Shown here piece after piece: positions 1 through 64,000 of a stretch of 64,000 bases of DNA (the first letter of the stretch is position 1; every line of letters starts with the position of its first letter). Below the pieces are notes generated by a model. It saw only the letters and a program-made list of their open reading frames with translations. It did no database searches and was not told the DNA's origin. This stretch comes from Erigeron canadensis (Eukaryota > Streptophyta > Magnoliopsida > Asterales > Asteraceae): the NCBI RefSeq assembly GCF_010389155.1, contig NC_057767.1:3331765-3395764 (forward strand). Reading direction: 5' to 3'. A program made the translations under genes and the position numbers.

Positions 1-356
1 AAAGTATGTGAAAAATCAAGAATTAAACATCTATTTATAGGGCTTAATTAGGTTAATCTTAGCTTGGAAAATAAGCAACATAAAGGCTTAAACAAGCCTT
101 CATGTGCCGTCCCCCCTTATGGACTTTAGGTCCAAGTCCATTTTTTGATTTTCACATTTTAATCCTCCTCTTTAATCAATTAAATATAACTAACCCTTTA
201 ATTATGTTTAATTAATCATTTCGTGATCAAACTAATCAATATATTACTTTAATATATCAATTAATATTATCGAGTTACCGTGTTATTTCGTGTGACCCCG
301 TAGGCTTAAATTATTCCCGGACATGTGATTTATAATAAAATGATCACACTCCAACC
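1..356 (-). repeat. 3' LTR of the copia element (partial)
   Basis: Nearly identical, base for base, to 3219-3574, with scattered substitutions. Its outer part lies beyond the window start. The inner terminal dinucleotide is mutated: the expected minus-strand TG reads GG at 356-355, where the other copy keeps TG at 3574-3573. Confidence 0.88.
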
Positions 357-1240
357 GCTCCCACTTGAGCATGTTATTATAAATGCAATAACATTGGTTG
401 GCGTCTAGCAACACTTCAATGTTCCCGGAAATATTTAAGAATAGATTCTTAAATTGCCAAGTTGAAATGATTTAGTCTTTAATATCCCTTTGTTCAGATA
501 CCCTTGTTAATTATGAATATGGATCAATGTCATTTCATAATTTAACGATTATGTTTCTCATTTCTACAATTAATTAAGATTACCAAATTAGTCAAGACAA
601 CTTCTTGAGTTCATTTGAGTGTGGCCACACAAACATCTTCAATTAATTAATGAGGGCGCCAAATGGTATCATACTTCAGTTGCAAATTGAAGGAACAAAT
701 CCTGTATTGACTACAAGTGTCTGACCATGTCGTTTCTTAACATTTCTGAAAATAGCCCTTTATTACTGCCTTGTTCAGGACAGTTAGGAACTATATCAAG
801 AAATGCAATCCACACATGCATAACTCACTTGTATCTCAAGTCAAAGGATAAATAAAGTAACCATTTCACGAATTTCATTTAATGATGCTGATCCATAAAA
901 TGATAATTCGTTCGGTGGGGTAAGTCCAATATTCACCTTTTGAATATCATGTGAGTTTGGTACGATCCACCATCTTCAAAATATTCCCTTAAATATTTTC
1001 ACGAATCTCTCACAATTGTCTTACTTTAATTATATTCCCATATAATTAATCGACAATAGACATTTAGAATATTTAACTAATATTCATGGATTTAAACATG
1101 CAAATATAGGACACAATTATTATAAAAATGAAACCACTTATACCGCGTATAAAAATTCATTTATTGAAAATAACAATTGTTTAACATCTCATTATCCAAA
1201 TACCAATCACAGATTTACATGATATAACTTAGCAATATCT
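357..1240 (-). other. Polypurine tract and untranslated tail of the copia element
   Basis: Minus-strand positions 366-357 read AAGTGGGAGC, which fits a copia polypurine tract just upstream of the 3' LTR. The remainder, up to the polyprotein stop near 1246, is AT-rich and has no sustained reading frame. I see no other gene in it. Confidence 0.6.
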
Positions 1241-1245
1241 AAGAC

Positions 1246-3176
1246 CTAAGCCTTGCCTTCTGCATGCTTGTTGAGCTTTCCATTTGACAATGCCTTTGTA
1301 AAAGGATCCGCCAAATTATAATCTGTGTGAACTTTGAGTAAATTGATTTCACGTGATTCGATTTGCTCTCGAACATAGTGATATCTTCTTTGGTAATGTC
1401 TGACACCTTTTTGAACCCTAGGTTCATTGGCAATGACAATTGCTCCAGAATTGTCACAGTACAAATCCATAGATGTATTATTTGATGGCATCACATCAAG
1501 CCCAGAAATAAACTTTCTGATCCAGACAACTTCCATTGCTGCATCCGAAGCAGCTATATACTCAGACTCTGTAGCAGACATAGCAACAGTAGATTGCTTC
1601 TTGCTCTTCCAATCTACTGCTCCTCCATTCAAAATGAAGACATACCCTGACTGAGACTTGGTATCATCCTTATCAGTCTGAAATCCAGCATCACAGTATC
1701 CAGTGACTTTAAGTTCTTGATCTGGATTTCCTCCATACACCAAAAACAATTCTCTAGTAGCACGCATGTACTTAAGAATGTTTTTCATATCAGTCCAATG
1801 ATCCTCTCTGGGATTTTGCTGATATCGGCTAACTATATTTTGCGCGAACACAACATCAGGTCTAGTGCATCTAACCGCATATATGATAGATCCCATCGCC
1901 GAAGCATAAGGGACTCTCTTCATACGCTCCACCTCTTCAGGTGTAGAAGCACCATTCTTGTTGGATAAATTAAGCCCTTCTTGCATAGGCAAGTTCCCGC
2001 GCTTAGAATTTTCCATCTTGAATCTCTTCAAGATCTTATCTATATAGGCACTTTGACTTAATCCGATCAACCATTTACTTCTATCTCTATAGATTTTGAT
2101 TCCAAGTATGAATGTTGTTTCACCCAAGTCTTTCGTAGCGAAACACTTTCCAAGATAAGATTTAACGTCTTTCAACATTAGAATGTTATTTCCTATTATC
2201 AATATGTCATCGACATACAAGACAAGGAAAGTAACATTACTCCCACTAGCTTTGCGATATACACATGGCTCATCAGGATTCTGAACAAAATCAAACTTTT
2301 TGATCTCTTCATCAAACCTTTTATTCCAACTCCTTGATGCTTGCTTTAGTCCATAAATGGACCTTTGAAGTTTGCATACTTTGTTGGGATATTTAGGATC
2401 GACAAAACCTTCTGGTTGTACCATATAGACTTCCTCGTCTAGAAAACCATTCAAGAAAGCGGTTTTGACATCCATTTGCCATATCTCAAAGTCATAGTAC
2501 GTTGCTATGGCTAACATGATCCTAATAGCTCTAATGTCCGCAACCGGAGAAAAGGTTTCCAAAGAGTTGAGTATAACCTTTCGACACAGGACGAGCTTTA
2601 TAGGTGTGTATATTTCCATCCATGTCGGTCTTCTTCTTGAAGATCCACTTGCACCCAACGGTTCTACCATTTGGTGGAAGATCAACCAAGCTCCAGACTT
2701 GATTGTCTTACATGGATTTTATTTCCACATTCGCAGCTTCAAGCCATTTGTCAGATTCCGGATCTGATAGTGCAACATTGAAATTAGGAGATTCATTCAA
2801 ATCTCCTACCACGTGTTCTTCAGACTCAATCATAAGATTTAATCTATCACGAGCACGTATTGTCCTTGAGGACCTACGAAGTGGAATCGCTTCATCTTCA
2901 ACTTGAAGTTCATCTTGAGATTCATCTCTTTGAACATTCCCCCCCCCCCCCAAGTTGAAGATTGCTAGTATCTTTAGAAGTTGACACATCTTTTTGATGC
3001 TCATCAAGTTCAACAATCCTCCCACTGTCTTCTTGAGATATGAGTTTCTCCTCAAAGAACTCAACATATCGATGAACCTTGACAGTGTTTTTCGTAGGAA
3101 AGTAGAAGTAGTAACCCATCGTTTCCCTTGGGTATCCTACAAAGATGCACTTGACAGAAGAAGGAATTTCGGCCAC
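1246..3176 (-). pseudogene. Copia pol remnant: reverse transcriptase and RNase H
   Basis: The longest open stretch (1246-2685) carries the Ty1/copia reverse transcriptase, with the YVDD catalytic motif near 2206-2217, an upstream YGLKQASR block, and the RNase H region (SATESEYIA near 1550; DLYCDNSGA near 1450-1470). Farther upstream on the minus strand, two overlapping frames (2708-3067 and 2922-3176) hold the region between integrase and RT, including the CIFVGYPRE signature. They are offset from one another at a run of 13 C (2939-2951) and again near 2690-2600. The missing N-terminal half and these frameshifts make this a non-functional relic. Confidence 0.9.
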
Positions 3177-3180
3177 TTCA

Positions 3181-3574
3181 AAGAAAGGAAGAAAAATGAG
3201 AGAATTTGTTTATGTGAAAAATTATGTGAAAAACAAAGAATTAAGCATCTATTTATAGGGCTTAATTAGGTTAACCTTAGCTTGGAAAATAAGCAACATA
3301 AAGGCTTAAACAAGCCTTCATGTGTCGTCCCCCCTTATGGACTTTAGGTCCAAGTCCATTTTTCGATTTTCACATTTTAATCCTCCTTTTTAATCAATTA
3401 AATATAACTAACCCTTTAATTATGTTTAATTAATAATTTCGTGATCAAACTAATCAATATATTACTTCAATATATCAATTAATATTATCGAGTTACCGTG
3501 TCATTTCGTGTGACCCCATAGGCTTAAATTATTCCCGGACATGCAATTTATAATAAAATGATCACACTCCAACA
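3181..3574 (-). repeat. 5' LTR of the copia element
   Basis: Matches 1-356. The right edge is sharp: CCAACA on the plus strand, the complement of a TGTTGG start. The left edge is uncertain because the LTR abuts pol sequence with no visible primer-binding site, consistent with an internal deletion that removed it. Confidence 0.8.
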
Positions 3575-4295
3575 AAAACTACAAGAATATGGCTCGGATT
3601 TGCTAGATAAAGAATTCCGAAGGGCTAGCCACCTGCTTTTTTTCCGGTGATGAAGATCTAGCCGGAGAAGGAGGTTTCGCCGGAAAACATGATAGTGGCG
3701 GGTGATTGTGACGTTGATTAGCGATGGGGGAAGGGGTGGGATATATAAATATATATGTATATACATTATATATAGGGATTTACCGGTGACATACCCACCA
3801 CCTCCATCTCCAGATTCCGGTGATTATGGTGGTGCCGCCCCATCACTACCAGATTCCGGTGGTTTGCTACTACTAGATCGGGTCACCTCATCCTCACCTC
3901 CATCATGATCTGACCACCCTATCACCATCACCACCACCTCCACAAAAATTCAGTCACCCCATCATCACTGTCATCAATACCCGATGGTGGGTTCGATTAA
4001 AAGTGTGTGTGAGATCCAGGCACCAATTTACCACCACCTCCAACATCAGTCCACCCCGATTTCACCACCGTCACAATAATTCATGACCTTTAAAACCAAT
4101 TAGCCCTAAAATCTATATAAGAGTAATATTACAAATATATAGGTTTATTTAGAAAATGATTTTACTATTTTAAAACTAATTAACAATACAGTGACCTAAA
4201 CTAACCTAACAAAATATATGTGGTTCAAAAAATACAATCTAACTCATGTAAAAGTAATTCTAGTAGGAAAAAGTCGTGTTGTTTATGATACAATA
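3575..4295. other. Intergenic, CCA/CAC-rich low-complexity stretch
   Basis: 3780-4080 is rich in CCACC/CATCACC repeats with a repeated CCAGATTCCGGTG unit. Short frames exist but have no recognisable protein and no splice context. It could be a decayed gene edge. Nothing firm is seen. Confidence 0.5.
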
Positions 4296-6617
4296 TTAGG
4301 GGGGACGGAGTGGGCGGGCGGGTAGCAAACTTATGGCTTCATACTGCAGGCTACACCGCCGCCAGTCCCAACGGCTAGCTCCAACGGCATGCTCACAGGG
4401 TTATATACCCGCGGGTGATAAATGAAGAGAGAAGGGGAGCAGTGATCATTTAAGCAGGGTCCACTATAAAATTCCAGCCGTCTTCCTCTCTTTTCTATTG
4501 AATTATATATATATGTGTGTGTGTATGTATATCAGTATATGCATATATATATGGCTGTGTGGCTGTGCTTTTATATGTGTGTGTGTGTTGTAAACACAAA
4601 TAATGGAAGAAGATCAAAGATGATACATGTGTTTTATATATATATATATATATAATTATTAAAAGAGTAGTAATCCAAGCCTTTTAAATACATCTTCAAA
4701 ATCAAACCTATACTAAAAAGTTGCCACATAGGATTTTATTTTACATGACATCTCCATAATTTTTTTTACAATATTTATTTTATTATATGCTAAATTTTAG
4801 AAACAAAGGTATAAAAAAATACAAAAAACTTATTTATAATAATTACATTCAAATCATTTAACTAAATAAGTAATATCTTTTTCTTAACTAATAACTTATT
4901 AATTATTTTTATGTCTCCATTGTGAAGAGGTTGTCGAACTCCACCAAAACCATTCTTTTCTTTTGTATATCGTGGAAGTCAAAAAAATAAAGACAACAAC
5001 TTTTCTTTGTTCAAAGTTGTCGAACAAGAAGAAAAAAATTCAAAGGCTTATTTTGTTTTTCTTAACTCTTGATAAATTAAAGGACAAGCATCCGAATGAC
5101 GTTGGTTGAAATATAATATAGATTTAACGCAATTCAATCCACAACGGTTAAAGGTAATCAAGCTTATCTCTTTATTATTTATGTTAATTAATTGTATGTT
5201 ATACGTGATTTATTTTTCGCTCCATTTATTCGTGATTATTACATATTATGTTTGTCATGACAATTTTGAATTACTATAAAACTGCTACGTACAACACCCA
5301 ATGACAAGTAAATAATTATTTTGATATCACGTCTCATCTCTCATTACAAAACTCTATATATACAAAATTAAAAATTAAAAAACCAAATCCCGTATATTAA
5401 GAAAAAACCCGTATACTAGAAATGAAAACATTGCATCCAATTGTTTATTATTATATTTCATATTCCGTATAAAAATAATAATACATTTATATGATCATAT
5501 TCAAATTTTGCAGGCAAAATATTAAGGATAGTAACAAATATTATAAATCTTGACAGTATATATATTATTCTGATCTGAATAAATCTAAACATAAAATATA
5601 TATCAAATATCTCAAGTTTAGCGATTTCATTTGATTTCTTTTCGTTCTTTTTGAGAAATCCGTCTAACACAATGACTTCTAATCGGTCCACAACAATGTA
5701 AGTTCTTTCCATGATGATAATTTAATGTAATATCTTGATTGCTATCTAAATTTTATTTAAACTTTTAATAAGTATAATGACTCTTTATTATGAAAACTAA
5801 GTTACTATCTTCATATGAATTGGTTTTTAACTCTTTTGGATATATCTTTAATTATGATCGTCTTTGAGCTTTTAATAGATGTTTGGTTTGTTGATGCGCA
5901 ATATGTAGGTTAATTCGTTTCTTTTATGGGTAGTGATTTGTTTTAAAAAAGACATGAGTTAACAGTTATTTCTTATCTAATACGATGCTAGGAGCAAATA
6001 CGCAGACACAAGATACCGTCAACCTTGTTCAAACTAATCCTCACGATCCAGGTAGGAAAGCAACACCATTAGGTCTCTGATGAATATGTTCAGTTGAGTA
6101 TATAATCTTTTGTCAATATTAAAAATTTTGAAAAATCAATTAAACATTTGCACGTCGTGCGGGTAAAAAACCTAGTATATATATATGTATGTATATTGTA
6201 TATATCAATCGATTGAGTGTGTGGCTGTGTGTTTGTGGGAAGAAGATAACTTGCAGACACTTTTTTCTTTATTACTCGTATATTATTATTATTATTTTCA
6301 AAACAAACCCTATAATATTACATATATACAAGTTTAGTGATTTACTTTTATAAGTTTAGATTAATTATTATTGAAATAAGTTTGTTTGTATTTAAAAGTG
6401 TTTTAATTTTTAAATAAGTTGTTTATATAAAATTGTTTAGTTTTTAATTTTGAAAAGAAAAAATAAATTTGGGAGGGTTGAAAATTTATGGAGCACCAAT
6501 AAAAATAGTTGGGAGGGTTGGTTGGGAGGGTTGAAAGATTAAATTGAGTTGTAAGTGTATTATTGGTGGATTTTGGGAGGATTGATAAATTTATACTCCT
6601 CCACTCCGCCCCCCCTT
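4296..6617. mobile_element. Terminal-inverted-repeat element, about 2.3 kb, with nested Helitron
   Basis: The left end reads TTAGGGGGGACGGAGTGG. The right end (6599-6617) is its inverted complement with small changes. Outer parts of the interior match a shorter copy at 51016-51532, including the GC-rich block after the left end and the AT-rich block before the right end. No transposase frame is seen, so this is a non-autonomous element. No clear target duplication was found, which leaves the superfamily open. Confidence 0.6.
4702..6175 (+). mobile_element. Helitron-like insertion (3' end clear, 5' end uncertain)
   Basis: The 3' end shows the Helitron signature: a perfect GCACG-T-CGTGC hairpin at 6150-6160 followed 11 bases later by CTAG (6172-6175) and then a T. 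The 5' TC is placed at 4702 only because it follows an A and resembles other Helitron starts. No helicase frame is visible. A short exon-like stretch near 5985-6060 could be captured sequence. Confidence 0.5.
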
Positions 6618-8204
6618 ACACCTGCAATGCTAAGAATGTATTAACGTAGCTGTTATCATTACACACAAATTGAAAAAAGATCTTCTCACACCTTACGATC
6701 TCTTTTAGGTACATAGATACTTGGAGCATTTTTTATGGTAGTTTTTAAAAAAAATTTGTAAAGCTTTTCATTGTTTAAAAAAGTTTTTGTATCATTTTTT
6801 TTATTGGAGTGAAAAGCTTTTTATCAATAGTTTGACAATCTTCAAGTCTTTGAAGAAATATGACACTCTCTCTCTTCTTAGTTTTGTTATTAAACAATAT
6901 TTGAAATACTTTTTTTTTTTACTTTTCCCATTGGAGCAATAATTTGATCAAAAGCTTTTTATAAAAAGCATTTAACAAAGCATGACCATTGGAGATGCTC
7001 TTAAAGCCATGAGTAAAACGTAGTCAGGTTTGGATTAGTAAACACTTTAGTTTCTAAAAACAGAAGTTATGAGTTTGATTCTGATCCAATACAAAAGCCG
7101 GAAGTACTTTTTAACCATTTAGGTAGAACGGTAAGCAACCTCTCTATCTAAGTAGAAGAAATGTCATCTTAACTTCCTGCATATATCGTTTTAAAGCCAC
7201 CAGTAACGACTAAGGTGGTTTAATGATAAATTTTGCTTTTCTTTAGTCGCAAATATTGGTAACTTACTGACGGTAAGTATATTGTAGAATGAAATTTAAA
7301 TTTAATCCCTTTGTTGAGAAACCATTATCATTCCGATGTTTGGAGGAAAACTCGCTCCAACCTATCATAAAGAAAAATTAATAAGGTATTAGATATTAAG
7401 GTATTCCATCAAAGATCGATTAGATTTCTTGTTATATATATATAAGTTTAGGTTTTGTTCGATTATTTGGGAGGATTGAACTTTTTCAATGTAATGTAAT
7501 TAGTTTGCCTGTATTATTGTTGCCACTTTTTTATTGTGTAAGTTAACATTTAAATGTGAACAAAAGTTTTTTTATTTTTTTATTTTTCAAAAAATGTAAA
7601 TAATTATTTTGGAAGGAACAAACAAATATATATATAATCCAACTTATCTTTTGCTAAAAAGAGCTTTCCATTCATTGTACTGTACACACCTACCATTTGT
7701 CATTTCTCAATAAATAACAAAAAAGAAAAAAAATAATAATAAAAAAAATCCTTTTATATCATATAAACCCCCAAAACCCCCCACACCCTCCATGCCACAC
7801 ACCACCACGTCACCCGCCTGAAACCACCACCCTCATTTACCTAAAACCACCGTTTTCACCGATCATTAAACGTCCATCATCAGAATCTTCAAAATGTATG
7901 TCAGTATATATAATATATATATATATATTGTATTTCTGTATGTATTTAATATTGTTTATAATCTTTTAGTTTAATACCCATCAACTAAAACCCCATAATA
8001 ATGCACCAATTTTGTAATATGGGTCTCTGTTTTATATATAAAAAAAAGTTATCATTTTTATAAACGGGTATTGGGTAGAAATGGGTGTTTTATATTTAAT
8101 TTAGCCTAATGTTTTGTTATTACTTGTATTATGAAATGATCATGCCTTTTTGTGTTTTGTGTTGAATCTTGTGGTTTAATGCTTATAGATTAATGAATAA
8201 ATAT
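6618..8204. other. Intergenic AT-rich DNA; possible 5' region of gene A at its end
   Basis: No coding frame. 7100-7160 resembles a short piece of the local SINE family (the segment describing AACC..TAGGTAGAAC). 7745-7900 has a TATA-like stretch followed by C-rich, CCACC-rich sequence like a plant 5' UTR, ending before a GTATGT, and could be a non-coding first exon of the gene at 10315. That link is inference. Confidence 0.4.
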
Positions 8205-8989
8205 TACTTTCGTCCCAAAATAAGTGTCCCCTCGATAATTATTACGGCTTACTTTTTATGACCAATGTGGTTTTTTACCAACAAGGAGTTAGCCTAGTGG
8301 TAAGGCAAATACTTGATGACCGTAAGGTCTCAGGTTCAATCCCCGCTGGGCACAAAAAATAATTCCTTTTAAGGTAACCATTACCAATGAAGCCTAGACC
8401 ATATGTAAAGTTTAAATACACGGGATCATGTGGGGATTAGATTGGAGGTATTGTACCGGTATCATATGGGTCATGCGGGTGAGTCGTTATCCAATTGTGG
8501 TACCGGGCTAGGGTTCCCCCATTACCCTTATTTTTTGTTTTGCGGTTTTTGCGTTGTCCACTGATCAAAAACACACTGTTGTAGAGTGTCATTGTTGCTA
8601 CTTATCTTTGATGAACATGATAATTTTACTAATTTACCATTTGACCACCTGTGAAAAGGGTAATCGTTGCAACTTCCCTTTTACGTAAGTAACAATTTTA
8701 TCGTTATAGCATTTGTTTGACGAATAAAAACACAGGGAGAAGTTACTATTTTCGCACTGAATGAAAACATGTTGTTGAAAAGTGTAAGTGTTACGACTTA
8801 CCTTTTTAGGAAAGCGTCAGTTTTCGGGTTTATGCTTCCTGAGTTTTGTGATACTAAGCTCATTTAGGGGTAAACGGTACTATCTGAAACACAATATGTT
8901 ATATTGAACATTTATAGAAAAAAAGGATAAATATGTTCGTACGTGCAAAATAGTAAGGGGATACTTATTTTGGGACGGTTGAAGTAGTA
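8205..8989. mobile_element. Stowaway-like (Tc1/mariner type) MITE
   Basis: The left end near 8207 carries GTCCCAAAATAAGTGTCCCC. The inverted counterpart occurs at 8957-8975 with few mismatches. TA dinucleotides lie at both edges. This is the common plant Stowaway end motif. At about 785 bp it is long for the class because a SINE lies inside it. Confidence 0.6.
8280..8535 (+). repeat. tRNA-derived SINE
   Basis: Pol III-type internal boxes are visible: an A-box-like TAGCCTAGTGGTAAGG near 8290 and a B-box GGTTCAATCCC near 8332, followed by a non-tRNA body of about 190 bp ending near a T-rich stretch. It does not fold into a full tRNA, so I call a SINE and not a tRNA gene. It lies inside the Stowaway-like element. 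Confidence 0.65.
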
Positions 8990-9054
8990 TGATATGTTAT
9001 TGAAATCAATGTGAGTAAAAACTTGATAGCATGTGCTGGTAGATTGGGTAAAAC

Positions 9055-9539
9055 CTAAGTAGTTAAGGACCAAAATTTCGGTGTTTCGGTCAAGCACTGG
9101 TATTTGAAATATCGGTTATTTCAGTGGTATTTCGGTAACCTTAATAGTATGAAAAATATTATATATAATTATATATATACCAAAAAGATTGCAATTATAC
9201 ACACAAATAGCAATAATATTAAGTTACTACTCAATCTAAATGTCAAAGTCAAACTTAAAAGTGTCAATATTTGAAAGATTAGTGTTAATACTTGAAAAAT
9301 TGAGTGTTTATTATGTTGTTTGTTAGTTTGGACAAAAATAATTTAACAAAAAATAATAAAAATCTGAAAACTGGTATACCACCGAAATTTCACCGATTTC
9401 GGTGAAATTTCAGTAAATTTCACCGAAAATCTCGGTTCCGAAATTTTGGACAACAATCTATACCGGTATACCAGTGGAGGACCAAAAACCGAAATACCAC
9501 CGGTATACCACTGGTATACCACTGAAATTGACTACATAG
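9055..9539. mobile_element. hAT-like MITE, copy 1, with 8-bp target duplication
   Basis: Ends are CTAAGTAGTTAA (left) and, inverted, CTATGTAGTCAA (right). The element is flanked on both sides by GGTAAAAC (9047-9054 and 9540-9547), an exact 8-bp target duplication, as expected for hAT elements. The body is rich in repeated TTTCGGT and GGTATACCA motifs. A second copy in inverted orientation is at 38125-38485. Confidence 0.82.
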
Positions 9540-10314
9540 GGTAAAACACATTTCTGTGATCTTAAGTGATGACATTGAATGAGTCTTTAAGGGGTGTTTG
9601 CAATTGCGTTTGTAATTACAGATTTTAGATTTTGAAGACAGGATTTTGAGAAATCGTGTCTTAACTTGTGTTTTTCAAAATTGTTTATGTGTTTTCTCAT
9701 CAAGATAATGCATATCATCACTTTTTTTTGAAGAGTTTGCCAACCACTATCTTTTGACTATTTGCCGTCTCAAAACATCTAGTATTAGATATCGCTTCGT
9801 GTGTCTATTTCTTGAACTAATTGTATAATTGGGTGTTTAGTTCTTGTATGCTCTTTTTGCACCATATGCAAGACTTTAACTCTGAATGCAGCATTATGCC
9901 TTAATACATTCAATATGCATCAATTTAAATCCTCATAATGTTTCTTGATGTTCTGTAAATATAAGGTATCAAATATTAATCTGACTCTTTAGTTATGGAT
10001 GACTTGAATGTTATAGTTTAAAGCTTTAAATGATGCCTTGGATGAGTCTTCTTCTGGTGCTGTTTGGGGGTATTAAATGGTTTGCAGGCTGAAAATGGGG
10101 GATGGTCAGGTTATAATAAACCTGGCCCTTTTATTAAATGGGTTACCTGTGTCAATCCCTGACCGGAGCTCATTTAACCTAACTCTGACTCCTTTTTTTG
10201 TGACGGGACAGTGTCATGTCAGGAGTTGCTCTCCCTATTTGATGCTTAATATTGGTTTTGTGTCTATCTTTTTGCTACTAAATGCTGTCTTGTTTGATTG
10301 CAGACTGTTAAAAG
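9540..10314. other. Upstream/intronic region of gene A
   Basis: No sustained frame. A good acceptor (TGATTGCAG ending near 10302) lies just before the start codon at 10315, so the coding exon is probably preceded by an intron and a non-coding exon farther upstream. Confidence 0.45.
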
Positions 10315-12866
10315 ATGGGGAGGACTAGGAAACCCGCCTGGAGAAATTCAAATGGAGAGGGGTACAAACGAAACAAAATACAAAAAATTACCACCCGAGC
10401 TTCAACATCTAAGGGAAGTCCTCAATCACTTAAGAAGACATCCCTCTTTGTGTCTGATGATGCTGAGAAAAGATTTAATAAGTTTACCAGCAAACGGAAA
10501 CTATTTATGGAAAGAGGTTTCACATGGTCCGAGTCTAGCGCACCTGAGTTTCCCGATACCATTACTCAAGCTATCCGATTTCATAAGTGGGAAAACTTTT
10601 GCCAGCATCCTTCTTCTGCGTGTATTGCTGTAGTTCAAGAATTTTATGCCAATTATGATGCTGATAGACCTGATTCAGTGTTTGTTCGAGGTAAATTAGT
10701 TGATGTAACTGCATCATCTATCAACTCTCTATTCGAACTCACTGATCATCAAGGTACTCTATATGAACTTTCCTCAAAATTACTGCTTTCCACAATGAGC
10801 GACATCCTGGAGAAATTGACTGAACCTGGAACAGTACACACCCGAGCATCAGATGGGACTATTACATTCCCGCGAAAATCTCTCAAGGCGGGCTTGAATA
10901 TCTGGTTTAACTTTGTCCAACACAACCTTCTTCCATCTGCTGATGATACAATAGTTGAAAAAGATAGAGCCATTTTGTTGTATTGTATCTTGGTAGGAAA
11001 ACGGATCAATGTTGGAAAAGTGATAGCAGAACAGATTGGGGTATGTGCTAGCCATAATGATGGCAGTTTGTGGTTCCCTGTTCTCATCACACGATTATGT
11101 AATCGACATAATGTTCCCCTATCCAATCTTGAACCTATCCATCAACCTTATTCTCCTCTTGCTGTGAATCTGAGTAAGCAAACACTGAAGAGTAACCCTA
11201 TTGAGATCGAATCAGATCAGGAAACGACCCAATCATATCATGCCCCTTCAACCCCTGCCAAGCCTTCATCTCTGCCTCACAGTGACTCAGAAGTCGTGCT
11301 GGTGATTAGTATTTTTATTGTTATAAATTATGATAAAAGTTAAATCGATATTATAATTACAATGATCATTGAACTTCTGAATAAAATGATTTAGAAGGTG
11401 TTAAGCATTTTGAGTAACTTTTAGGTGATCATTAACAGATTGGAACCATTCAAGTCATTTATATCTTAAAAACTTTTCGTATATAAAATTAATCCATTTG
11501 ACCCAATAGACACTGAGTATAACTCAAGTTGACCCAATAGACTCTGAATATAACTCAAGTTGACCCATTCAACCAAAAAATTTACTTCAATTGTATGTAG
11601 ACTAACATGTGATGGTAAATCGTTTTAGTTAATGGATGATGATGGCGATGAAGAACTCTTAGACCACAAACTGGAACAGCAGGAGTTGGTTGAAAACGTG
11701 TCTTCTATGTTAGATTGTGTATGTATCTTCCTTCATCTCTTTATATTTCAGAATTGGTTGTACTAAGTTTTTTTAAACAATTTTATGCTATACACTCCTT
11801 TATTTATATTAGAAAGAAATATTTTGGCCCAAAGGGACCAAAGTGAATGAATTTGGGCTCGTGAGTCTTTTGAGATAAATTTGGGTGATATAACATATCC
11901 AAATCGGCTAAATTGAAGGAAGTGCTTTATATTTTGCAGATCAAAATGGGTTGGGTCAGGTTGACCTTTGTAGTTTTCCTAACTCTTATATGACTAAAAT
12001 GTTGAATATGGTTAAAAAGAACCAGACTTTTAAATTGAATCTGTTTAAAATAACAATGCTGGAGAGCCAAGTGTTCAATCCTTTCAAGTTGTAACCCATA
12101 ACATCACAACTGTAATTTGTTTGATTCTTTTTTATGCTACAGCTCACTAATGTAAAAATCTATGAATGCTAACTTTTAAAATTGAATATTGATAGACTGA
12201 TAGTTACGGGATTCATAAGAAGATAGAAAAAGTAACGTGTGGATACGACCAATTTGACCAGTTACGTGACCCACTTATTTTGCCACCTTTGAATTCTGTA
12301 TCCATTTTGTACAGCTGGGACAGGCATCTCCTATAAAGGCTTCATCTCCTGGCATTTGTGTCCATGGCTACAAGGTGCAGAAGAGTAATGTACCGATTCT
12401 TGAAGACATTTTCAAGAAACATGGTGACATTGCTGCTAAATCCATATACACAATAACTTCTATGAGATCTTCTTTCCTTGAGGGTATTTGTGAAGTTGTC
12501 AGGCTAGTTAATACCAATCATGTTGTAGAAAATATGGAAGAAATAGAACATTATGTGTCACAGGCAGAGCAAGCCAAGATTGATGTGTCTTGGCTTCGGG
12601 CTCACTTGGAAGCCTTGCAGAAAACAAAGGATGCTATGGAAAATATAAGTTTGCTTGAAGAAATGAAAGCAAACACTGTTTTAGTTAAACAAGCCGCCCT
12701 AAAGGTTGAGAGGCAGAGATGTGCAGAGCTCTTGGCCGCACAAGAAAGATTTGTAGAGGCAGACAGGTGTGTGAGTGTTCTTCACTTTGTTGAAAAATAT
12801 CTGGGAGACAATCTGGTGAAATCTGAAGCTGAAAAAGCCTTATTGGTAACACAACCAATTCTATAG
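10315..12866 (+). CDS. Gene A: plant-transposon-protein-like domain fused to PEARLI-4 domain
   Basis: Spliced model: exons 10315-11301, 11629-11718 and 12315-12866, all phase 0, 542 aa. Residues about 40-270 resemble the 'putative plant transposon protein' domain common in composite genomes (FVRGKLVDV, an alpha-helical middle, NLLPSADDTIV). Its biochemical role is unknown to me. A Ser/Pro-rich linker ends SDSEVVL. The 30-residue middle exon is acidic and ends SSMLDC. The last exon is the PEARLI-4 domain with PILEDIFKKHGDIAAKS, a coiled-coil-like middle and a final QPIL stop. The family name 'phospholipase-like' is historical; I see no catalytic motif. Donors and acceptors are canonical and the frame is open throughout. 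The acceptor context of the last exon matches genes B, D, E and F. PEARLI-4 proteins are plant-specific and poorly understood, so function is not inferred. Confidence 0.8.
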
Positions 12867-14505
12867 TTAATTAACTTATGTTAGACATATAATTAATAGA
12901 AAGATCGACAGGGTCATGCCTAACCCTTGTTTTGTCATTCTAGAAACATCTTATATTTGGTCTAGTGGTGTGCGGCCTCTTATCTGAAAGACACCTTGAG
13001 TTTTGTTCATATATAGTAATATCTAAATTATTGGAGATCACCTTGTTTTTACATCATTTATAATGTACTTGGGAGTTGGGATTAGCTTGTTCCTACATCA
13101 TTCGTTTTGTATGCGTGCTAAAGATCACAGAGCATGATTCCATATTGTGTTTTACAGGTGGCAAGACGGGTGTGTTGGATTTAGTAAATGGGTCAAAATG
13201 GGTTGGGGTCAAAGCAGATTAGGTCAGGTTGGAACTGAATAGGTATTCACTAAGTACCAAAATCGTTAATAAATTAAGTAGGATTACTAAAACTTTACTT
13301 TTAAAATAAGCTTATTTAATTTTCTAATTAACGAGTGATGAGAGGTTTTAAGCATGTGCCACTATTAGACTTGTTTGACCCGTTCAAATCATTTCTAATA
13401 TAGCCCTTTTCTTACTAAGACGATGCAACTGAATGCAACCCATATGTCGTGTTTCCAATTTGTACTTCCTTAAAGTTTAATAATCTAAACTTGCATTTTG
13501 AAATGGTTGGAAGTTTCTGATTCTTATTCATTGAATCCCTGAGCTACCTGGCTTTCTTTGTAAATTATATGAAGTCACAACCTGCTCTACTCGGTCATTA
13601 CTGTAATGACATATTTCAGCATATTTATGTCTCAGGTTTAGTCACTTAGTGTGTTGTTATATAATTTGATGATTTTATGTGGAGATTCATTAGTTAAAAA
13701 CCACCCCTATGAATTCACATTTTAAGGTGATTCCATGTGCTTACATGAATGATCATTCCTAAATTAGCAAACCCAGTGTATCAACAAAATTTTAGCAATA
13801 AAGAATTTGGTAAAACTTAGCAAACCCAAACTTCTATGGTTTTGTGTTTGTTCTAAGGAGAATTTATGTATGATGTTTAAAGTATTTGCCTTGTGGGATG
13901 TGGCCGGATATCTTACGGCAAGCAGTCTCTCTATCCTCGGGTAGAGGTATGACTGTTTGGATTTCACCTCCCCATACCACATCAAAGATAGTTCAAAATG
14001 AATTACTAGACATGACAATGAACTTAGAGACATAAACATTTTACTTGACAAAAATGCTTTTGACTACATGTATATTAAAAAACCAGTTCACAGTTGCTGG
14101 TACTAAATTTTTTATTTTAATCCCGTATGCAGATAACGTCTATGAAAAGTATCAACTAAACATATTTTAAACAAAACAAAAGAATATCTGAACCTAAATC
14201 TAAATCAAAATCAAATACTCGGTTTCTTTGATCCAGATACACCAAAAAGATACCATAGGTTTGACCAGATAATGAAGTCAACATCTGATCTAGCTCAAAC
14301 ATCATCAATTAACATTCCTATCCAAATACAAAAACCATTCATTCGATGTTGTTACAACAACATAAAGCTAGCTTTGCAAACATCTACTTAGCTTTTACGA
14401 TTAATTTTAATGACTAGAAAGATGCTACATTCTTCCTTTAATTAGTTGAAGCCAGTGAAGGGAAAATTACAACCGCACATTACTTATTAGCCCGAGCAGC
14501 TCCTC
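12867..14505. other. 3' flank of gene A, convergent with the first MYB gene
   Basis: No gene seen. 13190-13760 recurs in diverged form at 17230-17770, and its last 250 bp recur at 18590-18860, marking copies of the downstream flank of a PEARLI-4 gene. Shorter resemblance (TCTACTCG-TTATTCTG block) occurs after genes B and E near 33290 and 57400. Confidence 0.6.
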
Positions 14506-16536
14506 TCACATTTGCAGGCTGGACAGAAGGCTGCCATTCCAACTTGAAGGCCTAGGAGAAAGCACATGAGCCTTGTTAATTGTCCCTATTACCCTTGTGC
14601 TATTACGAACCAAATGATCATCACTCCCTTTTTCTAACCCACTTCTCAGCCAAGCAATGTTAGTTAAGTCCGTTGCTAATGCAGCCAATTCATGGCTTGG
14701 AAAAGATGGCGGCTCAGCATATTCCACGAATTCGAGGCCAGACAGCAATGATTTCTGATCAGCTGACACGTCACAACAACCATGACCGCATCTATGAGGG
14801 ACCAACCGTTCATCTTGAAACAACTTGCACTTGCTTATTATACCATAATCGGGTTTTGAGGAGAATGGCATAGGATTCGTGGGCCCATCTTGGAAGTTAA
14901 ATGCACTAACACGAGCCCTAGGACGAAGAAGGGTGTGTTGCTCATTTTCCACATTGCCAACACTCGTGACATCTACTACTCCTTGATTGATTTTGAAGGA
15001 ATTTACATCTCCACATGATAGGGTTTCTTCTGATGATGCTTTTGATTTATCTAAATTACCCTCCTCCAACCCAAAGATATTGCCCCGTCGGCTAAGTGAT
15101 GAATTCCAATGGTTCTTAATAGCATTATCGGTTCTTCCTGGTAACAGCTTAGCAATCGATGCCCATTTGTTCCCATGAATCGCGTGAGCTGAAGCTATAA
15201 TACGTTCTTCTTCACCTGCCAAAATGTAACAACATATCAAAGTTAAAACAACTACCAGAAAATCATGTTGCCAATTTGCCATGGTATAGGAACTGTGGAA
15301 TCAGAAGAAAAAGAGCCTGTGAACTATGGGCTTCAATAATTAAACAGAGAGGAACAAGGCTACCCCATTACAATTTCCAACAACCCCGCGCTATGCTGCA
15401 GGAGTAAATATTATTCCTAAGCGAAATCCGACGATTTTTTTAGGTGGTTGTCGCAGGTGGTTTAGCAGTGGAGAAAATACCGTGATTTCTTACATTGAAA
15501 TTTCGAAAAATACAAAGTTCAATACAGTATAAAATGTCAATAAGTTAGTTTTATTATAATGGATAATTATCATATAAATACACACCGTTGATATTACTTT
15601 AAAAAAAAATTAAGTAGGCATGCAATGCCGCCTTTCACGGGTTTTAGGTCTCAATACCTCAACGGTATATAAAGAGAGCTTCTAGGTTCCATCTAAAGAT
15701 AGAAAAAGACCTCCAACCGTTTAAGGCATGAGGATAGAACCTTTGACCTCTGTCGCCAGGCTTAACCACTTATCCAACCTTGCTGGTTTTAATACTTTAT
15801 TATGAAGAAAAAAATCATTTATTTATTTTTACAAAGACATTGTTTTTTTGTGAAAGAGAGGTCAATGGTTCAATCCTCACTCTATCATTTAGATAGAAGC
15901 TAGGTAAGGACATCTACAACTGAACCTCCCCAAACACCGTTGAGATATTAACACCCAAAACCCGTGGAAGAGGTGTTACATTTATTTTATTGTTTTTCTT
16001 GTGATATTCATAACTTATTATTAGTGGGATAGAGATATATTAATCTCAGCTGCTGCTAATTAAGTAAGGGGATAACTTGGATGATGTTAACATTATTTTG
16101 GTTGGATGATGTTGCTCTAACAAACCATTAAAATCATGGGGTTTTTTTTGACATGTGTAGAAATTGATTTAAAGTAATGTTAACATCATAAATCATTTTC
16201 CCATTAAGTAATAATAATAAAGTGGAGTAATAAATAATAAATAAATAGAAAAAAAATAAAAGGGAGAAGGAATTAGGGGGACCTACAAGTAAAGGGGATG
16301 CGCATGAGGGAAGGATCGAGCTGATTATACCATCTGAGACGGCAAGATTTACCGCATCTTCCGGGGATACCTCTTGCTAACATGCTCCAATTCCTCGCTC
16401 CGAATTTGCTGACTAACTTACTCAGTTTTCCGTCTTCTTCTTCCGACCACGGCCCTTTCTTACTCTTTTCACCCTTTCCGTCCTCCTCCTCTTCTTCCTC
16501 CTCCTCATGTAATAATTGGATGTTTCCTTTTTCCAT
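14506..16536 (-). CDS. R2R3-MYB transcription factor, copy 1
   Basis: Two exons on the minus strand, 16536-16287 and 15215-14506, phase 1 junction, 319 aa. A run of Glu residues at about 11-18 precedes the R2 repeat (residues about 27-76; tryptophans in [24 protein letters not shown]). R3 begins across the intron ([17 protein letters not shown]) and ends [11 protein letters not shown]. The recognition helix [11 protein letters not shown] is intact. The [15 protein letters not shown] block resembles the MYB25/MYB1-type R2R3 subgroup (subgroup 23); that placement is from memory. Such proteins bind DNA in the nucleus. Oddities: R2 has GRCGKSC where GRSGKSC is usual, and the codon split by the intron gives Cys where copy 2 and the family have Asp (FTDEEE). 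The 1.07-kb intron holds two SINE copies in opposite orientation. Confidence 0.85.
15618..15792 (-). repeat. SINE (family 1) in MYB copy 1 intron
   Basis: The complementary strand reads a B-box-like segment (GGTTCTATCCTCATGCC), the TAGAACCT-GAAG block and the ...CGTGAAAGGCGGCATTG tail shared with the best-preserved member at 37554-37790. Diverged and without a readable target duplication. Confidence 0.7.
15850..15990 (+). repeat. SINE (family 1), 5'-truncated, in MYB copy 1 intron
   Basis: Carries the B-box-like GGTTCAATCCTCAC, the ATTTAGATAGAAGC block and the CACCGTTGAGA...CCCGTGGAAGA tail of family 1. It faces the copy at 15618-15792, forming an inverted pair. Confidence 0.65.
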
Positions 16537-17229
16537 TTCTGCCCTCTTCTCTCCTCTCTGTCTTTATCTGCTTTTACTTTTTTAAGGCCTCTACCCCATC
16601 GGTAAATTAAGTTAACTTTTAGACATTAATGCAAGAATGGTCCTTGTGATTTGTCCATTCTTGCAATGACAGTCCTTTCCTTTAGTTATAGTTTCCTTGC
16701 AAGGTCAGTCCATTTTTTTTAACGATTCCTGTGCTCCTCACACGTGGGATAATATAATTATTAATTTCTTTAATTTGTTTACCATTATCTTCCTCATATC
16801 CATTTCAACTTTTTATCTTCAATATTTTATGTATATACTAGTGATTAAGAATATCAAGTTATAATGAGCACAAATAATCAGAGAAAAGTTTAAATACAAC
16901 TTAATTGTATGTTTACAAAAGCTTAAGAAACGACTTTACTAATTCGAAGATATAAAAGTAAATTGTAAAGAACAGAATTAGATAAAATATCGAAGGAAGT
17001 AAATAAGAAATAATACTTCAAATTCAACACATTGTAATATTTTCAATGTAACCACTTTATTAAGAATGAATCTATACAACGAATAACAGGGTTATTGCAA
17101 AACAAAATAGTCTACACATATCTAAACAACTTACTTCAATGACAAATTACAACCAATAAGTTTCTACTCAAAAGAACTAACTTATACAGACTAAATTGTA
17201 TATAAAAACAATGTTTCTCATGAATGTCA
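16537..17229. other. Upstream region of MYB copy 1
   Basis: 16537-16600 is a CT-rich strand (GA-rich 5' UTR of the MYB gene). 16620-16760 is shared with the region upstream of MYB copy 2 (21785-21955), including TTGCAATGAC/TTGCAAGGTC-type repeats. After about 16756 the two copies part company; the following 1.3 kb is present only here. Confidence 0.55.
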
Positions 17230-17770
17230 CACGTTAAGCTTGAGTCAAAGAAGTTTAGGTCATGTTGGGACTCTTAACCTATAAACACTTTTATGTTCTT
17301 CTAAAGTAAATTCCAAAAACATTGATATTTTAAATAGGATTACTAAAACTATATTATTAAAAATAGCTTATACAATTTTTTAATTAACGAGTGAAGAGAG
17401 ATTTTAAGCATGTGTCGCTCTAAGGCTTGTATGACCCATTCGACTCATTTCTATTATAGACTTTTAGTATTAAGAACATACAACCCATATTGACCCGTTA
17501 AAGTTTGATAATCTAAACTTGCTTTTTGAAATGGTTGACAACTCGTGATTCTTACTTCGTTAAAATCTTGAGCTACCTGGATTTCTTTACGTGAAGTTAT
17601 TGCTGTTGCTACCTGCTCTACACGGTCATTCATGAAATGACACAAATTTCTACATATTTATGTGCCAAGTTTAGTGTATTGTTAGATAAGTTGAAGATTT
17701 TATGTGAGGATTTTTTGGTTAAAAATCCCTAAAAAATTCAGATTTAAGGGGTAATTTCATTTGCTTACAT
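17230..17770 (+). repeat. Orphan copy of a PEARLI-4 gene 3' flank
   Basis: Aligns by eye with 13190-13760 downstream of gene A (shared: AGGATTACTAAAACT, TTAATTAACGAGTGA, TTTTAAGCATGTG, GAGCTACCTGG, CTGCTCTAC-CGGTCATT). No PEARLI-4 coding exon precedes it, so it is probably the residue of a duplicated and deleted unit. Confidence 0.6.
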
Positions 17771-18109
17771 CATTTTAAATTGAGAGCAGGTTTCTCCCAT
17801 TGTGGCTTTCAATTTTCTTTCCTTTCACTAGAAAGTCTCTTAAATCATTTAAAGCTAAAATAAAAATTGATAGATCCCCATTTTTGGTCATTTGCGACAC
17901 TAGTTGCTTATTAAAGACTAAAATTAAAGCATATTTATATTTTTGGTCATTTGTACAGAAAGTAAATGGCCCATCTATAATTATGAAATGAAAAATTGAT
18001 TTCTCAAAAAAAAAAAAATAATAATAATAAAATAAAGCATTTTCATTTATATTTTTTGACTCATAATCTAGCTTTACCAATCATTTTCCATTTTAACACC
18101 TGTAATCAG
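17771..18109. other. AT-rich intergenic DNA
   Basis: Contains a repeated TTTTTGGTCATTTG motif (about 17880 and 17940) and an A-rich tract near 18007. No gene seen. Confidence 0.4.
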
Positions 18110-18592
18110 TATCATCTAATCCATAAATAATACATGTTTTCTTCAACTGTGCTTGTTTGACTCGTTGAACCAAATTAACTAGATGTATTTTCAGTGAGCT
18201 GAACCGAATATTTGCCTTTTAAATTGAGCTCGTTAAACTACTTGAGCATCCAAATAACTTTTTAATAAGCTACATCTCGCCATTCTAAAAAAAAAAAGGT
18301 ACAACTTGATCTAAATAAGTTTGGTATTGGAGGGACACCCCGATACCTGGTATCACATTGATGCCGAGTGCCGACATGTGCAGACCGCACACCTTATGAT
18401 CCGGTAAAACCCCTCCACCAAATAGAGCACACACTTATTTAAATTATTTGCCTCCCACAATTCATGGTTGGTGAGGCGTAAGTACTTATTGACTAATATT
18501 ATTAAGGCATATGATCAAGACTAGCAAATATGATATGACTATCACACATGACTTAAAAATGAAACAAATAATATAATGAAAACGAGTAAGTT
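18110..18592 (+). repeat. Segmental-duplication arm (copy 1)
   Basis: Matches 21980-22470 in the same orientation over nearly its full length (shared landmarks: AACTGTGCTTGTTTGACTCG, GGAGGGACACCCCGAT, TTGCCTCCCACAATTCATGG, TATTGACTAATATTATTAAG). It marks the upstream end of the duplicated MYB unit. Confidence 0.8.
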
Positions 18593-18594
18593 AA

Positions 18595-19771
18595 ATTTCC
18601 GATTCTTATTCATTGAAATCCCCAGGCTACCTGGCTTGCTTTATATGGAGCTAATTACTGTCGCAACCTGCTCTACTCGGTCATTAATGTAATGACATAA
18701 ATTTATTAATTTGCATATATATATGTCTCAGGTCTAGTGTGTTAAGTTATATAATTTGATGATTTTATGTGGAGATTCATTAGTTAAAAACCAACCCTAT
18801 GAATTCAGATTATAAGGTGATTTCATGTGCTTACATGAATAATCGTTCCTAAATTTCTTCCTTCTTGATTAACCACTTTTATCTTTGTTTTGTTAACTGT
18901 TGTGTTTTAATGGTTTATCACGGCCACAGTAATAACTCACAAAAGCAAGAAGTGTTAATTTGCATGTTATTGGTTTTATGTAATAAATAGTATGTAACAA
19001 CATTACCACCCACTTTTAAGCAGATAACGTTAAGTACATAAGGTTGAACTTGAAACCCCAAATCATATAGCACGACATGAGAAAGTCCCTAAACAATAAA
19101 AGTAACGCTATTTGAAATATAGCTTTTTACAAAATAATACTCGTACCATTCTACTCATTACCACGTAAACCCAAGACCACAATTCGTAGCATCATACCAT
19201 AATAATACTCTACAAAATACGTTTTTCAATAGAATGTGACAACCACATCAAAGATAGCTCTAGTTCAAAGTTCAAATTCAACGAATTTCTAGAAATGACA
19301 ATGAGCTTTTAGACATAAACATTTTAGTTGACAAAATGCTGTTGACTACATATATATCAGAGTCTACAGTTGCTGGTTCATAATTTTTACTTCGATCCAG
19401 TATCCAGATAACGTCTATCAAAAGTATCAACCAAACATATCTTAAGCCAATAAAAAAAAAAGACCTGAACCTAAATCAAGATCAAATACTCAGTTTCTTT
19501 GATCCAGATACAACCAAAATATACCATAGGTTTGACCAGGTAATGAAGTCAACATCTGATCTAGCTCAGATATCATCAATTAACGTTTCTGTCCCAAATC
19601 CAAAAATCATTCACCCAATGAGTTACAACAACATTAAAGCTAGCTTTGCAAACATCTACTTAGCTTTTACTATCAATCGTTAATGACTAAAAAGACGCCA
19701 CATTTTTCCTTTAATTAGTTATGGCCAAGGAAAAACCAAAACATTACCCTTGTTAGCCCGAGCAGCTCCTT
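18595..19771. other. Duplicated 3' flank of MYB copy 2
   Basis: 18600-18860 matches 13535-13760, and 19250-19771 matches 13980-14505. Between them about 380 bp differ. No gene seen. The downstream boundary of the tandem duplication lies near 18595. Confidence 0.65.
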
Positions 19772-21700
19772 TCACATGTGCAAGTTGCACAAAAGGCTGC
19801 CATTCCAATTTGAAGGCCTAGAAGAAAGCACATCAGCCTTGTTAAATGTCCCTGTTACCCTTGTGTTATTACCAACCAAATGATCAACACTGCCATTTTC
19901 TAAGCCACTTCTCAGCCAAGCAATGTTACATATGTCCGTTGCTAACGCAGCCAGTTCATGGCTTGGAAAAGATGGCGGGTCAGCATATTCCACGAATTCG
20001 GGACCACTCAGCAATGATATCTGATCAGCTGACAGGTCACAACAACCATGACCGCATCTATGAGGGACTAACCGTTCACCTTGAAGCCACTTGCACTTGC
20101 TTATTATACCATAATCAGGTTTTGGGGAGAATGGCACAGGACTCACAAGCCCATCTTGGAAGTTAAATGCACTAACACCAGCCCTGGGACGAAGAAGGGT
20201 ATGTCGCTCATTTTCCACATTGCCAACACTCGTGACATCTAATACTCCTTGATTGATTTTGAAGGAATTTACATCTCCACATGATAGGGTTTCTTCTGAT
20301 GATGCATTTGATTTATCTAAACTACCCTCCTCCGACCCAAAGAAATTGCCACCCCGTCGGCTAAGTGATGAATTCCAATGGTCCTTAATAGCATTACCAG
20401 TTCTTCCTGGTAACAGCTTTGCAATCGATGCCCATTTGTTCCCATGAATCGCGTGAGCTGAGGCTATAATACGTTCTTCTTCATCTGCCAAAATGTAACA
20501 ACATATCTAAGTTAAACAACTACCAGAAAATCAGATTGCCAATTTGCCATGGCATAGGAACTGTGAAATCAGAAGAAAAAGAGCCTGTGAGAGGAACAAG
20601 GCAAGCCCATAATAATTTCCAACTACCCCGGGCTCGCGGCAAGAGTAGATATTATTCCTAAGCGAAATCCGACAATTTTTTTATGTGGTTGTCGCAGGTG
20701 GTTTAGCAGGGGAGAAAATACCTCGATTTATTACATAGAACTTTCCGAAAATACAAACTTCAATACTGTAAAATATTCATGAGTTAGTTCAAATATAACG
20801 GATAACTTATCATATAAGTACACCATTGATAATACTTTAAAAGAAGCAAGTAAGTAAGCATCCAATGCCGTCTTCCACGGGTTTGGGTTCCAATACCTCG
20901 ACGGTGTATGGGGAAGTTTAAGATGTTCACGGTCTTACCACGACGGTGTCAAATAGACTGTTTCAGGTTCTATCTAAAGATAGAAAAAGACCTCCAGCCG
21001 TGCAAGGCACGAGGATAAAACCCTTGACCTCTGTCTCCAAATTTATTTCATTTTTTTAACAAAGACATTTTTTTTGTGAGACACAAGTCAATGGTTTCAA
21101 TCCTCACCCCATTCAAATGCCAAAGGTCCTATTCTATCATTTAAATAGAACCTGTAGCAGCCTCTCAACCTAGGTAGATTTAAAACTGTTTACATCTCAA
21201 CCTTCCCCATCTCAACCTTCCCCATACACCGTCGAGATAGTTGGACCCAAAATCCGTGGAAGACAAGATTGGGTGTTACATTTATTTTATTGTTATTTGT
21301 GATATTCATAACTTAATATTATTGTATGGTACGGAGTTTATAAGAATGACAAATGTTGCATAAATAAATTCGTAAATGAAAGTGATAAATATTAATCTCA
21401 GCTGGTGCTGCTAATAATAATAATAAAGTGATAAATAAATAAATAAATAAAAGAAAGTAAATTAAGAAGGAGACCAGTAAAGGGGATGCGCATAAGGGAA
21501 GGATCGAGGCGATTACACCATCTGAGACGACAAGATTTACCGGATCTGCCGGGGATAAATGTTGTAAAAAAGCTCCAATTCCTCGCTCCGAACTTGCTGA
21601 CTAAATCACTAAGTATCCCGTCTTCTTCTTCCGACCACGGCCCAATCCCACTCTTCGCATTTTCCTCCTCTTGTAATAATTGGATGTTTCCTTTTTCCAT
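19772..21700 (-). CDS. R2R3-MYB transcription factor, copy 2 (altered DNA-binding helices)
   Basis: Minus-strand exons 21700-21475 and 20484-19772, phase 1, 312 aa. Same architecture as copy 1 with a shorter Glu run. The intron-split codon gives the expected Asp (FTDEEERII). Two conserved segments have changed: R2 helix 3 reads [14 protein letters not shown] where copy 1 and the family have NWS..ARGIPGRSG, and the R3 recognition helix reads [11 protein letters not shown] in place of [11 protein letters not shown]. The Asn in the latter contacts DNA bases in MYB structures generally, so binding may be weakened or retargeted. The donor (GTCTCC) is weaker than in copy 1. The reading frame is open, so this is either a diverging paralog or an early pseudogene. 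The intron carries the same inverted SINE pair as copy 1. Confidence 0.8.
20860..21040 (-). repeat. SINE (family 1) in MYB copy 2 intron
   Basis: Orthologous in position to 15618-15792 and more complete (contains the GACGGTGTATGG and TCTTACCACG blocks). It was therefore present before the MYB duplication. Confidence 0.7.
21075..21290 (+). repeat. SINE (family 1) in MYB copy 2 intron, with short internal duplication
   Basis: Counterpart of 15850-15990. It contains a direct internal duplication of CATCTCAACCTTCCC near 21195-21225 and the tail CACCGTCGAGA...CCGTGGAAGAC. Confidence 0.65.
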
Positions 21701-21979
21701 TTCTGCCCTCTCCTCTTCTCCTCTTTAACTTTATCTACTTTTTACTTTTTAACGCCTCTCCTCCCATGGGGGTTAATTAAGTTAACTTTTAGAGCTAATG
21801 CAAGAATGGTCCTTGTGCTTTGTCAATTCTTGCAATGGCGGTCCCTTCTTTGAGTTATAGATTCGTTGCAAGCTCAGTCCATTTTAATATTTCGTCTATT
21901 ATCCTCTGTTAAATGGGTCGATCATGTGCTCCTCACATGAGGGATAATAGTTTGTCTTTCATGTTTTTTTGTTTATTTC

Positions 21980-22470
21980 TTGATACCAGATATAATACAT
22001 GTTTTTTTCAACTGTGCTTGTTTGACTCGTTTAACCGAATTAAGTAGGTATATTTTCCATGAGCTTTACCGAATATTTGCTTTTTAAACTGAGCTCATGA
22101 AATTACTTGAGCATCCAAATAACTTTTAAATGAGCTACAACTCGTCGTTCTAAAATAAAGAAAAAAAGCTACAACTTAGATCTAAAAAAGTTTGGTATAG
22201 GAGGGACACCCCGATTCCTGGTATCACATTGATGTCGAGTGCTGACATTCGCAGGCCGTACATCTCATGACACGGTAAAACCACTCCACCAAAATAAGCA
22301 CACGCTTATCTAGATTATTTGCCTCCCACAATTCATGGTTGATAAGGCGTGAGTACTTATTGACTAATATTATTAAGGCATATAATTAAGACCAACAAAT
22401 TTGATATGACTATCACACGTGACTTAAAAATCAAATAAGTAATATAATGAAATGACGAGTAAGTTAAGTT
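21980..22470 (+). repeat. Segmental-duplication arm (copy 2)
   Basis: Partner of 18110-18592 in direct orientation. With the MYB genes, the paired flanks define unit 1 (about 13.5-18.59 kb) and unit 2 (about 18.6-22.47 kb). Unit 1 is longer because of the extra 16756-18100 segment. Confidence 0.8.
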
Positions 22471-23790
22471 TTTGGTGGCTAAACTTTTTTTTTCAAAGTG
22501 AATTATTTGCTCTTTATATAGTGAAAAAAACAAATTATAATTTTAAATGTATAAAACAATAAGTTAAATTGTCAAATTTGATAGATTTGATTGATGGGGG
22601 ACAACCGGACAAGTAATGGGATGTGATGGAGTGCAAAATAGCAAATAGCCAAATACCCGTAGGCCGTAGTTGATATAAAGCTCCACTCTTTGTTTCCCCT
22701 CACAATATCTCACTCTTTTTCTTTTTTTAACGAAGAGTATCAAATTAATCTTCCTTGTTTCAACTTTCAAATGATAAAATTTAAACTTTTGACAAGTATA
22801 CAAATAACTAATGCACTGTACTACAAATATACAAACAGTGTTCCCTTGGTTTCTTCAACACAAATACGAATATTAGTTAAAAGCTAGCATGGTACAATGG
22901 TTCAAACACATAGTACAACAAGATTGAAAACTTAAAAATCTTCTCAACTTTCAAGTTATCTGAGGTTTATATTTCCTTTTTTAAATGCAATTTCAATAAC
23001 TCATCTTATCACTTTTTGCAATTAGTGGCAACCACACAATCATCCAAAATACTTTTTATAAGAAAACCCAAATAATTGAAAAAACTCTATACTTGCAAGA
23101 TTTGAACCCGAAACATATATACATTCCGGGGCTCTATCTCATTTCGTGAGATAATGAACTATAATAAAAAAAAAAAAAAAAAAAAAAACTCGTAAAAATC
23201 CCACATTATTTTGCACTAAAAAAACACAATTTGATTTTTAATTTGAGATGATCATTATCTAAACACTTCCACAACTTATTCCATAACATACACTAATTAT
23301 ACTAAAATACACTATTTGTGTATAAAAGTCTAAGGATTAAAATTTTCTTTGTTTATAAATTTAAAACAATGGTTCTTATTTTGTTTTTTGTATCTTCAGT
23401 CTACTTCAATTCTATCGAGCTCTATAAACAAATTTTTATACTGAACTTGCACATATAACCTATGGTTGATGTGTTATCACACATACCACATGAGCTAAAG
23501 CTCAAGAGTAATAACAGTGTATTAAACTACGTATTATATAAACTACTTTAACTATTTTGTGTTTCTTTGTAGCGTCTTAGTGGCTTGTAATTGGTTTTTG
23601 CACTTAATGTGCATTGGGTTGAAACTACGCAGTTTGGTAATTTGATCATGGTGCCCGACTTCATTGATAGTGATACAATTTTTTGATAGTAATATGGGTG
23701 AAAGTATAAAGCCTCTTAAATCATTTTAAACAAAATAGATATGTTTTTCTTGTGGAAAGTATATTTTACTTGTTATATATCATATATATA
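22471..23790. other. Intergenic AT-rich DNA
   Basis: No gene seen. An A-run of about 22 lies near 23167-23188, beside a TTTGAACCCG motif near 23101 that could be a decayed retroposon. A (TA)n tract ends the stretch near 23785-23805. Confidence 0.4.
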
Positions 23791-24439
23791 TATATATATA
23801 TATTAAAAAGTTAAAGTGAGAACCACAAAAAATGTCTGAGACCCATGAGAACCATTATTTCCTTAATATGTGCAAGGGTAGTATTGTAATTCTATAAATA
23901 CAATTACTTAATTATCAGTTGAAATTAAAATTCCCCTGTGAATCGCTGGTGCAGCTACAATCTCAAGGCTGTTAAGTTAACAATACTCTTTTTACCCGAT
24001 CATTTCCATGAATTGGTAATTATCATCCGCATTTAGCAAAGTTTTGTTTAAAAAAAAAAATCAAAATGGATTATAAAAATGACATTAAAATTCCTTCAAA
24101 GGAAGAGGATAGCTAGCACCATTGTTTAAGACTGCGTTTTATAGTTATGCAGCTTCATATAGTTAAGATTTTAGATAAGTAACTTTTAAACTTATCATAT
24201 GAGTCGAACTATCGAATAGTTAATTTCAAACTCTCAAAAACCTTAATAAGAATGCAAATTGGATAAAAGTACAATCTGCTTATAAAATATATATGTAAAT
24301 ACAAACACCTACTATCTGAAGCTTTAATCTTTTTGCTATGTATGTAATATACACATTCTTGAACCAAATGTCTAAAAAAGATCAAGCATGTAGTCTTCCC
24401 GACAAGTAAAAGCCAACTTTTCTCTCGAAAGTGACGCAA

Positions 24440-24830
24440 TCTTATTCACCATGTCACAAGCCTCAAGGCGATACCCCGAGTCATGTTTAACAATCAAAGT
24501 CAGACATCTTCCATGTCAAGATATTATGAAGGATGTAACAAGCCAGACTAAGCTATAGCCTATAGGTAACTTAGTCTTGTCTGGGTCACCACATTACTCC
24601 ATGAATCATATTCCATACGTCTTTCAAACGGGCCAATGCCCCCTGGGCCACCAATCATGTTGCAAAATGGTGTTTGTTGTATTCGGTTTTTGCCTCGGAT
24701 AGCTCTCTACCTTGGAATGGACTTATCAGCCACGGCAGTAGAGGAAACCCCAAGTCTCCAACTATGTATTCTTGAAGTTCTGTTGTGAAAGCTTCCGTTT
24801 ACCCAACGATAATTCTCTTAAACCTGTTCA
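24440..24830 (-). pseudogene. PIF/Harbinger-type transposase fragment
   Basis: The minus strand near 24765-24690 reads GDLGFPLLPWLISPFQGRE and then TEYN-HHF, a pattern typical of the DDE domain of plant Harbinger transposases. Farther downstream are pieces like GPFERR and DSWSN. Frame changes and stops interrupt the region, and only a few hundred bases remain, so it cannot encode an enzyme. Confidence 0.6.
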
Positions 24831-25125
24831 CATTGTCACAATACCAACATTATTTTCACATGGGTCCAAGATCTAACAAATCACTAAAAACAATAGTAAC
24901 ATGTGTCGATATGCATTTACCAAATCATTAAAAAGAAACAAAGTCATAACACATTTATGTAATATATGTTGCAATGTAGTACACACATACGTTTTAGTAC
25001 ATCCCAAAACACACGTTATTAAATCCGAACCTCATACTTTAACCATCATACCACATTTTTACCACATGAACACATATGTTTAGTCAAACAAAACACACAT
25101 ACATAAACAGTCACAACACATGTGA

Positions 25126-25300
25126 AACACATAAACATAGGTGAACCGAGTCACATACAAATGTGTACACAGAACCACACAGACACAGGTGAACCGTCTC
25201 ACATACAAATGTGTACAGAGAGCCCACACATATATACACGGAATCACATAAACACAGGTGAACCGATTCACATTCAGGTGCACACAGATAGAACATGTGT
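25126..25300. repeat. Short irregular tandem repeat
   Basis: Three copies of a unit with GGTGAACCG followed by TCACAT-CA and GTGTACA start at about 25140, 25188 and 25257 (spacings 48 and 69). The surrounding DNA is rich in ACACA. The frames here are repeat-driven and not taken as genes. Confidence 0.6.
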
Positions 25301-26160
25301 CCACAATACAAAAAAAAATCATACATGTATCTAATAACATGTGTATCATTCTATGACTTACTATCTTCTTTACTCACCCACCAAAAAAAATCATCCATTT
25401 GAGTGCAGACAAATCTGAGTTCACTACATCACACAAATGTCAAAATACTTGTTCATACATCAATACTTGACTATTATCTTATTTAAGGAAAAAACAAAAA
25501 ACCCTACATTAAGAGTATTGAATATTACTGAATAACCAGTTATAAACTTAAGAAACCCTCATTTTCCCCCAAACAATCAGAAAAACTTAATTGGTATCCC
25601 TATTAAAGGATGTCGATATTCTTATCATCTCGCTATATCTCCGTATTCCAACCAATTAATGGAAACAACAATCACTCGAAAAACCATTAGTTGATTTAGG
25701 TGACTAATATATAAAAAAGTTTACAAAAGCAATGAAACTTTTTAGGTTAAAAAATACCTCTTTTCATATTGATAAAATGAGTGTCTTCTCTAAACAGCCA
25801 ATTAGTATATCCCGGATTGTTAGTTGATCAATTTAATTCCACAGAATATTTGCTTGAAATTGTGATTTTCATTTCATTATAGATTGATTTATTTTTTTAC
25901 CGTATTTTGTTGAAAGAGAATCGGTGGCAGTGAACATCAGGATAATTGTGTTTTAATTAGGAGATAAATTAAATTATATATCAATTCAATATTCCTCTTC
26001 TACCCTTTTACACGGACCACGTCTTTAAAAGAGAAACTTTATTTACACAAATGCCATTGATGCTTTCTAACCCTTGATTTAACTAATCTAATGGTTATGA
26101 TTAGTTCTCGCAGTTCTCGACAATTTCTTAGTTCTCATAGTATCTTCACTATATATATAT

Positions 26161-27344
26161 ATCTATCTATATATATATATATATTGACTTCCTCTCCCCA
26201 CGTTTTCGATTCCCCTTGATCTTCTACTAAACTATCACGGATATTTCTCCACATTAGTTATGTATCAACAATAATTTCACTATACAATCTGGAACAATAA
26301 TTTCACTATAAATAATACGAGTAGTTTTTTTTTTTTTGAGTTTTGTTAATGACAGCCCTCAGTATTAGTTAATTTGATGCATTAAAATTTGTACTTTGTT
26401 TTGTGAAAATTCAGGGGGCGGTTATTGATATATAAAGTACTACTTTTTATGCATGTAATAAGCTGTTAATGACAACCCTTAGGGTTGTCATTATCATTTT
26501 CCTTTTTTTTTATATTGAGTATACAATTTCACTATACAATCTGGAACAGGATAGAAATTAACGAGACTATATATATGCAATATTGTATATAGATTATGTG
26601 TCAAGTTGTTCTGGTGTATATATATATATATATAATTAATATATGTTAATCTTACTTTTCAATATGTATGTGAAAGTATTTAATTTGTTTCTATCTCTAC
26701 TATATCTTTTTGGAAGTCTATTGATATTTGATTATATAGATTTCTTTTCTGGCGTAGAATTCATTTTTATGATGATAGATATATATAGATCCTTTGTTTT
26801 TGTGAAGAAGATGAATAGATGATTGGTATATATATCACTATGCATGTTTGATGCGTTTACGAATTTTAGAGATTTATGAGTAGGATAATACTCGTAATAC
26901 TACTAATAAATTGGTAATGTTCTGTTGTGTGCTACTGTAAACTACATGGATAGATCATAGTAGTGTGTTTATAAACATAATGAAAAGGAAGTATGTTAAT
27001 GTTTTTATAGTGTAACATGATTAAAATATAGATTTATTAGTTTAGTTGCATTTCCTGTATGAACTTCTCTTTACTACAGTATTTCTTTTGAAAAACTTTG
27101 GTTTTATTTGTTTAAGTAATAATAGCTCCTATATGATTATATGTGTGAATCTCTTTATGAGAGAATGAGCTTAAAAACATGCAACTCATTTCAAGATACC
27201 TATTTTATCTTTTGTTATTTGTCAAGTCTCAAAAAGTTCACGTTCCATAATACTCTGTATTTTGACTTAATATATGCGCGCATTCTTTTCTAGCTTGTTT
27301 AGTCTAATGGTATGATTTTTAAAATTATGATTCTTTTAGATAAT
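26161..27344. other. Intergenic AT-rich DNA with a short perfect palindrome
   Basis: Contains (TA)n tracts, a duplicated TTTCACTATACAATCTGGAA at about 26276 and 26526, and a 27-base near-perfect palindrome at 26467-26493 (13-base arms TAATGACAACCCT, one-base loop) whose arm recurs near 26346 as TAATGACAGCCCT. Likely small MITE debris. No gene seen. Confidence 0.45.
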
Positions 27345-27905
27345 ATGTCGAACTTGGCTAAACTTGAATTCGCTGCTCTTGGTATCTCGGGAAATAACTA
27401 TCTCCCTTGGACTCTTGAAGCGTGAATACCTCACTGTTGGGGATCCAATGGAACTTTGGAAAAATATAAACGAGCGTTTTGACCATCAAAAGACGGTCAT
27501 ACTACCAACAGCTCGATATGATTGGCTCCATTTAAGGCTTCAAGATTTTAAAACAGTGAGTGAATACAACTCTGACCTATTTCGCATCACTTTAGAACTC
27601 AAATTGTGTGGTGAAAAAATAACCGAAGAAGACATGCTAGAAAAAACGTTCTCTACATTCCATGCTTCAAATATGTTGTAATCACAACAATATAGAGAAC
27701 GCAAATTCAAGAAATACTCTCAATTGATTGCATGTCTATTGGTCGCGGAGCAAAATGATAAGCTCCTACTTAAGAATCATCGATCGCGACCAGTCGGTTC
27801 AAGCCCTTTGCCTGAAGCAAATGCGGTAGATCACCAAAGTGGACAAGGTGGAGGAAGAGGTCGTGCTCCAAATAGAGGGCGTGGTCGTGGACGAGGATAT
27901 CATAA
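27345..27905 (+). pseudogene. Copia gag (UBN2-type) fragment
   Basis: Begins with the SNLAKLEFAALGISG-NYLPW start typical of copia gag, then jumps by an internal deletion and frame change to ELWKNINERFDHQK and FKTVSEYNS, with a stop near 27679, and continues as QLIACLLVAEQND and a Gly/Arg-rich tail (GGGRGRAPNRGRGRGRG) near 27845-27900. The zinc knuckle and everything downstream are absent. No LTRs were noticed on either side. It is a dead fragment. Confidence 0.78.
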
Positions 27906-28227
27906 CACTTGTGTTATAAGTGTTATATCCGGTCTTGGTTATAAGTTATAAGTGTTCTGAACAAAGTAAAACTGAATCATCCACTTGTGTCGATCAGACT
28001 GGTCTTTGATTTGAGCTTGACTTAGTCCCTGATCCTACTTAGTCCCTGATCAAAGTGCTGATGCATAACATCTATACTTACCCAACAATCCGTAACAAAC
28101 ATACACTCTAATTTTGAATATGATACTTGACGTGGCAATAATTAGTTTGAGAAAATGCATTTAAGTAATTATCGTTAATAAAACAAAAATGTTTAGAAGA
28201 ATTCATAGCATTATAGCAAACGCTTAC

Positions 28228-28418
28228 CTCTTCCACTTCTTCTGCAGATCTTATAAAACTTGACCAGTTTTTTCGCCTTAAAACATCTTCTTGAGGATAA
28301 TTCTTCAACAACATGCCAATCTCTAGTTTCTCTTTAACAATTCTTTCTTTTTCGTGATCCTCTTCTTTAGGTAAACGCTCCAACTCTTTAGTCTTTTCAC
28401 GTTGATAGGTTTTGCATT
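28228..28418 (-). pseudogene. Exon-like charged segment, unrecognised
   Basis: The minus strand from 28418 (after a TTTTTAAG acceptor) is open to a good donor (GAG then GTAAGC) at 28228. It encodes a Lys/Glu-rich, probably helical segment with LPKEEDHEKERIVKEKLE and EDVLRRKNWSSFIRSAEEVEE. A second open stretch upstream (28512-28454, GFKDYHFGWFK) has splice-like borders, but its phase does not join correctly. It may be one exon of a gene fragment captured by a transposon. I do not recognise the family. Confidence 0.35.
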
Positions 28419-28514
28419 CTTAAAAAGCGCAACTTAAAATCTCAAATATAAACTTGAACCAACCGAAATGGTAATCCTTAAACCCCACTGGTGAAGTAAA
28501 TGAGTACATTTCCT

Positions 28515-29642
28515 GAAATGAAAGTGTTTTCCAGTTTCAGCATAAACTAACACTAATTCATTTTCGGTTTTCAAAACGCAATTATGCAGACACAACCCCT
28601 TTATAGACGTACTACCAGCTTGAATACTCGGTAAACCCTAAACCTAAGTGAAGGGGTCAAGGGGATCAACTCCGGTGACAACTTTTTATTCTACTTAATT
28701 ATATCGAAGAAGAAAAACTGAAAGCACTCAAAGGTTCATCTTTATATTTAATCTTTCTTATTTATACTTTCAAATTTTTGGGATAACCTATTAAAGATAA
28801 GCTACAAAGTCGAAGAATTTCAATAAAATAACAAACATATTATCCTTTAGCTATAATCCCAGATAAACTTTTTAAAAAACCCCACAAATCCCCTTTATTA
28901 TATAAAAAAACCTAAAATCCAAAAACTAAGCTAACAATTTCCAAGAATGTATAGAAAACAATAGTCATGAAACATTATATCAAAAAAAGAAAAAAGAAAA
29001 AGAAACCTTTAGAAAAGAACAGTAAAATTAAGATGTTCATACTTACTTGATGCATCCATTGATTTTGGGATATGATGAGGATGTTAATACACAAAAGAAT
29101 GATTTGATATATAGTTTGGAAGATTCAATACAAAGATATGAAAATAAGATTTTCCTTTATTTGATTTTGATTCGGTGTTTGTTGTTAGGTTATTTGTTCT
29201 TTTGTAAAATAGTTTTTTTTTCTTTTGTCATAAACTTTACGATGGAAATTTTCCCGAAGCAGAGGGGAGGTTGATACTTGGCAATTTTTTAAAAGCTCTT
29301 TAGCTAAAAGAAGCTAAAAGAACCTTATTTTATTAAGGAGAAAGATAATAAGTGAAAAAAATGACAAAATTAAAAAAGAGAAACAATAGAATCTATGTGT
29401 CAAAATGGTTTTAACTGTATCCTTAGAATTCACTTGAGGGTCCCCCTCCCGCACAATGTTGTGTAAAACACCAAAATTACCCAGAAATGATTGGAGGGTT
29501 ATTTTGATGTTTTAAATAAATTAAATCCTACAACATACTCTATTATTCAAACCCCAACCGGAAAACTACCACCACCACCACCGCGTCCAAAATCGAATCA
29601 GCCACAGCCACCGCCGCTGACATTCTAGAAACCACTACACAA
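28515..29642. other. Intergenic region upstream of gene B
   Basis: AT-rich with short frames only. 29560-29640 is C/A-rich and reads like a plant 5' UTR (CCACCACCACCACC) leading into the start of gene B. Confidence 0.4.
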
Positions 29643-32605
29643 ATGCATCATTCAAAAAAGGTCAAGAAAACCGCATCGTTTGGAAACGAAATGAAGCAAG
29701 AACCGATGAACCCGACGAACACTATGTCTGTTGCTGAAAAGCAGAAACTGGCCTCTGACTTGGTGGAGTCGGCAGCGGATTTACCGGAAAGCATTATTAA
29801 ATTCGCGTTTGATAATTGTTCAAATGGAAATGCAACAATGGAGGAGGGGATTGAGCTCGATCTCGGCACTCTCAGTAATGATACACTGTTCAAGCTGAGG
29901 AAGCTTTTAGATGATTTCTTGGCTGGCAAACAGAAAAACATTGTGCCGTTCCAAAAAAAACGGAAAACAAAAAACAAGACAGGGAACCCCACGACAAAAG
30001 AGGTATAACCCTTGACCATTTATGTATAAATATAATAATATGTCGTTATGTTAGTTTATGCCTCTAATCAAAGGAGTTTCCCTTTTCTTTTTTATTATTT
30101 TGGGAGAAGGGTCACATTTTGCAGCTAAATTTAGTTGAGTTACTCCGTATATTTATTTTAAAAAAAACTTGGTTGGATCAATGGTTGGAGCCCTGAGGTC
30201 AAGGGTTCGATTCTCATGCTCCTTTTCTACCGTTGGTAGAACCTTGAAGCAGCCACTCTACCTTTGGTAGGGTAAGGCTGTCTACATTTCAAACTTCCTC
30301 ATATACCGTCAAAGATGGTATTAGGACCCAAAACTCGTAAAAGACGGCATTGGGGGTTACTTTACTTTTTACTCCGTATTATTTTAACCCTTAAAATTTT
30401 ATTTGAATGAATGCGAAGTATGATATATGAAATGTTTAAATTAGTGAACAAAAGAGATCGAAAATTTTTTGGGGTTACCAAAAAATTAGTGAAAAAAGAG
30501 AATGAATATTTTGGGGTTATAATAACTTTAATTTGAATACATAATTTTATTTAGAGTATTATAGTTATACTAAAAGAAAAGAACATGTTGGGTTATCAAA
30601 AATTTTATTGAAAAAAAGAAAGGGAGTAAATGCTTTATAATGTACTAGTAATATAATATAGATGTAGATATGCTAGTGTTGTTAAAGGCTAGCGCCTCTT
30701 GCGCCTAGGCGCAAAAGGCGGGCGAGGTGCACCTCCAGCGCCTCAAACCCTAGGCCCAAGTCGACCATGAAAAAGGCGGTCAACAACGGTCAACTGTGGT
30801 GGTCAACGACGGTCAAAATGGTTTAATGGGTCAAGATTCATTCAAGATCCGACCGAATCGTGGCTAGATCTAATGAGTGACCATAGTCGTTTAAGAAGAT
30901 AGTGAAAATATAAAATGGGGGGAAGAAAAAATTATGTTTTTTTTATATATGTTTATAATAATCTAATAATTTGAAGTTTTTGGTGGAAAAATTATTTTTT
31001 GAATGATATTTGGTTTTATAACTGATGTCTGATTTTTTTTTACCATTATTTTTCACTATATATAAATATTTACTTAGTGCGTTTTTTTTTTCCCGGGCGT
31101 GCGCTTTTTTTGCGCCTCTCGCCTTCGCCCTATTTGGGGTCTTTGCGCTTTGAGGTCGCCTTCGCTTTTGATAGCTATGAGATATGCTAAATTTGTTTAA
31201 ATTTGAGATGTATATTAAATTGATAGTGAAATGTTCATTTGAAAACTAAAATTTCTGTGAAAACTAGAAAACTGACCACCAAAACACAAAACACATTGTG
31301 TAATCTAGAAATGCATTGTGGTAAGTTTCAAATCACAATGTGTTTTTGATTGCGTGTGAAAATCAGAAAAGTGTTCAAACATACTGTGATATGAACTTAA
31401 TACAATGTGTTTTGTTAAAACACATTAAAAATAAATTGTGTTAAATTTAGATCACAATGTGTTTTGGCCAGTTTTCTAGTTTTCACGAAAATTTTAGTTT
31501 TCAAATGATCACAACCCTAAATTTATAATCTGTTTAAATTTGTGTTACTTGGCTTGTTGAAATAGATTATGTGGTACAGTCAACGGTTTACTATGGACAG
31601 GGAAGTTTTTGTCAAACTGGGCAAAACTAGTTGAATTTGGCCAGAAAAACATATCCAAACGGGTAGAAGCCTGGAATAACGAATGTTAGTAACAGTTTGC
31701 CAGTCAAATCAGCTTGAATTGACTTTTGTTGGGTTTTTTATTTTTTGATATTTGAAAAATTAAATATGATCGTAAAAATTATGCTGCTAAAATAATTTCT
31801 AACTATTATGGAACAAACCAATATCTCTTTAGTTTTAACCAGCAACATTACCATTATAATTAGTTTCTTTCTCTTTTGCAACAATTTATTAGTTGACGTA
31901 ATAAATAATGGATTCTTAAATATGAAGTTCCATCTGATGAATAGGCTTCAACATTACTGAAAATGAAATGAACGTAAGAAAATGCATATGTCGTTACCCA
32001 ACCCGGTCATATTGCCACCTCTAATCTGTATTCATTTCGTACAGCAGGGACAGCAACTCCCTACAAAGGCCTCAACTTCTCAATGTAGCATAATTTGTGT
32101 CCAAGGCTACGAAGTGAAAGAGAGTATTGCACCGATTCTTGAAGCCATATTTAAGAAACACGGTGATATTGCATCTGAATGTATATACACTATAGCTTCT
32201 GTGAAAGCGTCTTTGCTTGAGGTTGTGTGTGAAGTTGTCGGGCGGATTCAAGCCGATGATGTTATTGAGAAAATGGAAGAAATAGAGTCCCTTGTGTCAC
32301 TGGCAGAGGCAGCTAAAATCAATGTGTCGTGGCTTTGGGTCCACTTGGAAGCCATTAACAGAAGGAAGGATGTCATGAAAAAGTGCAGTTTGCTTATGGA
32401 AACAAAAGTAATCACTGTTTTGGTTCAAATGGCTGCTCAAATGGATCTGAGAGAGAGATGTGCAGAGCTCGTGACAGCGCATGAACGATTTAAAGAGGCT
32501 GAAAGGTGCGTGAGAGTACTTCATCTTGTTGAAAAGAAGCTAAATAACAACATTTTGGACTCTAAGGCTGAAAAAGACTTGTGGGGAAGACAACCACTGT
32601 TATAG
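29643..32605 (+). CDS. Gene B: NET (BET extraterminal) domain fused to PEARLI-4 domain
   Basis: Two-exon model 29643-30002 and 32045-32605, phase 0, 306 aa. The 120-residue first exon has a basic start, then a NET domain: MSVAEKQKLASDLVE, LPESII and DLGTLSNDTLFKLRKLLDD, followed by AGKQKN. This pattern matches the NET region of plant GTE8-11-type BET proteins, which recruits partners through acidic residues in the nucleus. No bromodomain is present. The exon ends in a basic stretch and PTTKE at a GT donor, the same ending as the linker exons of D and E. The second exon is a complete PEARLI-4 domain (VAPILEAIFKKHGDIA region changed to SIAPILEAIFKKHGDIAS). The 2-kb intron holds a SINE and two MITEs. 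Without transcripts the joining of the two exons is inferred from frame, splice sites and paralogs. Confidence 0.75.
30161..30369 (+). repeat. SINE (family 1) in gene B intron
   Basis: A-box-like TTGGATCAATGGTTGGA, B-box GGGTTCGATTCTCATG and the family 1 tail are all present. Flanked by TACTCCGTAT (30141-30150 and 30370-30379) within a longer imperfect duplication, consistent with retroposition. Confidence 0.8.
30676..31179. mobile_element. MITE with GC-rich ends in gene B intron
   Basis: GC-rich, partly complementary ends (GCGCCTAGGCGC cluster at left; GCGCCTCTCGCC at right) enclose an AT-rich core. The 10-bp direct repeat AGATATGCTA flanks it (30666-30675 and 31180-31189), as a hAT- or Mutator-type target duplication would. 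Confidence 0.65.
31235..31508. mobile_element. MITE with about 40-bp terminal inverted repeats in gene B intron
   Basis: 31235-31280 and 31465-31508 are inverted complements with very few mismatches, starting TCATTTGAAAACTAAAAT. The interior repeats CACAATGTGTTTT in both orientations. No target duplication was recognised. Confidence 0.75.
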
Positions 32606-33881
32606 GCTACTAACTAAATTATGCTAGATGTGTAATAGTAGAAGATCACCAGAATCATGTCTAAACTTTTAGTTTGTCTAGTGGGAGATCCCCTTCTCGA
32701 AAACAAGGTAAGTTTATCTATATAGCTGGTTTCTTAAGTACTTGGGATTAGCTTTCTGTATATATCATCCTTTTGGTTTTCTTGTTAATAGTCACAAATT
32801 GATGGGTGTGTTGGTTAAGTAGTGATTCAAAGCAGGTTGAGTTAACGTTAAATCTTAAGTCTGTGTCACAACAATTAGGTTGGGTTGGGTTCACGTTGCA
32901 ACACTTTTATGTGTTTATAAACCAGTGAAGATGTAAGATTCTGCTAACCTTAGACTTGCTAAACCTGTTCAAATGTTCCATCCATTTCTTACATAGGTTT
33001 TGCTTTCTTTTTATGGTTTCTTTTAGCCTTGTATCACTAATCTATGTTTTACACTACCAAATTACAACTCCATAAGCCATAATTTGGTGGTGTGGCTAAA
33101 AGAGGCCAGAGGTGATTTACATGTATTCACCCTTGCAAATATAATACACATCTGCAGCTGATCTTTAGAGGCGGAATTTTAAACTTTGATCTCAAAATGA
33201 TTGCAATCTTCTCATTCCTGTTCATATGGATTCTGAGTTTCCTGATAGTCTCTGTGTTACTGTGTAATTCTGAATACTGTTGCACGCCGTTCTACTCGTT
33301 TATTCTGTAATGACAGTAAATTCTGCATAATTAATGTAATAATGTCATGGATTAGTGTGGCATTGTAACAGAAATATAGTAATGTGAATCTAAGTGAAGA
33401 GTAAAAAGTACAAAACATTGGCTAGTTATTCATACTCGATCTTCCGTCCAAATGTCCAATATATTTTGTTGTTTTTGTAGTAGACAGTAATTTTGGTAAA
33501 TTCCGTCAAATTTTAGTAGTAAGACATTAATTTTACTCGTAGATAATATTGTGTATTAATTTTACTCATTGGTATGTTTGGAACTTTGGAATATGGGTTT
33601 TATAAGCTTCAAGTGATAGAATTCGTTTGGTTTAAATGGCATTAAACTATTTAGAATATCTTTTAGAAATAACCTGTCGCTTACAAAATACTCGTAGGAA
33701 TTTAGTTTAACAAATACTCGTATTTAGTACTGATGAGTAAAATGCATTTTCTTTCCTTTTTTTACTTGTTTATCCTCTTCTGTTGATTTTGTTTTTCATC
33801 TTTTCAAAAGAGACGCTGCTTTTAACGAATTATTTAAATGGCTATATACATTACAACATTCAAAATGAAAAATAGTAAATA
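32606..33881. other. 3' flank of gene B
   Basis: 32640-33330 is shared in diverged form with the flanks of D (50440-50960), E (56760-57430) and the orphan stretch at 42895-43320. 33340-33880 is AT-rich with nothing recognisable. Confidence 0.55.
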
Positions 33882-33912
33882 CTAGTATTTCTACCCGGGT
33901 GTTGCCCCGGGA
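33882..33912 (-). mobile_element. Helitron 3' terminus (minus strand)
   Basis: The minus strand reads a CCCGGG...CCCGGG hairpin (33911-33894) followed by CTAG at 33885-33882 and a T, the Helitron 3' end pattern. The rest of the element would extend to the right, but its 5' end was not found. 33913-34673 is AT-rich with no gene. Confidence 0.5.
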
Positions 33913-34673
33913 GAAAAACAAAACTTTCGTGACAAATGTTAAAAAACATTAAGCCGAAAAAACAAAATTCTCGTGCCAAAAAATTTAAGAAAATAAAAGT
34001 CGTTATTTAAAGTAAAGAAAATGAAATTTTGGTAACAAAAGTTATGTAGTAAAAAACAAATAAAAGAAAATTTTTAGAGCAAGACCTAAAAAAAGCAAAG
34101 TTATGAAGAAAAAAAGTACAAAAGTTAAGAAACTTGAACATGAAAGCAAAGCTTGTTAAAGTTATGAAATAAGTAAAAGATATTTGTTAAAAATAAGAAA
34201 AAAAATAAATTTTTTGTTGGGTAAAGATTAAAAACCAAAAGTTACATGGCAAAAAGTAATTAAGGCAAACTTTAGTGGCAAAAGTTAAAAAAACTAAAAT
34301 TGAAAAAAAATCTCCATTAAATGCCATTTTGTACCTATCGTTAGTTAGCCAAACAACACTTAACCGTTGTTAATTATTTTGGTTGTGCAATAATAAATCT
34401 TTGGGGGAGCAAACTGTAAATATGAAAGTTAACGACAATTAAAAAAAGGACCTGATTTGTAGTACTTTTTATGGTTATATTTAACGGCCGTTAAAGTTAT
34501 TAAATGTTTTTGTTTTATCTATGCATTATATAGTTGTATCTCTAGCTTTATAGCTTATACTTTTAGCTACAGTACATTTGTCTCACAAAGCAAACTTGCT
34601 TTTTAGTACATATATATAATTGCTAATTAATTCTCTTAAAAAACATTTAATTGTTTGATCATAACATTTAATA

Positions 34674-34938
34674 TCTATACTATTTTATAATAATTATTAT
34701 TTTCTCTCTCATAAAAGTGTTAGATGGAAAATTACCATTTTATCCTTTATAAATTAATTTACATCATTAATCTTTTTATCTTCTAAATTATATCTACTAT
34801 CCTTTTACATCAATTATTTTTTACACAAATTACTTACAGAGTTGCACCCACCATAAACAACACCACCACGACCACCGTCACCACCGCCAATCGTCGTTAC
34901 CACCAAGTCGCCGCCGCATCGCGCGGGTACAATGCTAG
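34674..34938 (+). mobile_element. Non-autonomous Helitron, 265 bp
   Basis: Starts TCTATACTATTTTATAATAA after an A and ends in a GC-rich stretch with GCATCGCGCGGG and CTAG before a T, matching Helitron ends. Unexpectedly, it is flanked by a 12-bp exact direct repeat TAACATTTAATA (34662-34673 and 34939-34950). A degraded relative lies at 60285-60502. Confidence 0.7.
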
Positions 34939-35229
34939 TAACATTTAATAGAACTAAAAAAATGAATTAGAAAAAAGTAAAGATTACAAGTACTGTATTC
35001 TATTTTATATTTTTTATAAAAAATATTAGCCTACTTATTAAGAGATATAGCCACCGCACCCTCACTTCTCAATTGAATTGCGTAAATTGGCATGATGAAT
35101 GTTTTTCCTCTGTAACACTCAATCTTTTCCTCTTTATAATTCACTTCTTGGTATGTTTTTACAATAAATTTACTTCGATTTTCCACACATACACATTCAT
35201 AAATTAAGATAACTCTTTCAAGTCAAGTC

Positions 35230-35341
35230 TCCCTTTCTAATTTTTTTCCGAGCGACCAGCTAACAAAACTTCTTTCTCTTAGCTTCCTCTAATTTTTCTC
35301 TTGACAACAGAAAATGAAATCACACATTTTATTAACAGAAA
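35230..35341 (+). promoter_or_regulatory. 5' leader of gene C
   Basis: Shares GACCAGCTA-CAAAACT and a CTC-TTTCTC...TCT-GACA-CAG block with the leaders of genes D and E, which supports the first exon placed here. It contains part of a 28-bp tandem repeat (units at 35308 and 35336) that runs into the coding start. Confidence 0.5.
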
Positions 35342-38300
35342 ATGAAAGCACACATTTTATTAACAGAAAATAAAAGACAACAAAAAGCTAAAAGAAAGCC
35401 AACAACCAAACAAGGTATGAAGTTTCTCAAATTAGTATCCCCTTTTTTTTTTTTTTATTTATGGTGAAGGTTATATATGTTTATCAAATTTAAAAGTTTA
35501 ATCTACAACTTTTTTTAATGTGACAGTACCTAAGCTTAGGTAAAATCTGCATTACGGATCCTTTATATATACTCCATAGGTACAAATATGTGGCTGTAAT
35601 TAATTTCAAGTTAGCTGTATTCCACTTTTTAACGAATATAAATAAATAGTGCAAATGAAATGAAGCTACTTCTGGTGGTTTTTTCTTCAGGTATTGATTT
35701 CGATTCTCATGAAGTGACAAGTCTGTGGGTTTATTCCTTGAATCACCTATAACGGCTTATGGTATACATCTCGTAGTTTAAAGTATGTTCAGGGCTTCAC
35801 CATTATACGGTGAGATGTTTCCTGATGTGGAATTCCGACTAATTGTTCAAAAAAAATATAAATAAATAGTACTATTGACATTAAACTGATCACTGATGTT
35901 AAAACCGTCAAACCGAGGCTCCGATGGTATAAAATTGGAAACTGACGATATGGCAAAATGTTTAAATCGGCGGAAAAAGTACCCTGACGTCATTAAGCTC
36001 ATTTGGACCAACTGACCCTTAACGGACTAGAAAAGTTTCAAATTAATATTATCACAAATGTTTGGATACGTACATTGGGCGATTGATTAACAAATGTTAT
36101 CAAGTATTGTTAGGTAAAAAAAAATATGATGAATATGTGCAAGTGTGTGAATAGAGGCCGGTATAGTTTAATTAATATTTGTGTGTCATTCGATCGTACA
36201 TTATCATACATTAGCTAGTTCTTGATGCATGTTGATGATACATATAGTTATATATGTTTTTTTGAGTGTTACTAGAAAGATACATGCGTGTAGCGTGCGG
36301 CGGCAGAGCGAATTCAAAAGTCTAGAGGGGGATGTAGAACCCAACCAAGTGAGCCCAGAACCACTAATATTGATAAATATTTAGGCTAACAAAATCTAAA
36401 ATGAACCCAGTCCAAAAATTAGAATGAACCCAGCCCAACAAAAAACCTATACTTTTGGAAATAAAGTAAATTCATCTCAGTTAAACTGACCTTAAAATCA
36501 CGTGAGTTCATTACTAGCTTTTGGGGAAAGGATACAACAAGTTAGCAATAACATGAACTATTCTATCTCGATATTGAATCTATGATTATTCGTTTATTCT
36601 ACCTTGATATTGAACAGGTATTTTGAATCCTCAATTTTACTTTTAATTAGACTATTAGGTCGTAGTTTTATGAATTTTTTTATTGTTTAATTCTTGTTAG
36701 GATTTTTTTAAGGAATCACAGCCCAGATTACTATTAAAAATAGTGTGTTTGATTTCTCATGAATTATAGATCAGAGTATATATATATATATATATATAGA
36801 CTTCCTTAAATTGCAGTAATTCCGCAATATGCACCTTAACATCTTGCTTAACATTACCAAAGAACATCGAACATTTCCCAACGTTAGGATATAACCCAGA
36901 ACATTGACTAAATTCAGTGATGGCATCTTTTATAATTTGTGCAGATTGGACATTTACATAACATACAGCCAATAAATCATCAGCAAAACACATGTGTGTT
37001 ATACCGAGTTTATTGTTTCCCCAGTGGTACTTGAAGCCTTCATCTTGTTAGGAAGTTGCTAGTATATATTTCTTTGTAATTTGTCACAAGTGAAAAAAAT
37101 CATTAAACGCTTTCTGAAGATGGGTCCCCGGAAATTTGTAATTTGGTACCCGCATTGAAACTTACTTTTGTTAGTAGTTTTCTTATGTTGATTCTAAGCT
37201 GTTTTAGGGAGTTTTTTAAGCTGTTTTAAATGTTGTATGTATGCTGATTTTAAGGCTGTTTTTTACTCCTGTTTATAGTGCTGTTTTACATTGATTTATT
37301 GCTCTTTTTGGTGCTGTTATTGTTAGGCTGTTGTTTTGTTGCAGATTTAAGGCTGTCTAGGGCTGTTCATAGTGCTGTTTTGTTGCAGATTTAAGGCTGC
37401 CCGAGAGCTGCTGATTTGTCATATCTGAGGCTATTTAGGTGGGGTTTTGCTCATATAAAACTGTTGTATTTAGCCCCTGCTAAGAAGCTGTTTTGGTGGT
37501 GTTTTTTTTTTTGCAATTTACTGATTTGTCATATATGGTGTTTTTTTTTTAAAAACCAACTGGGTTGGATCAGTGGTTGGATCTCATGCCTCTGGAAACA
37601 GAGGTCATGGGTTCGATCCTCATGCCCAGCAAGGCTGGAGGTCCTTTTCTACCTATGTTAGAACCTGGAAGCAGCCTCTCTACCTTTGGTAGGGGTAAGG
37701 CTGTCTACATATCAACCTCCCTCATACACCGTCGAAGACGGTATTGGGACCCAAAACCCGTGGAAGACGGCATTGGGAGTTACTTTTACTGATCATTTTT
37801 TGATGTTGCAAGAAGGCTATTTTGCTGAAAATTTGGGGCTGACTATTTTGATGTTACCATATGAGGCTATCCGACTAAGGTAAATTTTTTTGCCCCCGCC
37901 ATCTTAATTTCCTGGATCCGCCACTGTGTGGCGGCGGTGGTGGCGGCTATTGGTGGTGGTGGTGACGACGGCGTGTAGTGTAGGTTATTGATGTAATGTG
38001 GTTTTGACGAATTGTTGAAAATTGAAAATTAAAATTCAACGTTTCGATGGTATACCAGTGGTATTTATGCTTATAACATATTGTTTCATTTGGTAAGAAT
38101 TAAAAAAATTCATCATCATGCATGCTAAGTAGTCAGTTTCAATGGTATACCAGTGGTATTTATGTTCAGAGTCCAAAATTTCGGTTCCGGGATTGTCAGT
38201 GAAATTTACCAAAATCTCATCGAAAGTGGTATACATACCGATTTTCCAGGTTTAAATTTTTTTTTTTTTTTTTTTTGTCCAAACTTATAAACAACATAAT

Positions 38301-41300
38301 AAACACCAATTTTTGCAAGTATTAACACTAATCTATTAAATGTAGACACTTTTAAGCTTGACTTATGTATATCGATTAAGTATTAATTATTATATAATAT
38401 ATAGATATTGCATAACATTAAAAGTTATCGAAATTCCACCGAGTTCTTGACCGAAACACACAAATTTCGGTCTTTAACTACATAGCATGCATGATGTATA
38501 ATGTTTTTTTTCCCCAGATAGTGAGGCTTTACATGTTGTATCAAAAAGTTAAATGTTTAAAAGTAACTGTTCTCTAATAGTAAGTTTTGTAATTACTTTT
38601 TAATTGTAACTAATACATGGTTTAACATGCTTTAGATGAAAAGATGCAACTAAAATGCAAATTCTATAAGAGGCTGAAAATTGAAGAATCTGATGAAGCG
38701 AATGATGATTATGTAGCGAGTGACCCAACTTTTTTAGAAGACAGGGGGAAGAGCGTTATAGTTGCAGAGGCTAAGTATGCTAAAGAAGGACCTGATGTCA
38801 AGAGAACAATTACTCAAAAACGACAATACAAAAGAAAAAAATCAATAAATGGACCAATTGTTATGGAGACGGAAGACAGACCAAAAAAGCAGCCGAGCTC
38901 ATTCCCTTCGCTTCCTGGACCCAAATCAACATCATTGAAAACTCCCTGCCGGATAAGAGTAAGGTCACCCACAATCTCTCTTTCTCTTTTGATGTGTAAG
39001 CTAAGTGAGGATCAAAAGACTGCGATACGGGAAATGGGATTCGCATCAATGCTAGACTTTAATATACATAAAGTTCCAACAGTCATGGGATATTGGGCTT
39101 TGAAGAACTTTGATCATGAGGCATGCATGTTACAGGTCAGGGATGCGTCATTAAAAGTCACAAATAAAACAATACATGATGTACTAGGTGTTCCCATGGG
39201 TAGAATCAATGTATTCAATTTAAAGTACTCTAAAACGGATCATGCCACACGAGAATTTAGGAAGCAATTTCCTGGAAAGAATAAAATACATTATTTGGAT
39301 GTAATTAATGAGATGGAAATGCAGGGTAAAGGTGGTAGGCTATTTAAATTGAACTTTCTAGTTTTGTTTGTTACCATCATGGCAGAAAGTCAAGGTGGGT
39401 TGGTGAACCAAAAATTTCTGGGGTGTATTAGAAATTTGGAGGATGTGAGAAATATGGATTGGTGCCAATACATACTTGAGTGCTTAGTGAGAACAAGAAA
39501 GGGATGGAATCCGAAAAGCCACTACAATGGCCCACTGGCCTTTTTGGTTGTAAGTTAATGGTTTATTATTCATGCTTAATTGATTGTGTATATGTTTGTG
39601 TATCAGTTTGGAAATACTATACTCTGATAAACTTAACTACTATTATTTTTTGTACTATCTAAGGTTTTCTATGCACATTCAATCAATTCAAAAGATATGG
39701 GGAAGGAGACATTGGTTCCTATAATCAAGACGTGGACATCAGGTATGTTGATGAAACTAGAAGAGAAGGAGTTCAATATTGGGCGCATTGAGGAGTCGGC
39801 AATCCAGAAATGGATTGTCATCGAATCAGACGATGATGTACCAGTAAAAGACAGAATGACAAGCTCGAAGAGAAAGTTGAGAAAAAACGACACATTAGAA
39901 TCATGTAGTAAGTTATTTTGCAATCAAAAGTATAAACCTGGACAGGGTAGTTAACTGATTGTGTATCATCTAACAAAACAGGTACACAAGTTTTCGAAGA
40001 TGGAAACAACCACAAAGAAGCTCCAGAAAATGTTTCTGACGTGGAAAATGCTTCATACCATTTTGACTCGTATCAGCAGTCTCCACCGCCCACCGCACAA
40101 GCAACATCATCACAACCGTTGTCACCAGTAGCTCCTCTGGCCAAGGTTTCGTGTCTTCCTCAGACTGACTCGGATACGCTGCCGGTTAGTATGATTTCTA
40201 ATGTTCGTGTAATAATACATAGGCTTAATTTATATCTGCAAAGACTTACACATAATACATTCAAATGCCTAACACATAAAGTTCGCTTTTTATATCTCCT
40301 AATATCTATATTTGGTTTGCTGAGTGTGCCAATCATTTTGTTTGAACATGTGTCTCCTATGTCAGATTCTGTATATATCTCTCTACCTCCCTTTATAGTC
40401 TTGAATTTGTTTTACTTGGCTCTTTTTAAGCTAGATTATATTATACACTCTTATGTTATATATTATATAGGGAATCTTTTATCCAAGTAGACAAAGCTGG
40501 TTGAATTTGTACTTTTCTTTTTGTTAGAATTATGGATTATATGAGGTGAATCATCATATTTGAACTGCCTAGAATTAAGATAGCGCTCAAGAACTTACAG
40601 GTTAAATAAGTCAACTCAATTGTGTTGACTTTTCATTTTTCTTAAACTTTATGTAGCTAAAATATATTGTATGATAATAAAAACTGTTACTATTAATGTA
40701 ATTAATAAACTTTTTGAATAAAACAATTTGAGGTAACATGACAATTGTTAGTTCAATTTTATCTGTTTAATGCTAAAATTTACTAGCAAGTGTAACGTAA
40801 TTGCTTTTGTGTAAAGGTTTCATCTCCTCAATTTGGCTCAATTTGTGTCCAAGGCTACAATGTGAAACGGAGTGTTGCGCCCATTCTTGAAGCCATCTTC
40901 AAGAAACATGGCGACATTGCTGCTAAATGCCAATTCAAAACAGCTTCCGTGAGGTCAAATTTCCTTGAGGTTGTTTGTGAAGTTGTGACAAAAATTGAAG
41001 CGGATGATGTAATTGAGAAACTGGAAGAATTAGAGGGCCAGGTTTCAGATGCAGAGGCGGCCAACATCAATGTGTCATGGCTTAGATCTCACTTGGAAGC
41101 CCTTCACAAAAGGAAGGGAGCCATGAAACTTATGGAAATGAATGCAAACACCATTTTGGTTCAAAGTGCTGCGATGATGGATCTTAAAGAGATAAGTGAA
41201 GAGCTCATGACTGTCCAAGAACGTTTTGAAAAGGCTGAAAGGTGCGTGAGAGTACTCCATCTTGTTAGAAAGAATATAGAAAACACTATCTCGGAAAGAA

Positions 41301-41341
41301 AGGCTGAAACCGACTCGTGGGTAAAACGACGAATTTTATAA
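35342..41341 (+). CDS. Gene C: plant-mobile-like domain fused to PEARLI-4 domain
   Basis: Spliced model: 35342-35414, 38636-39549, 39664-39907, 39982-40184 and 40817-41341, 652 aa. Exon 1 (24 codons plus one base) ends KRKPTTKQ and supplies the G of the Asp codon completed by exon 2. Exon 2 has an acidic/basic start, then a globular domain with MGFASMLDF, VTNKTIHDVLGVPMG, LFKLNFLVLFVTIM and NMDWCQYILE, resembling the aminotransferase-like plant mobile domain/DUF1985 group. Exon 3 continues VFYAHSIN. Exon 4 is Pro/Ser/Gln-rich (TQVFEDGNN...QTDSDTLP). Exon 5 is PEARLI-4 (VAPILEAIFKKHGDIAA). All junction phases agree. Exon 4 and the PEARLI-4 acceptor differ from D and E and resemble genes A and F. 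The first intron (3.2 kb) holds a LINE fragment, a SINE and a MITE. Role unknown. Confidence 0.78.
35415..36789. other. First part of gene C intron 1
   Basis: 35570-35605 is a decayed counterpart of the 30-base cassette exon seen in D and E (in-frame stop, no donor). 35880-36130 aligns with intron 1 of D and E. No gene seen. Confidence 0.5.
36790..37040 (-). pseudogene. LINE (non-LTR) reverse transcriptase fragment in gene C intron 1
   Basis: The minus strand reads FKYHWGNNKLGITHMCFADDLL and then FSQCSGLYPNVGKCSMFFGNV, a pattern specific to plant LINE reverse transcriptases (FADD catalytic block and the GL-PN-GKS segment). It stops at a (TA)n tract near 36796. About 80 codons remain of an enzyme of well over 1000. 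Confidence 0.78.
37180..37500. repeat. Degenerate GCTGTTTTG repeat stretch
   Basis: Many loosely spaced GCTGTTTT/AAGGCTG words, including an exact doubling of GTTTTGTTGCAGATTTAAGG at about 37332 and 37377. No coding sense. Confidence 0.5.
37554..37790 (+). repeat. SINE (family 1), best-preserved copy
   Basis: About 235 bp. A-box-like GGTTGGATCAGTGGTTGG, B-box GGGTTCGATCC, then the body with CCTTTTCTACCTATG, GCAGCCTCTCTACC, ACACCGTCGAAGACGG, and the tail ending CATTGGGAGTTAC plus T-rich DNA. This copy serves as reference for at least seven others in the window. Confidence 0.82.
38125..38485. mobile_element. hAT-like MITE, copy 2, in gene C intron 1
   Basis: Ends CTAAGTAGTCAG and, inverted, CTATGTAGTTAA. 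The exact 8-bp duplication CATGCATG lies at 38117-38124 and 38486-38493. Inverted relative to 9055-9539. The matching intron positions of D (near 46035) read straight through, giving an empty site. Confidence 0.85.
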
Positions 41342-42000
41342 GGCTATTTAAATCCTGCTAGTTGTGTAATCAAATCTATGATTGGCAGGACACACCTACA
41401 TCCCCTATTCTTTCTAAATCTATGCGTTAGATCTTTTTGTTGGAAGACGGACTAAGTTTTATGTGTTAGATCTTTTTTAGATTATTCTAATTTATGTGCT
41501 AAAGATCTCAAGATCAAGAGTCTATTCTTCACAGGTGGCATTGTGGCAAGATGGTTGAATGGGTTGGGGTTAAATCCAATCAGGTTAGGTTGTCTAGCAA
41601 CTTTTTTTTTTGTCCCTCGAAATAAGCCCTTTAATAATTAATGTTGAGTCCGGAGATTCATTAGTTCAGGTAAACCCCAAATGATTTCTGGATTAGGAGG
41701 TGTCTGCTTGTGCTGGATGAATGATTATGACCAGTCGAGGATTAAGTTTAATCATAAGGAATTCCGGTAAATTGGGGAAGACTATGTCTGTTACTAATTT
41801 ATTGTAATTGAGGATTGAAAGATGATAAATGTGATTAATTTAATAGGTTGTAATTTGTAAATAAGGTAAAAATTTGGTGTGACAATGGCATATCAAAGAT
41901 GAAGATCAAGTAAGAATCAGTAAAATCCATGTGTCATCTATCGAAACTTTAAACATGTTTTTAGGCTTGTCATTCAAATATATATATATATATATATATA
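41342..42000. other. 3' flank of gene C
   Basis: AT-rich with GGTTGGGTT-type words also seen after other family members. It ends in a (TA)n tract. No gene seen. Confidence 0.45.
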
Positions 42001-42591
42001 GGGGTGGGTTATTTTGAGAACCATAAAAAAAGAAGAACGTGAGAACCAATCTGGGCCACAAATTTCATCTCCTTTTTTCTCTTTCATCACTTTCATCCAA
42101 ATTTTTCAAAACGTTTTATCTCACAAACCGTGCATCGTTAGACGAAAAAAAAACCATGGGTAGTCTTAAAATTTCGTCCTCTTTCATTAGAGATGCGACT
42201 TGATATACTTTTGACAAACTTTTAAATTTCGAAATTTTTTTTTTTTTCGAAATTTTTTTTTTACCTACACATGTGTAGGATGTGTATGATGTATACCCTA
42301 CACATGTCCTGCACATGTGTAGGATTATCGCTAAAAAAAAAATTAAAAAAAAAATCGAAATTTAAAAGTTTGTCAAAAGTATATCAAGTCGCATCTCTAA
42401 TGAAAGAGCACGAAATTTTAAGACTACCCATGCTTTTTTTTTCGTTTAACGATGTACGGTTTGTGAGATAAAACCATTTGAATGAATTGGGTGAAAATGA
42501 GGAGAGAGAAAATTAAATATCATCAAGATCAAAATCAATGGCAAGGATTGGTTCTCGTGTTTTTTTTTGATGGTTCTTAAAATAACTTTCC
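42001..42591. mobile_element. Long foldback element between (TA)n tracts
   Basis: Two arms of roughly 250 bp are inverted complements: left GTTATTTTGAGAACCAT, ATGGGTAGTCTTAAAATTTCG and TTGATATACTTTTGACAAAC; right the reverse of each. The centre (42250-42330) has CCTACACATGTGTAGG and related palindromes. (TA)n tracts flank both sides, which suggests insertion into a TA microsatellite. Confidence 0.8.
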
Positions 42592-42629
<38 letters not shown>

Positions 42630-42894
42630 ACCTTTAAGGAATATAGCCATGAACTTAGAAATACTTTTTGACTTTTGAGGTACAAAATGTACAACCAAGT
42701 GAATGACATCCCTCAACCACATAGTGAGGGTGTGATGAAAATTGACGATGTTGTATTGTTGTACTTCCATTATTTGGTAAAATTTGATCAACAGTAGATG
42801 ACAAGCTAAGCAGCAATCACTAATTGTTGTTCATACATAGATAAATAATGTTGTGGAACTTCAACAACTTGGCCAAAAGTTAAGTTGCTGAATT
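42592..42894. other. Short intergenic spacer
   Basis: (TA)n followed by about 250 bp of unique AT-rich DNA. Nothing recognised. Confidence 0.4.
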
Positions 42895-43320
42895 TTAGTT
42901 GATATTGTTTCCTCGAAAAACGGGGTAAGTTTATCTATATAGCTCGTTTCTTAAGTACATGGGATTAGCTATCTGTATAAATGATCCTTATGTTTTCTTG
43001 TTAAAGATCACAAAATGAATGGTTGTGTCGGTTGAGTAATGATTTAAAGCGGGTTGGGTCAACGTTAATTCTTAAATCTGGGTCGCAACGAATCAGGTTG
43101 GGTTGGGTTCGGTTCACATTGCAACACTTTCATGATTTTATAAACCACTAAACCAGTGAAGGAGCAAACAGTCCGCTAAGTTTGGACTTGTTAAACCCAT
43201 TTGAATGTTCAATTCACTAAATCGCTAATTTACGTTTTACAATACCAAATTACAACACCAAAAGCCATAATTTGGTGGTGTGTGGCTGAAATGATTTACA
43301 CATAAAGGATTCAGTATCAC
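42895..43320 (+). repeat. Orphan PEARLI-4 gene 3' flank
   Basis: Close to the flanks of B (32690-33120), D (50510-50950) and E (56820-57240): TTTATCTATATAGCTCGTTTCT, TTAAAGATCACA, GGTTGGGTC, TTTATAAACCA, CCATAATTTGGTGGTGTG. No coding exon precedes it, so a family member has probably been lost between C and D. Confidence 0.68.
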
Positions 43321-43400
43321 AGTATGTATATTTAATAAGTTTTAAGGGGGAAAATGAAAAAAAAAAAATAATTTTTGAACATTTTCATGTTAGTAAAGTA

Positions 43401-43600
43401 ACTTCTAATACCATTTTTCACGGATTTTGAGTCATAATACCGTCTTCGACGGTGTATGGGAGATAATGAGATATAGAAAGCCTTACCCCTATCAAATGTA
43501 GAGAGACTGCTTCCAGGCTATATCAAAGGTTGAAAAGCAACCTTGTTGTGCATGAGGATCAAATCCTTAATTTCTGCCTTCAGAACAACTGATCAACCAA
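43401..43600 (-). repeat. SINE (family 1), diverged
   Basis: The complementary strand carries the family tail (CACCGTCGAAGACGGTATTATGAC) and the TCTACAT-TGATAGGGGTAAGG block. The B-box region is degraded. Confidence 0.65.
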
Positions 43601-44469
43601 AATACTAAAATGCATGTTTATATTCAAATTAATACTCCCCGAGAACCCACATTTCCCCGTCCTCTTTCCTATCCTTTTTATCATCTTTATTTTTTTAGGG
43701 TTTTGTTATATGCAACCCTAAAGGTGCAATTAAGGTGTATTATATAGTTATATAAAAAACTGAGGAGATGGTCTTTTGATATGAAAAGTACAATTTTTTA
43801 TACACGTTTATTGGAGCCTAGTATTTTCCTTATCTTATATTTATTTTTAACTAATCATCCAAAACTATAAGTGTTTGGTAGGAAGAAATCATAAGAAATG
43901 AAAATGTAATAGATGAAAATAGTGGGGAAAAAACGAGTATTTGGAAAGAAAATGAATTACATCGTTTGGTGCAAACAGATAATGGATATAAGAGAAATAC
44001 AAAATTTTAATTTATAATTAAAATTAACACATATAAAATCATTAAAAAAAAATTAAATTCCATTTTCACCTATTGTTTACAATTTGTAAAGAATGAAGAG
44101 GACAAAAACCATTACCACTTCTCTATTCTCGATTTCATTTTTCGTTACAATCAAACAAAGAAGTTTCTTTCTCCTATTTTTATTTGATCTTACTAAATAC
44201 CCCTAACTAGTTAATGAAATACCCCTCTATTTTTTTTTTTTTTGGATACACCCATAATGAAATACCCCTCTCTAATTTTTTTTCGTGTGTTTTTTACAAC
44301 AAATTGAATAATTTTCAAGTCTGCCTCTCTATTTTTTTGGATACACCCATAATGAAATACCCCTCTCTATTTTCAAGTCTATAATTTCGTCTGCTTTTTA
44401 CAAGAAATGTCCTTTCCATTTTACACACATAAATTATGGCAAATGTCCTTTCCTATTTACTTCTGACCG
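43601..44469. other. Intergenic and distal promoter region of gene D
   Basis: No gene. 44213-44370 contains a roughly 96-bp tandem duplication (GGATACACCCATAATGAAAT at about 44244 and 44339), with a third partial AATGAAATACCCCTCT. Confidence 0.45.
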
Positions 44470-44620
44470 GCCAGCTAGCAAAACTACCACATAATTTCTC
44501 CTCCTCTTTCTGATTTTTTCTCGACAGCAGCAAGAGCTAAAAAGGAAAATGGGGGATTAAAATAGGTATAAAAGAGGGGGTTAAATTTAATTTTTATTTT
44601 TACTTAAAAAAGGGGAGAGA
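44470..44620 (+). promoter_or_regulatory. 5' leader of gene D
   Basis: Conserved with 52735-52874 upstream of gene E (CCGGCCAGC, TTTCTGATTTTTTCTCGACAG, AATGGGGGATTAAAAT, GTATAAAA, AGGGG before the start). GTATAAAA could be a TATA box. Placement is by paralog comparison only. Confidence 0.5.
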
Positions 44621-44879
44621 ATGAGCATGGAAACATACATAATAATAGCAGAAAATGAAAGACAACAAAAGTTTTATCAGGAACAAAGGAAAGCTAAAAG
44701 AATGCCAACAACCAAACAAGGTATGAAATTATCAACTAGTTTTTTAATTTTATATAGATATGAGACGGGGGGTTTTGGGCATTTATCTTCTTTTTTTTTT
44801 TCTTTTTTTTTATATATACATACTTTATTATTTTAAAATAAGAGGTGGTCTCAAAATATCTCACCCTTATATATACACA

Positions 44880-45325
44880 TCTTTTGGGTGAAATGATCTA
44901 GTGAGAACCAACATATATGGTGAGAACCGTAAGAACCATTGAAAAATCATCTCTTTAGAATTAAGGGCTACGCCCGTACCGTAACAACCGTCACCATCTC
45001 TTGGATCGCCGCCCATCCAATCCATACCATTCCCATATGCGTCCGGTGACAACCCCTTAATAACGGATGTAGGGCAACGCCCGTATTGTATCCATACGTT
45101 TTCTTAACACGTAACCCATAAGATTTTTTACAAATATTTTATTTTATTTTTTTTTGGAATGGGTTTTTGTTAAAAGAAAATAAAAAACAAAAAAAAGTTT
45201 CAAAATATGAAAAATAAAAATTAAAAAAAATAAAACACCACACAAATAAGAAGAAAGAGAGAAAGAAACTAGTGGTTCTCACGGTTCTCTCCATATTTGT
45301 GGTTCTCACATTAACCCTACCCCAT
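44880..45325. mobile_element. Probable MITE in gene D intron 1
   Basis: The left part has GTGAGAACCAACATATATGGTGAGAACCG. The right part has the inverted TGGTTCTCACGGTTCTC and TTGTGGTTCTCACA. It lies in the TA-rich tract just upstream of the cassette exon, where gene E has only (TA)n. End words resemble the foldback element at 42001-42591. Limits are approximate. Confidence 0.5.
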
Positions 45326-45331
45326 ATATAG

Positions 45332-45361
45332 GTACCAATATGTATGTAACAATCGAAGAAG
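45332..45361 (+). other. Candidate 30-base cassette exon, gene D
   Basis: AG acceptor at 45330-45331 and GTATGAAAT donor at 45362. 30 bases, phase preserved (adds TNMYVTIEE plus a split codon). Same position and length as 53077-53106 in gene E. Confidence 0.45.
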
Positions 45362-45526
45362 GTATGAAATTATTAAGTAGTAATACTTTTTATCCCACTT
45401 TTTAACATTAAACAAAAAACCCAAAAAAACTACTGATGTCTCGACATTAATTAATTAAGAATATATAAAACTGATAACTGATGTTAAAACCAGCGTTATG
45501 GCTCAGAATAGTAGTACTTTAGCAAA

Positions 45527-45759
45527 GGAAAGGAAAAGGAATTGCCACTATTGTCTTCCACGAGTTTTAGGCCCCAATACTTCGACAGTGTATGAGGAGG
45601 TTAAGATGTAGGCACACACCTTACCTCTAGGTAGAGAAGCTGCCTCCAGGTTCTACCTAAATGGTAGAAAAGGACCTCCGGCCTTTGCATGGGATGAGGA
45701 TTGGACCTCTGATCTCTGTCTCTAGAGGATAGGGTATTTACCGCTGATCCAAACCACGC
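45527..45759 (-). repeat. SINE (family 1) in gene D intron 1
   Basis: Full family 1 body on the minus strand, flanked by the exact 12-bp duplication TACTTTAGCAAA (45515-45526 and 45760-45771). Gene E at about 53250-53275 has a single TACTTTAGCAAA and no insert: a clean empty site. Confidence 0.85.
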
Positions 45760-46415
45760 TACTTTAGCAAAACGCTAGACGTACTAGAAAAGTTTCAAAT
45801 ATCAAGTAGTGACATGTTTGGATTCATTCGGATTGATCAACAAATGTTATCAAGCTATTATAATGTACTTGTAAAAAATATGATAAATATGTGCAATTGT
45901 AACTATTGTGAATATAGGCTGGTATAGTTTAGTGTTTGTGTCATTCGTTATGATGATACATATTGCTATATATCTTTTTGAGTGTTATATATGTCGACTA
46001 TACCATATTGTTTCATCTAGTAAGAATAAATAAAATTCCTTCACATGATATATAAAGTTTTTTTAAGTAGTACTGTTGTTTTACATATTATTAATTTGTA
46101 TCATAAAGTTTTTTAGCAGTAATTGTAACTGTAGTGTAATCGTTAAGTAGTGTTCTGTAGTTGTAGTAAGTAATATGGTTTAACATGTTTTAGATGAAAG
46201 GATGCAACTGAAATGGAATATCTATAAAAGGCTGAAAAGGGAAGAATATAATGATGAACCGAATGATGATTATGTAGCGAGTGACCCAACTTATTTGAAA
46301 AAGAGGCGGAAGTGTGTTTTAGAGACAGAAGACAAACATATAAAGCAGCCAAGCTCATTACCTTCGCGTCGTGGGCGCAAAAGAATGCCCTACCGGATAA
46401 AACTAAGTTCACCCC

Positions 46416-48057
46416 TGATGTGCAAAATCGAGCTTTAAATTTATAAACTAAAACTACCAAAGAACTAACTACTACGCACTCACGGGCAGTGGACCCGATC
46501 ATTTGTAATATAGTCAAGAGGTAAGTCTAAGTTCGTTCTCAGGGATTGTGAAATGATTAGTTGCTTGTTGAATGGTTTGGAAAACAGGTGTTGCTTCAAA
46601 ATTCCCTTTTGACAATTAAATAAATTGATTTGCAATATGATTGCATAAAATTAAAATACAAGTTCAGACGATATAATTAAAAGTCATCCACCTTGACTTC
46701 CCTTGACTTCAAATGTGATCGCTTTTAATGAGTAACAAATTCTCTAGAGTTTGAAAGATAGTCGTAACAAGATTATACTATTCACGTGGTACCACCAACC
46801 GTGAACAGATTATCAAATCACCTAACTACTAGTTGAATTACCCAAGCCGGTACCACCAAGGCTAAGACAATTCTCCTAACGATCAGTTTTTATTGACTTA
46901 TCAAATTATCAATTGAACCTATGTGACAATAACGTGGTACCACCAACCGATATCAATCACGTTGACAAATTTAATATTTTCTTAAAATGATATTCACTAT
47001 CATACCATGAACTAGTGATAATTACTTATAGACAAGTAACCGTTTTAAAATCACATACACATTCAACTGGTACCACCAACGAATAATCATATGCAACCAA
47101 TATCAAAATTAATTAACGAAAAGAATTAAAACCATCAAGATCACGGAACAACGATAATTAAACAAACCCTTTTGAATTAAAAATATAGCAATCACATTAT
47201 CCGTCTCGTTTCATCAAGGTGGATGATTAAACAGTTAGCCACTCATGATCAATTCAAAATAATCAAAGAAATAGAAAAGAAACATGATGTACCAATTGTT
47301 TGAAGAAAATAAATTGCAAGACAATAATGTAGATACGATCTAGATGGGTGCTCGTAATATCTTCGATGAATCCGCCTAAGTGAAACACTTGATTGGAGAA
47401 GGAAGAATCCTTATAGAGCGGCTCCTAGAAAGAGTATTTGATGCCTAATTTCGAGTTAGGGTTTCCTATTTATACCCCTTCAAAATCTGATGCAAAAACA
47501 GGTCAGGGTTTGTTTTCCCATGCACCCACTGCGCCGCAGTGGGTCTTGGCTTCTCCTCACTGCGGCGCAGTGAGGTGTTGGGCGACTACGACTTTGACTG
47601 ACTGCGGCGCGGTGGTTCGTGTGATCACCACTGCGGCGCAGTATGATTCCACGGCTTCGTTCCTCCTTCAAGCGACTGCGGCGCAGTCCTTTTGTTGCCA
47701 TCCCCACTGCGGCGCAGTGGGGTTTTTCCTTTTAATTCCGTGGAGCAGGACTGCGGCGCAGTGGGCTTGTGCATCCCCACTGCGGCGCAGTCAAGAGCTT
47801 GTATAGAACCAACTCGTTTCGGTCTTGATTACTCGCTAAGCTCTGCCGTCTCATCCATTCAAATCGACTCTCATCAACATAACGTACTTCCTGACCAATA
47901 ATCACTCGAAAATGTACCAAATGGACGCATAACCTGTTTAGAGCCTGTAAACACTAACAAACACCATAAACGCGTCAAATGCATACAAAAACGACTAGAA
48001 ACATATATTAAAATGGTCAATAATGATGTGGGTAATGGGTATAAATTAGTCACATCA
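46416..48057. mobile_element. Solo LTR (1642 bp) inside gene D coding exon
   Basis: Begins TGATGTG and ends CACATCA, so it has TG...CA ends within an inverted heptamer. ACCCC duplicated at 46411-46415 and 48058-48062 is the 5-bp target site. There is no protein frame, primer site or second LTR. Internal features: four GGTACCACCAA words (46788, 46849, 46936, 47069), a CTATTTATACCCC TATA-like stretch near 47467, and an array of eight GC-rich palindromes (47528-47791). Orientation is unclear. The solo state implies LTR-LTR recombination after insertion of a complete element. Confidence 0.82.
47528..47791. repeat. Array of eight ACTGCGGCGCAGT palindromes
   Basis: The 13-base near-palindrome starts at 47528, 47559, 47601, 47630, 47675, 47706, 47750 and 47779. 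Copy 1 has GCGCCGC at its centre and copy 3 has a G for A near its end. Several copies extend to 17-21 bases of dyad symmetry by compensating flanks (CCC..GGG, T..A). Spacings alternate 31, 42, 29, 45, 31, 44, 29. Lies in the solo LTR. Confidence 0.85.
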
Positions 48058-50422
48058 ACCCCCGATCTCTTTTTATCTTTTGATGCGTAGGCTAAGTGAT
48101 GATCAAAAGTCCGCGATACGGGAAATGGGATTCGCTTCAATGCTTGACTTTCAAATAAATAAGATTCCAACAGTTATGGGGTATTGGGCTGTGAAGAACT
48201 TTGATCATAAGGCATGCACTTTACTGGTCAAGGATGTATCATTAAAAGTCACAAATAAAACCATACATGATGTACTAGGTGTTCCAATGGGTAGTACGAG
48301 AATTAATGCATCCAGGTTAAGTTGTAATTGCAATCATGCAACACAAGAATTTAGGAAGCAATTTCCGCCCACAAAGAAATCGATACGTATCACGGATGTT
48401 ATTCATGAGATGGTAGAGCAGGAGAAAGGTGGCACGCTATTTAAATTGAACTTTCTAGTTTTGTTTGTTACAGTCATGGCGGGAAGTCATGGTGGGGTGG
48501 TGAACCAAAAGTTTTTGGGGAGTATTAGAAATTTGCAGGATGTCAGAAATATGGATTGGTGCCAATACATTCTTGAGTGGTTGGTGAGAACAAGAAAGGA
48601 ATGGAATCCGAAAACCTACTTCAACGGCCCAGTGGCCTTTTTGGTCGTAAGTTTATGGTTTATTATTCATGCTTAATTGATTGTGTATATGTTTGTGTAT
48701 CAGTTTGGAAATACTATTCTATGATAAACTTAACAAATTATTTGTTTAAACTTTTTAAGGTTTTCTATGCACATTCAATCAATCCAAAAAATATAGAGGA
48801 GACATTGGTTCCAGTAATCAATATGTGGACATCAGATATGTTGATGAAATTAGAAAAAGAGGAGTTCATTACTGGACGACGCATTGACAATGATGTGTTA
48901 GGATGTGATGATGGTGAACTGAATCGTGATGACACACAAAACATAGCCGAGGAATTAGGTACACCACATCTAGAGCTTTGTCAAGAAGGGTTGTATAACG
49001 AATTCGATAACTGGGTTCTTTCAATTGGACAGCCGAAGGAACCCACGACTAAAGAGGTACAATTATAAACATATGTATGTATATGATATCATAATTGTGC
49101 ATGCCATTAAGTAAAGGAGTTGCTTTTTTGCTGCTAAATTTAGTTGAGTTATTATTTTAACCCTTACACTTTTATTTGCTCAAATGGTTTATGTGGTACA
49201 CTGACTCAAATGGTTTATGTTCAAAATGGAAGTTTTGGTCAAACTGGGCAAAACTAGTTGTAAATTGTAATTGGCTTATTTTATTTTTATTTTTTTTATA
49301 GTTTTATAGGCTAGTTTTGGCTGGAACAACATATCTAAACAGGTTAGAAACCTGGAATTAACGAATGTTGGCAATAGTTTGCGGCCCAAAAAGGGTCAAA
49401 TCAGTTTGTAATGACTTTTGTCGTTGTTTTGTTAGTAATTTAAAATATTAATATGATCATAAAAGTTATACTACTATAAGAAATTCTGATATATATTGGC
49501 TTCAGCTTGTATTGACTTTTGTCATTTTTCTGTTAATATTTGAAATATGAAATATGCTGGTAAACTACTAAACTAATTTATACGAGTAACATTTATGGAA
49601 CAAAACAATATAGGACTATACTAGAGGAGTAGAGGTAAGGAGTTCGTAACTTTCTTAGTTAACCAGCAACATTACCATTGTAATTAGTTTAGCTCTTTTA
49701 ATACAACAATTTATTTGTTGAAGTACAAACAATGGATTCTGAAGTTTCATTTGACACATTGGCTTCAGCATAACTGAAATGAGCGTAGGAAAATGTATTT
49801 GTCGTTATCCAACCCGGTCATATTGCCACCTCTAATCTGTATTCATTTCGTACAGCTGGGACAGCAACTCCCTACGAAGGCTTCAACTTCTGAATGTAGC
49901 ATAATTTGTGTCCAAGGCTACAAAGTGAAACATAGTGTTGCACCAATTCTTGAAGCCATATTTAAGAAACATGGTGATATTGCAGCTGAATGTATATTCA
50001 CTATAGCTTCTGTGAGAGCAACTTTGCTAGAGGTTGTGTGTGAGGTTGTCATGCAAATTGAAGTCAATGATGGTATTGAGAAAATGGAAGAAATTGAGTC
50101 CCATTTGACACAGGCAGAGGCAGCTAAAATTGATGTGTCGTGGCTTCGGGTCCACTTGGAAGCCATTTACAGAAACAAAAGGAAGGAGGTCAAGAAAAAG
50201 TGGAGTTCGCTTATGGAAACAAAAGTAAACACTGTATTAGTTCAAAAGGCTGCCAAAATGGATCTGATAGAGAGACGTGCTGAGCTCGTGACAGTGCAAC
50301 AACGATTTGAAGAGGCTGAAAGGTGCGTGAGAGTACTTCATCTTGTTGAAAAGAAGCTAGATAAAGATATTTTGGACTCTAAGGCTGAAAAAGACTCGTG
50401 GGGAAGACAACTAATGTTTTAG

Positions 50423-51015
50423 GCTAACTATATTATGATAGATGTGTTATAGTAGATCGCCAGACTCATGTCTAAACTTTAATTTTGTCTAATGGTAGGG
50501 GAACCCTTTCGTGAAAGACAGGGTTAGTTATTTACTCTATATAGCTCGTTTCTTAAGTACTTGAGAATCGAGATTAGCTTTCTGTATAAATCATCCGTTT
50601 GGTTTTCTTGTTAAAGATCACATATAATGGGTGGGTTGGTTAAGTAATGTGTCAAAGTGGGCTGGGTCAACATTAAATCTCAAGTCTGGGTGACGGTGAA
50701 ATAGGTTGGGTTCACATTGCAACGCTTTTATGTTTTTATAAACCAGAAAAGACTAAAGAGCTAGAGTCTGCTAACTTTGGACAAGTTTAACCCGTTCAAA
50801 TGTTCAATCCATTTTCTTTATAGGTTATGTTTTCTATTTGCTTTCTTTTTCAGTTTTTCAGTCTTATGCCGCTAATTTTTGTTTTAGACTACCACATTAC
50901 AACACCATAAGCCATAATTTGGTGGTGTGTAACTAAAAGATGCTAGAAGTGATGTACATATATTCAACTTTATCAAAATTGGTGCAAGCTTCTCATTTTG
51001 TGATCACCAACCATG
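50423..51015. other. 3' flank of gene D
   Basis: Shared with the flanks of B and E and with 42895-43320. No gene. Confidence 0.6.
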
Positions 51016-51532
51016 TTAGGGGGGACAGAGTGGAGGGCGGGTTGGCGAGTTTATGGCTCCATACCGCCGGCTACACCGCCGCCGGTGCCAGCGGGTTGCT
51101 CGCAGGGTATTAGACTCGTTACTCATAGATGGAGAGAGGAGAGAAATAGCCGTTAGGAGGGGGACCCCACAATCTCAAGTGTATAGTTTTTCATTTAAAA
51201 AAAATTTATATTTGTGCAATATATATATATATATATATATATTCTGTGTGTATATATGTTGAAGAATGAAGAAGATGGAGCCGCCACTTTTTTCTTATTT
51301 TTTTTAGTATTTGTTATTTTTAAAACAAACCTTATAGTATCTGGTTTTGATAGTCGTTTTTAGATTTTAATATTAATGAAATAAGTTTGTTTCTTTTTTA
51401 AATAATTTATTTAATTTAATTAATGTAACGGTATGTTGTTAATAAAATTGTTTAGTTTTAATAATGACTAGAAAAAATAAATAAATTTTAAAGAGTTGAA
51501 GAAACGCCTTCTTTACCCCATTCCCCTCCCCC
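51016..51532. mobile_element. Shorter copy of the 4296-6617 TIR element
   Basis: Starts TTAGGGGGGACAGAGTGG and carries the GGCTACACCGCCGCC block and the AAACAAACCTTATAGTAT...AATAAGTTTGTTT block of the first copy, but lacks the nested Helitron. The right end (about 51515-51532, CCATTCCCCTCCCCCC) is degraded. Confidence 0.6.
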
Positions 51533-51583
51533 CACCCCAATATCTCATTTCGAGCTCTACATCCTCATTTTCATATTTTCTTT

Positions 51584-51865
51584 GGCTATCTCCAATGGGG
51601 ATATCCTTTACCGTTGAAGCTTGTCTAAAACTAAGGATTTTTTGAAGGATGCCCTTACCTAGCGGCATGCCCTTACTTGTACTTACCTAATATATTTTTG
51701 TTTTTAGTGGAGATAAAATGATATGTAAAGATATTTGTATAGTTGGAGATAAAATTATAAGATTTGAAGGATTTGTAAGGATGTATAAGGATTTATAAGG
51801 ATTTGTAAGGATATGATGTGACAGCTCAAGGACACCTAAGAGCATTCTTAGCATTGGAGATAGCC
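51584..51865. mobile_element. Small MITE, 14-bp terminal inverted repeats
   Basis: GGCTATCTCCAATG at the left and its exact complement at 51852-51865. The interior has repeated AAGGATTTGTAAGGAT words. The end motif is common in small plant MITEs. Confidence 0.7.
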
Positions 51866-52734
51866 TTAGTGGTTTTTAACTTTTTATGACTCGTCAACCA
51901 ATTATTTTTAATAGCTATATAATATCTATCTATCTATCTATATTCTATATACTATATAAAGCATTTCATTCTTTCACACTTTTTATTTCTATGGTATTCT
52001 TCTTTTTAATTAAAAAAGGTATAATAAAGGGTTTTGCTAAACAAAGTTCTAAGGGCTTTCGTTAAACTGGATTAATTAGTTGTATAATTACCATAAATTA
52101 TAGAAGTGAAATTTTGATATAAAAAATAAAATCTATACTCCCTATATAAACAAACTACCTCCTCCCCAAATTAAACACTATACCATTAAATTCCCTATTT
52201 TACCTTATAATTTACACTTTCTCAAACACTTTAATCCTGAACTTCCTAAAATACCCTTAGAAAAATCTTATGCATCTACGTATCTATCATTCATTTTTTG
52301 GAATAGAGATATTTGTGCGTTTAGGTAATGGATATTGTGGTATGTAGATGTTTGCAGGTTATTCACTATGTATAGTCATGTAGATTGAAAGTAGTTTTTT
52401 TTTTCAATTTTATTTTAATCTTTATAACGCTGGTTTAATAAGAGTTAATTGATGTAAAAGACAAGATCTCAGTTTAATTTCTATATTCGATTAAAATTAT
52501 CAGCCGTATCACGTGTATTTTATTCAATACAACCCATTTTTTATTTTTTTTTTATGATACCCAAACATTAAAGGCTAAATTCATTACAACATTTCAAAAT
52601 TGGTGTGTATTTCGAAAGTGTAAACCCTTTGTCCAATTGAATCGCATAAAATGGAATGATGACCCGTTTAAATTTCCTTTACACACACACACACAAATAA
52701 ATTAGATAACTCTTTCAACCCTCCCTCTCTATTT
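51866..52734. other. Intergenic region upstream of gene E
   Basis: AT-rich with a (CTAT)n tract near 51925-51945 and an (AC)n tract near 52680. No gene seen. Confidence 0.4.
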
Positions 52735-52874
52735 TTCTTCCGACCCGCCAGCACAAAACTCCCCCTCCTCCTCCTTTCTCTGATTTTTTTTTTCTCGACA
52801 GCAGCAAATGGGGGATTAAAATCGGTATAAAAAAAGGGGTTAAATTTTATAATTTTTCAAAAAAAAGGGGGATA
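52735..52874 (+). promoter_or_regulatory. 5' leader of gene E
   Basis: Conserved with the leader of gene D: CCGCCAGC, CTCTGATTTTT, TCTCGACAGCAGCA, AATGGGGGATTAAAAT, GTATAAAA, AGGGGG before the start. Confidence 0.5.
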
Positions 52875-55800
52875 ATGAGCATGGAAACATACATAATCGT
52901 AGCAGAAAATGAAAGACAACAAACGTTTTATCAGGAACAAAGACACGCTAAAAGAATGCCAACAACCGAACAAGGTATGAAATTATCATCTACTTTTTTA
53001 TTTTATTATATAAATATTTTATATATACTATTATACATACTTTTTTATTATATATATATATATATACATTATATAGGTACAAATATGTATGTAACAACCA
53101 AAGAAGGTATGAAATTATCAAGGACTGTAATACTTTTTATCCCACATTTTAACAGTAAACGGAAAACCCAAAAAAACTACTGATGTTTCCGACATTAATT
53201 AAGATTATATAAAACTGATAACTGATGTGAAGGCCGGCATTATGGGCCCGTATAGTAGTACTTTAGCAAAATGCTTAAATCGGCGGAGAAACCTTGACCT
53301 CATTGAGATCATTTGGACCGAACTGACCCTAGACGTAGTATAAAAGTTTCAAATATTAATTGGTAGAATGTTTGGATATGTACATTGTGATTGATCAACA
53401 AATGTTATCGAGTTTTATTAGATAAAATATATGATTTATATGTGCAAGTGTAACTATTGTGACTAGTGGCCGGTATAGATTAGTATTTGTGTCGTTCATA
53501 CATATTGATGATACATATAGCTCTATATGTTTTTGAGTGTTATATATGTTGACTATAACATATTGTTTCATGAGAACTGCTTGAGTGACAAACAAACTTT
53601 TACTGACAAGGCTTACTAACCCATGTGGACCAATAAAACAATGAGAGAGATTGAATAAATAAAAAAGATCAATAATTTCATTGGTGTTAAGTTTTTTTTA
53701 AGTAGATTGTTGTTTTATATTTTGCTATTTTGTATCATAAAGTTGTTTAGTAATAAATGTAACTGTTGTGTAATTGTTAAGTAGTGTTTTGTAGTTGTAG
53801 TAAGTAATATGGTTTAACATGTTTTAGATGAAACGATGCAACTGAAATGGAATATCTATAAAAGGCTGAAAAGGGAAGAATTTGATGATGAACCAAATGA
53901 TGATTATGTAGCGAGTGACCAAACTTATTTGAAAAATATGAAGGGTGTTGTGGAGACGGAAGACAAACCTGTAAAGCAGCCAAGCTCGTTCCCTTGGCGT
54001 CGTGGGCGCAAAAGAATGCCCTACCGGATAAAACCAAGGTCACCCCCGAACTCTTTTTATCGTTTGATGTGTAGGCTAAGTGATGATCAAAAGGCTGCGA
54101 TAAGGGAAATGGGATTCGCGTCAATGCTTGACTTTCAAATAGATAAGATTCCAACAGTTATGGGATATTGGGCTGTGAAGAACTTTGATCATAAGGCATG
54201 CACGTTAAAGATTAGGGATGCGTCATTGAAAGTCACAAATAAAACAATACATGATGTTCTAGGTGTTCCAATGGGTGGTACGAGAATCAATACATTCATT
54301 ACAAATTGTAAGTGGAATCTTGCAACACAAGAATTTAGGAAGCAATTTCCAGCCACAAAGAAATCGATACGTGTTGCGGATGTAATTCGTGAGATGGTAG
54401 AGCAGGAGAAAGGTGGCACACTATTTAAATTGAACTTTCTAGTTTTGTTTGTTACAGTTATGGTGGGAAGTCATGGTGGGGTGGTGAACCAAAATTTTTT
54501 GGGGTGTATGAAAAATTTGCAGGATGTGAGAAATATGGATTGGTGCCAATACATTCTTGAGTGCTTGGTGAGAACAAGAAGGGAATGGAATCCGATTAGC
54601 TACTTCAACGGCCCAATGGCCTTTTTGGTCGTAAGTTTATGTTTTGTTCATGCTTAATTGATTGTGTATATGTTTGTCTATCAGTTTGGAAATACTATAC
54701 TACGATAAACTTAACAATTTTTATTTTTTTTTACTTTTTAAGGTTTTCTATGCACATTCAATCAATCCAAAAAATACAGGGAAGGAGACATTGGTTCCAG
54801 TAATCAACTTGTGGACATCAGATATGTTGATGGAATTAGAAGCGGCGGAGTTCAATACTGGAGGCATTGAGAATGATGTGGTAGGAAGTGGTGATGGTGA
54901 ACTGAATCGCGATGACACACAAAACATGGCCGAGGAATTAGGTACACCACATCTAGAGCTTTGTGAAGAAAAGTTGTATAACAAATACGATGACTTGGTT
55001 CTTTCAATTGGAGGGCCGAAGCAACCCACAACTAAAGAGGTACAATTGTAAACATATGTATTTGCCATTATGTTTGTGCATGCGAGACACTTTTTGCGGC
55101 TAAATTTAGTTGACTTATTATTTTAACCCTTACACTTTTATTTGCTGAAATGGTTTATGTGGAAAATGAAAGTTTTGGTCAAACTGGGAAAGTTAGTTGT
55201 AATTGGGCTTTTTGATACTTTTTGAAAGTTAGTTGTAATTGCGGCTAAATGTTTTGGCTGGAAGAACATATCTAAATAAGTTAGAAGCCTAAAAGTAATG
55301 AATGTTGGCTATAGTTTGCGGCCCAAATGGGTCAAATCAGTTTGTATTGACAGTTGTCGTTTTGTTAATATTTAGAATATTAGTATGATCGTCAATGTTA
55401 TACTACTAAAATAAATTCTGATATATATTGCCTTCAGCTTGTATTGACTTTTGTCATTTTTCTGTTAATATTTGAAATGTGAAATATAATCGTATACTAA
55501 ACTAATTTATAACTTTTATAGAACAAAACAATATAGGACCATACTAGAGGTAAGGAGTTGATATGTTTTTAGGGTTTTTTTTTTTTTTTTTTGAACGACG
55601 GGTGGGAAGGTCGTTCGATCGATCGAGCTGAACAGTGACATCCAAACGGGCAGTATGCTCAGGGTTCGAGGCGATATGTTTTTAGTTAACCAGCAACATT
55701 ACCATTGTAATTAATTTAGCTCTTTTAATACAACAAATTACTAGTTAAAGTAATAAATAAGGGATTAGTTTCCATGAATGTAAGAAACTTTGAACGAATG

Positions 55801-56741
55801 TATATAGTAGGAAATAACTAAAGTTGTGTGTATTGTATGTATACAACTTTGAAATATTGTTTATTGTATGTAAAAATTTCGTTTCAACCAATTAAAATCT
55901 GACAAGTGGCACCTGTATATGGTTGCCACGTATGCTTTTTTACATACAATAAACATTTTTTCAAGTTGCTTACATACAATACACATAACTTTAGTTTTTT
56001 CTTACTATAGACATTCGGTCAAAGATAGTTACATTCCAAGAAACTAATCCCAATAAATAATGGATTCTGAAGTTCCATTTGACACATTGGCTTTAATATA
56101 ACTCACCTGAACGTAGGAAAATGCATTTGTCGTTACCCAACCCGGCCATATTGCCAACTCTGATCTGTATTCATTTTGGACAGCTGAGACAGCAACTTCC
56201 TGCAAAGGCTTCAACTTCTCAATGTAGCGTAATTTGTGTCCAAGGCTACGAAGTGAAAGAGAGTGTTGCACCGATTCTTGAAGCCATATTTAAGAAACAC
56301 GGTGATATTGCAGCTGAATGTATATACACTATAGCTTCTGTGAAAGCGTCTTTTCTAGAGGCTGTTTGTGAAGTTGTCAGGCGGATTCAAGCCAATGATG
56401 TTACTGAGAAAATGGAAGAAATAGAGGCCCTTGTATCACAGGCACAAGCAGCTAAAATTGATGTGTCATGGCTTTGGGTCCACTTGGAAGCCATTTACAA
56501 AAGGAAGGAAGTAATGAAAAAGTGGAGTTTGCTTATGGAAACAAAAGTAAATACTGGTTTGGTTCAAATAGCTGCACAAATGGATCTGAGAGAGAGATGT
56601 GCAGAGCTTGTGACAGCACAAGAACGATTTGAAGAGGCTGAAAGGTGCATCAGAGTACTTCATCTTGTTGAAAAGAAGCTAAATAACGAGATTTTGGACT
56701 CTAAAAGACTCGTGGGGAAGACAACCAGTTTTATAGGCTAA
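52875..56741 (+). CDS. Gene E: plant-mobile-like domain fused to PEARLI-4 domain
   Basis: Spliced model: 52875-52974, 53828-54630, 54743-55039 and 56184-56741, 585 aa, or 595 with the 30-base cassette 53077-53106. Exon 1 codes a polar start (SMETYIIVAENERQQ) and splices in phase 1. Exon 2 has a basic segment (RRGRKRMPYRI) and the mobile-like domain (MGFASMLDF, VTNKTIHDVLGVPMGG, LFKLNFLVLFVTVM, NMDWCQYILE). Exon 3 gives VFYAHSIN and an acidic linker ending PTTKE. Exon 4 is PEARLI-4. Ten bases present in the other copies are missing near 56704, which shifts the last codons: the usual KAEKD-WGRQPML end is replaced by KRLVGKTTSFIG. This is the only uninterrupted member of the D/E pair. Family function is unknown to me; similar fusions are annotated in composites as phospholipase-like/mobile-domain proteins. 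Confidence 0.8.
53077..53106 (+). other. Candidate 30-base cassette exon, gene E
   Basis: Acceptor TATAG at 53072-53076 and donor GTATGAAAT at 53107. Adds TNMYVTTKE plus a split codon without changing phase. Its last bases and donor (ACAACCAAAGAAG then GTATGAAATTATCA) copy the end of exon 1 (ACAACCGAACAAG then GTATGAAATTATCA), so it probably arose by local duplication. Confidence 0.5.
55573..55672 (-). repeat. Short retroposon (about 100 bp) in gene E last intron
   Basis: A T-run of about 18 at the left end (poly-A on the minus strand), then GAACGACGGGTGGG...; flanked by the exact 13-bp duplication GATATGTTTTTAG (55560-55572 and 55673-55685). Absent from the same intron in D. Likely a 5'-truncated SINE or LINE end. 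Confidence 0.75.
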
Positions 56742-59700
56742 CTAAATCATTCTAGATGTGTAATAGCAGAGGATCGCCAAAGTCATGTCTAAACCCCTAT
56801 TTTGTCTAATGGCAGGAGAGCCCTTTCTCGAAAGACAGGGTAAGTTTATCTATATAGCTCGTTTCTGAAGTACTTGGTATTAGCTTTTGTATATACATCA
56901 TCCTTTTGGATTTTTTGTTAAAGAGTGGGTTGGTTAAGTAATGAGTCAAAGCTGGTTGGGTCAACATTAAATCTTTAGTCAGGGTCACAACAAATTAGGT
57001 AGGTTTGGGTTCACATTGCAACACTTTTATATTTTTATAAACCAGTGAAAGGCTAAAATTCTGCTAGCTTTAGACTTGTTAAACTTGTTCAAATGTTCAA
57101 TCCATTTCCTTTATAGGTTATGCATTCTATTTGGCCTTTTTAGCCTTATGCCACTGATTATGTTTTACACTACCAGATTACAACACCGTAAGGCGTAAAT
57201 TTGGTGGGGTGATGGCTAACAGAGGCCAGAGGTGATGTACATATATTCACCCTTACTAAATATAAAACATCTGCAGTTGATTCTTAAAGTTCAAAATTTA
57301 AACTTATATATTAAAATGGTTGCAAGCTTCTCTTTCCTGTTCATATAGATTTGAGCTTCCTGATTGTCTTTATGTAATGCTGATTACCGTTGCACGCGGC
57401 TCTACTCGTTTATTCTGGCAAAAAATTCTGCATATTGAATCTAATAATGTCAGGATTAGTGTGGCATTGAACTAGTTGATGATCATATCTGGACTCTGGA
57501 GCTTAGTTCAGGTAAAATTCCATTGATTGCTGATATTTAGGGTGATCAGACAATTGTATCATCCTTGAATCTTGATATATCTAAATATTTTTCAATCGAC
57601 CTCTTGACTTGCAAATAAGTTATGTTTCTGAATGTCTGTTGATTAATATTAAATTGTATTCCCTTAGAGCACTAAAAGTGTCTTTTGACACATAAAATAA
57701 CATGTGTGATAGCATATGTTAGTTATTAGTCCAACATTATACGATGCAACAACAACAGTGACGGTTGTGGATTTGTGGTGGCGTGGCACATGTATATGTC
57801 ACTTTTTTTAATTTCATTAAAAAAAATCAGTTGAAAATAGAAATGTTACGTAATCTTGAAATGTTGTAAAAGTGTTGCTTTATATTATCGTATTTATAGA
57901 AACAAGTATGAGTGGATACAATTATAATATTTACATAAGGATTCTTTATTTACTAAAATATCAATACAATTTTAACTAGAAGATACTCATATCATTATAC
58001 AACCACCTCTGTCAGCCTCTAATCACCACAAGCCACCATCTTCGCCACCTAAAGTAGTCCAATAGAAGAAAAAATAAATACAGTTTAAACAATGTAATTA
58101 GTGTATCTTATTTTTGAAGAAAATAATAGTTCTAACCTCTATCATACTTATTTCAGTTAAGGTAGTATTAGAAACTTAATAGTTTATCTCGAATCTTTTG
58201 TAGAAGTTGTTTTTGGAAATCTTAAAATAGTAAGATTGTCAATTTTTTGGATGGTAATGTATGATTATCTGAAAAACACATAGATGGCAAGAGGCAACAC
58301 TTGGTTGAAGATCTTTTTTTTTTTTGAACAACTGAAGAATTTTATTAAACTAAAATGGTGAAATTGTTTCAACATTTGTATTATATACGATGCCTCTCAA
58401 ACAAAGGTTGACAATCTCTATTTTATGTCAGATGTGTATTATGTGATCACCCTTTAAATATATGAATTTCTTATTCTTTTACCTGGATTTTCATTAAACT
58501 AGATCATTTTATACATTACTTACTCGATCCTTTCGTCCCATACTTGTAGTATGGACGTTAACTTTTTCTTTGTTCTTTTTTAATTTTAAACTGAATGTTA
58601 AGTATCAAAATTTTAACCAGCAAACAAATTCTAGAAAGTAAAGGTGAAATTTTATGAGTTGACAATGACTTTTAAAAACTTATGTGTCAATATCACGGTA
58701 GACACTAATTATTATTAGACGAACATGCATTTTTGATCCATAAGAATAATCGGTTTGTTTCGTTGGCAAGGTCATTAGTAACTTTTGACATTTTGGTTTC
58801 CTTACATTTTTATTTTATGGCAAAATCGGCAAGGTGATAATCGGCCTAATTTGATTCTTTTTGGGTTTTTTCCTTCTTTGTATGCAAATTGGACTTTTTT
58901 TATTTATTTTATTTTATATATTTTTTTTTTGTCCCATTGTTGAAAAGTTTTGGTAAAAATTGGTACTGCCCATCATAATTTGGTGAGTTTTTGGTAAGAA
59001 TATCGTCACTGTTTCTATATATACATAGTTGAAAATAAATACCAAAAATCATTTGGTAAAAAATGACACTATATCCTTCCTTCTAAATACTTAAATAGTT
59101 AATGATATGTTGAGAATAACAAAGACTCATATTATTGCGTCATTCAAAAACGTTGAAAGCTTCATTACAGGTTTTGCATTATATATTTTTATTTAAGTAT
59201 AAATAAGTCGCAAACAGAGATAAATAAACGGTGATAGATTGATAACTTGTGGAGAGTCGTGAGTTCCATTTATGTTTGTTAAACATAAAAATGACACTAC
59301 AAGCTACAGTTATTCTTGTTAAACATATCCTATAGATAGGAAGCTCTTTCATCGGAGCTGTACTTGTAATGGTGTATGAGTTTTTGGTGTTTTAATAAGA
59401 TTAGCCTTTTAGAAAAAGAAAAAAAAAAAACAAAAAAGATAGGAAAACTCTTTACAGGTTACACAGTATTTTTACGTGACGCGTGTAAAATGACACGAAA
59501 AAAAGGACGGCCTTTTTTACTTTTTTTTCATCTCTCGCCAATTCCCAATTAATCTTTTTAACTCTTTTTGACTTTTTTTCATTTCAATCCATCTCTTTCA
59601 CCATTCTGCTACCTGCTTGTCATCTCCTACATTTTCCTTTTGCCAGTGGATTACCTCCGGTAAATGCTAAACTAAGGTTTTTTTATTTGTGGGGTTTTTA

Positions 59701-60048
59701 TTTTATATAAAATGTAGAGTCTGTTTCTTAGAAAAATCCCATTACTTTACCAAGTTATTTGATTTAATTGCATATATATAACGGTTTTGCAGAAATTAGG
59801 TTATGTTTTTTAGACAGTGATATACTTATGCATTTTTAGAGAAATCTATATTATTTATTTTTATTTGGTAAAAGTAGGTAAGCCTAGGTCACTAGGTGGC
59901 ATATTTTATCAAATTTTGGGTCTGTTTTTTTAAAGAAATCCATTTTCAGAAATGAAAATAAAATTAGGTTAGTGTTTATGTATGTATAACAGTTGGTGTA
60001 TATGCTTATGTATAACAAGTCTGTGTGTTGCCGTGTAGGTATAATATA
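56742..60048. other. 3' flank of gene E and intergenic spacer to gene F
   Basis: 56760-57430 is the shared PEARLI-4 3' flank. 57431-59500 is AT-rich with no gene. A T-run followed by GAACAACTGAAGAATTTTATTAAAC near 58310-58350 resembles a retroposon end. 59500-59660 is CT-rich and might be the leader of gene F. Confidence 0.45.
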
Positions 60049-60245
60049 TTTTTTTGAACGGCGAATTTGGATCACTGGAGTAGCATCCCGATCATATTCC
60101 CACTAGGCAATAATGCCAATACACCAATTCAGGAGGAAATTCATTAAACATGAGAAAACCCCTATGTGAGATTCGAACTTATGACCTTATAGTCTCTAGG
60201 CCTTATCTCACCACCAAGATGTCACTAGGCTATTAAGCCATGGAC
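60049..60245 (-). repeat. tRNA-derived SINE (family 2)
   Basis: The minus strand has a TAGCCTAGTGACATC A-box-like start, B-box GGTCATAAGTTCGAATC and a poly-A end. Flanked by the exact 13-bp duplication TAGGTATAATATA (60036-60048 and 60246-60258). Distinct in body from family 1. Confidence 0.85.
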
Positions 60246-60284
60246 TAGGTATAATATATACTTTATGTTTTTGTGTGTGTATAT

Positions 60285-60502
60285 ATCTATAACTATACTA
60301 TTATATAATGCGTCAACCTCCTTTCCCTTTTCTCAAAGGATGGAGATTCCCTCAAGTTTACCTAACACAAGACCTCCTTTTACATAAATTACTTTTACAT
60401 TTACCGCCATTGCTGCCCCCACTACCCGTCGCCGCCACTGCCTCCACCACCACCCCGCGTTACTACCATTATCGTCGCCGCATTGCGCGGGCATATGACT
60501 CG
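60285..60502 (+). mobile_element. Degraded Helitron related to 34674-34938
   Basis: Starts TCTATAACTATACTATTATA and ends with CGTCGCCGCATTGCGCGGGC, then CTCG and T where CTAG and T is expected. The CCACC-rich and GCCGCC-rich body matches the copy at 34674. Confidence 0.6.
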
Positions 60503-60731
60503 TATATATTTATATATGTATTAATAAGGTTTGTAGCATACATAATATAGTTCACTTCATTAGTTCATTATTACTTAGTTCTTGCTATTTGTAGTTTCAC
60601 ACATAAATTCGAGTCCGGACCGATTGGTTGGCGAGGATGAAAGTTAGTATTTTGTATAGGCAGTTCATCTCATTGTTTATTATATTTGTTATGTTAAATT
60701 GTATTATTTTTAGCATTTTTCAGCTGTTGTG

Positions 60732-63700
60732 ATGGAAGAAAATACATGTCAAGCCACTCGTGGACGGGCTTCTCTAGACAAGGTCAGAAAAGCTGTGAAT
60801 TCATCAGTTGAGTTCCATCCTGTCACTTTTATGCCGCTTGGTGACCCTGGTACAAAGTATACTAATTGGGTAGGATTGAAGACACGAACATCTATCTCGA
60901 TCCTCTTGGCTGACTGGAAGAAAGTTCAAAAAGTGCAAAAGGATCGTTTGTGGTCGTCTATTCAGGTGAAAATAATATATATCCATATATATATTGTGTG
61001 TAATATCATTACATTTATATATATTGTACATCATTAACATATTTATTGATTAAATGAAACAGAAACATTGGAATATACCAAATGACGAAAACACGTTACA
61101 TATCAAGAAGTCCACCTTGAAGATTGCTAATACGTCATGGAGGAACTTTAAGAAAAACCTTATTCGTATATATGTGCGGACGGGGAAAACCCCTTTTTCA
61201 AAATACAAGTTCATCAAAGAAGAGACATGGAGAGAGTTCTGTCGCCTTAAGTCGACTCGTGAATTTATGGTTTGTTCAACTTTCTACTCTTTACCGGTCA
61301 TTCAAAATAAAAGTATATTACTTTATTTGTTTAACATTTTGCAAATTACTTATTCATTACATTTATTACTTTTCGTAAGTTAATCTAAAACTTATTATGC
61401 AAGTCTTTGCTTATATAGGTTAAAAGCGCAAAAGGGAAGGAGCTTGTGAAGTTGAACAAGAACCCACACCATCTAGGATCACGAGGGTACCTTGGGAAGA
61501 AAGATCAGTGGGCAAAAGAGAAGGAGCTAGGTAAATGTCCGGAGTTATTTAGCCTATCAACTGAGCGAGCACGTGAATTTCTACTAGCAAGGCGGGTTAA
61601 AGTTGGGCCTGATGAATATGAGCTACCTGAGAACCTTTTGCCATTGGCAAATCAGATTGTAAATGTTTTTTTTATTATTCTTATTATTTTGTCTTATGAG
61701 TAATTTTTTATAAAACATGTACCCTCATTCTGGATATCTAACATGACAGATTGAAAAAGAACATTTAGCACCGGGTGAAGATTCTTTGGTGGCGGTGATG
61801 GGAAAGGACCACTCGGGTGGCACTAGGGGAGTAAGTCACAATGTCGGAGTGAGAACTACCCTTCCAGGCCTTGCAGGTAAGAAAAGAAAACACAAGGACA
61901 TGGAGTCGCTTAAAAGAACTATTGAGGATCAGGAAAAAGTGATAAAAGAGTTGAAAGTATCTAATGTTAAATATGTGGATCAACAAAAGCATATGCAGGA
62001 GCAAATTCATGCGATCCAATCACAACAACCGGGTCAAAGTAGAGGCCTTTTTACTCGGGCTAAAAACCATGTAAAAAAGGGTAAGTATCATTACACTGTT
62101 TTTATATACCCAAAGCAAAACTGTGTAAAAGCCATGTTTTAGTAGTAGTGACGACACAGTAGAATCTTGTAGCAAGTTATTTTGTAATCAAAACTATTAA
62201 CATATACAAAGAAGTTTACTGATTGTGTATCATATCGGTTAGCATGTGTTTCTGGCAAAACAGACACACAAGTTTACGAAGATGCAAACAACAACAATGA
62301 AGCTCCAGAGAATTATGTATTAGGAAGTAATGATGGTAAACTGAATCACATTGACACACAAAACATAGCCGAGGGATTAGGTACCCCACATGTAGAGCAT
62401 TGTGTAGAAGAATTGTATAACAGCTACGATGACTCGGTTCTTTCATTTGGATGGCCGAAGGAACCCACGACTATACAGGTATAACCGTAGGCATATGTGT
62501 TCCAATATGTTAGTGAATGTTATTACTTAAAGGAGTTCTTATGTGGGGGGGGGGGGGGGGGGGGGGGGGGGGGATGTCTAAGCAGTCACATTTTGCCGCT
62601 AGTTTAGTTGAGTTATAAATTTAACCCCTAAACTTTCATGTGAATGTTACAATCACTGACTTTAGCTGAATGTGAAGGATGATAACGGGCTGGATGAAAA
62701 TGCATCTACAATGTTGGATTGTGTATATATATATCTCTACCTCCCTTTATATTTTAAATTTATTTTACTTAGCTTTCTTTAGAACTAGTTTATGTGGTAC
62801 ACTTAAATGGTTTATGTTGAAAATGGAATTTTGGCAAATAGCTTTATAGGCTAGTTTCTGCCGGAACAACATATCCGAACGGCTTAGAAGCCTGGAATGA
62901 CGAATGTTGGCAACAGTTTGCAGGCCAAAATGGGTCAAATCAGTTTTTATAATGGGCTAATGGCTTCTTTTTTTTTTTTTAAAAAAAATAGTTAAAATAT
63001 TAATATGATCGTAGAAGGTATACTATTAAAATAATTTCTGTTATATTGGCTTCAGTTTGTATTGACTTTTGTCATTTTTCTGTTAATATTTAAAATACTA
63101 GATATGATTGTAAACTACCAAACAAATTTCTATTTTTTATGGAACAAAACAAACACAAGAGGTAAGCAGTTAATACCATTGTATTTAGTTTAGTTCTTTT
63201 AATGCAACAATTTACTGTTTAAGTAATAACCAATGGATTCTGAAGTTCCATTTGATATAATTGCTTCAACATAATTGAAATGAACGTAGGAAAATGCGTT
63301 TATCATTACACAACCTGGTCATATTGCCAACTCTAATCTGTATTCATCTTGTACAGCTGGGTATGCAACTTCCTAGAAAGGCTTCAACTTCTCAAAGTGG
63401 CACAATTCTTGTCCAAGGCTACAAAGTGAAACAGAGTGTTGCACCAATTCTTGAAGCCATATTTAAGAAACACGGTGATATTGCAGCTGAATGTATTTTC
63501 AATATAGCTTCTGTGAGAGCATCTTTGCTTGAGGTTGTGTGCGAGGTTGTCATGCAAATTGAAGCCAATGATGTTATTGAGAAAATGGAAGAAATTGAGT
63601 CCCATTTGACACAGGCAGAGGCAGCTAAAATTGATGTGTCGTGGCTTCGGGTCCACTTGGAAGCCATTTACAATAACAAAAGGAAGGAGGTCAAGAAAAA

Positions 63701-63920
63701 GTGGAGTTTGCTTACGGAAACAAAAGTAAACACCGTTTTGGTTCAAAAAGCTGCCCAAATGGATCTGAGAGAAAGAAGTGCAGAGCTTGTGACTGCGCAG
63801 GAACGATTTAAAGTGGCGGAAAGGTGCGTGAGAGTACTTCATCTTGTTGAAGAGAAACTTGTTAACATTTTGGACTGTAAGGCTGAAAAAGACTCGTGGG
63901 GTAGACAACCAATGTTATAG
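60732..63920 (+). CDS. Gene F: Ptta/En/Spm transposase-like N-terminus fused to PEARLI-4 domain
   Basis: Seven-exon model: 60732-60965, 61063-61269, 61419-61658, 61750-62080, 62264-62478, 62666-62722 and 63357-63920; phases agree at every junction, 615 aa. Exons 1-4 resemble the plant Ptta/En/Spm transposase family of CACTA elements (TRGRASLDKVR, WREFCRLKST, KLNKNPHHLGSRGYLGKKDQW, ERAREFLLARR), then a Lys-rich coiled-coil-like stretch with Gln-rich end. Exon 5 is a chimera: TQVYEDANNNNEAPEN as in gene C exon 4, then the DTQNIAE-LGTPH acidic linker of D/E. Exon 6 (19 codons, ends STMLDC) matches gene A exon 2. Exon 7 is PEARLI-4, closest to gene D. Open throughout, so it could be an active chimera, but no expression evidence is available. 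The CACTA nuclease domain is not included, so no transposition activity is implied. Confidence 0.78.
62545..62573 (+). repeat. Run of 29 G in gene F intron 5
   Basis: Uninterrupted G homopolymer between exons 5 and 6. It may form G-quadruplexes or reflect a sequencing/assembly length error. Confidence 0.95.
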
Positions 63921-64000
63921 GCTAACTAAATCATGCTAGGTGTATAATAGTAGATTGCCAGAGTCATGTCTAATTGTCTAAACGCCTATTATGTCTATGG
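63921..64000. other. Start of gene F 3' flank
   Basis: The first 80 bases match the flanks of B, D and E (GGCTAACTAAATCATGCTAG, CATGTCTAA). The window ends here. Confidence 0.6.

Follow-up and report, generated by a model that had tools for sequence, protein, structure and literature searches.

A one-strand array of PEARLI-4 genes

The window analysed here, a 64-kb stretch of the horseweed (Erigeron canadensis) genome, contains six genes, A to F, that all end in a PEARLI-4 exon (Table 1). These exons (PF05278) lie on the + strand, score above the Pfam cut-off in six of six cases (57.2–70.9 bits versus 29.9) and share 69–84% DNA identity in BLAST alignments. Reading frames and acceptors agree on a phase-0 boundary in front of the exon in all six genes. 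An earlier note on this DNA had described this arrangement, including the different 5' modules, and it was right in these respects. It had overlooked the Tudor-tail exon of A, the linker exons common to C to F, the insertion in D, the additional 5' exon in the model of E and the part of the array beyond the window. Predicted database proteins of the species match genes A (P0069), B (P0013), C (P0002/P0017), E (P0001) and F (P0009), and none of the 95 proteins found reproduces gene D. A PDB sequence search with the gene A PEARLI-4 exon gave weak matches only (best E 0.13).

Table 1. Features of genes A to F. Positions are those of the 64-kb window; C3, C7, C8 and C9 in the text are chromosome places.
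Feature	Position	Strand	Evidence or detail
Gene A exon 1, Transposase_32 module	10315..11301	+	PF20167 E 6e-43; model P0069 identical
Gene A exon 2, terminal Tudor exon, between new front and PEARLI-4	11629..11718	+	30 codons, phase 0 at both ends
Gene A PEARLI-4 exon	12315..12866	+	PF05278 E 4.1e-16
Gene B segment homologous to NET part of bromodomain-NET gene	29628..29941	+	77.7% over 314 nt
Gene B first coding exon, NET domain	29643..30002	+	PF17035 E 8.5e-10
Gene B PEARLI-4 exon	32045..32605	+	PF05278 E 2.5e-15
Gene C exon, mobile-like module	38644..39549	+	model P0002; 71–92% to D/E in 100-base windows
Gene C linker exons (39664-39907, 39982-40184)	39664..40184	+	self-BLAST, DNA alignment, models
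Gene C last intron, faint putative Tudor-exon relic, then GTATAT	40338..40370	+	tail profile 12.2 bits, E 0.03
Gene C PEARLI-4 exon	40817..41341	+	PF05278 E 1.6e-19
Gene D mobile-like exon, first piece, cut off by insertion	46193..46415	+	tblastn with P0001; self-BLAST with E
Insertion in gene D exon, 1,642 bp	46416..48057	+	TGATGTG...CACATCA ends, repeated genome-wide
Gene D mobile-like exon, second piece	48058..48646	+	83% identity to E, 199 residues
Gene D linker exon	48760..49056	+	self-BLAST, alignment
Gene D PEARLI-4 exon	49856..50422	+	PF05278 E 1.1e-18
Gene E upstream exon	52875-52973	+	model P0001
Gene E exon, mobile-like module	53836..54630	+	model P0001
Gene E linker exon	54743..55039	+	model P0001, alignment
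Gene E PEARLI-4 exon	56184..56741	+	PF05278 E 4.1e-17
Gene F front, exons of CACTA-type (Transposase_24-like) open reading frame	60732..62080	+	model P0009
Gene F transposon 3' terminus (TTTTAGTAGTAGTG)	62137..62150	+	near-identical terminus elsewhere
Gene F linker exon, start related to C, end to D/E	62243..62478	+	self-BLAST, alignment
Gene F last intron, faint putative Tudor-exon relic, then GTATAT	62690..62722	+	tail profile 8.5 bits, E 0.43
Gene F PEARLI-4 exon	63357..63920	+	PF05278 E 1e-17

The array extends beyond the window on one strand: a genome search placed 17 of the 20 genomic PEARLI-4 matches on the + strand of C7:3236957-3417917 (3.237–3.418 Mb). The domain E-values, the identity between the exons and this clustering exclude chance as the source of the exon array. 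Six PDS5-Tudor-PEARLI-4 genes make up the left part of the array, and two Transposase_32/PEARLI-4 loci lie to the right of the window. Within the array, PDS5 matches were found in the left part only; the window contains none, so that no PDS5 domain fronts any of genes A to F, which would be derived and not full members of the PDS5-Tudor-PEARLI-4 lineage. All four outgroup proteins, three of them from Escallonia, combine PDS5, Tudor and PEARLI-4. A genome search for Tudor (PF21743) returned two places, neither of them inside the array, where the domain is split over exons and the search proceeds exon by exon.

The PDS5-Tudor-PEARLI-4 genes of the array have the same phase-0 intron, and its constancy is thus best read as descent. 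Homology among A to F also reaches 5' of this intron, into the linker exons. The terminal Tudor exon stops at a phase-0 GT donor in all six PDS5 genes, and gene A still has it as exon 2. Two profiles rank the gene A exon first in the six-frame window, the Tudor profile at 28.4 bits (E 2.9e-7) and the tail profile at 47.1 bits (E 3.6e-13), and its presence implies that PDS5 and the remaining Tudor were lost. Relics of the same exon in the last introns of C and F appear to be supported but weaker: with the tail profile they rank second and third in the window, with the Tudor profile the C relic reaches 3.9 bits (rank 14) and the F relic is not listed, and neither tail score was reached in any of 200 intron shuffles. 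No trace was detected in B, D and E, in which the best score was reached by 155, 47 and 92 of 200 shuffles, respectively. A decayed mobile-like/PEARLI-4 locus on C8 also has the terminal Tudor exon (37.5 bits); at a PDS5-PEARLI-4 locus on C3 the tail match was not found. Because of the exon in A and the faint relics in C and F, we consider it probable that A to F descend from PDS5-Tudor-PEARLI-4 genes which retained their ends and had their fronts replaced.

The fronts of genes A to F

The front of gene A, previously called plant-transposon-protein-like, proved to be a Transposase_32 module, and the BET-type NET domain of gene B was recovered as well (39 bits versus the Pfam cut-off of 24.5). 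The bromodomain-NET relative of gene B lies 1.27 Mb away at C7:4630786-4631090, with 69% protein identity in the protein search, and the reading frame at C7:4.63 Mb contains Bromodomain (E 4.2e-20) and BET (E 4.7e-14) matches. Pfam detects no Bromodomain in the gene B protein P0013. The last ~18 nt of the NET exon match the linker-exon end of D, E and F, and this homology runs on into the intron. Similarly, the 3' end of gene A exon 1 resembles the end of the gene C linker exon in the DNA alignment. The 5' flank of gene B contains a repeat (28700-29341) that is 92% identical to a place on C9 and ends ~290 bp before the NET segment.

The mobile-like assignment of the C, D and E modules was not borne out at the level of Pfam families: none reached its cut-off, the best being the plant mobile domain (PMD, PF10536) with E 0.077 for E and 0.036 for full-length C (12.6 and 13.7 bits versus a curated score of 34.9). 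For the gene E module, Foldseek alone returned nothing under E 0.001, and only the VIA second look led to VANC21 (structure 9lnj). VANC proteins are described as anti-silencing proteins of VANDAL transposons (PMC5735166); the C/D/E modules differ in that a profile of their type gave no sequence match to VANC21 in the PDB and that Pfam reports no DUF1985 in them.

Judged by their sequences, C, D and E are tandem duplicates of one gene, and their linker exons are also common to F. The homology of gene C with D and E ends at ~39,790; beyond this point C resembles F, A and P0036. The element interrupting gene D is flanked by a 5-bp target duplication, ACCCC (46411-46415 and 48058-48062), and 31 of the 46 other genomic matches listed, with 40 of 2,285 candidates scored, cover its full length; it looks like a solo LTR. 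For gene F, the reported Ptta/En/Spm-like front held in part: the Transposase_24 match is weak (E 0.0072, 16.9 bits versus the curated 28.7), whereas the 3' end is a dispersed CACTA transposon terminus. This terminus ends at 62150 and is near-identical at three other places (L045-L047) with three different flanks, and homology with gene C starts one base after it (C 39887 corresponds to F 62151 in self-BLAST). The 64-kb window contains one exact match only, and 15 matches with up to three mismatches versus 12.25 expected by chance, which gives no second terminus above the chance level. Gene F is a transposon end beside a truncated C/D/E-type copy. Thus, the idea of four unrelated captured fronts stands as far as the variety of fronts is concerned, but these are not clean captures: C, D and E go back to duplication, the exon of D is split by an insertion and F starts in a transposon end.

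An ordinary tandem family could account for part of this picture, with C, D and E as normal copies, A as an old paralog whose module has diverged but kept the fold, B as a single accidental fusion, D and F damaged by transposons, and no repeated swapping of fronts. C, D and E indeed have common exons and introns up to the linker of C, and the states of D and F as well as the similar linker ends of A and C fit this explanation. Among 15 pairings of the profiles of the six modules, A versus C/D/E was the best and is colinear; however, its probability is 2.3%, and no pair was convincing as a shared fold. The full-length predicted structure of gene A has a pLDDT of 44.8. Since the Tudor exon in A, the fronts of relatives and the history of gene C also speak against it, we regard an ordinary tandem family as unlikely.

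The halves of gene C have different histories

Of the 95 proteins found, 91 have the PEARLI-4 core and 78 were labelled by hand. The first tree contained 77 rows (P0088 was left out) and the second 69, after removal of eight near-copies, loss of P0064 by length and addition of D. For the mobile-like module, a tree of 16 rows was built; the search pattern missed P0016, and the branch of P0030 is very long. In this tree the C/D/E modules form a clade (99/98), whereas the PEARLI-4 tree rejects C+D+E as a clade (p 0.00076) and places gene C with the Transposase_32 gene P0036 (100/96). A single clade of mobile-like rows is likewise rejected (p 8.7e-41); D+E (p 0.104) and a single Transposase_32 clade (p 0.057) are not. 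The groups were taken from the front labels, but the tests followed sight of the first tree. Synonymous divergence between C and E is 0.243 in the front versus 0.655 in PEARLI-4 (95% interval of the difference 0.184–0.713), and the intervals for C-D and D-E include zero. The first intron is 89% (C-D) and 84% (C-E) identical, the last 55%. The front and back halves of gene C therefore differ in history, and a front swap and the conversion of single exons would both produce such discordance.

In predicted proteins from Asteraceae relatives, this PEARLI-4 end follows homeodomain, TAF4, HMG-box and DUF1985 fronts, and tabulating the N-terminal partners, as the earlier note had proposed, revealed many front types. 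Among these predicted proteins, unrelated domains appear to have been joined repeatedly to one lineage, a feature also of dominant integration loci such as NLR-ID. P0022, P0067 and P0068 seem to be fragments or products of faulty prediction, and the highly diverged mobile-like modules of P0030, P0008 and P0010 may be separate acquisitions.

Could selection have favoured the PEARLI-4 exon and its phase-0 acceptor as a landing site from which a protein repertoire is generated? The same 3' end occurs under 13 hand-made front labels (two sharing TAF4), the labels change 20 times on the 69-row tree of predicted proteins, with 12 as the least possible, and most heads are chromatin or transposon domains. 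However, the joins are located within linker exons or at the end of a transposon and not at the acceptor, the PDS5 genes have the intron as well, D is cut by an insertion and F starts inside a transposon. The separate dN/dS estimates, also proposed earlier, are below 1 for PEARLI-4 in 15 of 15 pairs (0.38–0.81; the B-D and B-E intervals include 1) and for the C/D/E fronts with linker in all three pairs (0.49–0.61); the codon sets took in one intronic codon at the exon end, with negligible effect. Point estimates below 1 give no sign of selection for diversity. We consider such dedicated exon capture very improbable. The capture idea is sustained by the duplicated 3' module, the many fronts in the array and in Asteraceae and the discordant halves, but not by the position of the joins, and the repertoire generator found no support; neither an acceptor signal nor dedicated machinery was seen.

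Probable front replacement and known systems

Repeated front replacement is supported and a dedicated generator is not. The ancestor would have been a cohesin-type PDS5-Tudor-PEARLI-4 gene, copies of which lost their front halves and retained the terminal Tudor exon, the phase-0 intron and the PEARLI-4 exon. New fronts could have arrived when tandem copies recombined ectopically or converted one another, the joins then falling within the linker exons, and through transposon insertion. Together these processes would suffice to explain the joins. It might also be possible, as a tentative reading, that this is a front-swapping locus of the daisy family, in which a cohesin-type gene became a constant PEARLI-4 end to which chromatin-reading and DNA-binding heads, several from transposons, were attached repeatedly. 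If so, it would provide the family with factors that change quickly and may work on the chromatin of transposons. The names of the partners (PDS5, Tudor, NET, homeodomain, HMG-box, TAF4/RST and transposon-protein-like modules) suggest that the proteins may be nuclear adaptors with a constant PEARLI-4 end and exchangeable heads that set the chromatin or DNA target.

A similar situation is described for grass NLR immune receptors, where a single lineage, the major integration clade, takes up diverse domains from other genes, a process for which DNA transposition or ectopic recombination has been proposed (PMC5819176). In horseweed, by contrast, the PDS5-Tudor-derived 3' end is constant, the front is exchanged, and the partners are chromatin or transposon domains and not immune receptors. 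Plant PDS5C with a Tudor domain is reviewed as an H3K4me1 reader (PMC13361950); the left-hand genes of the array have the same combination but add a PEARLI-4 end, and the window genes have no PDS5 and little or nothing of Tudor. In Arabidopsis and rice, MATH-PEARLI-4 proteins (PMC10218331, PMC3664471) also pair PEARLI-4 with another domain, whereas none of the 95 proteins has a MATH domain in its precomputed Pfam list. Papaya has three adjacent PEARLI-4 genes that arose by tandem duplication as well, but the sections available of that report describe no exchange of partner domains (PMC11997427). The portions available of the literature on PEARLI-4 and on Asteraceae PDS5 or phospholipase-like genes likewise hold nothing on these fusions.

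Fusion genes are usually known as isolated pairs. Here, likely parents, fusions, a linking old exon and interrupted copies lie together in one array, which could allow the succession of events to be reconstructed and dated, and the array would be a record of fusion-gene birth. As these proteins begin with chromatin or transposon domains, calling them 'phospholipase-like' probably misleads.

PEARLI-4 exons and their fronts

The Pfam search recovered all six PEARLI-4 (PF05278) exons that the earlier note had placed at the ends of genes A to F, and each is entered in phase 0, as claimed there. Proteins predicted from the window are 100% identical to Erigeron canadensis (horseweed) database entries, and in the horseweed genome G000 the window maps to C7:3331765-3395764. 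Of the four fronts (5' modules upstream of PEARLI-4) described, Pfam identified Transposase_32 in A and NET in B, no curated Pfam match was found for the mobile-like module of C, D and E, and F has only a weak Transposase_24-like frame. The observation is partly confirmed, and its interpretation as an exon-capture system is supported in part: there is good support for a duplicated PEARLI-4 end carrying exchangeable fronts, but not for a dedicated generator.

The PEARLI-4 array extends beyond the window. A whole-genome search placed 17 of 20 PEARLI-4 matches within C7:3236957-3417917, all 17 on the same strand, and the modules were mapped on 161.8 kb of flanking and dispersed DNA (see table). 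Two PEARLI-4 copies in a row are present in four of the six PDS5-Tudor genes (DNA pieces L009, C7:3230001-3240000, to L017). An additional PDS5 exon is located at C7:3204189 of the same genome (G000), 28 kb beyond the left edge of the mapped region, so that the array may reach further left. Between A and B the array is broken by two tandem minus-strand MYB genes (14506-15300 and 19772-20506; Myb_DNA-binding E 1.2e-14 and 2.4e-14).

PEARLI-4 array modules and dispersed copies mapped by tblastn
Feature	Place	Position
Six PDS5-Tudor-PEARLI-4 genes	left end of array	C7 starts 3232618, 3242033, 3260569, 3268935, 3299309, 3308414
Degenerate mobile-like module	right of PDS5-Tudor genes, left of A	C7:3317861
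PEARLI-4 fragment going with it		C7:3325134
Genes A to F	after 3325134 fragment, before 3399288 module	
Partial Transposase_32 module	right of F	C7:3399288
PEARLI-4 fragment going with it		C7:3404409
Transposase_32-PEARLI-4 gene P0036	right end of mapped array	C7:3414906-3417959
PDS5-PEARLI-4 locus	outside array	C3
Decayed locus (mobile-like, Tudor tail, PEARLI-4)	outside array	C8
PEARLI-4 match without mapped front	outside array	C7:26928

Across the daisy family, 87 of the 95 proteins found have at least 60 residues ahead of PEARLI-4, forming 15 similarity groups, some of which are fragments. Fronts above the Pfam cut-off include PDS5, Tudor, DUF1985, homeodomain, RST with TAF4, HMG box with TAF4, Transposase_32 and BET; among the listed domains BET/NET is present in one of the 95. 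Locus tags suggest that neighbouring genes carry different fronts in Tagetes (QVD17_34892, 34894 and 34898; 02559 and 02560), and that in Deinandra the fronts of such neighbours differ in part (SSX86_015452 and 015454, TAF4 in both).

Terminal Tudor exon and the phase-0 intron

The small exon of A was the top match of a Tudor profile built from eight PDS5-Tudor proteins (28.4 bits, E 2.9e-7, six-frame window), and a profile of the Tudor tail, the terminal Tudor exon, from 23 non-window proteins matched it with 47.1 bits (E 3.6e-13). The second- and third-best window matches of the tail profile were located in the last introns of C (12.2 bits, E 0.03) and F (8.5 bits, E 0.43), in both cases with GTATAT after the match. 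When each intron was shuffled 200 times (sense strand), no shuffle scored as high; with the Tudor profile the C relic ranked only 14th and the F relic was absent from the listing. Tail scores against 200 sense-strand shuffles revealed no Tudor-exon trace in the last introns of B, D and E. The last Tudor exon runs to a phase-0 end at a GT in all six PDS5-Tudor array genes, in one of them one codon past the profile match, and no Tudor-tail match was found at the C3 PDS5-PEARLI-4 locus. Each of the four outgroup proteins, of which three are from Escallonia, combines PDS5, Tudor and PEARLI-4. Judged from these sequences, the Tudor tail in A, the relics in C and F, the phase-0 ends in the array genes and the outgroup architecture, the phase-0 intron before PEARLI-4 is most plausibly the former Tudor/PEARLI-4 intron; A, and likely C and F as well, derives from an ancestor gene with a Tudor domain.

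Histories of fronts and PEARLI-4 exons

Exons and introns are common to C, D and E as far as ~39,790 of C; past this point and up to the PEARLI-4 exon, C has no homology to D/E and is similar to F and A (DNA) and to P0036 (protein). Synonymous divergence between C and E was 0.243 in the front versus 0.655 in PEARLI-4 (difference interval 0.184-0.713), and the corresponding intervals for C-D and D-E span zero. The module tree has one C, D and E clade (support 99/98), and the PEARLI-4 tree (69 rows) has the groupings C + P0036 (100/96), E + B (100/94) and D + F (100/96). The latter tree rejected a C-D-E clade (p 0.00076), a single mobile-like clade (p 8.7e-41) and a single non-PDS5 clade (p 0.0001) and did not reject a D-E clade (p 0.104) or a Transposase_32 clade (p 0.057). 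As a sequence pattern, this front/back discordance would fit gene conversion and crossing-over alike.

Homology between F and C begins at 62,151, the first base beyond a transposon terminus that is found near-identical at three other genomic places, each with different flanks. B shares the final nucleotides of its linker (between front and PEARLI-4) and the intron with D/E/F, and over the NET segment (29628-29941) B has 77.7% identity with a portion of a gene 1.27 Mb away at C7:4.63 Mb, in whose reading frame a bromodomain and a NET domain are found. A repeat that has TG...CA termini and is flanked by ACCCC duplications interrupts D at 46,416-48,057; 31 of the 46 other genomic matches listed cover this repeat from end to end (40 of 2,285 candidates scored).

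Further repeats were seen in the window. One at 28700-29341 is 92% identical to C9:27869833-27870468 and stops ~290 bp before the NET segment of B; an intron of F contains 29 consecutive G (62545-62573). The segments 41978-42616 and 55761-56051, the second within the last intron of E, each match their reverse complement at ~79% identity and are probably MITE-like. Direct repeats at 1-355 and 3219-3573 (96% identical) surround reading frames on the minus strand (1246-3136) which by eye resemble Copia, an arrangement consistent with an LTR retrotransposon remnant.
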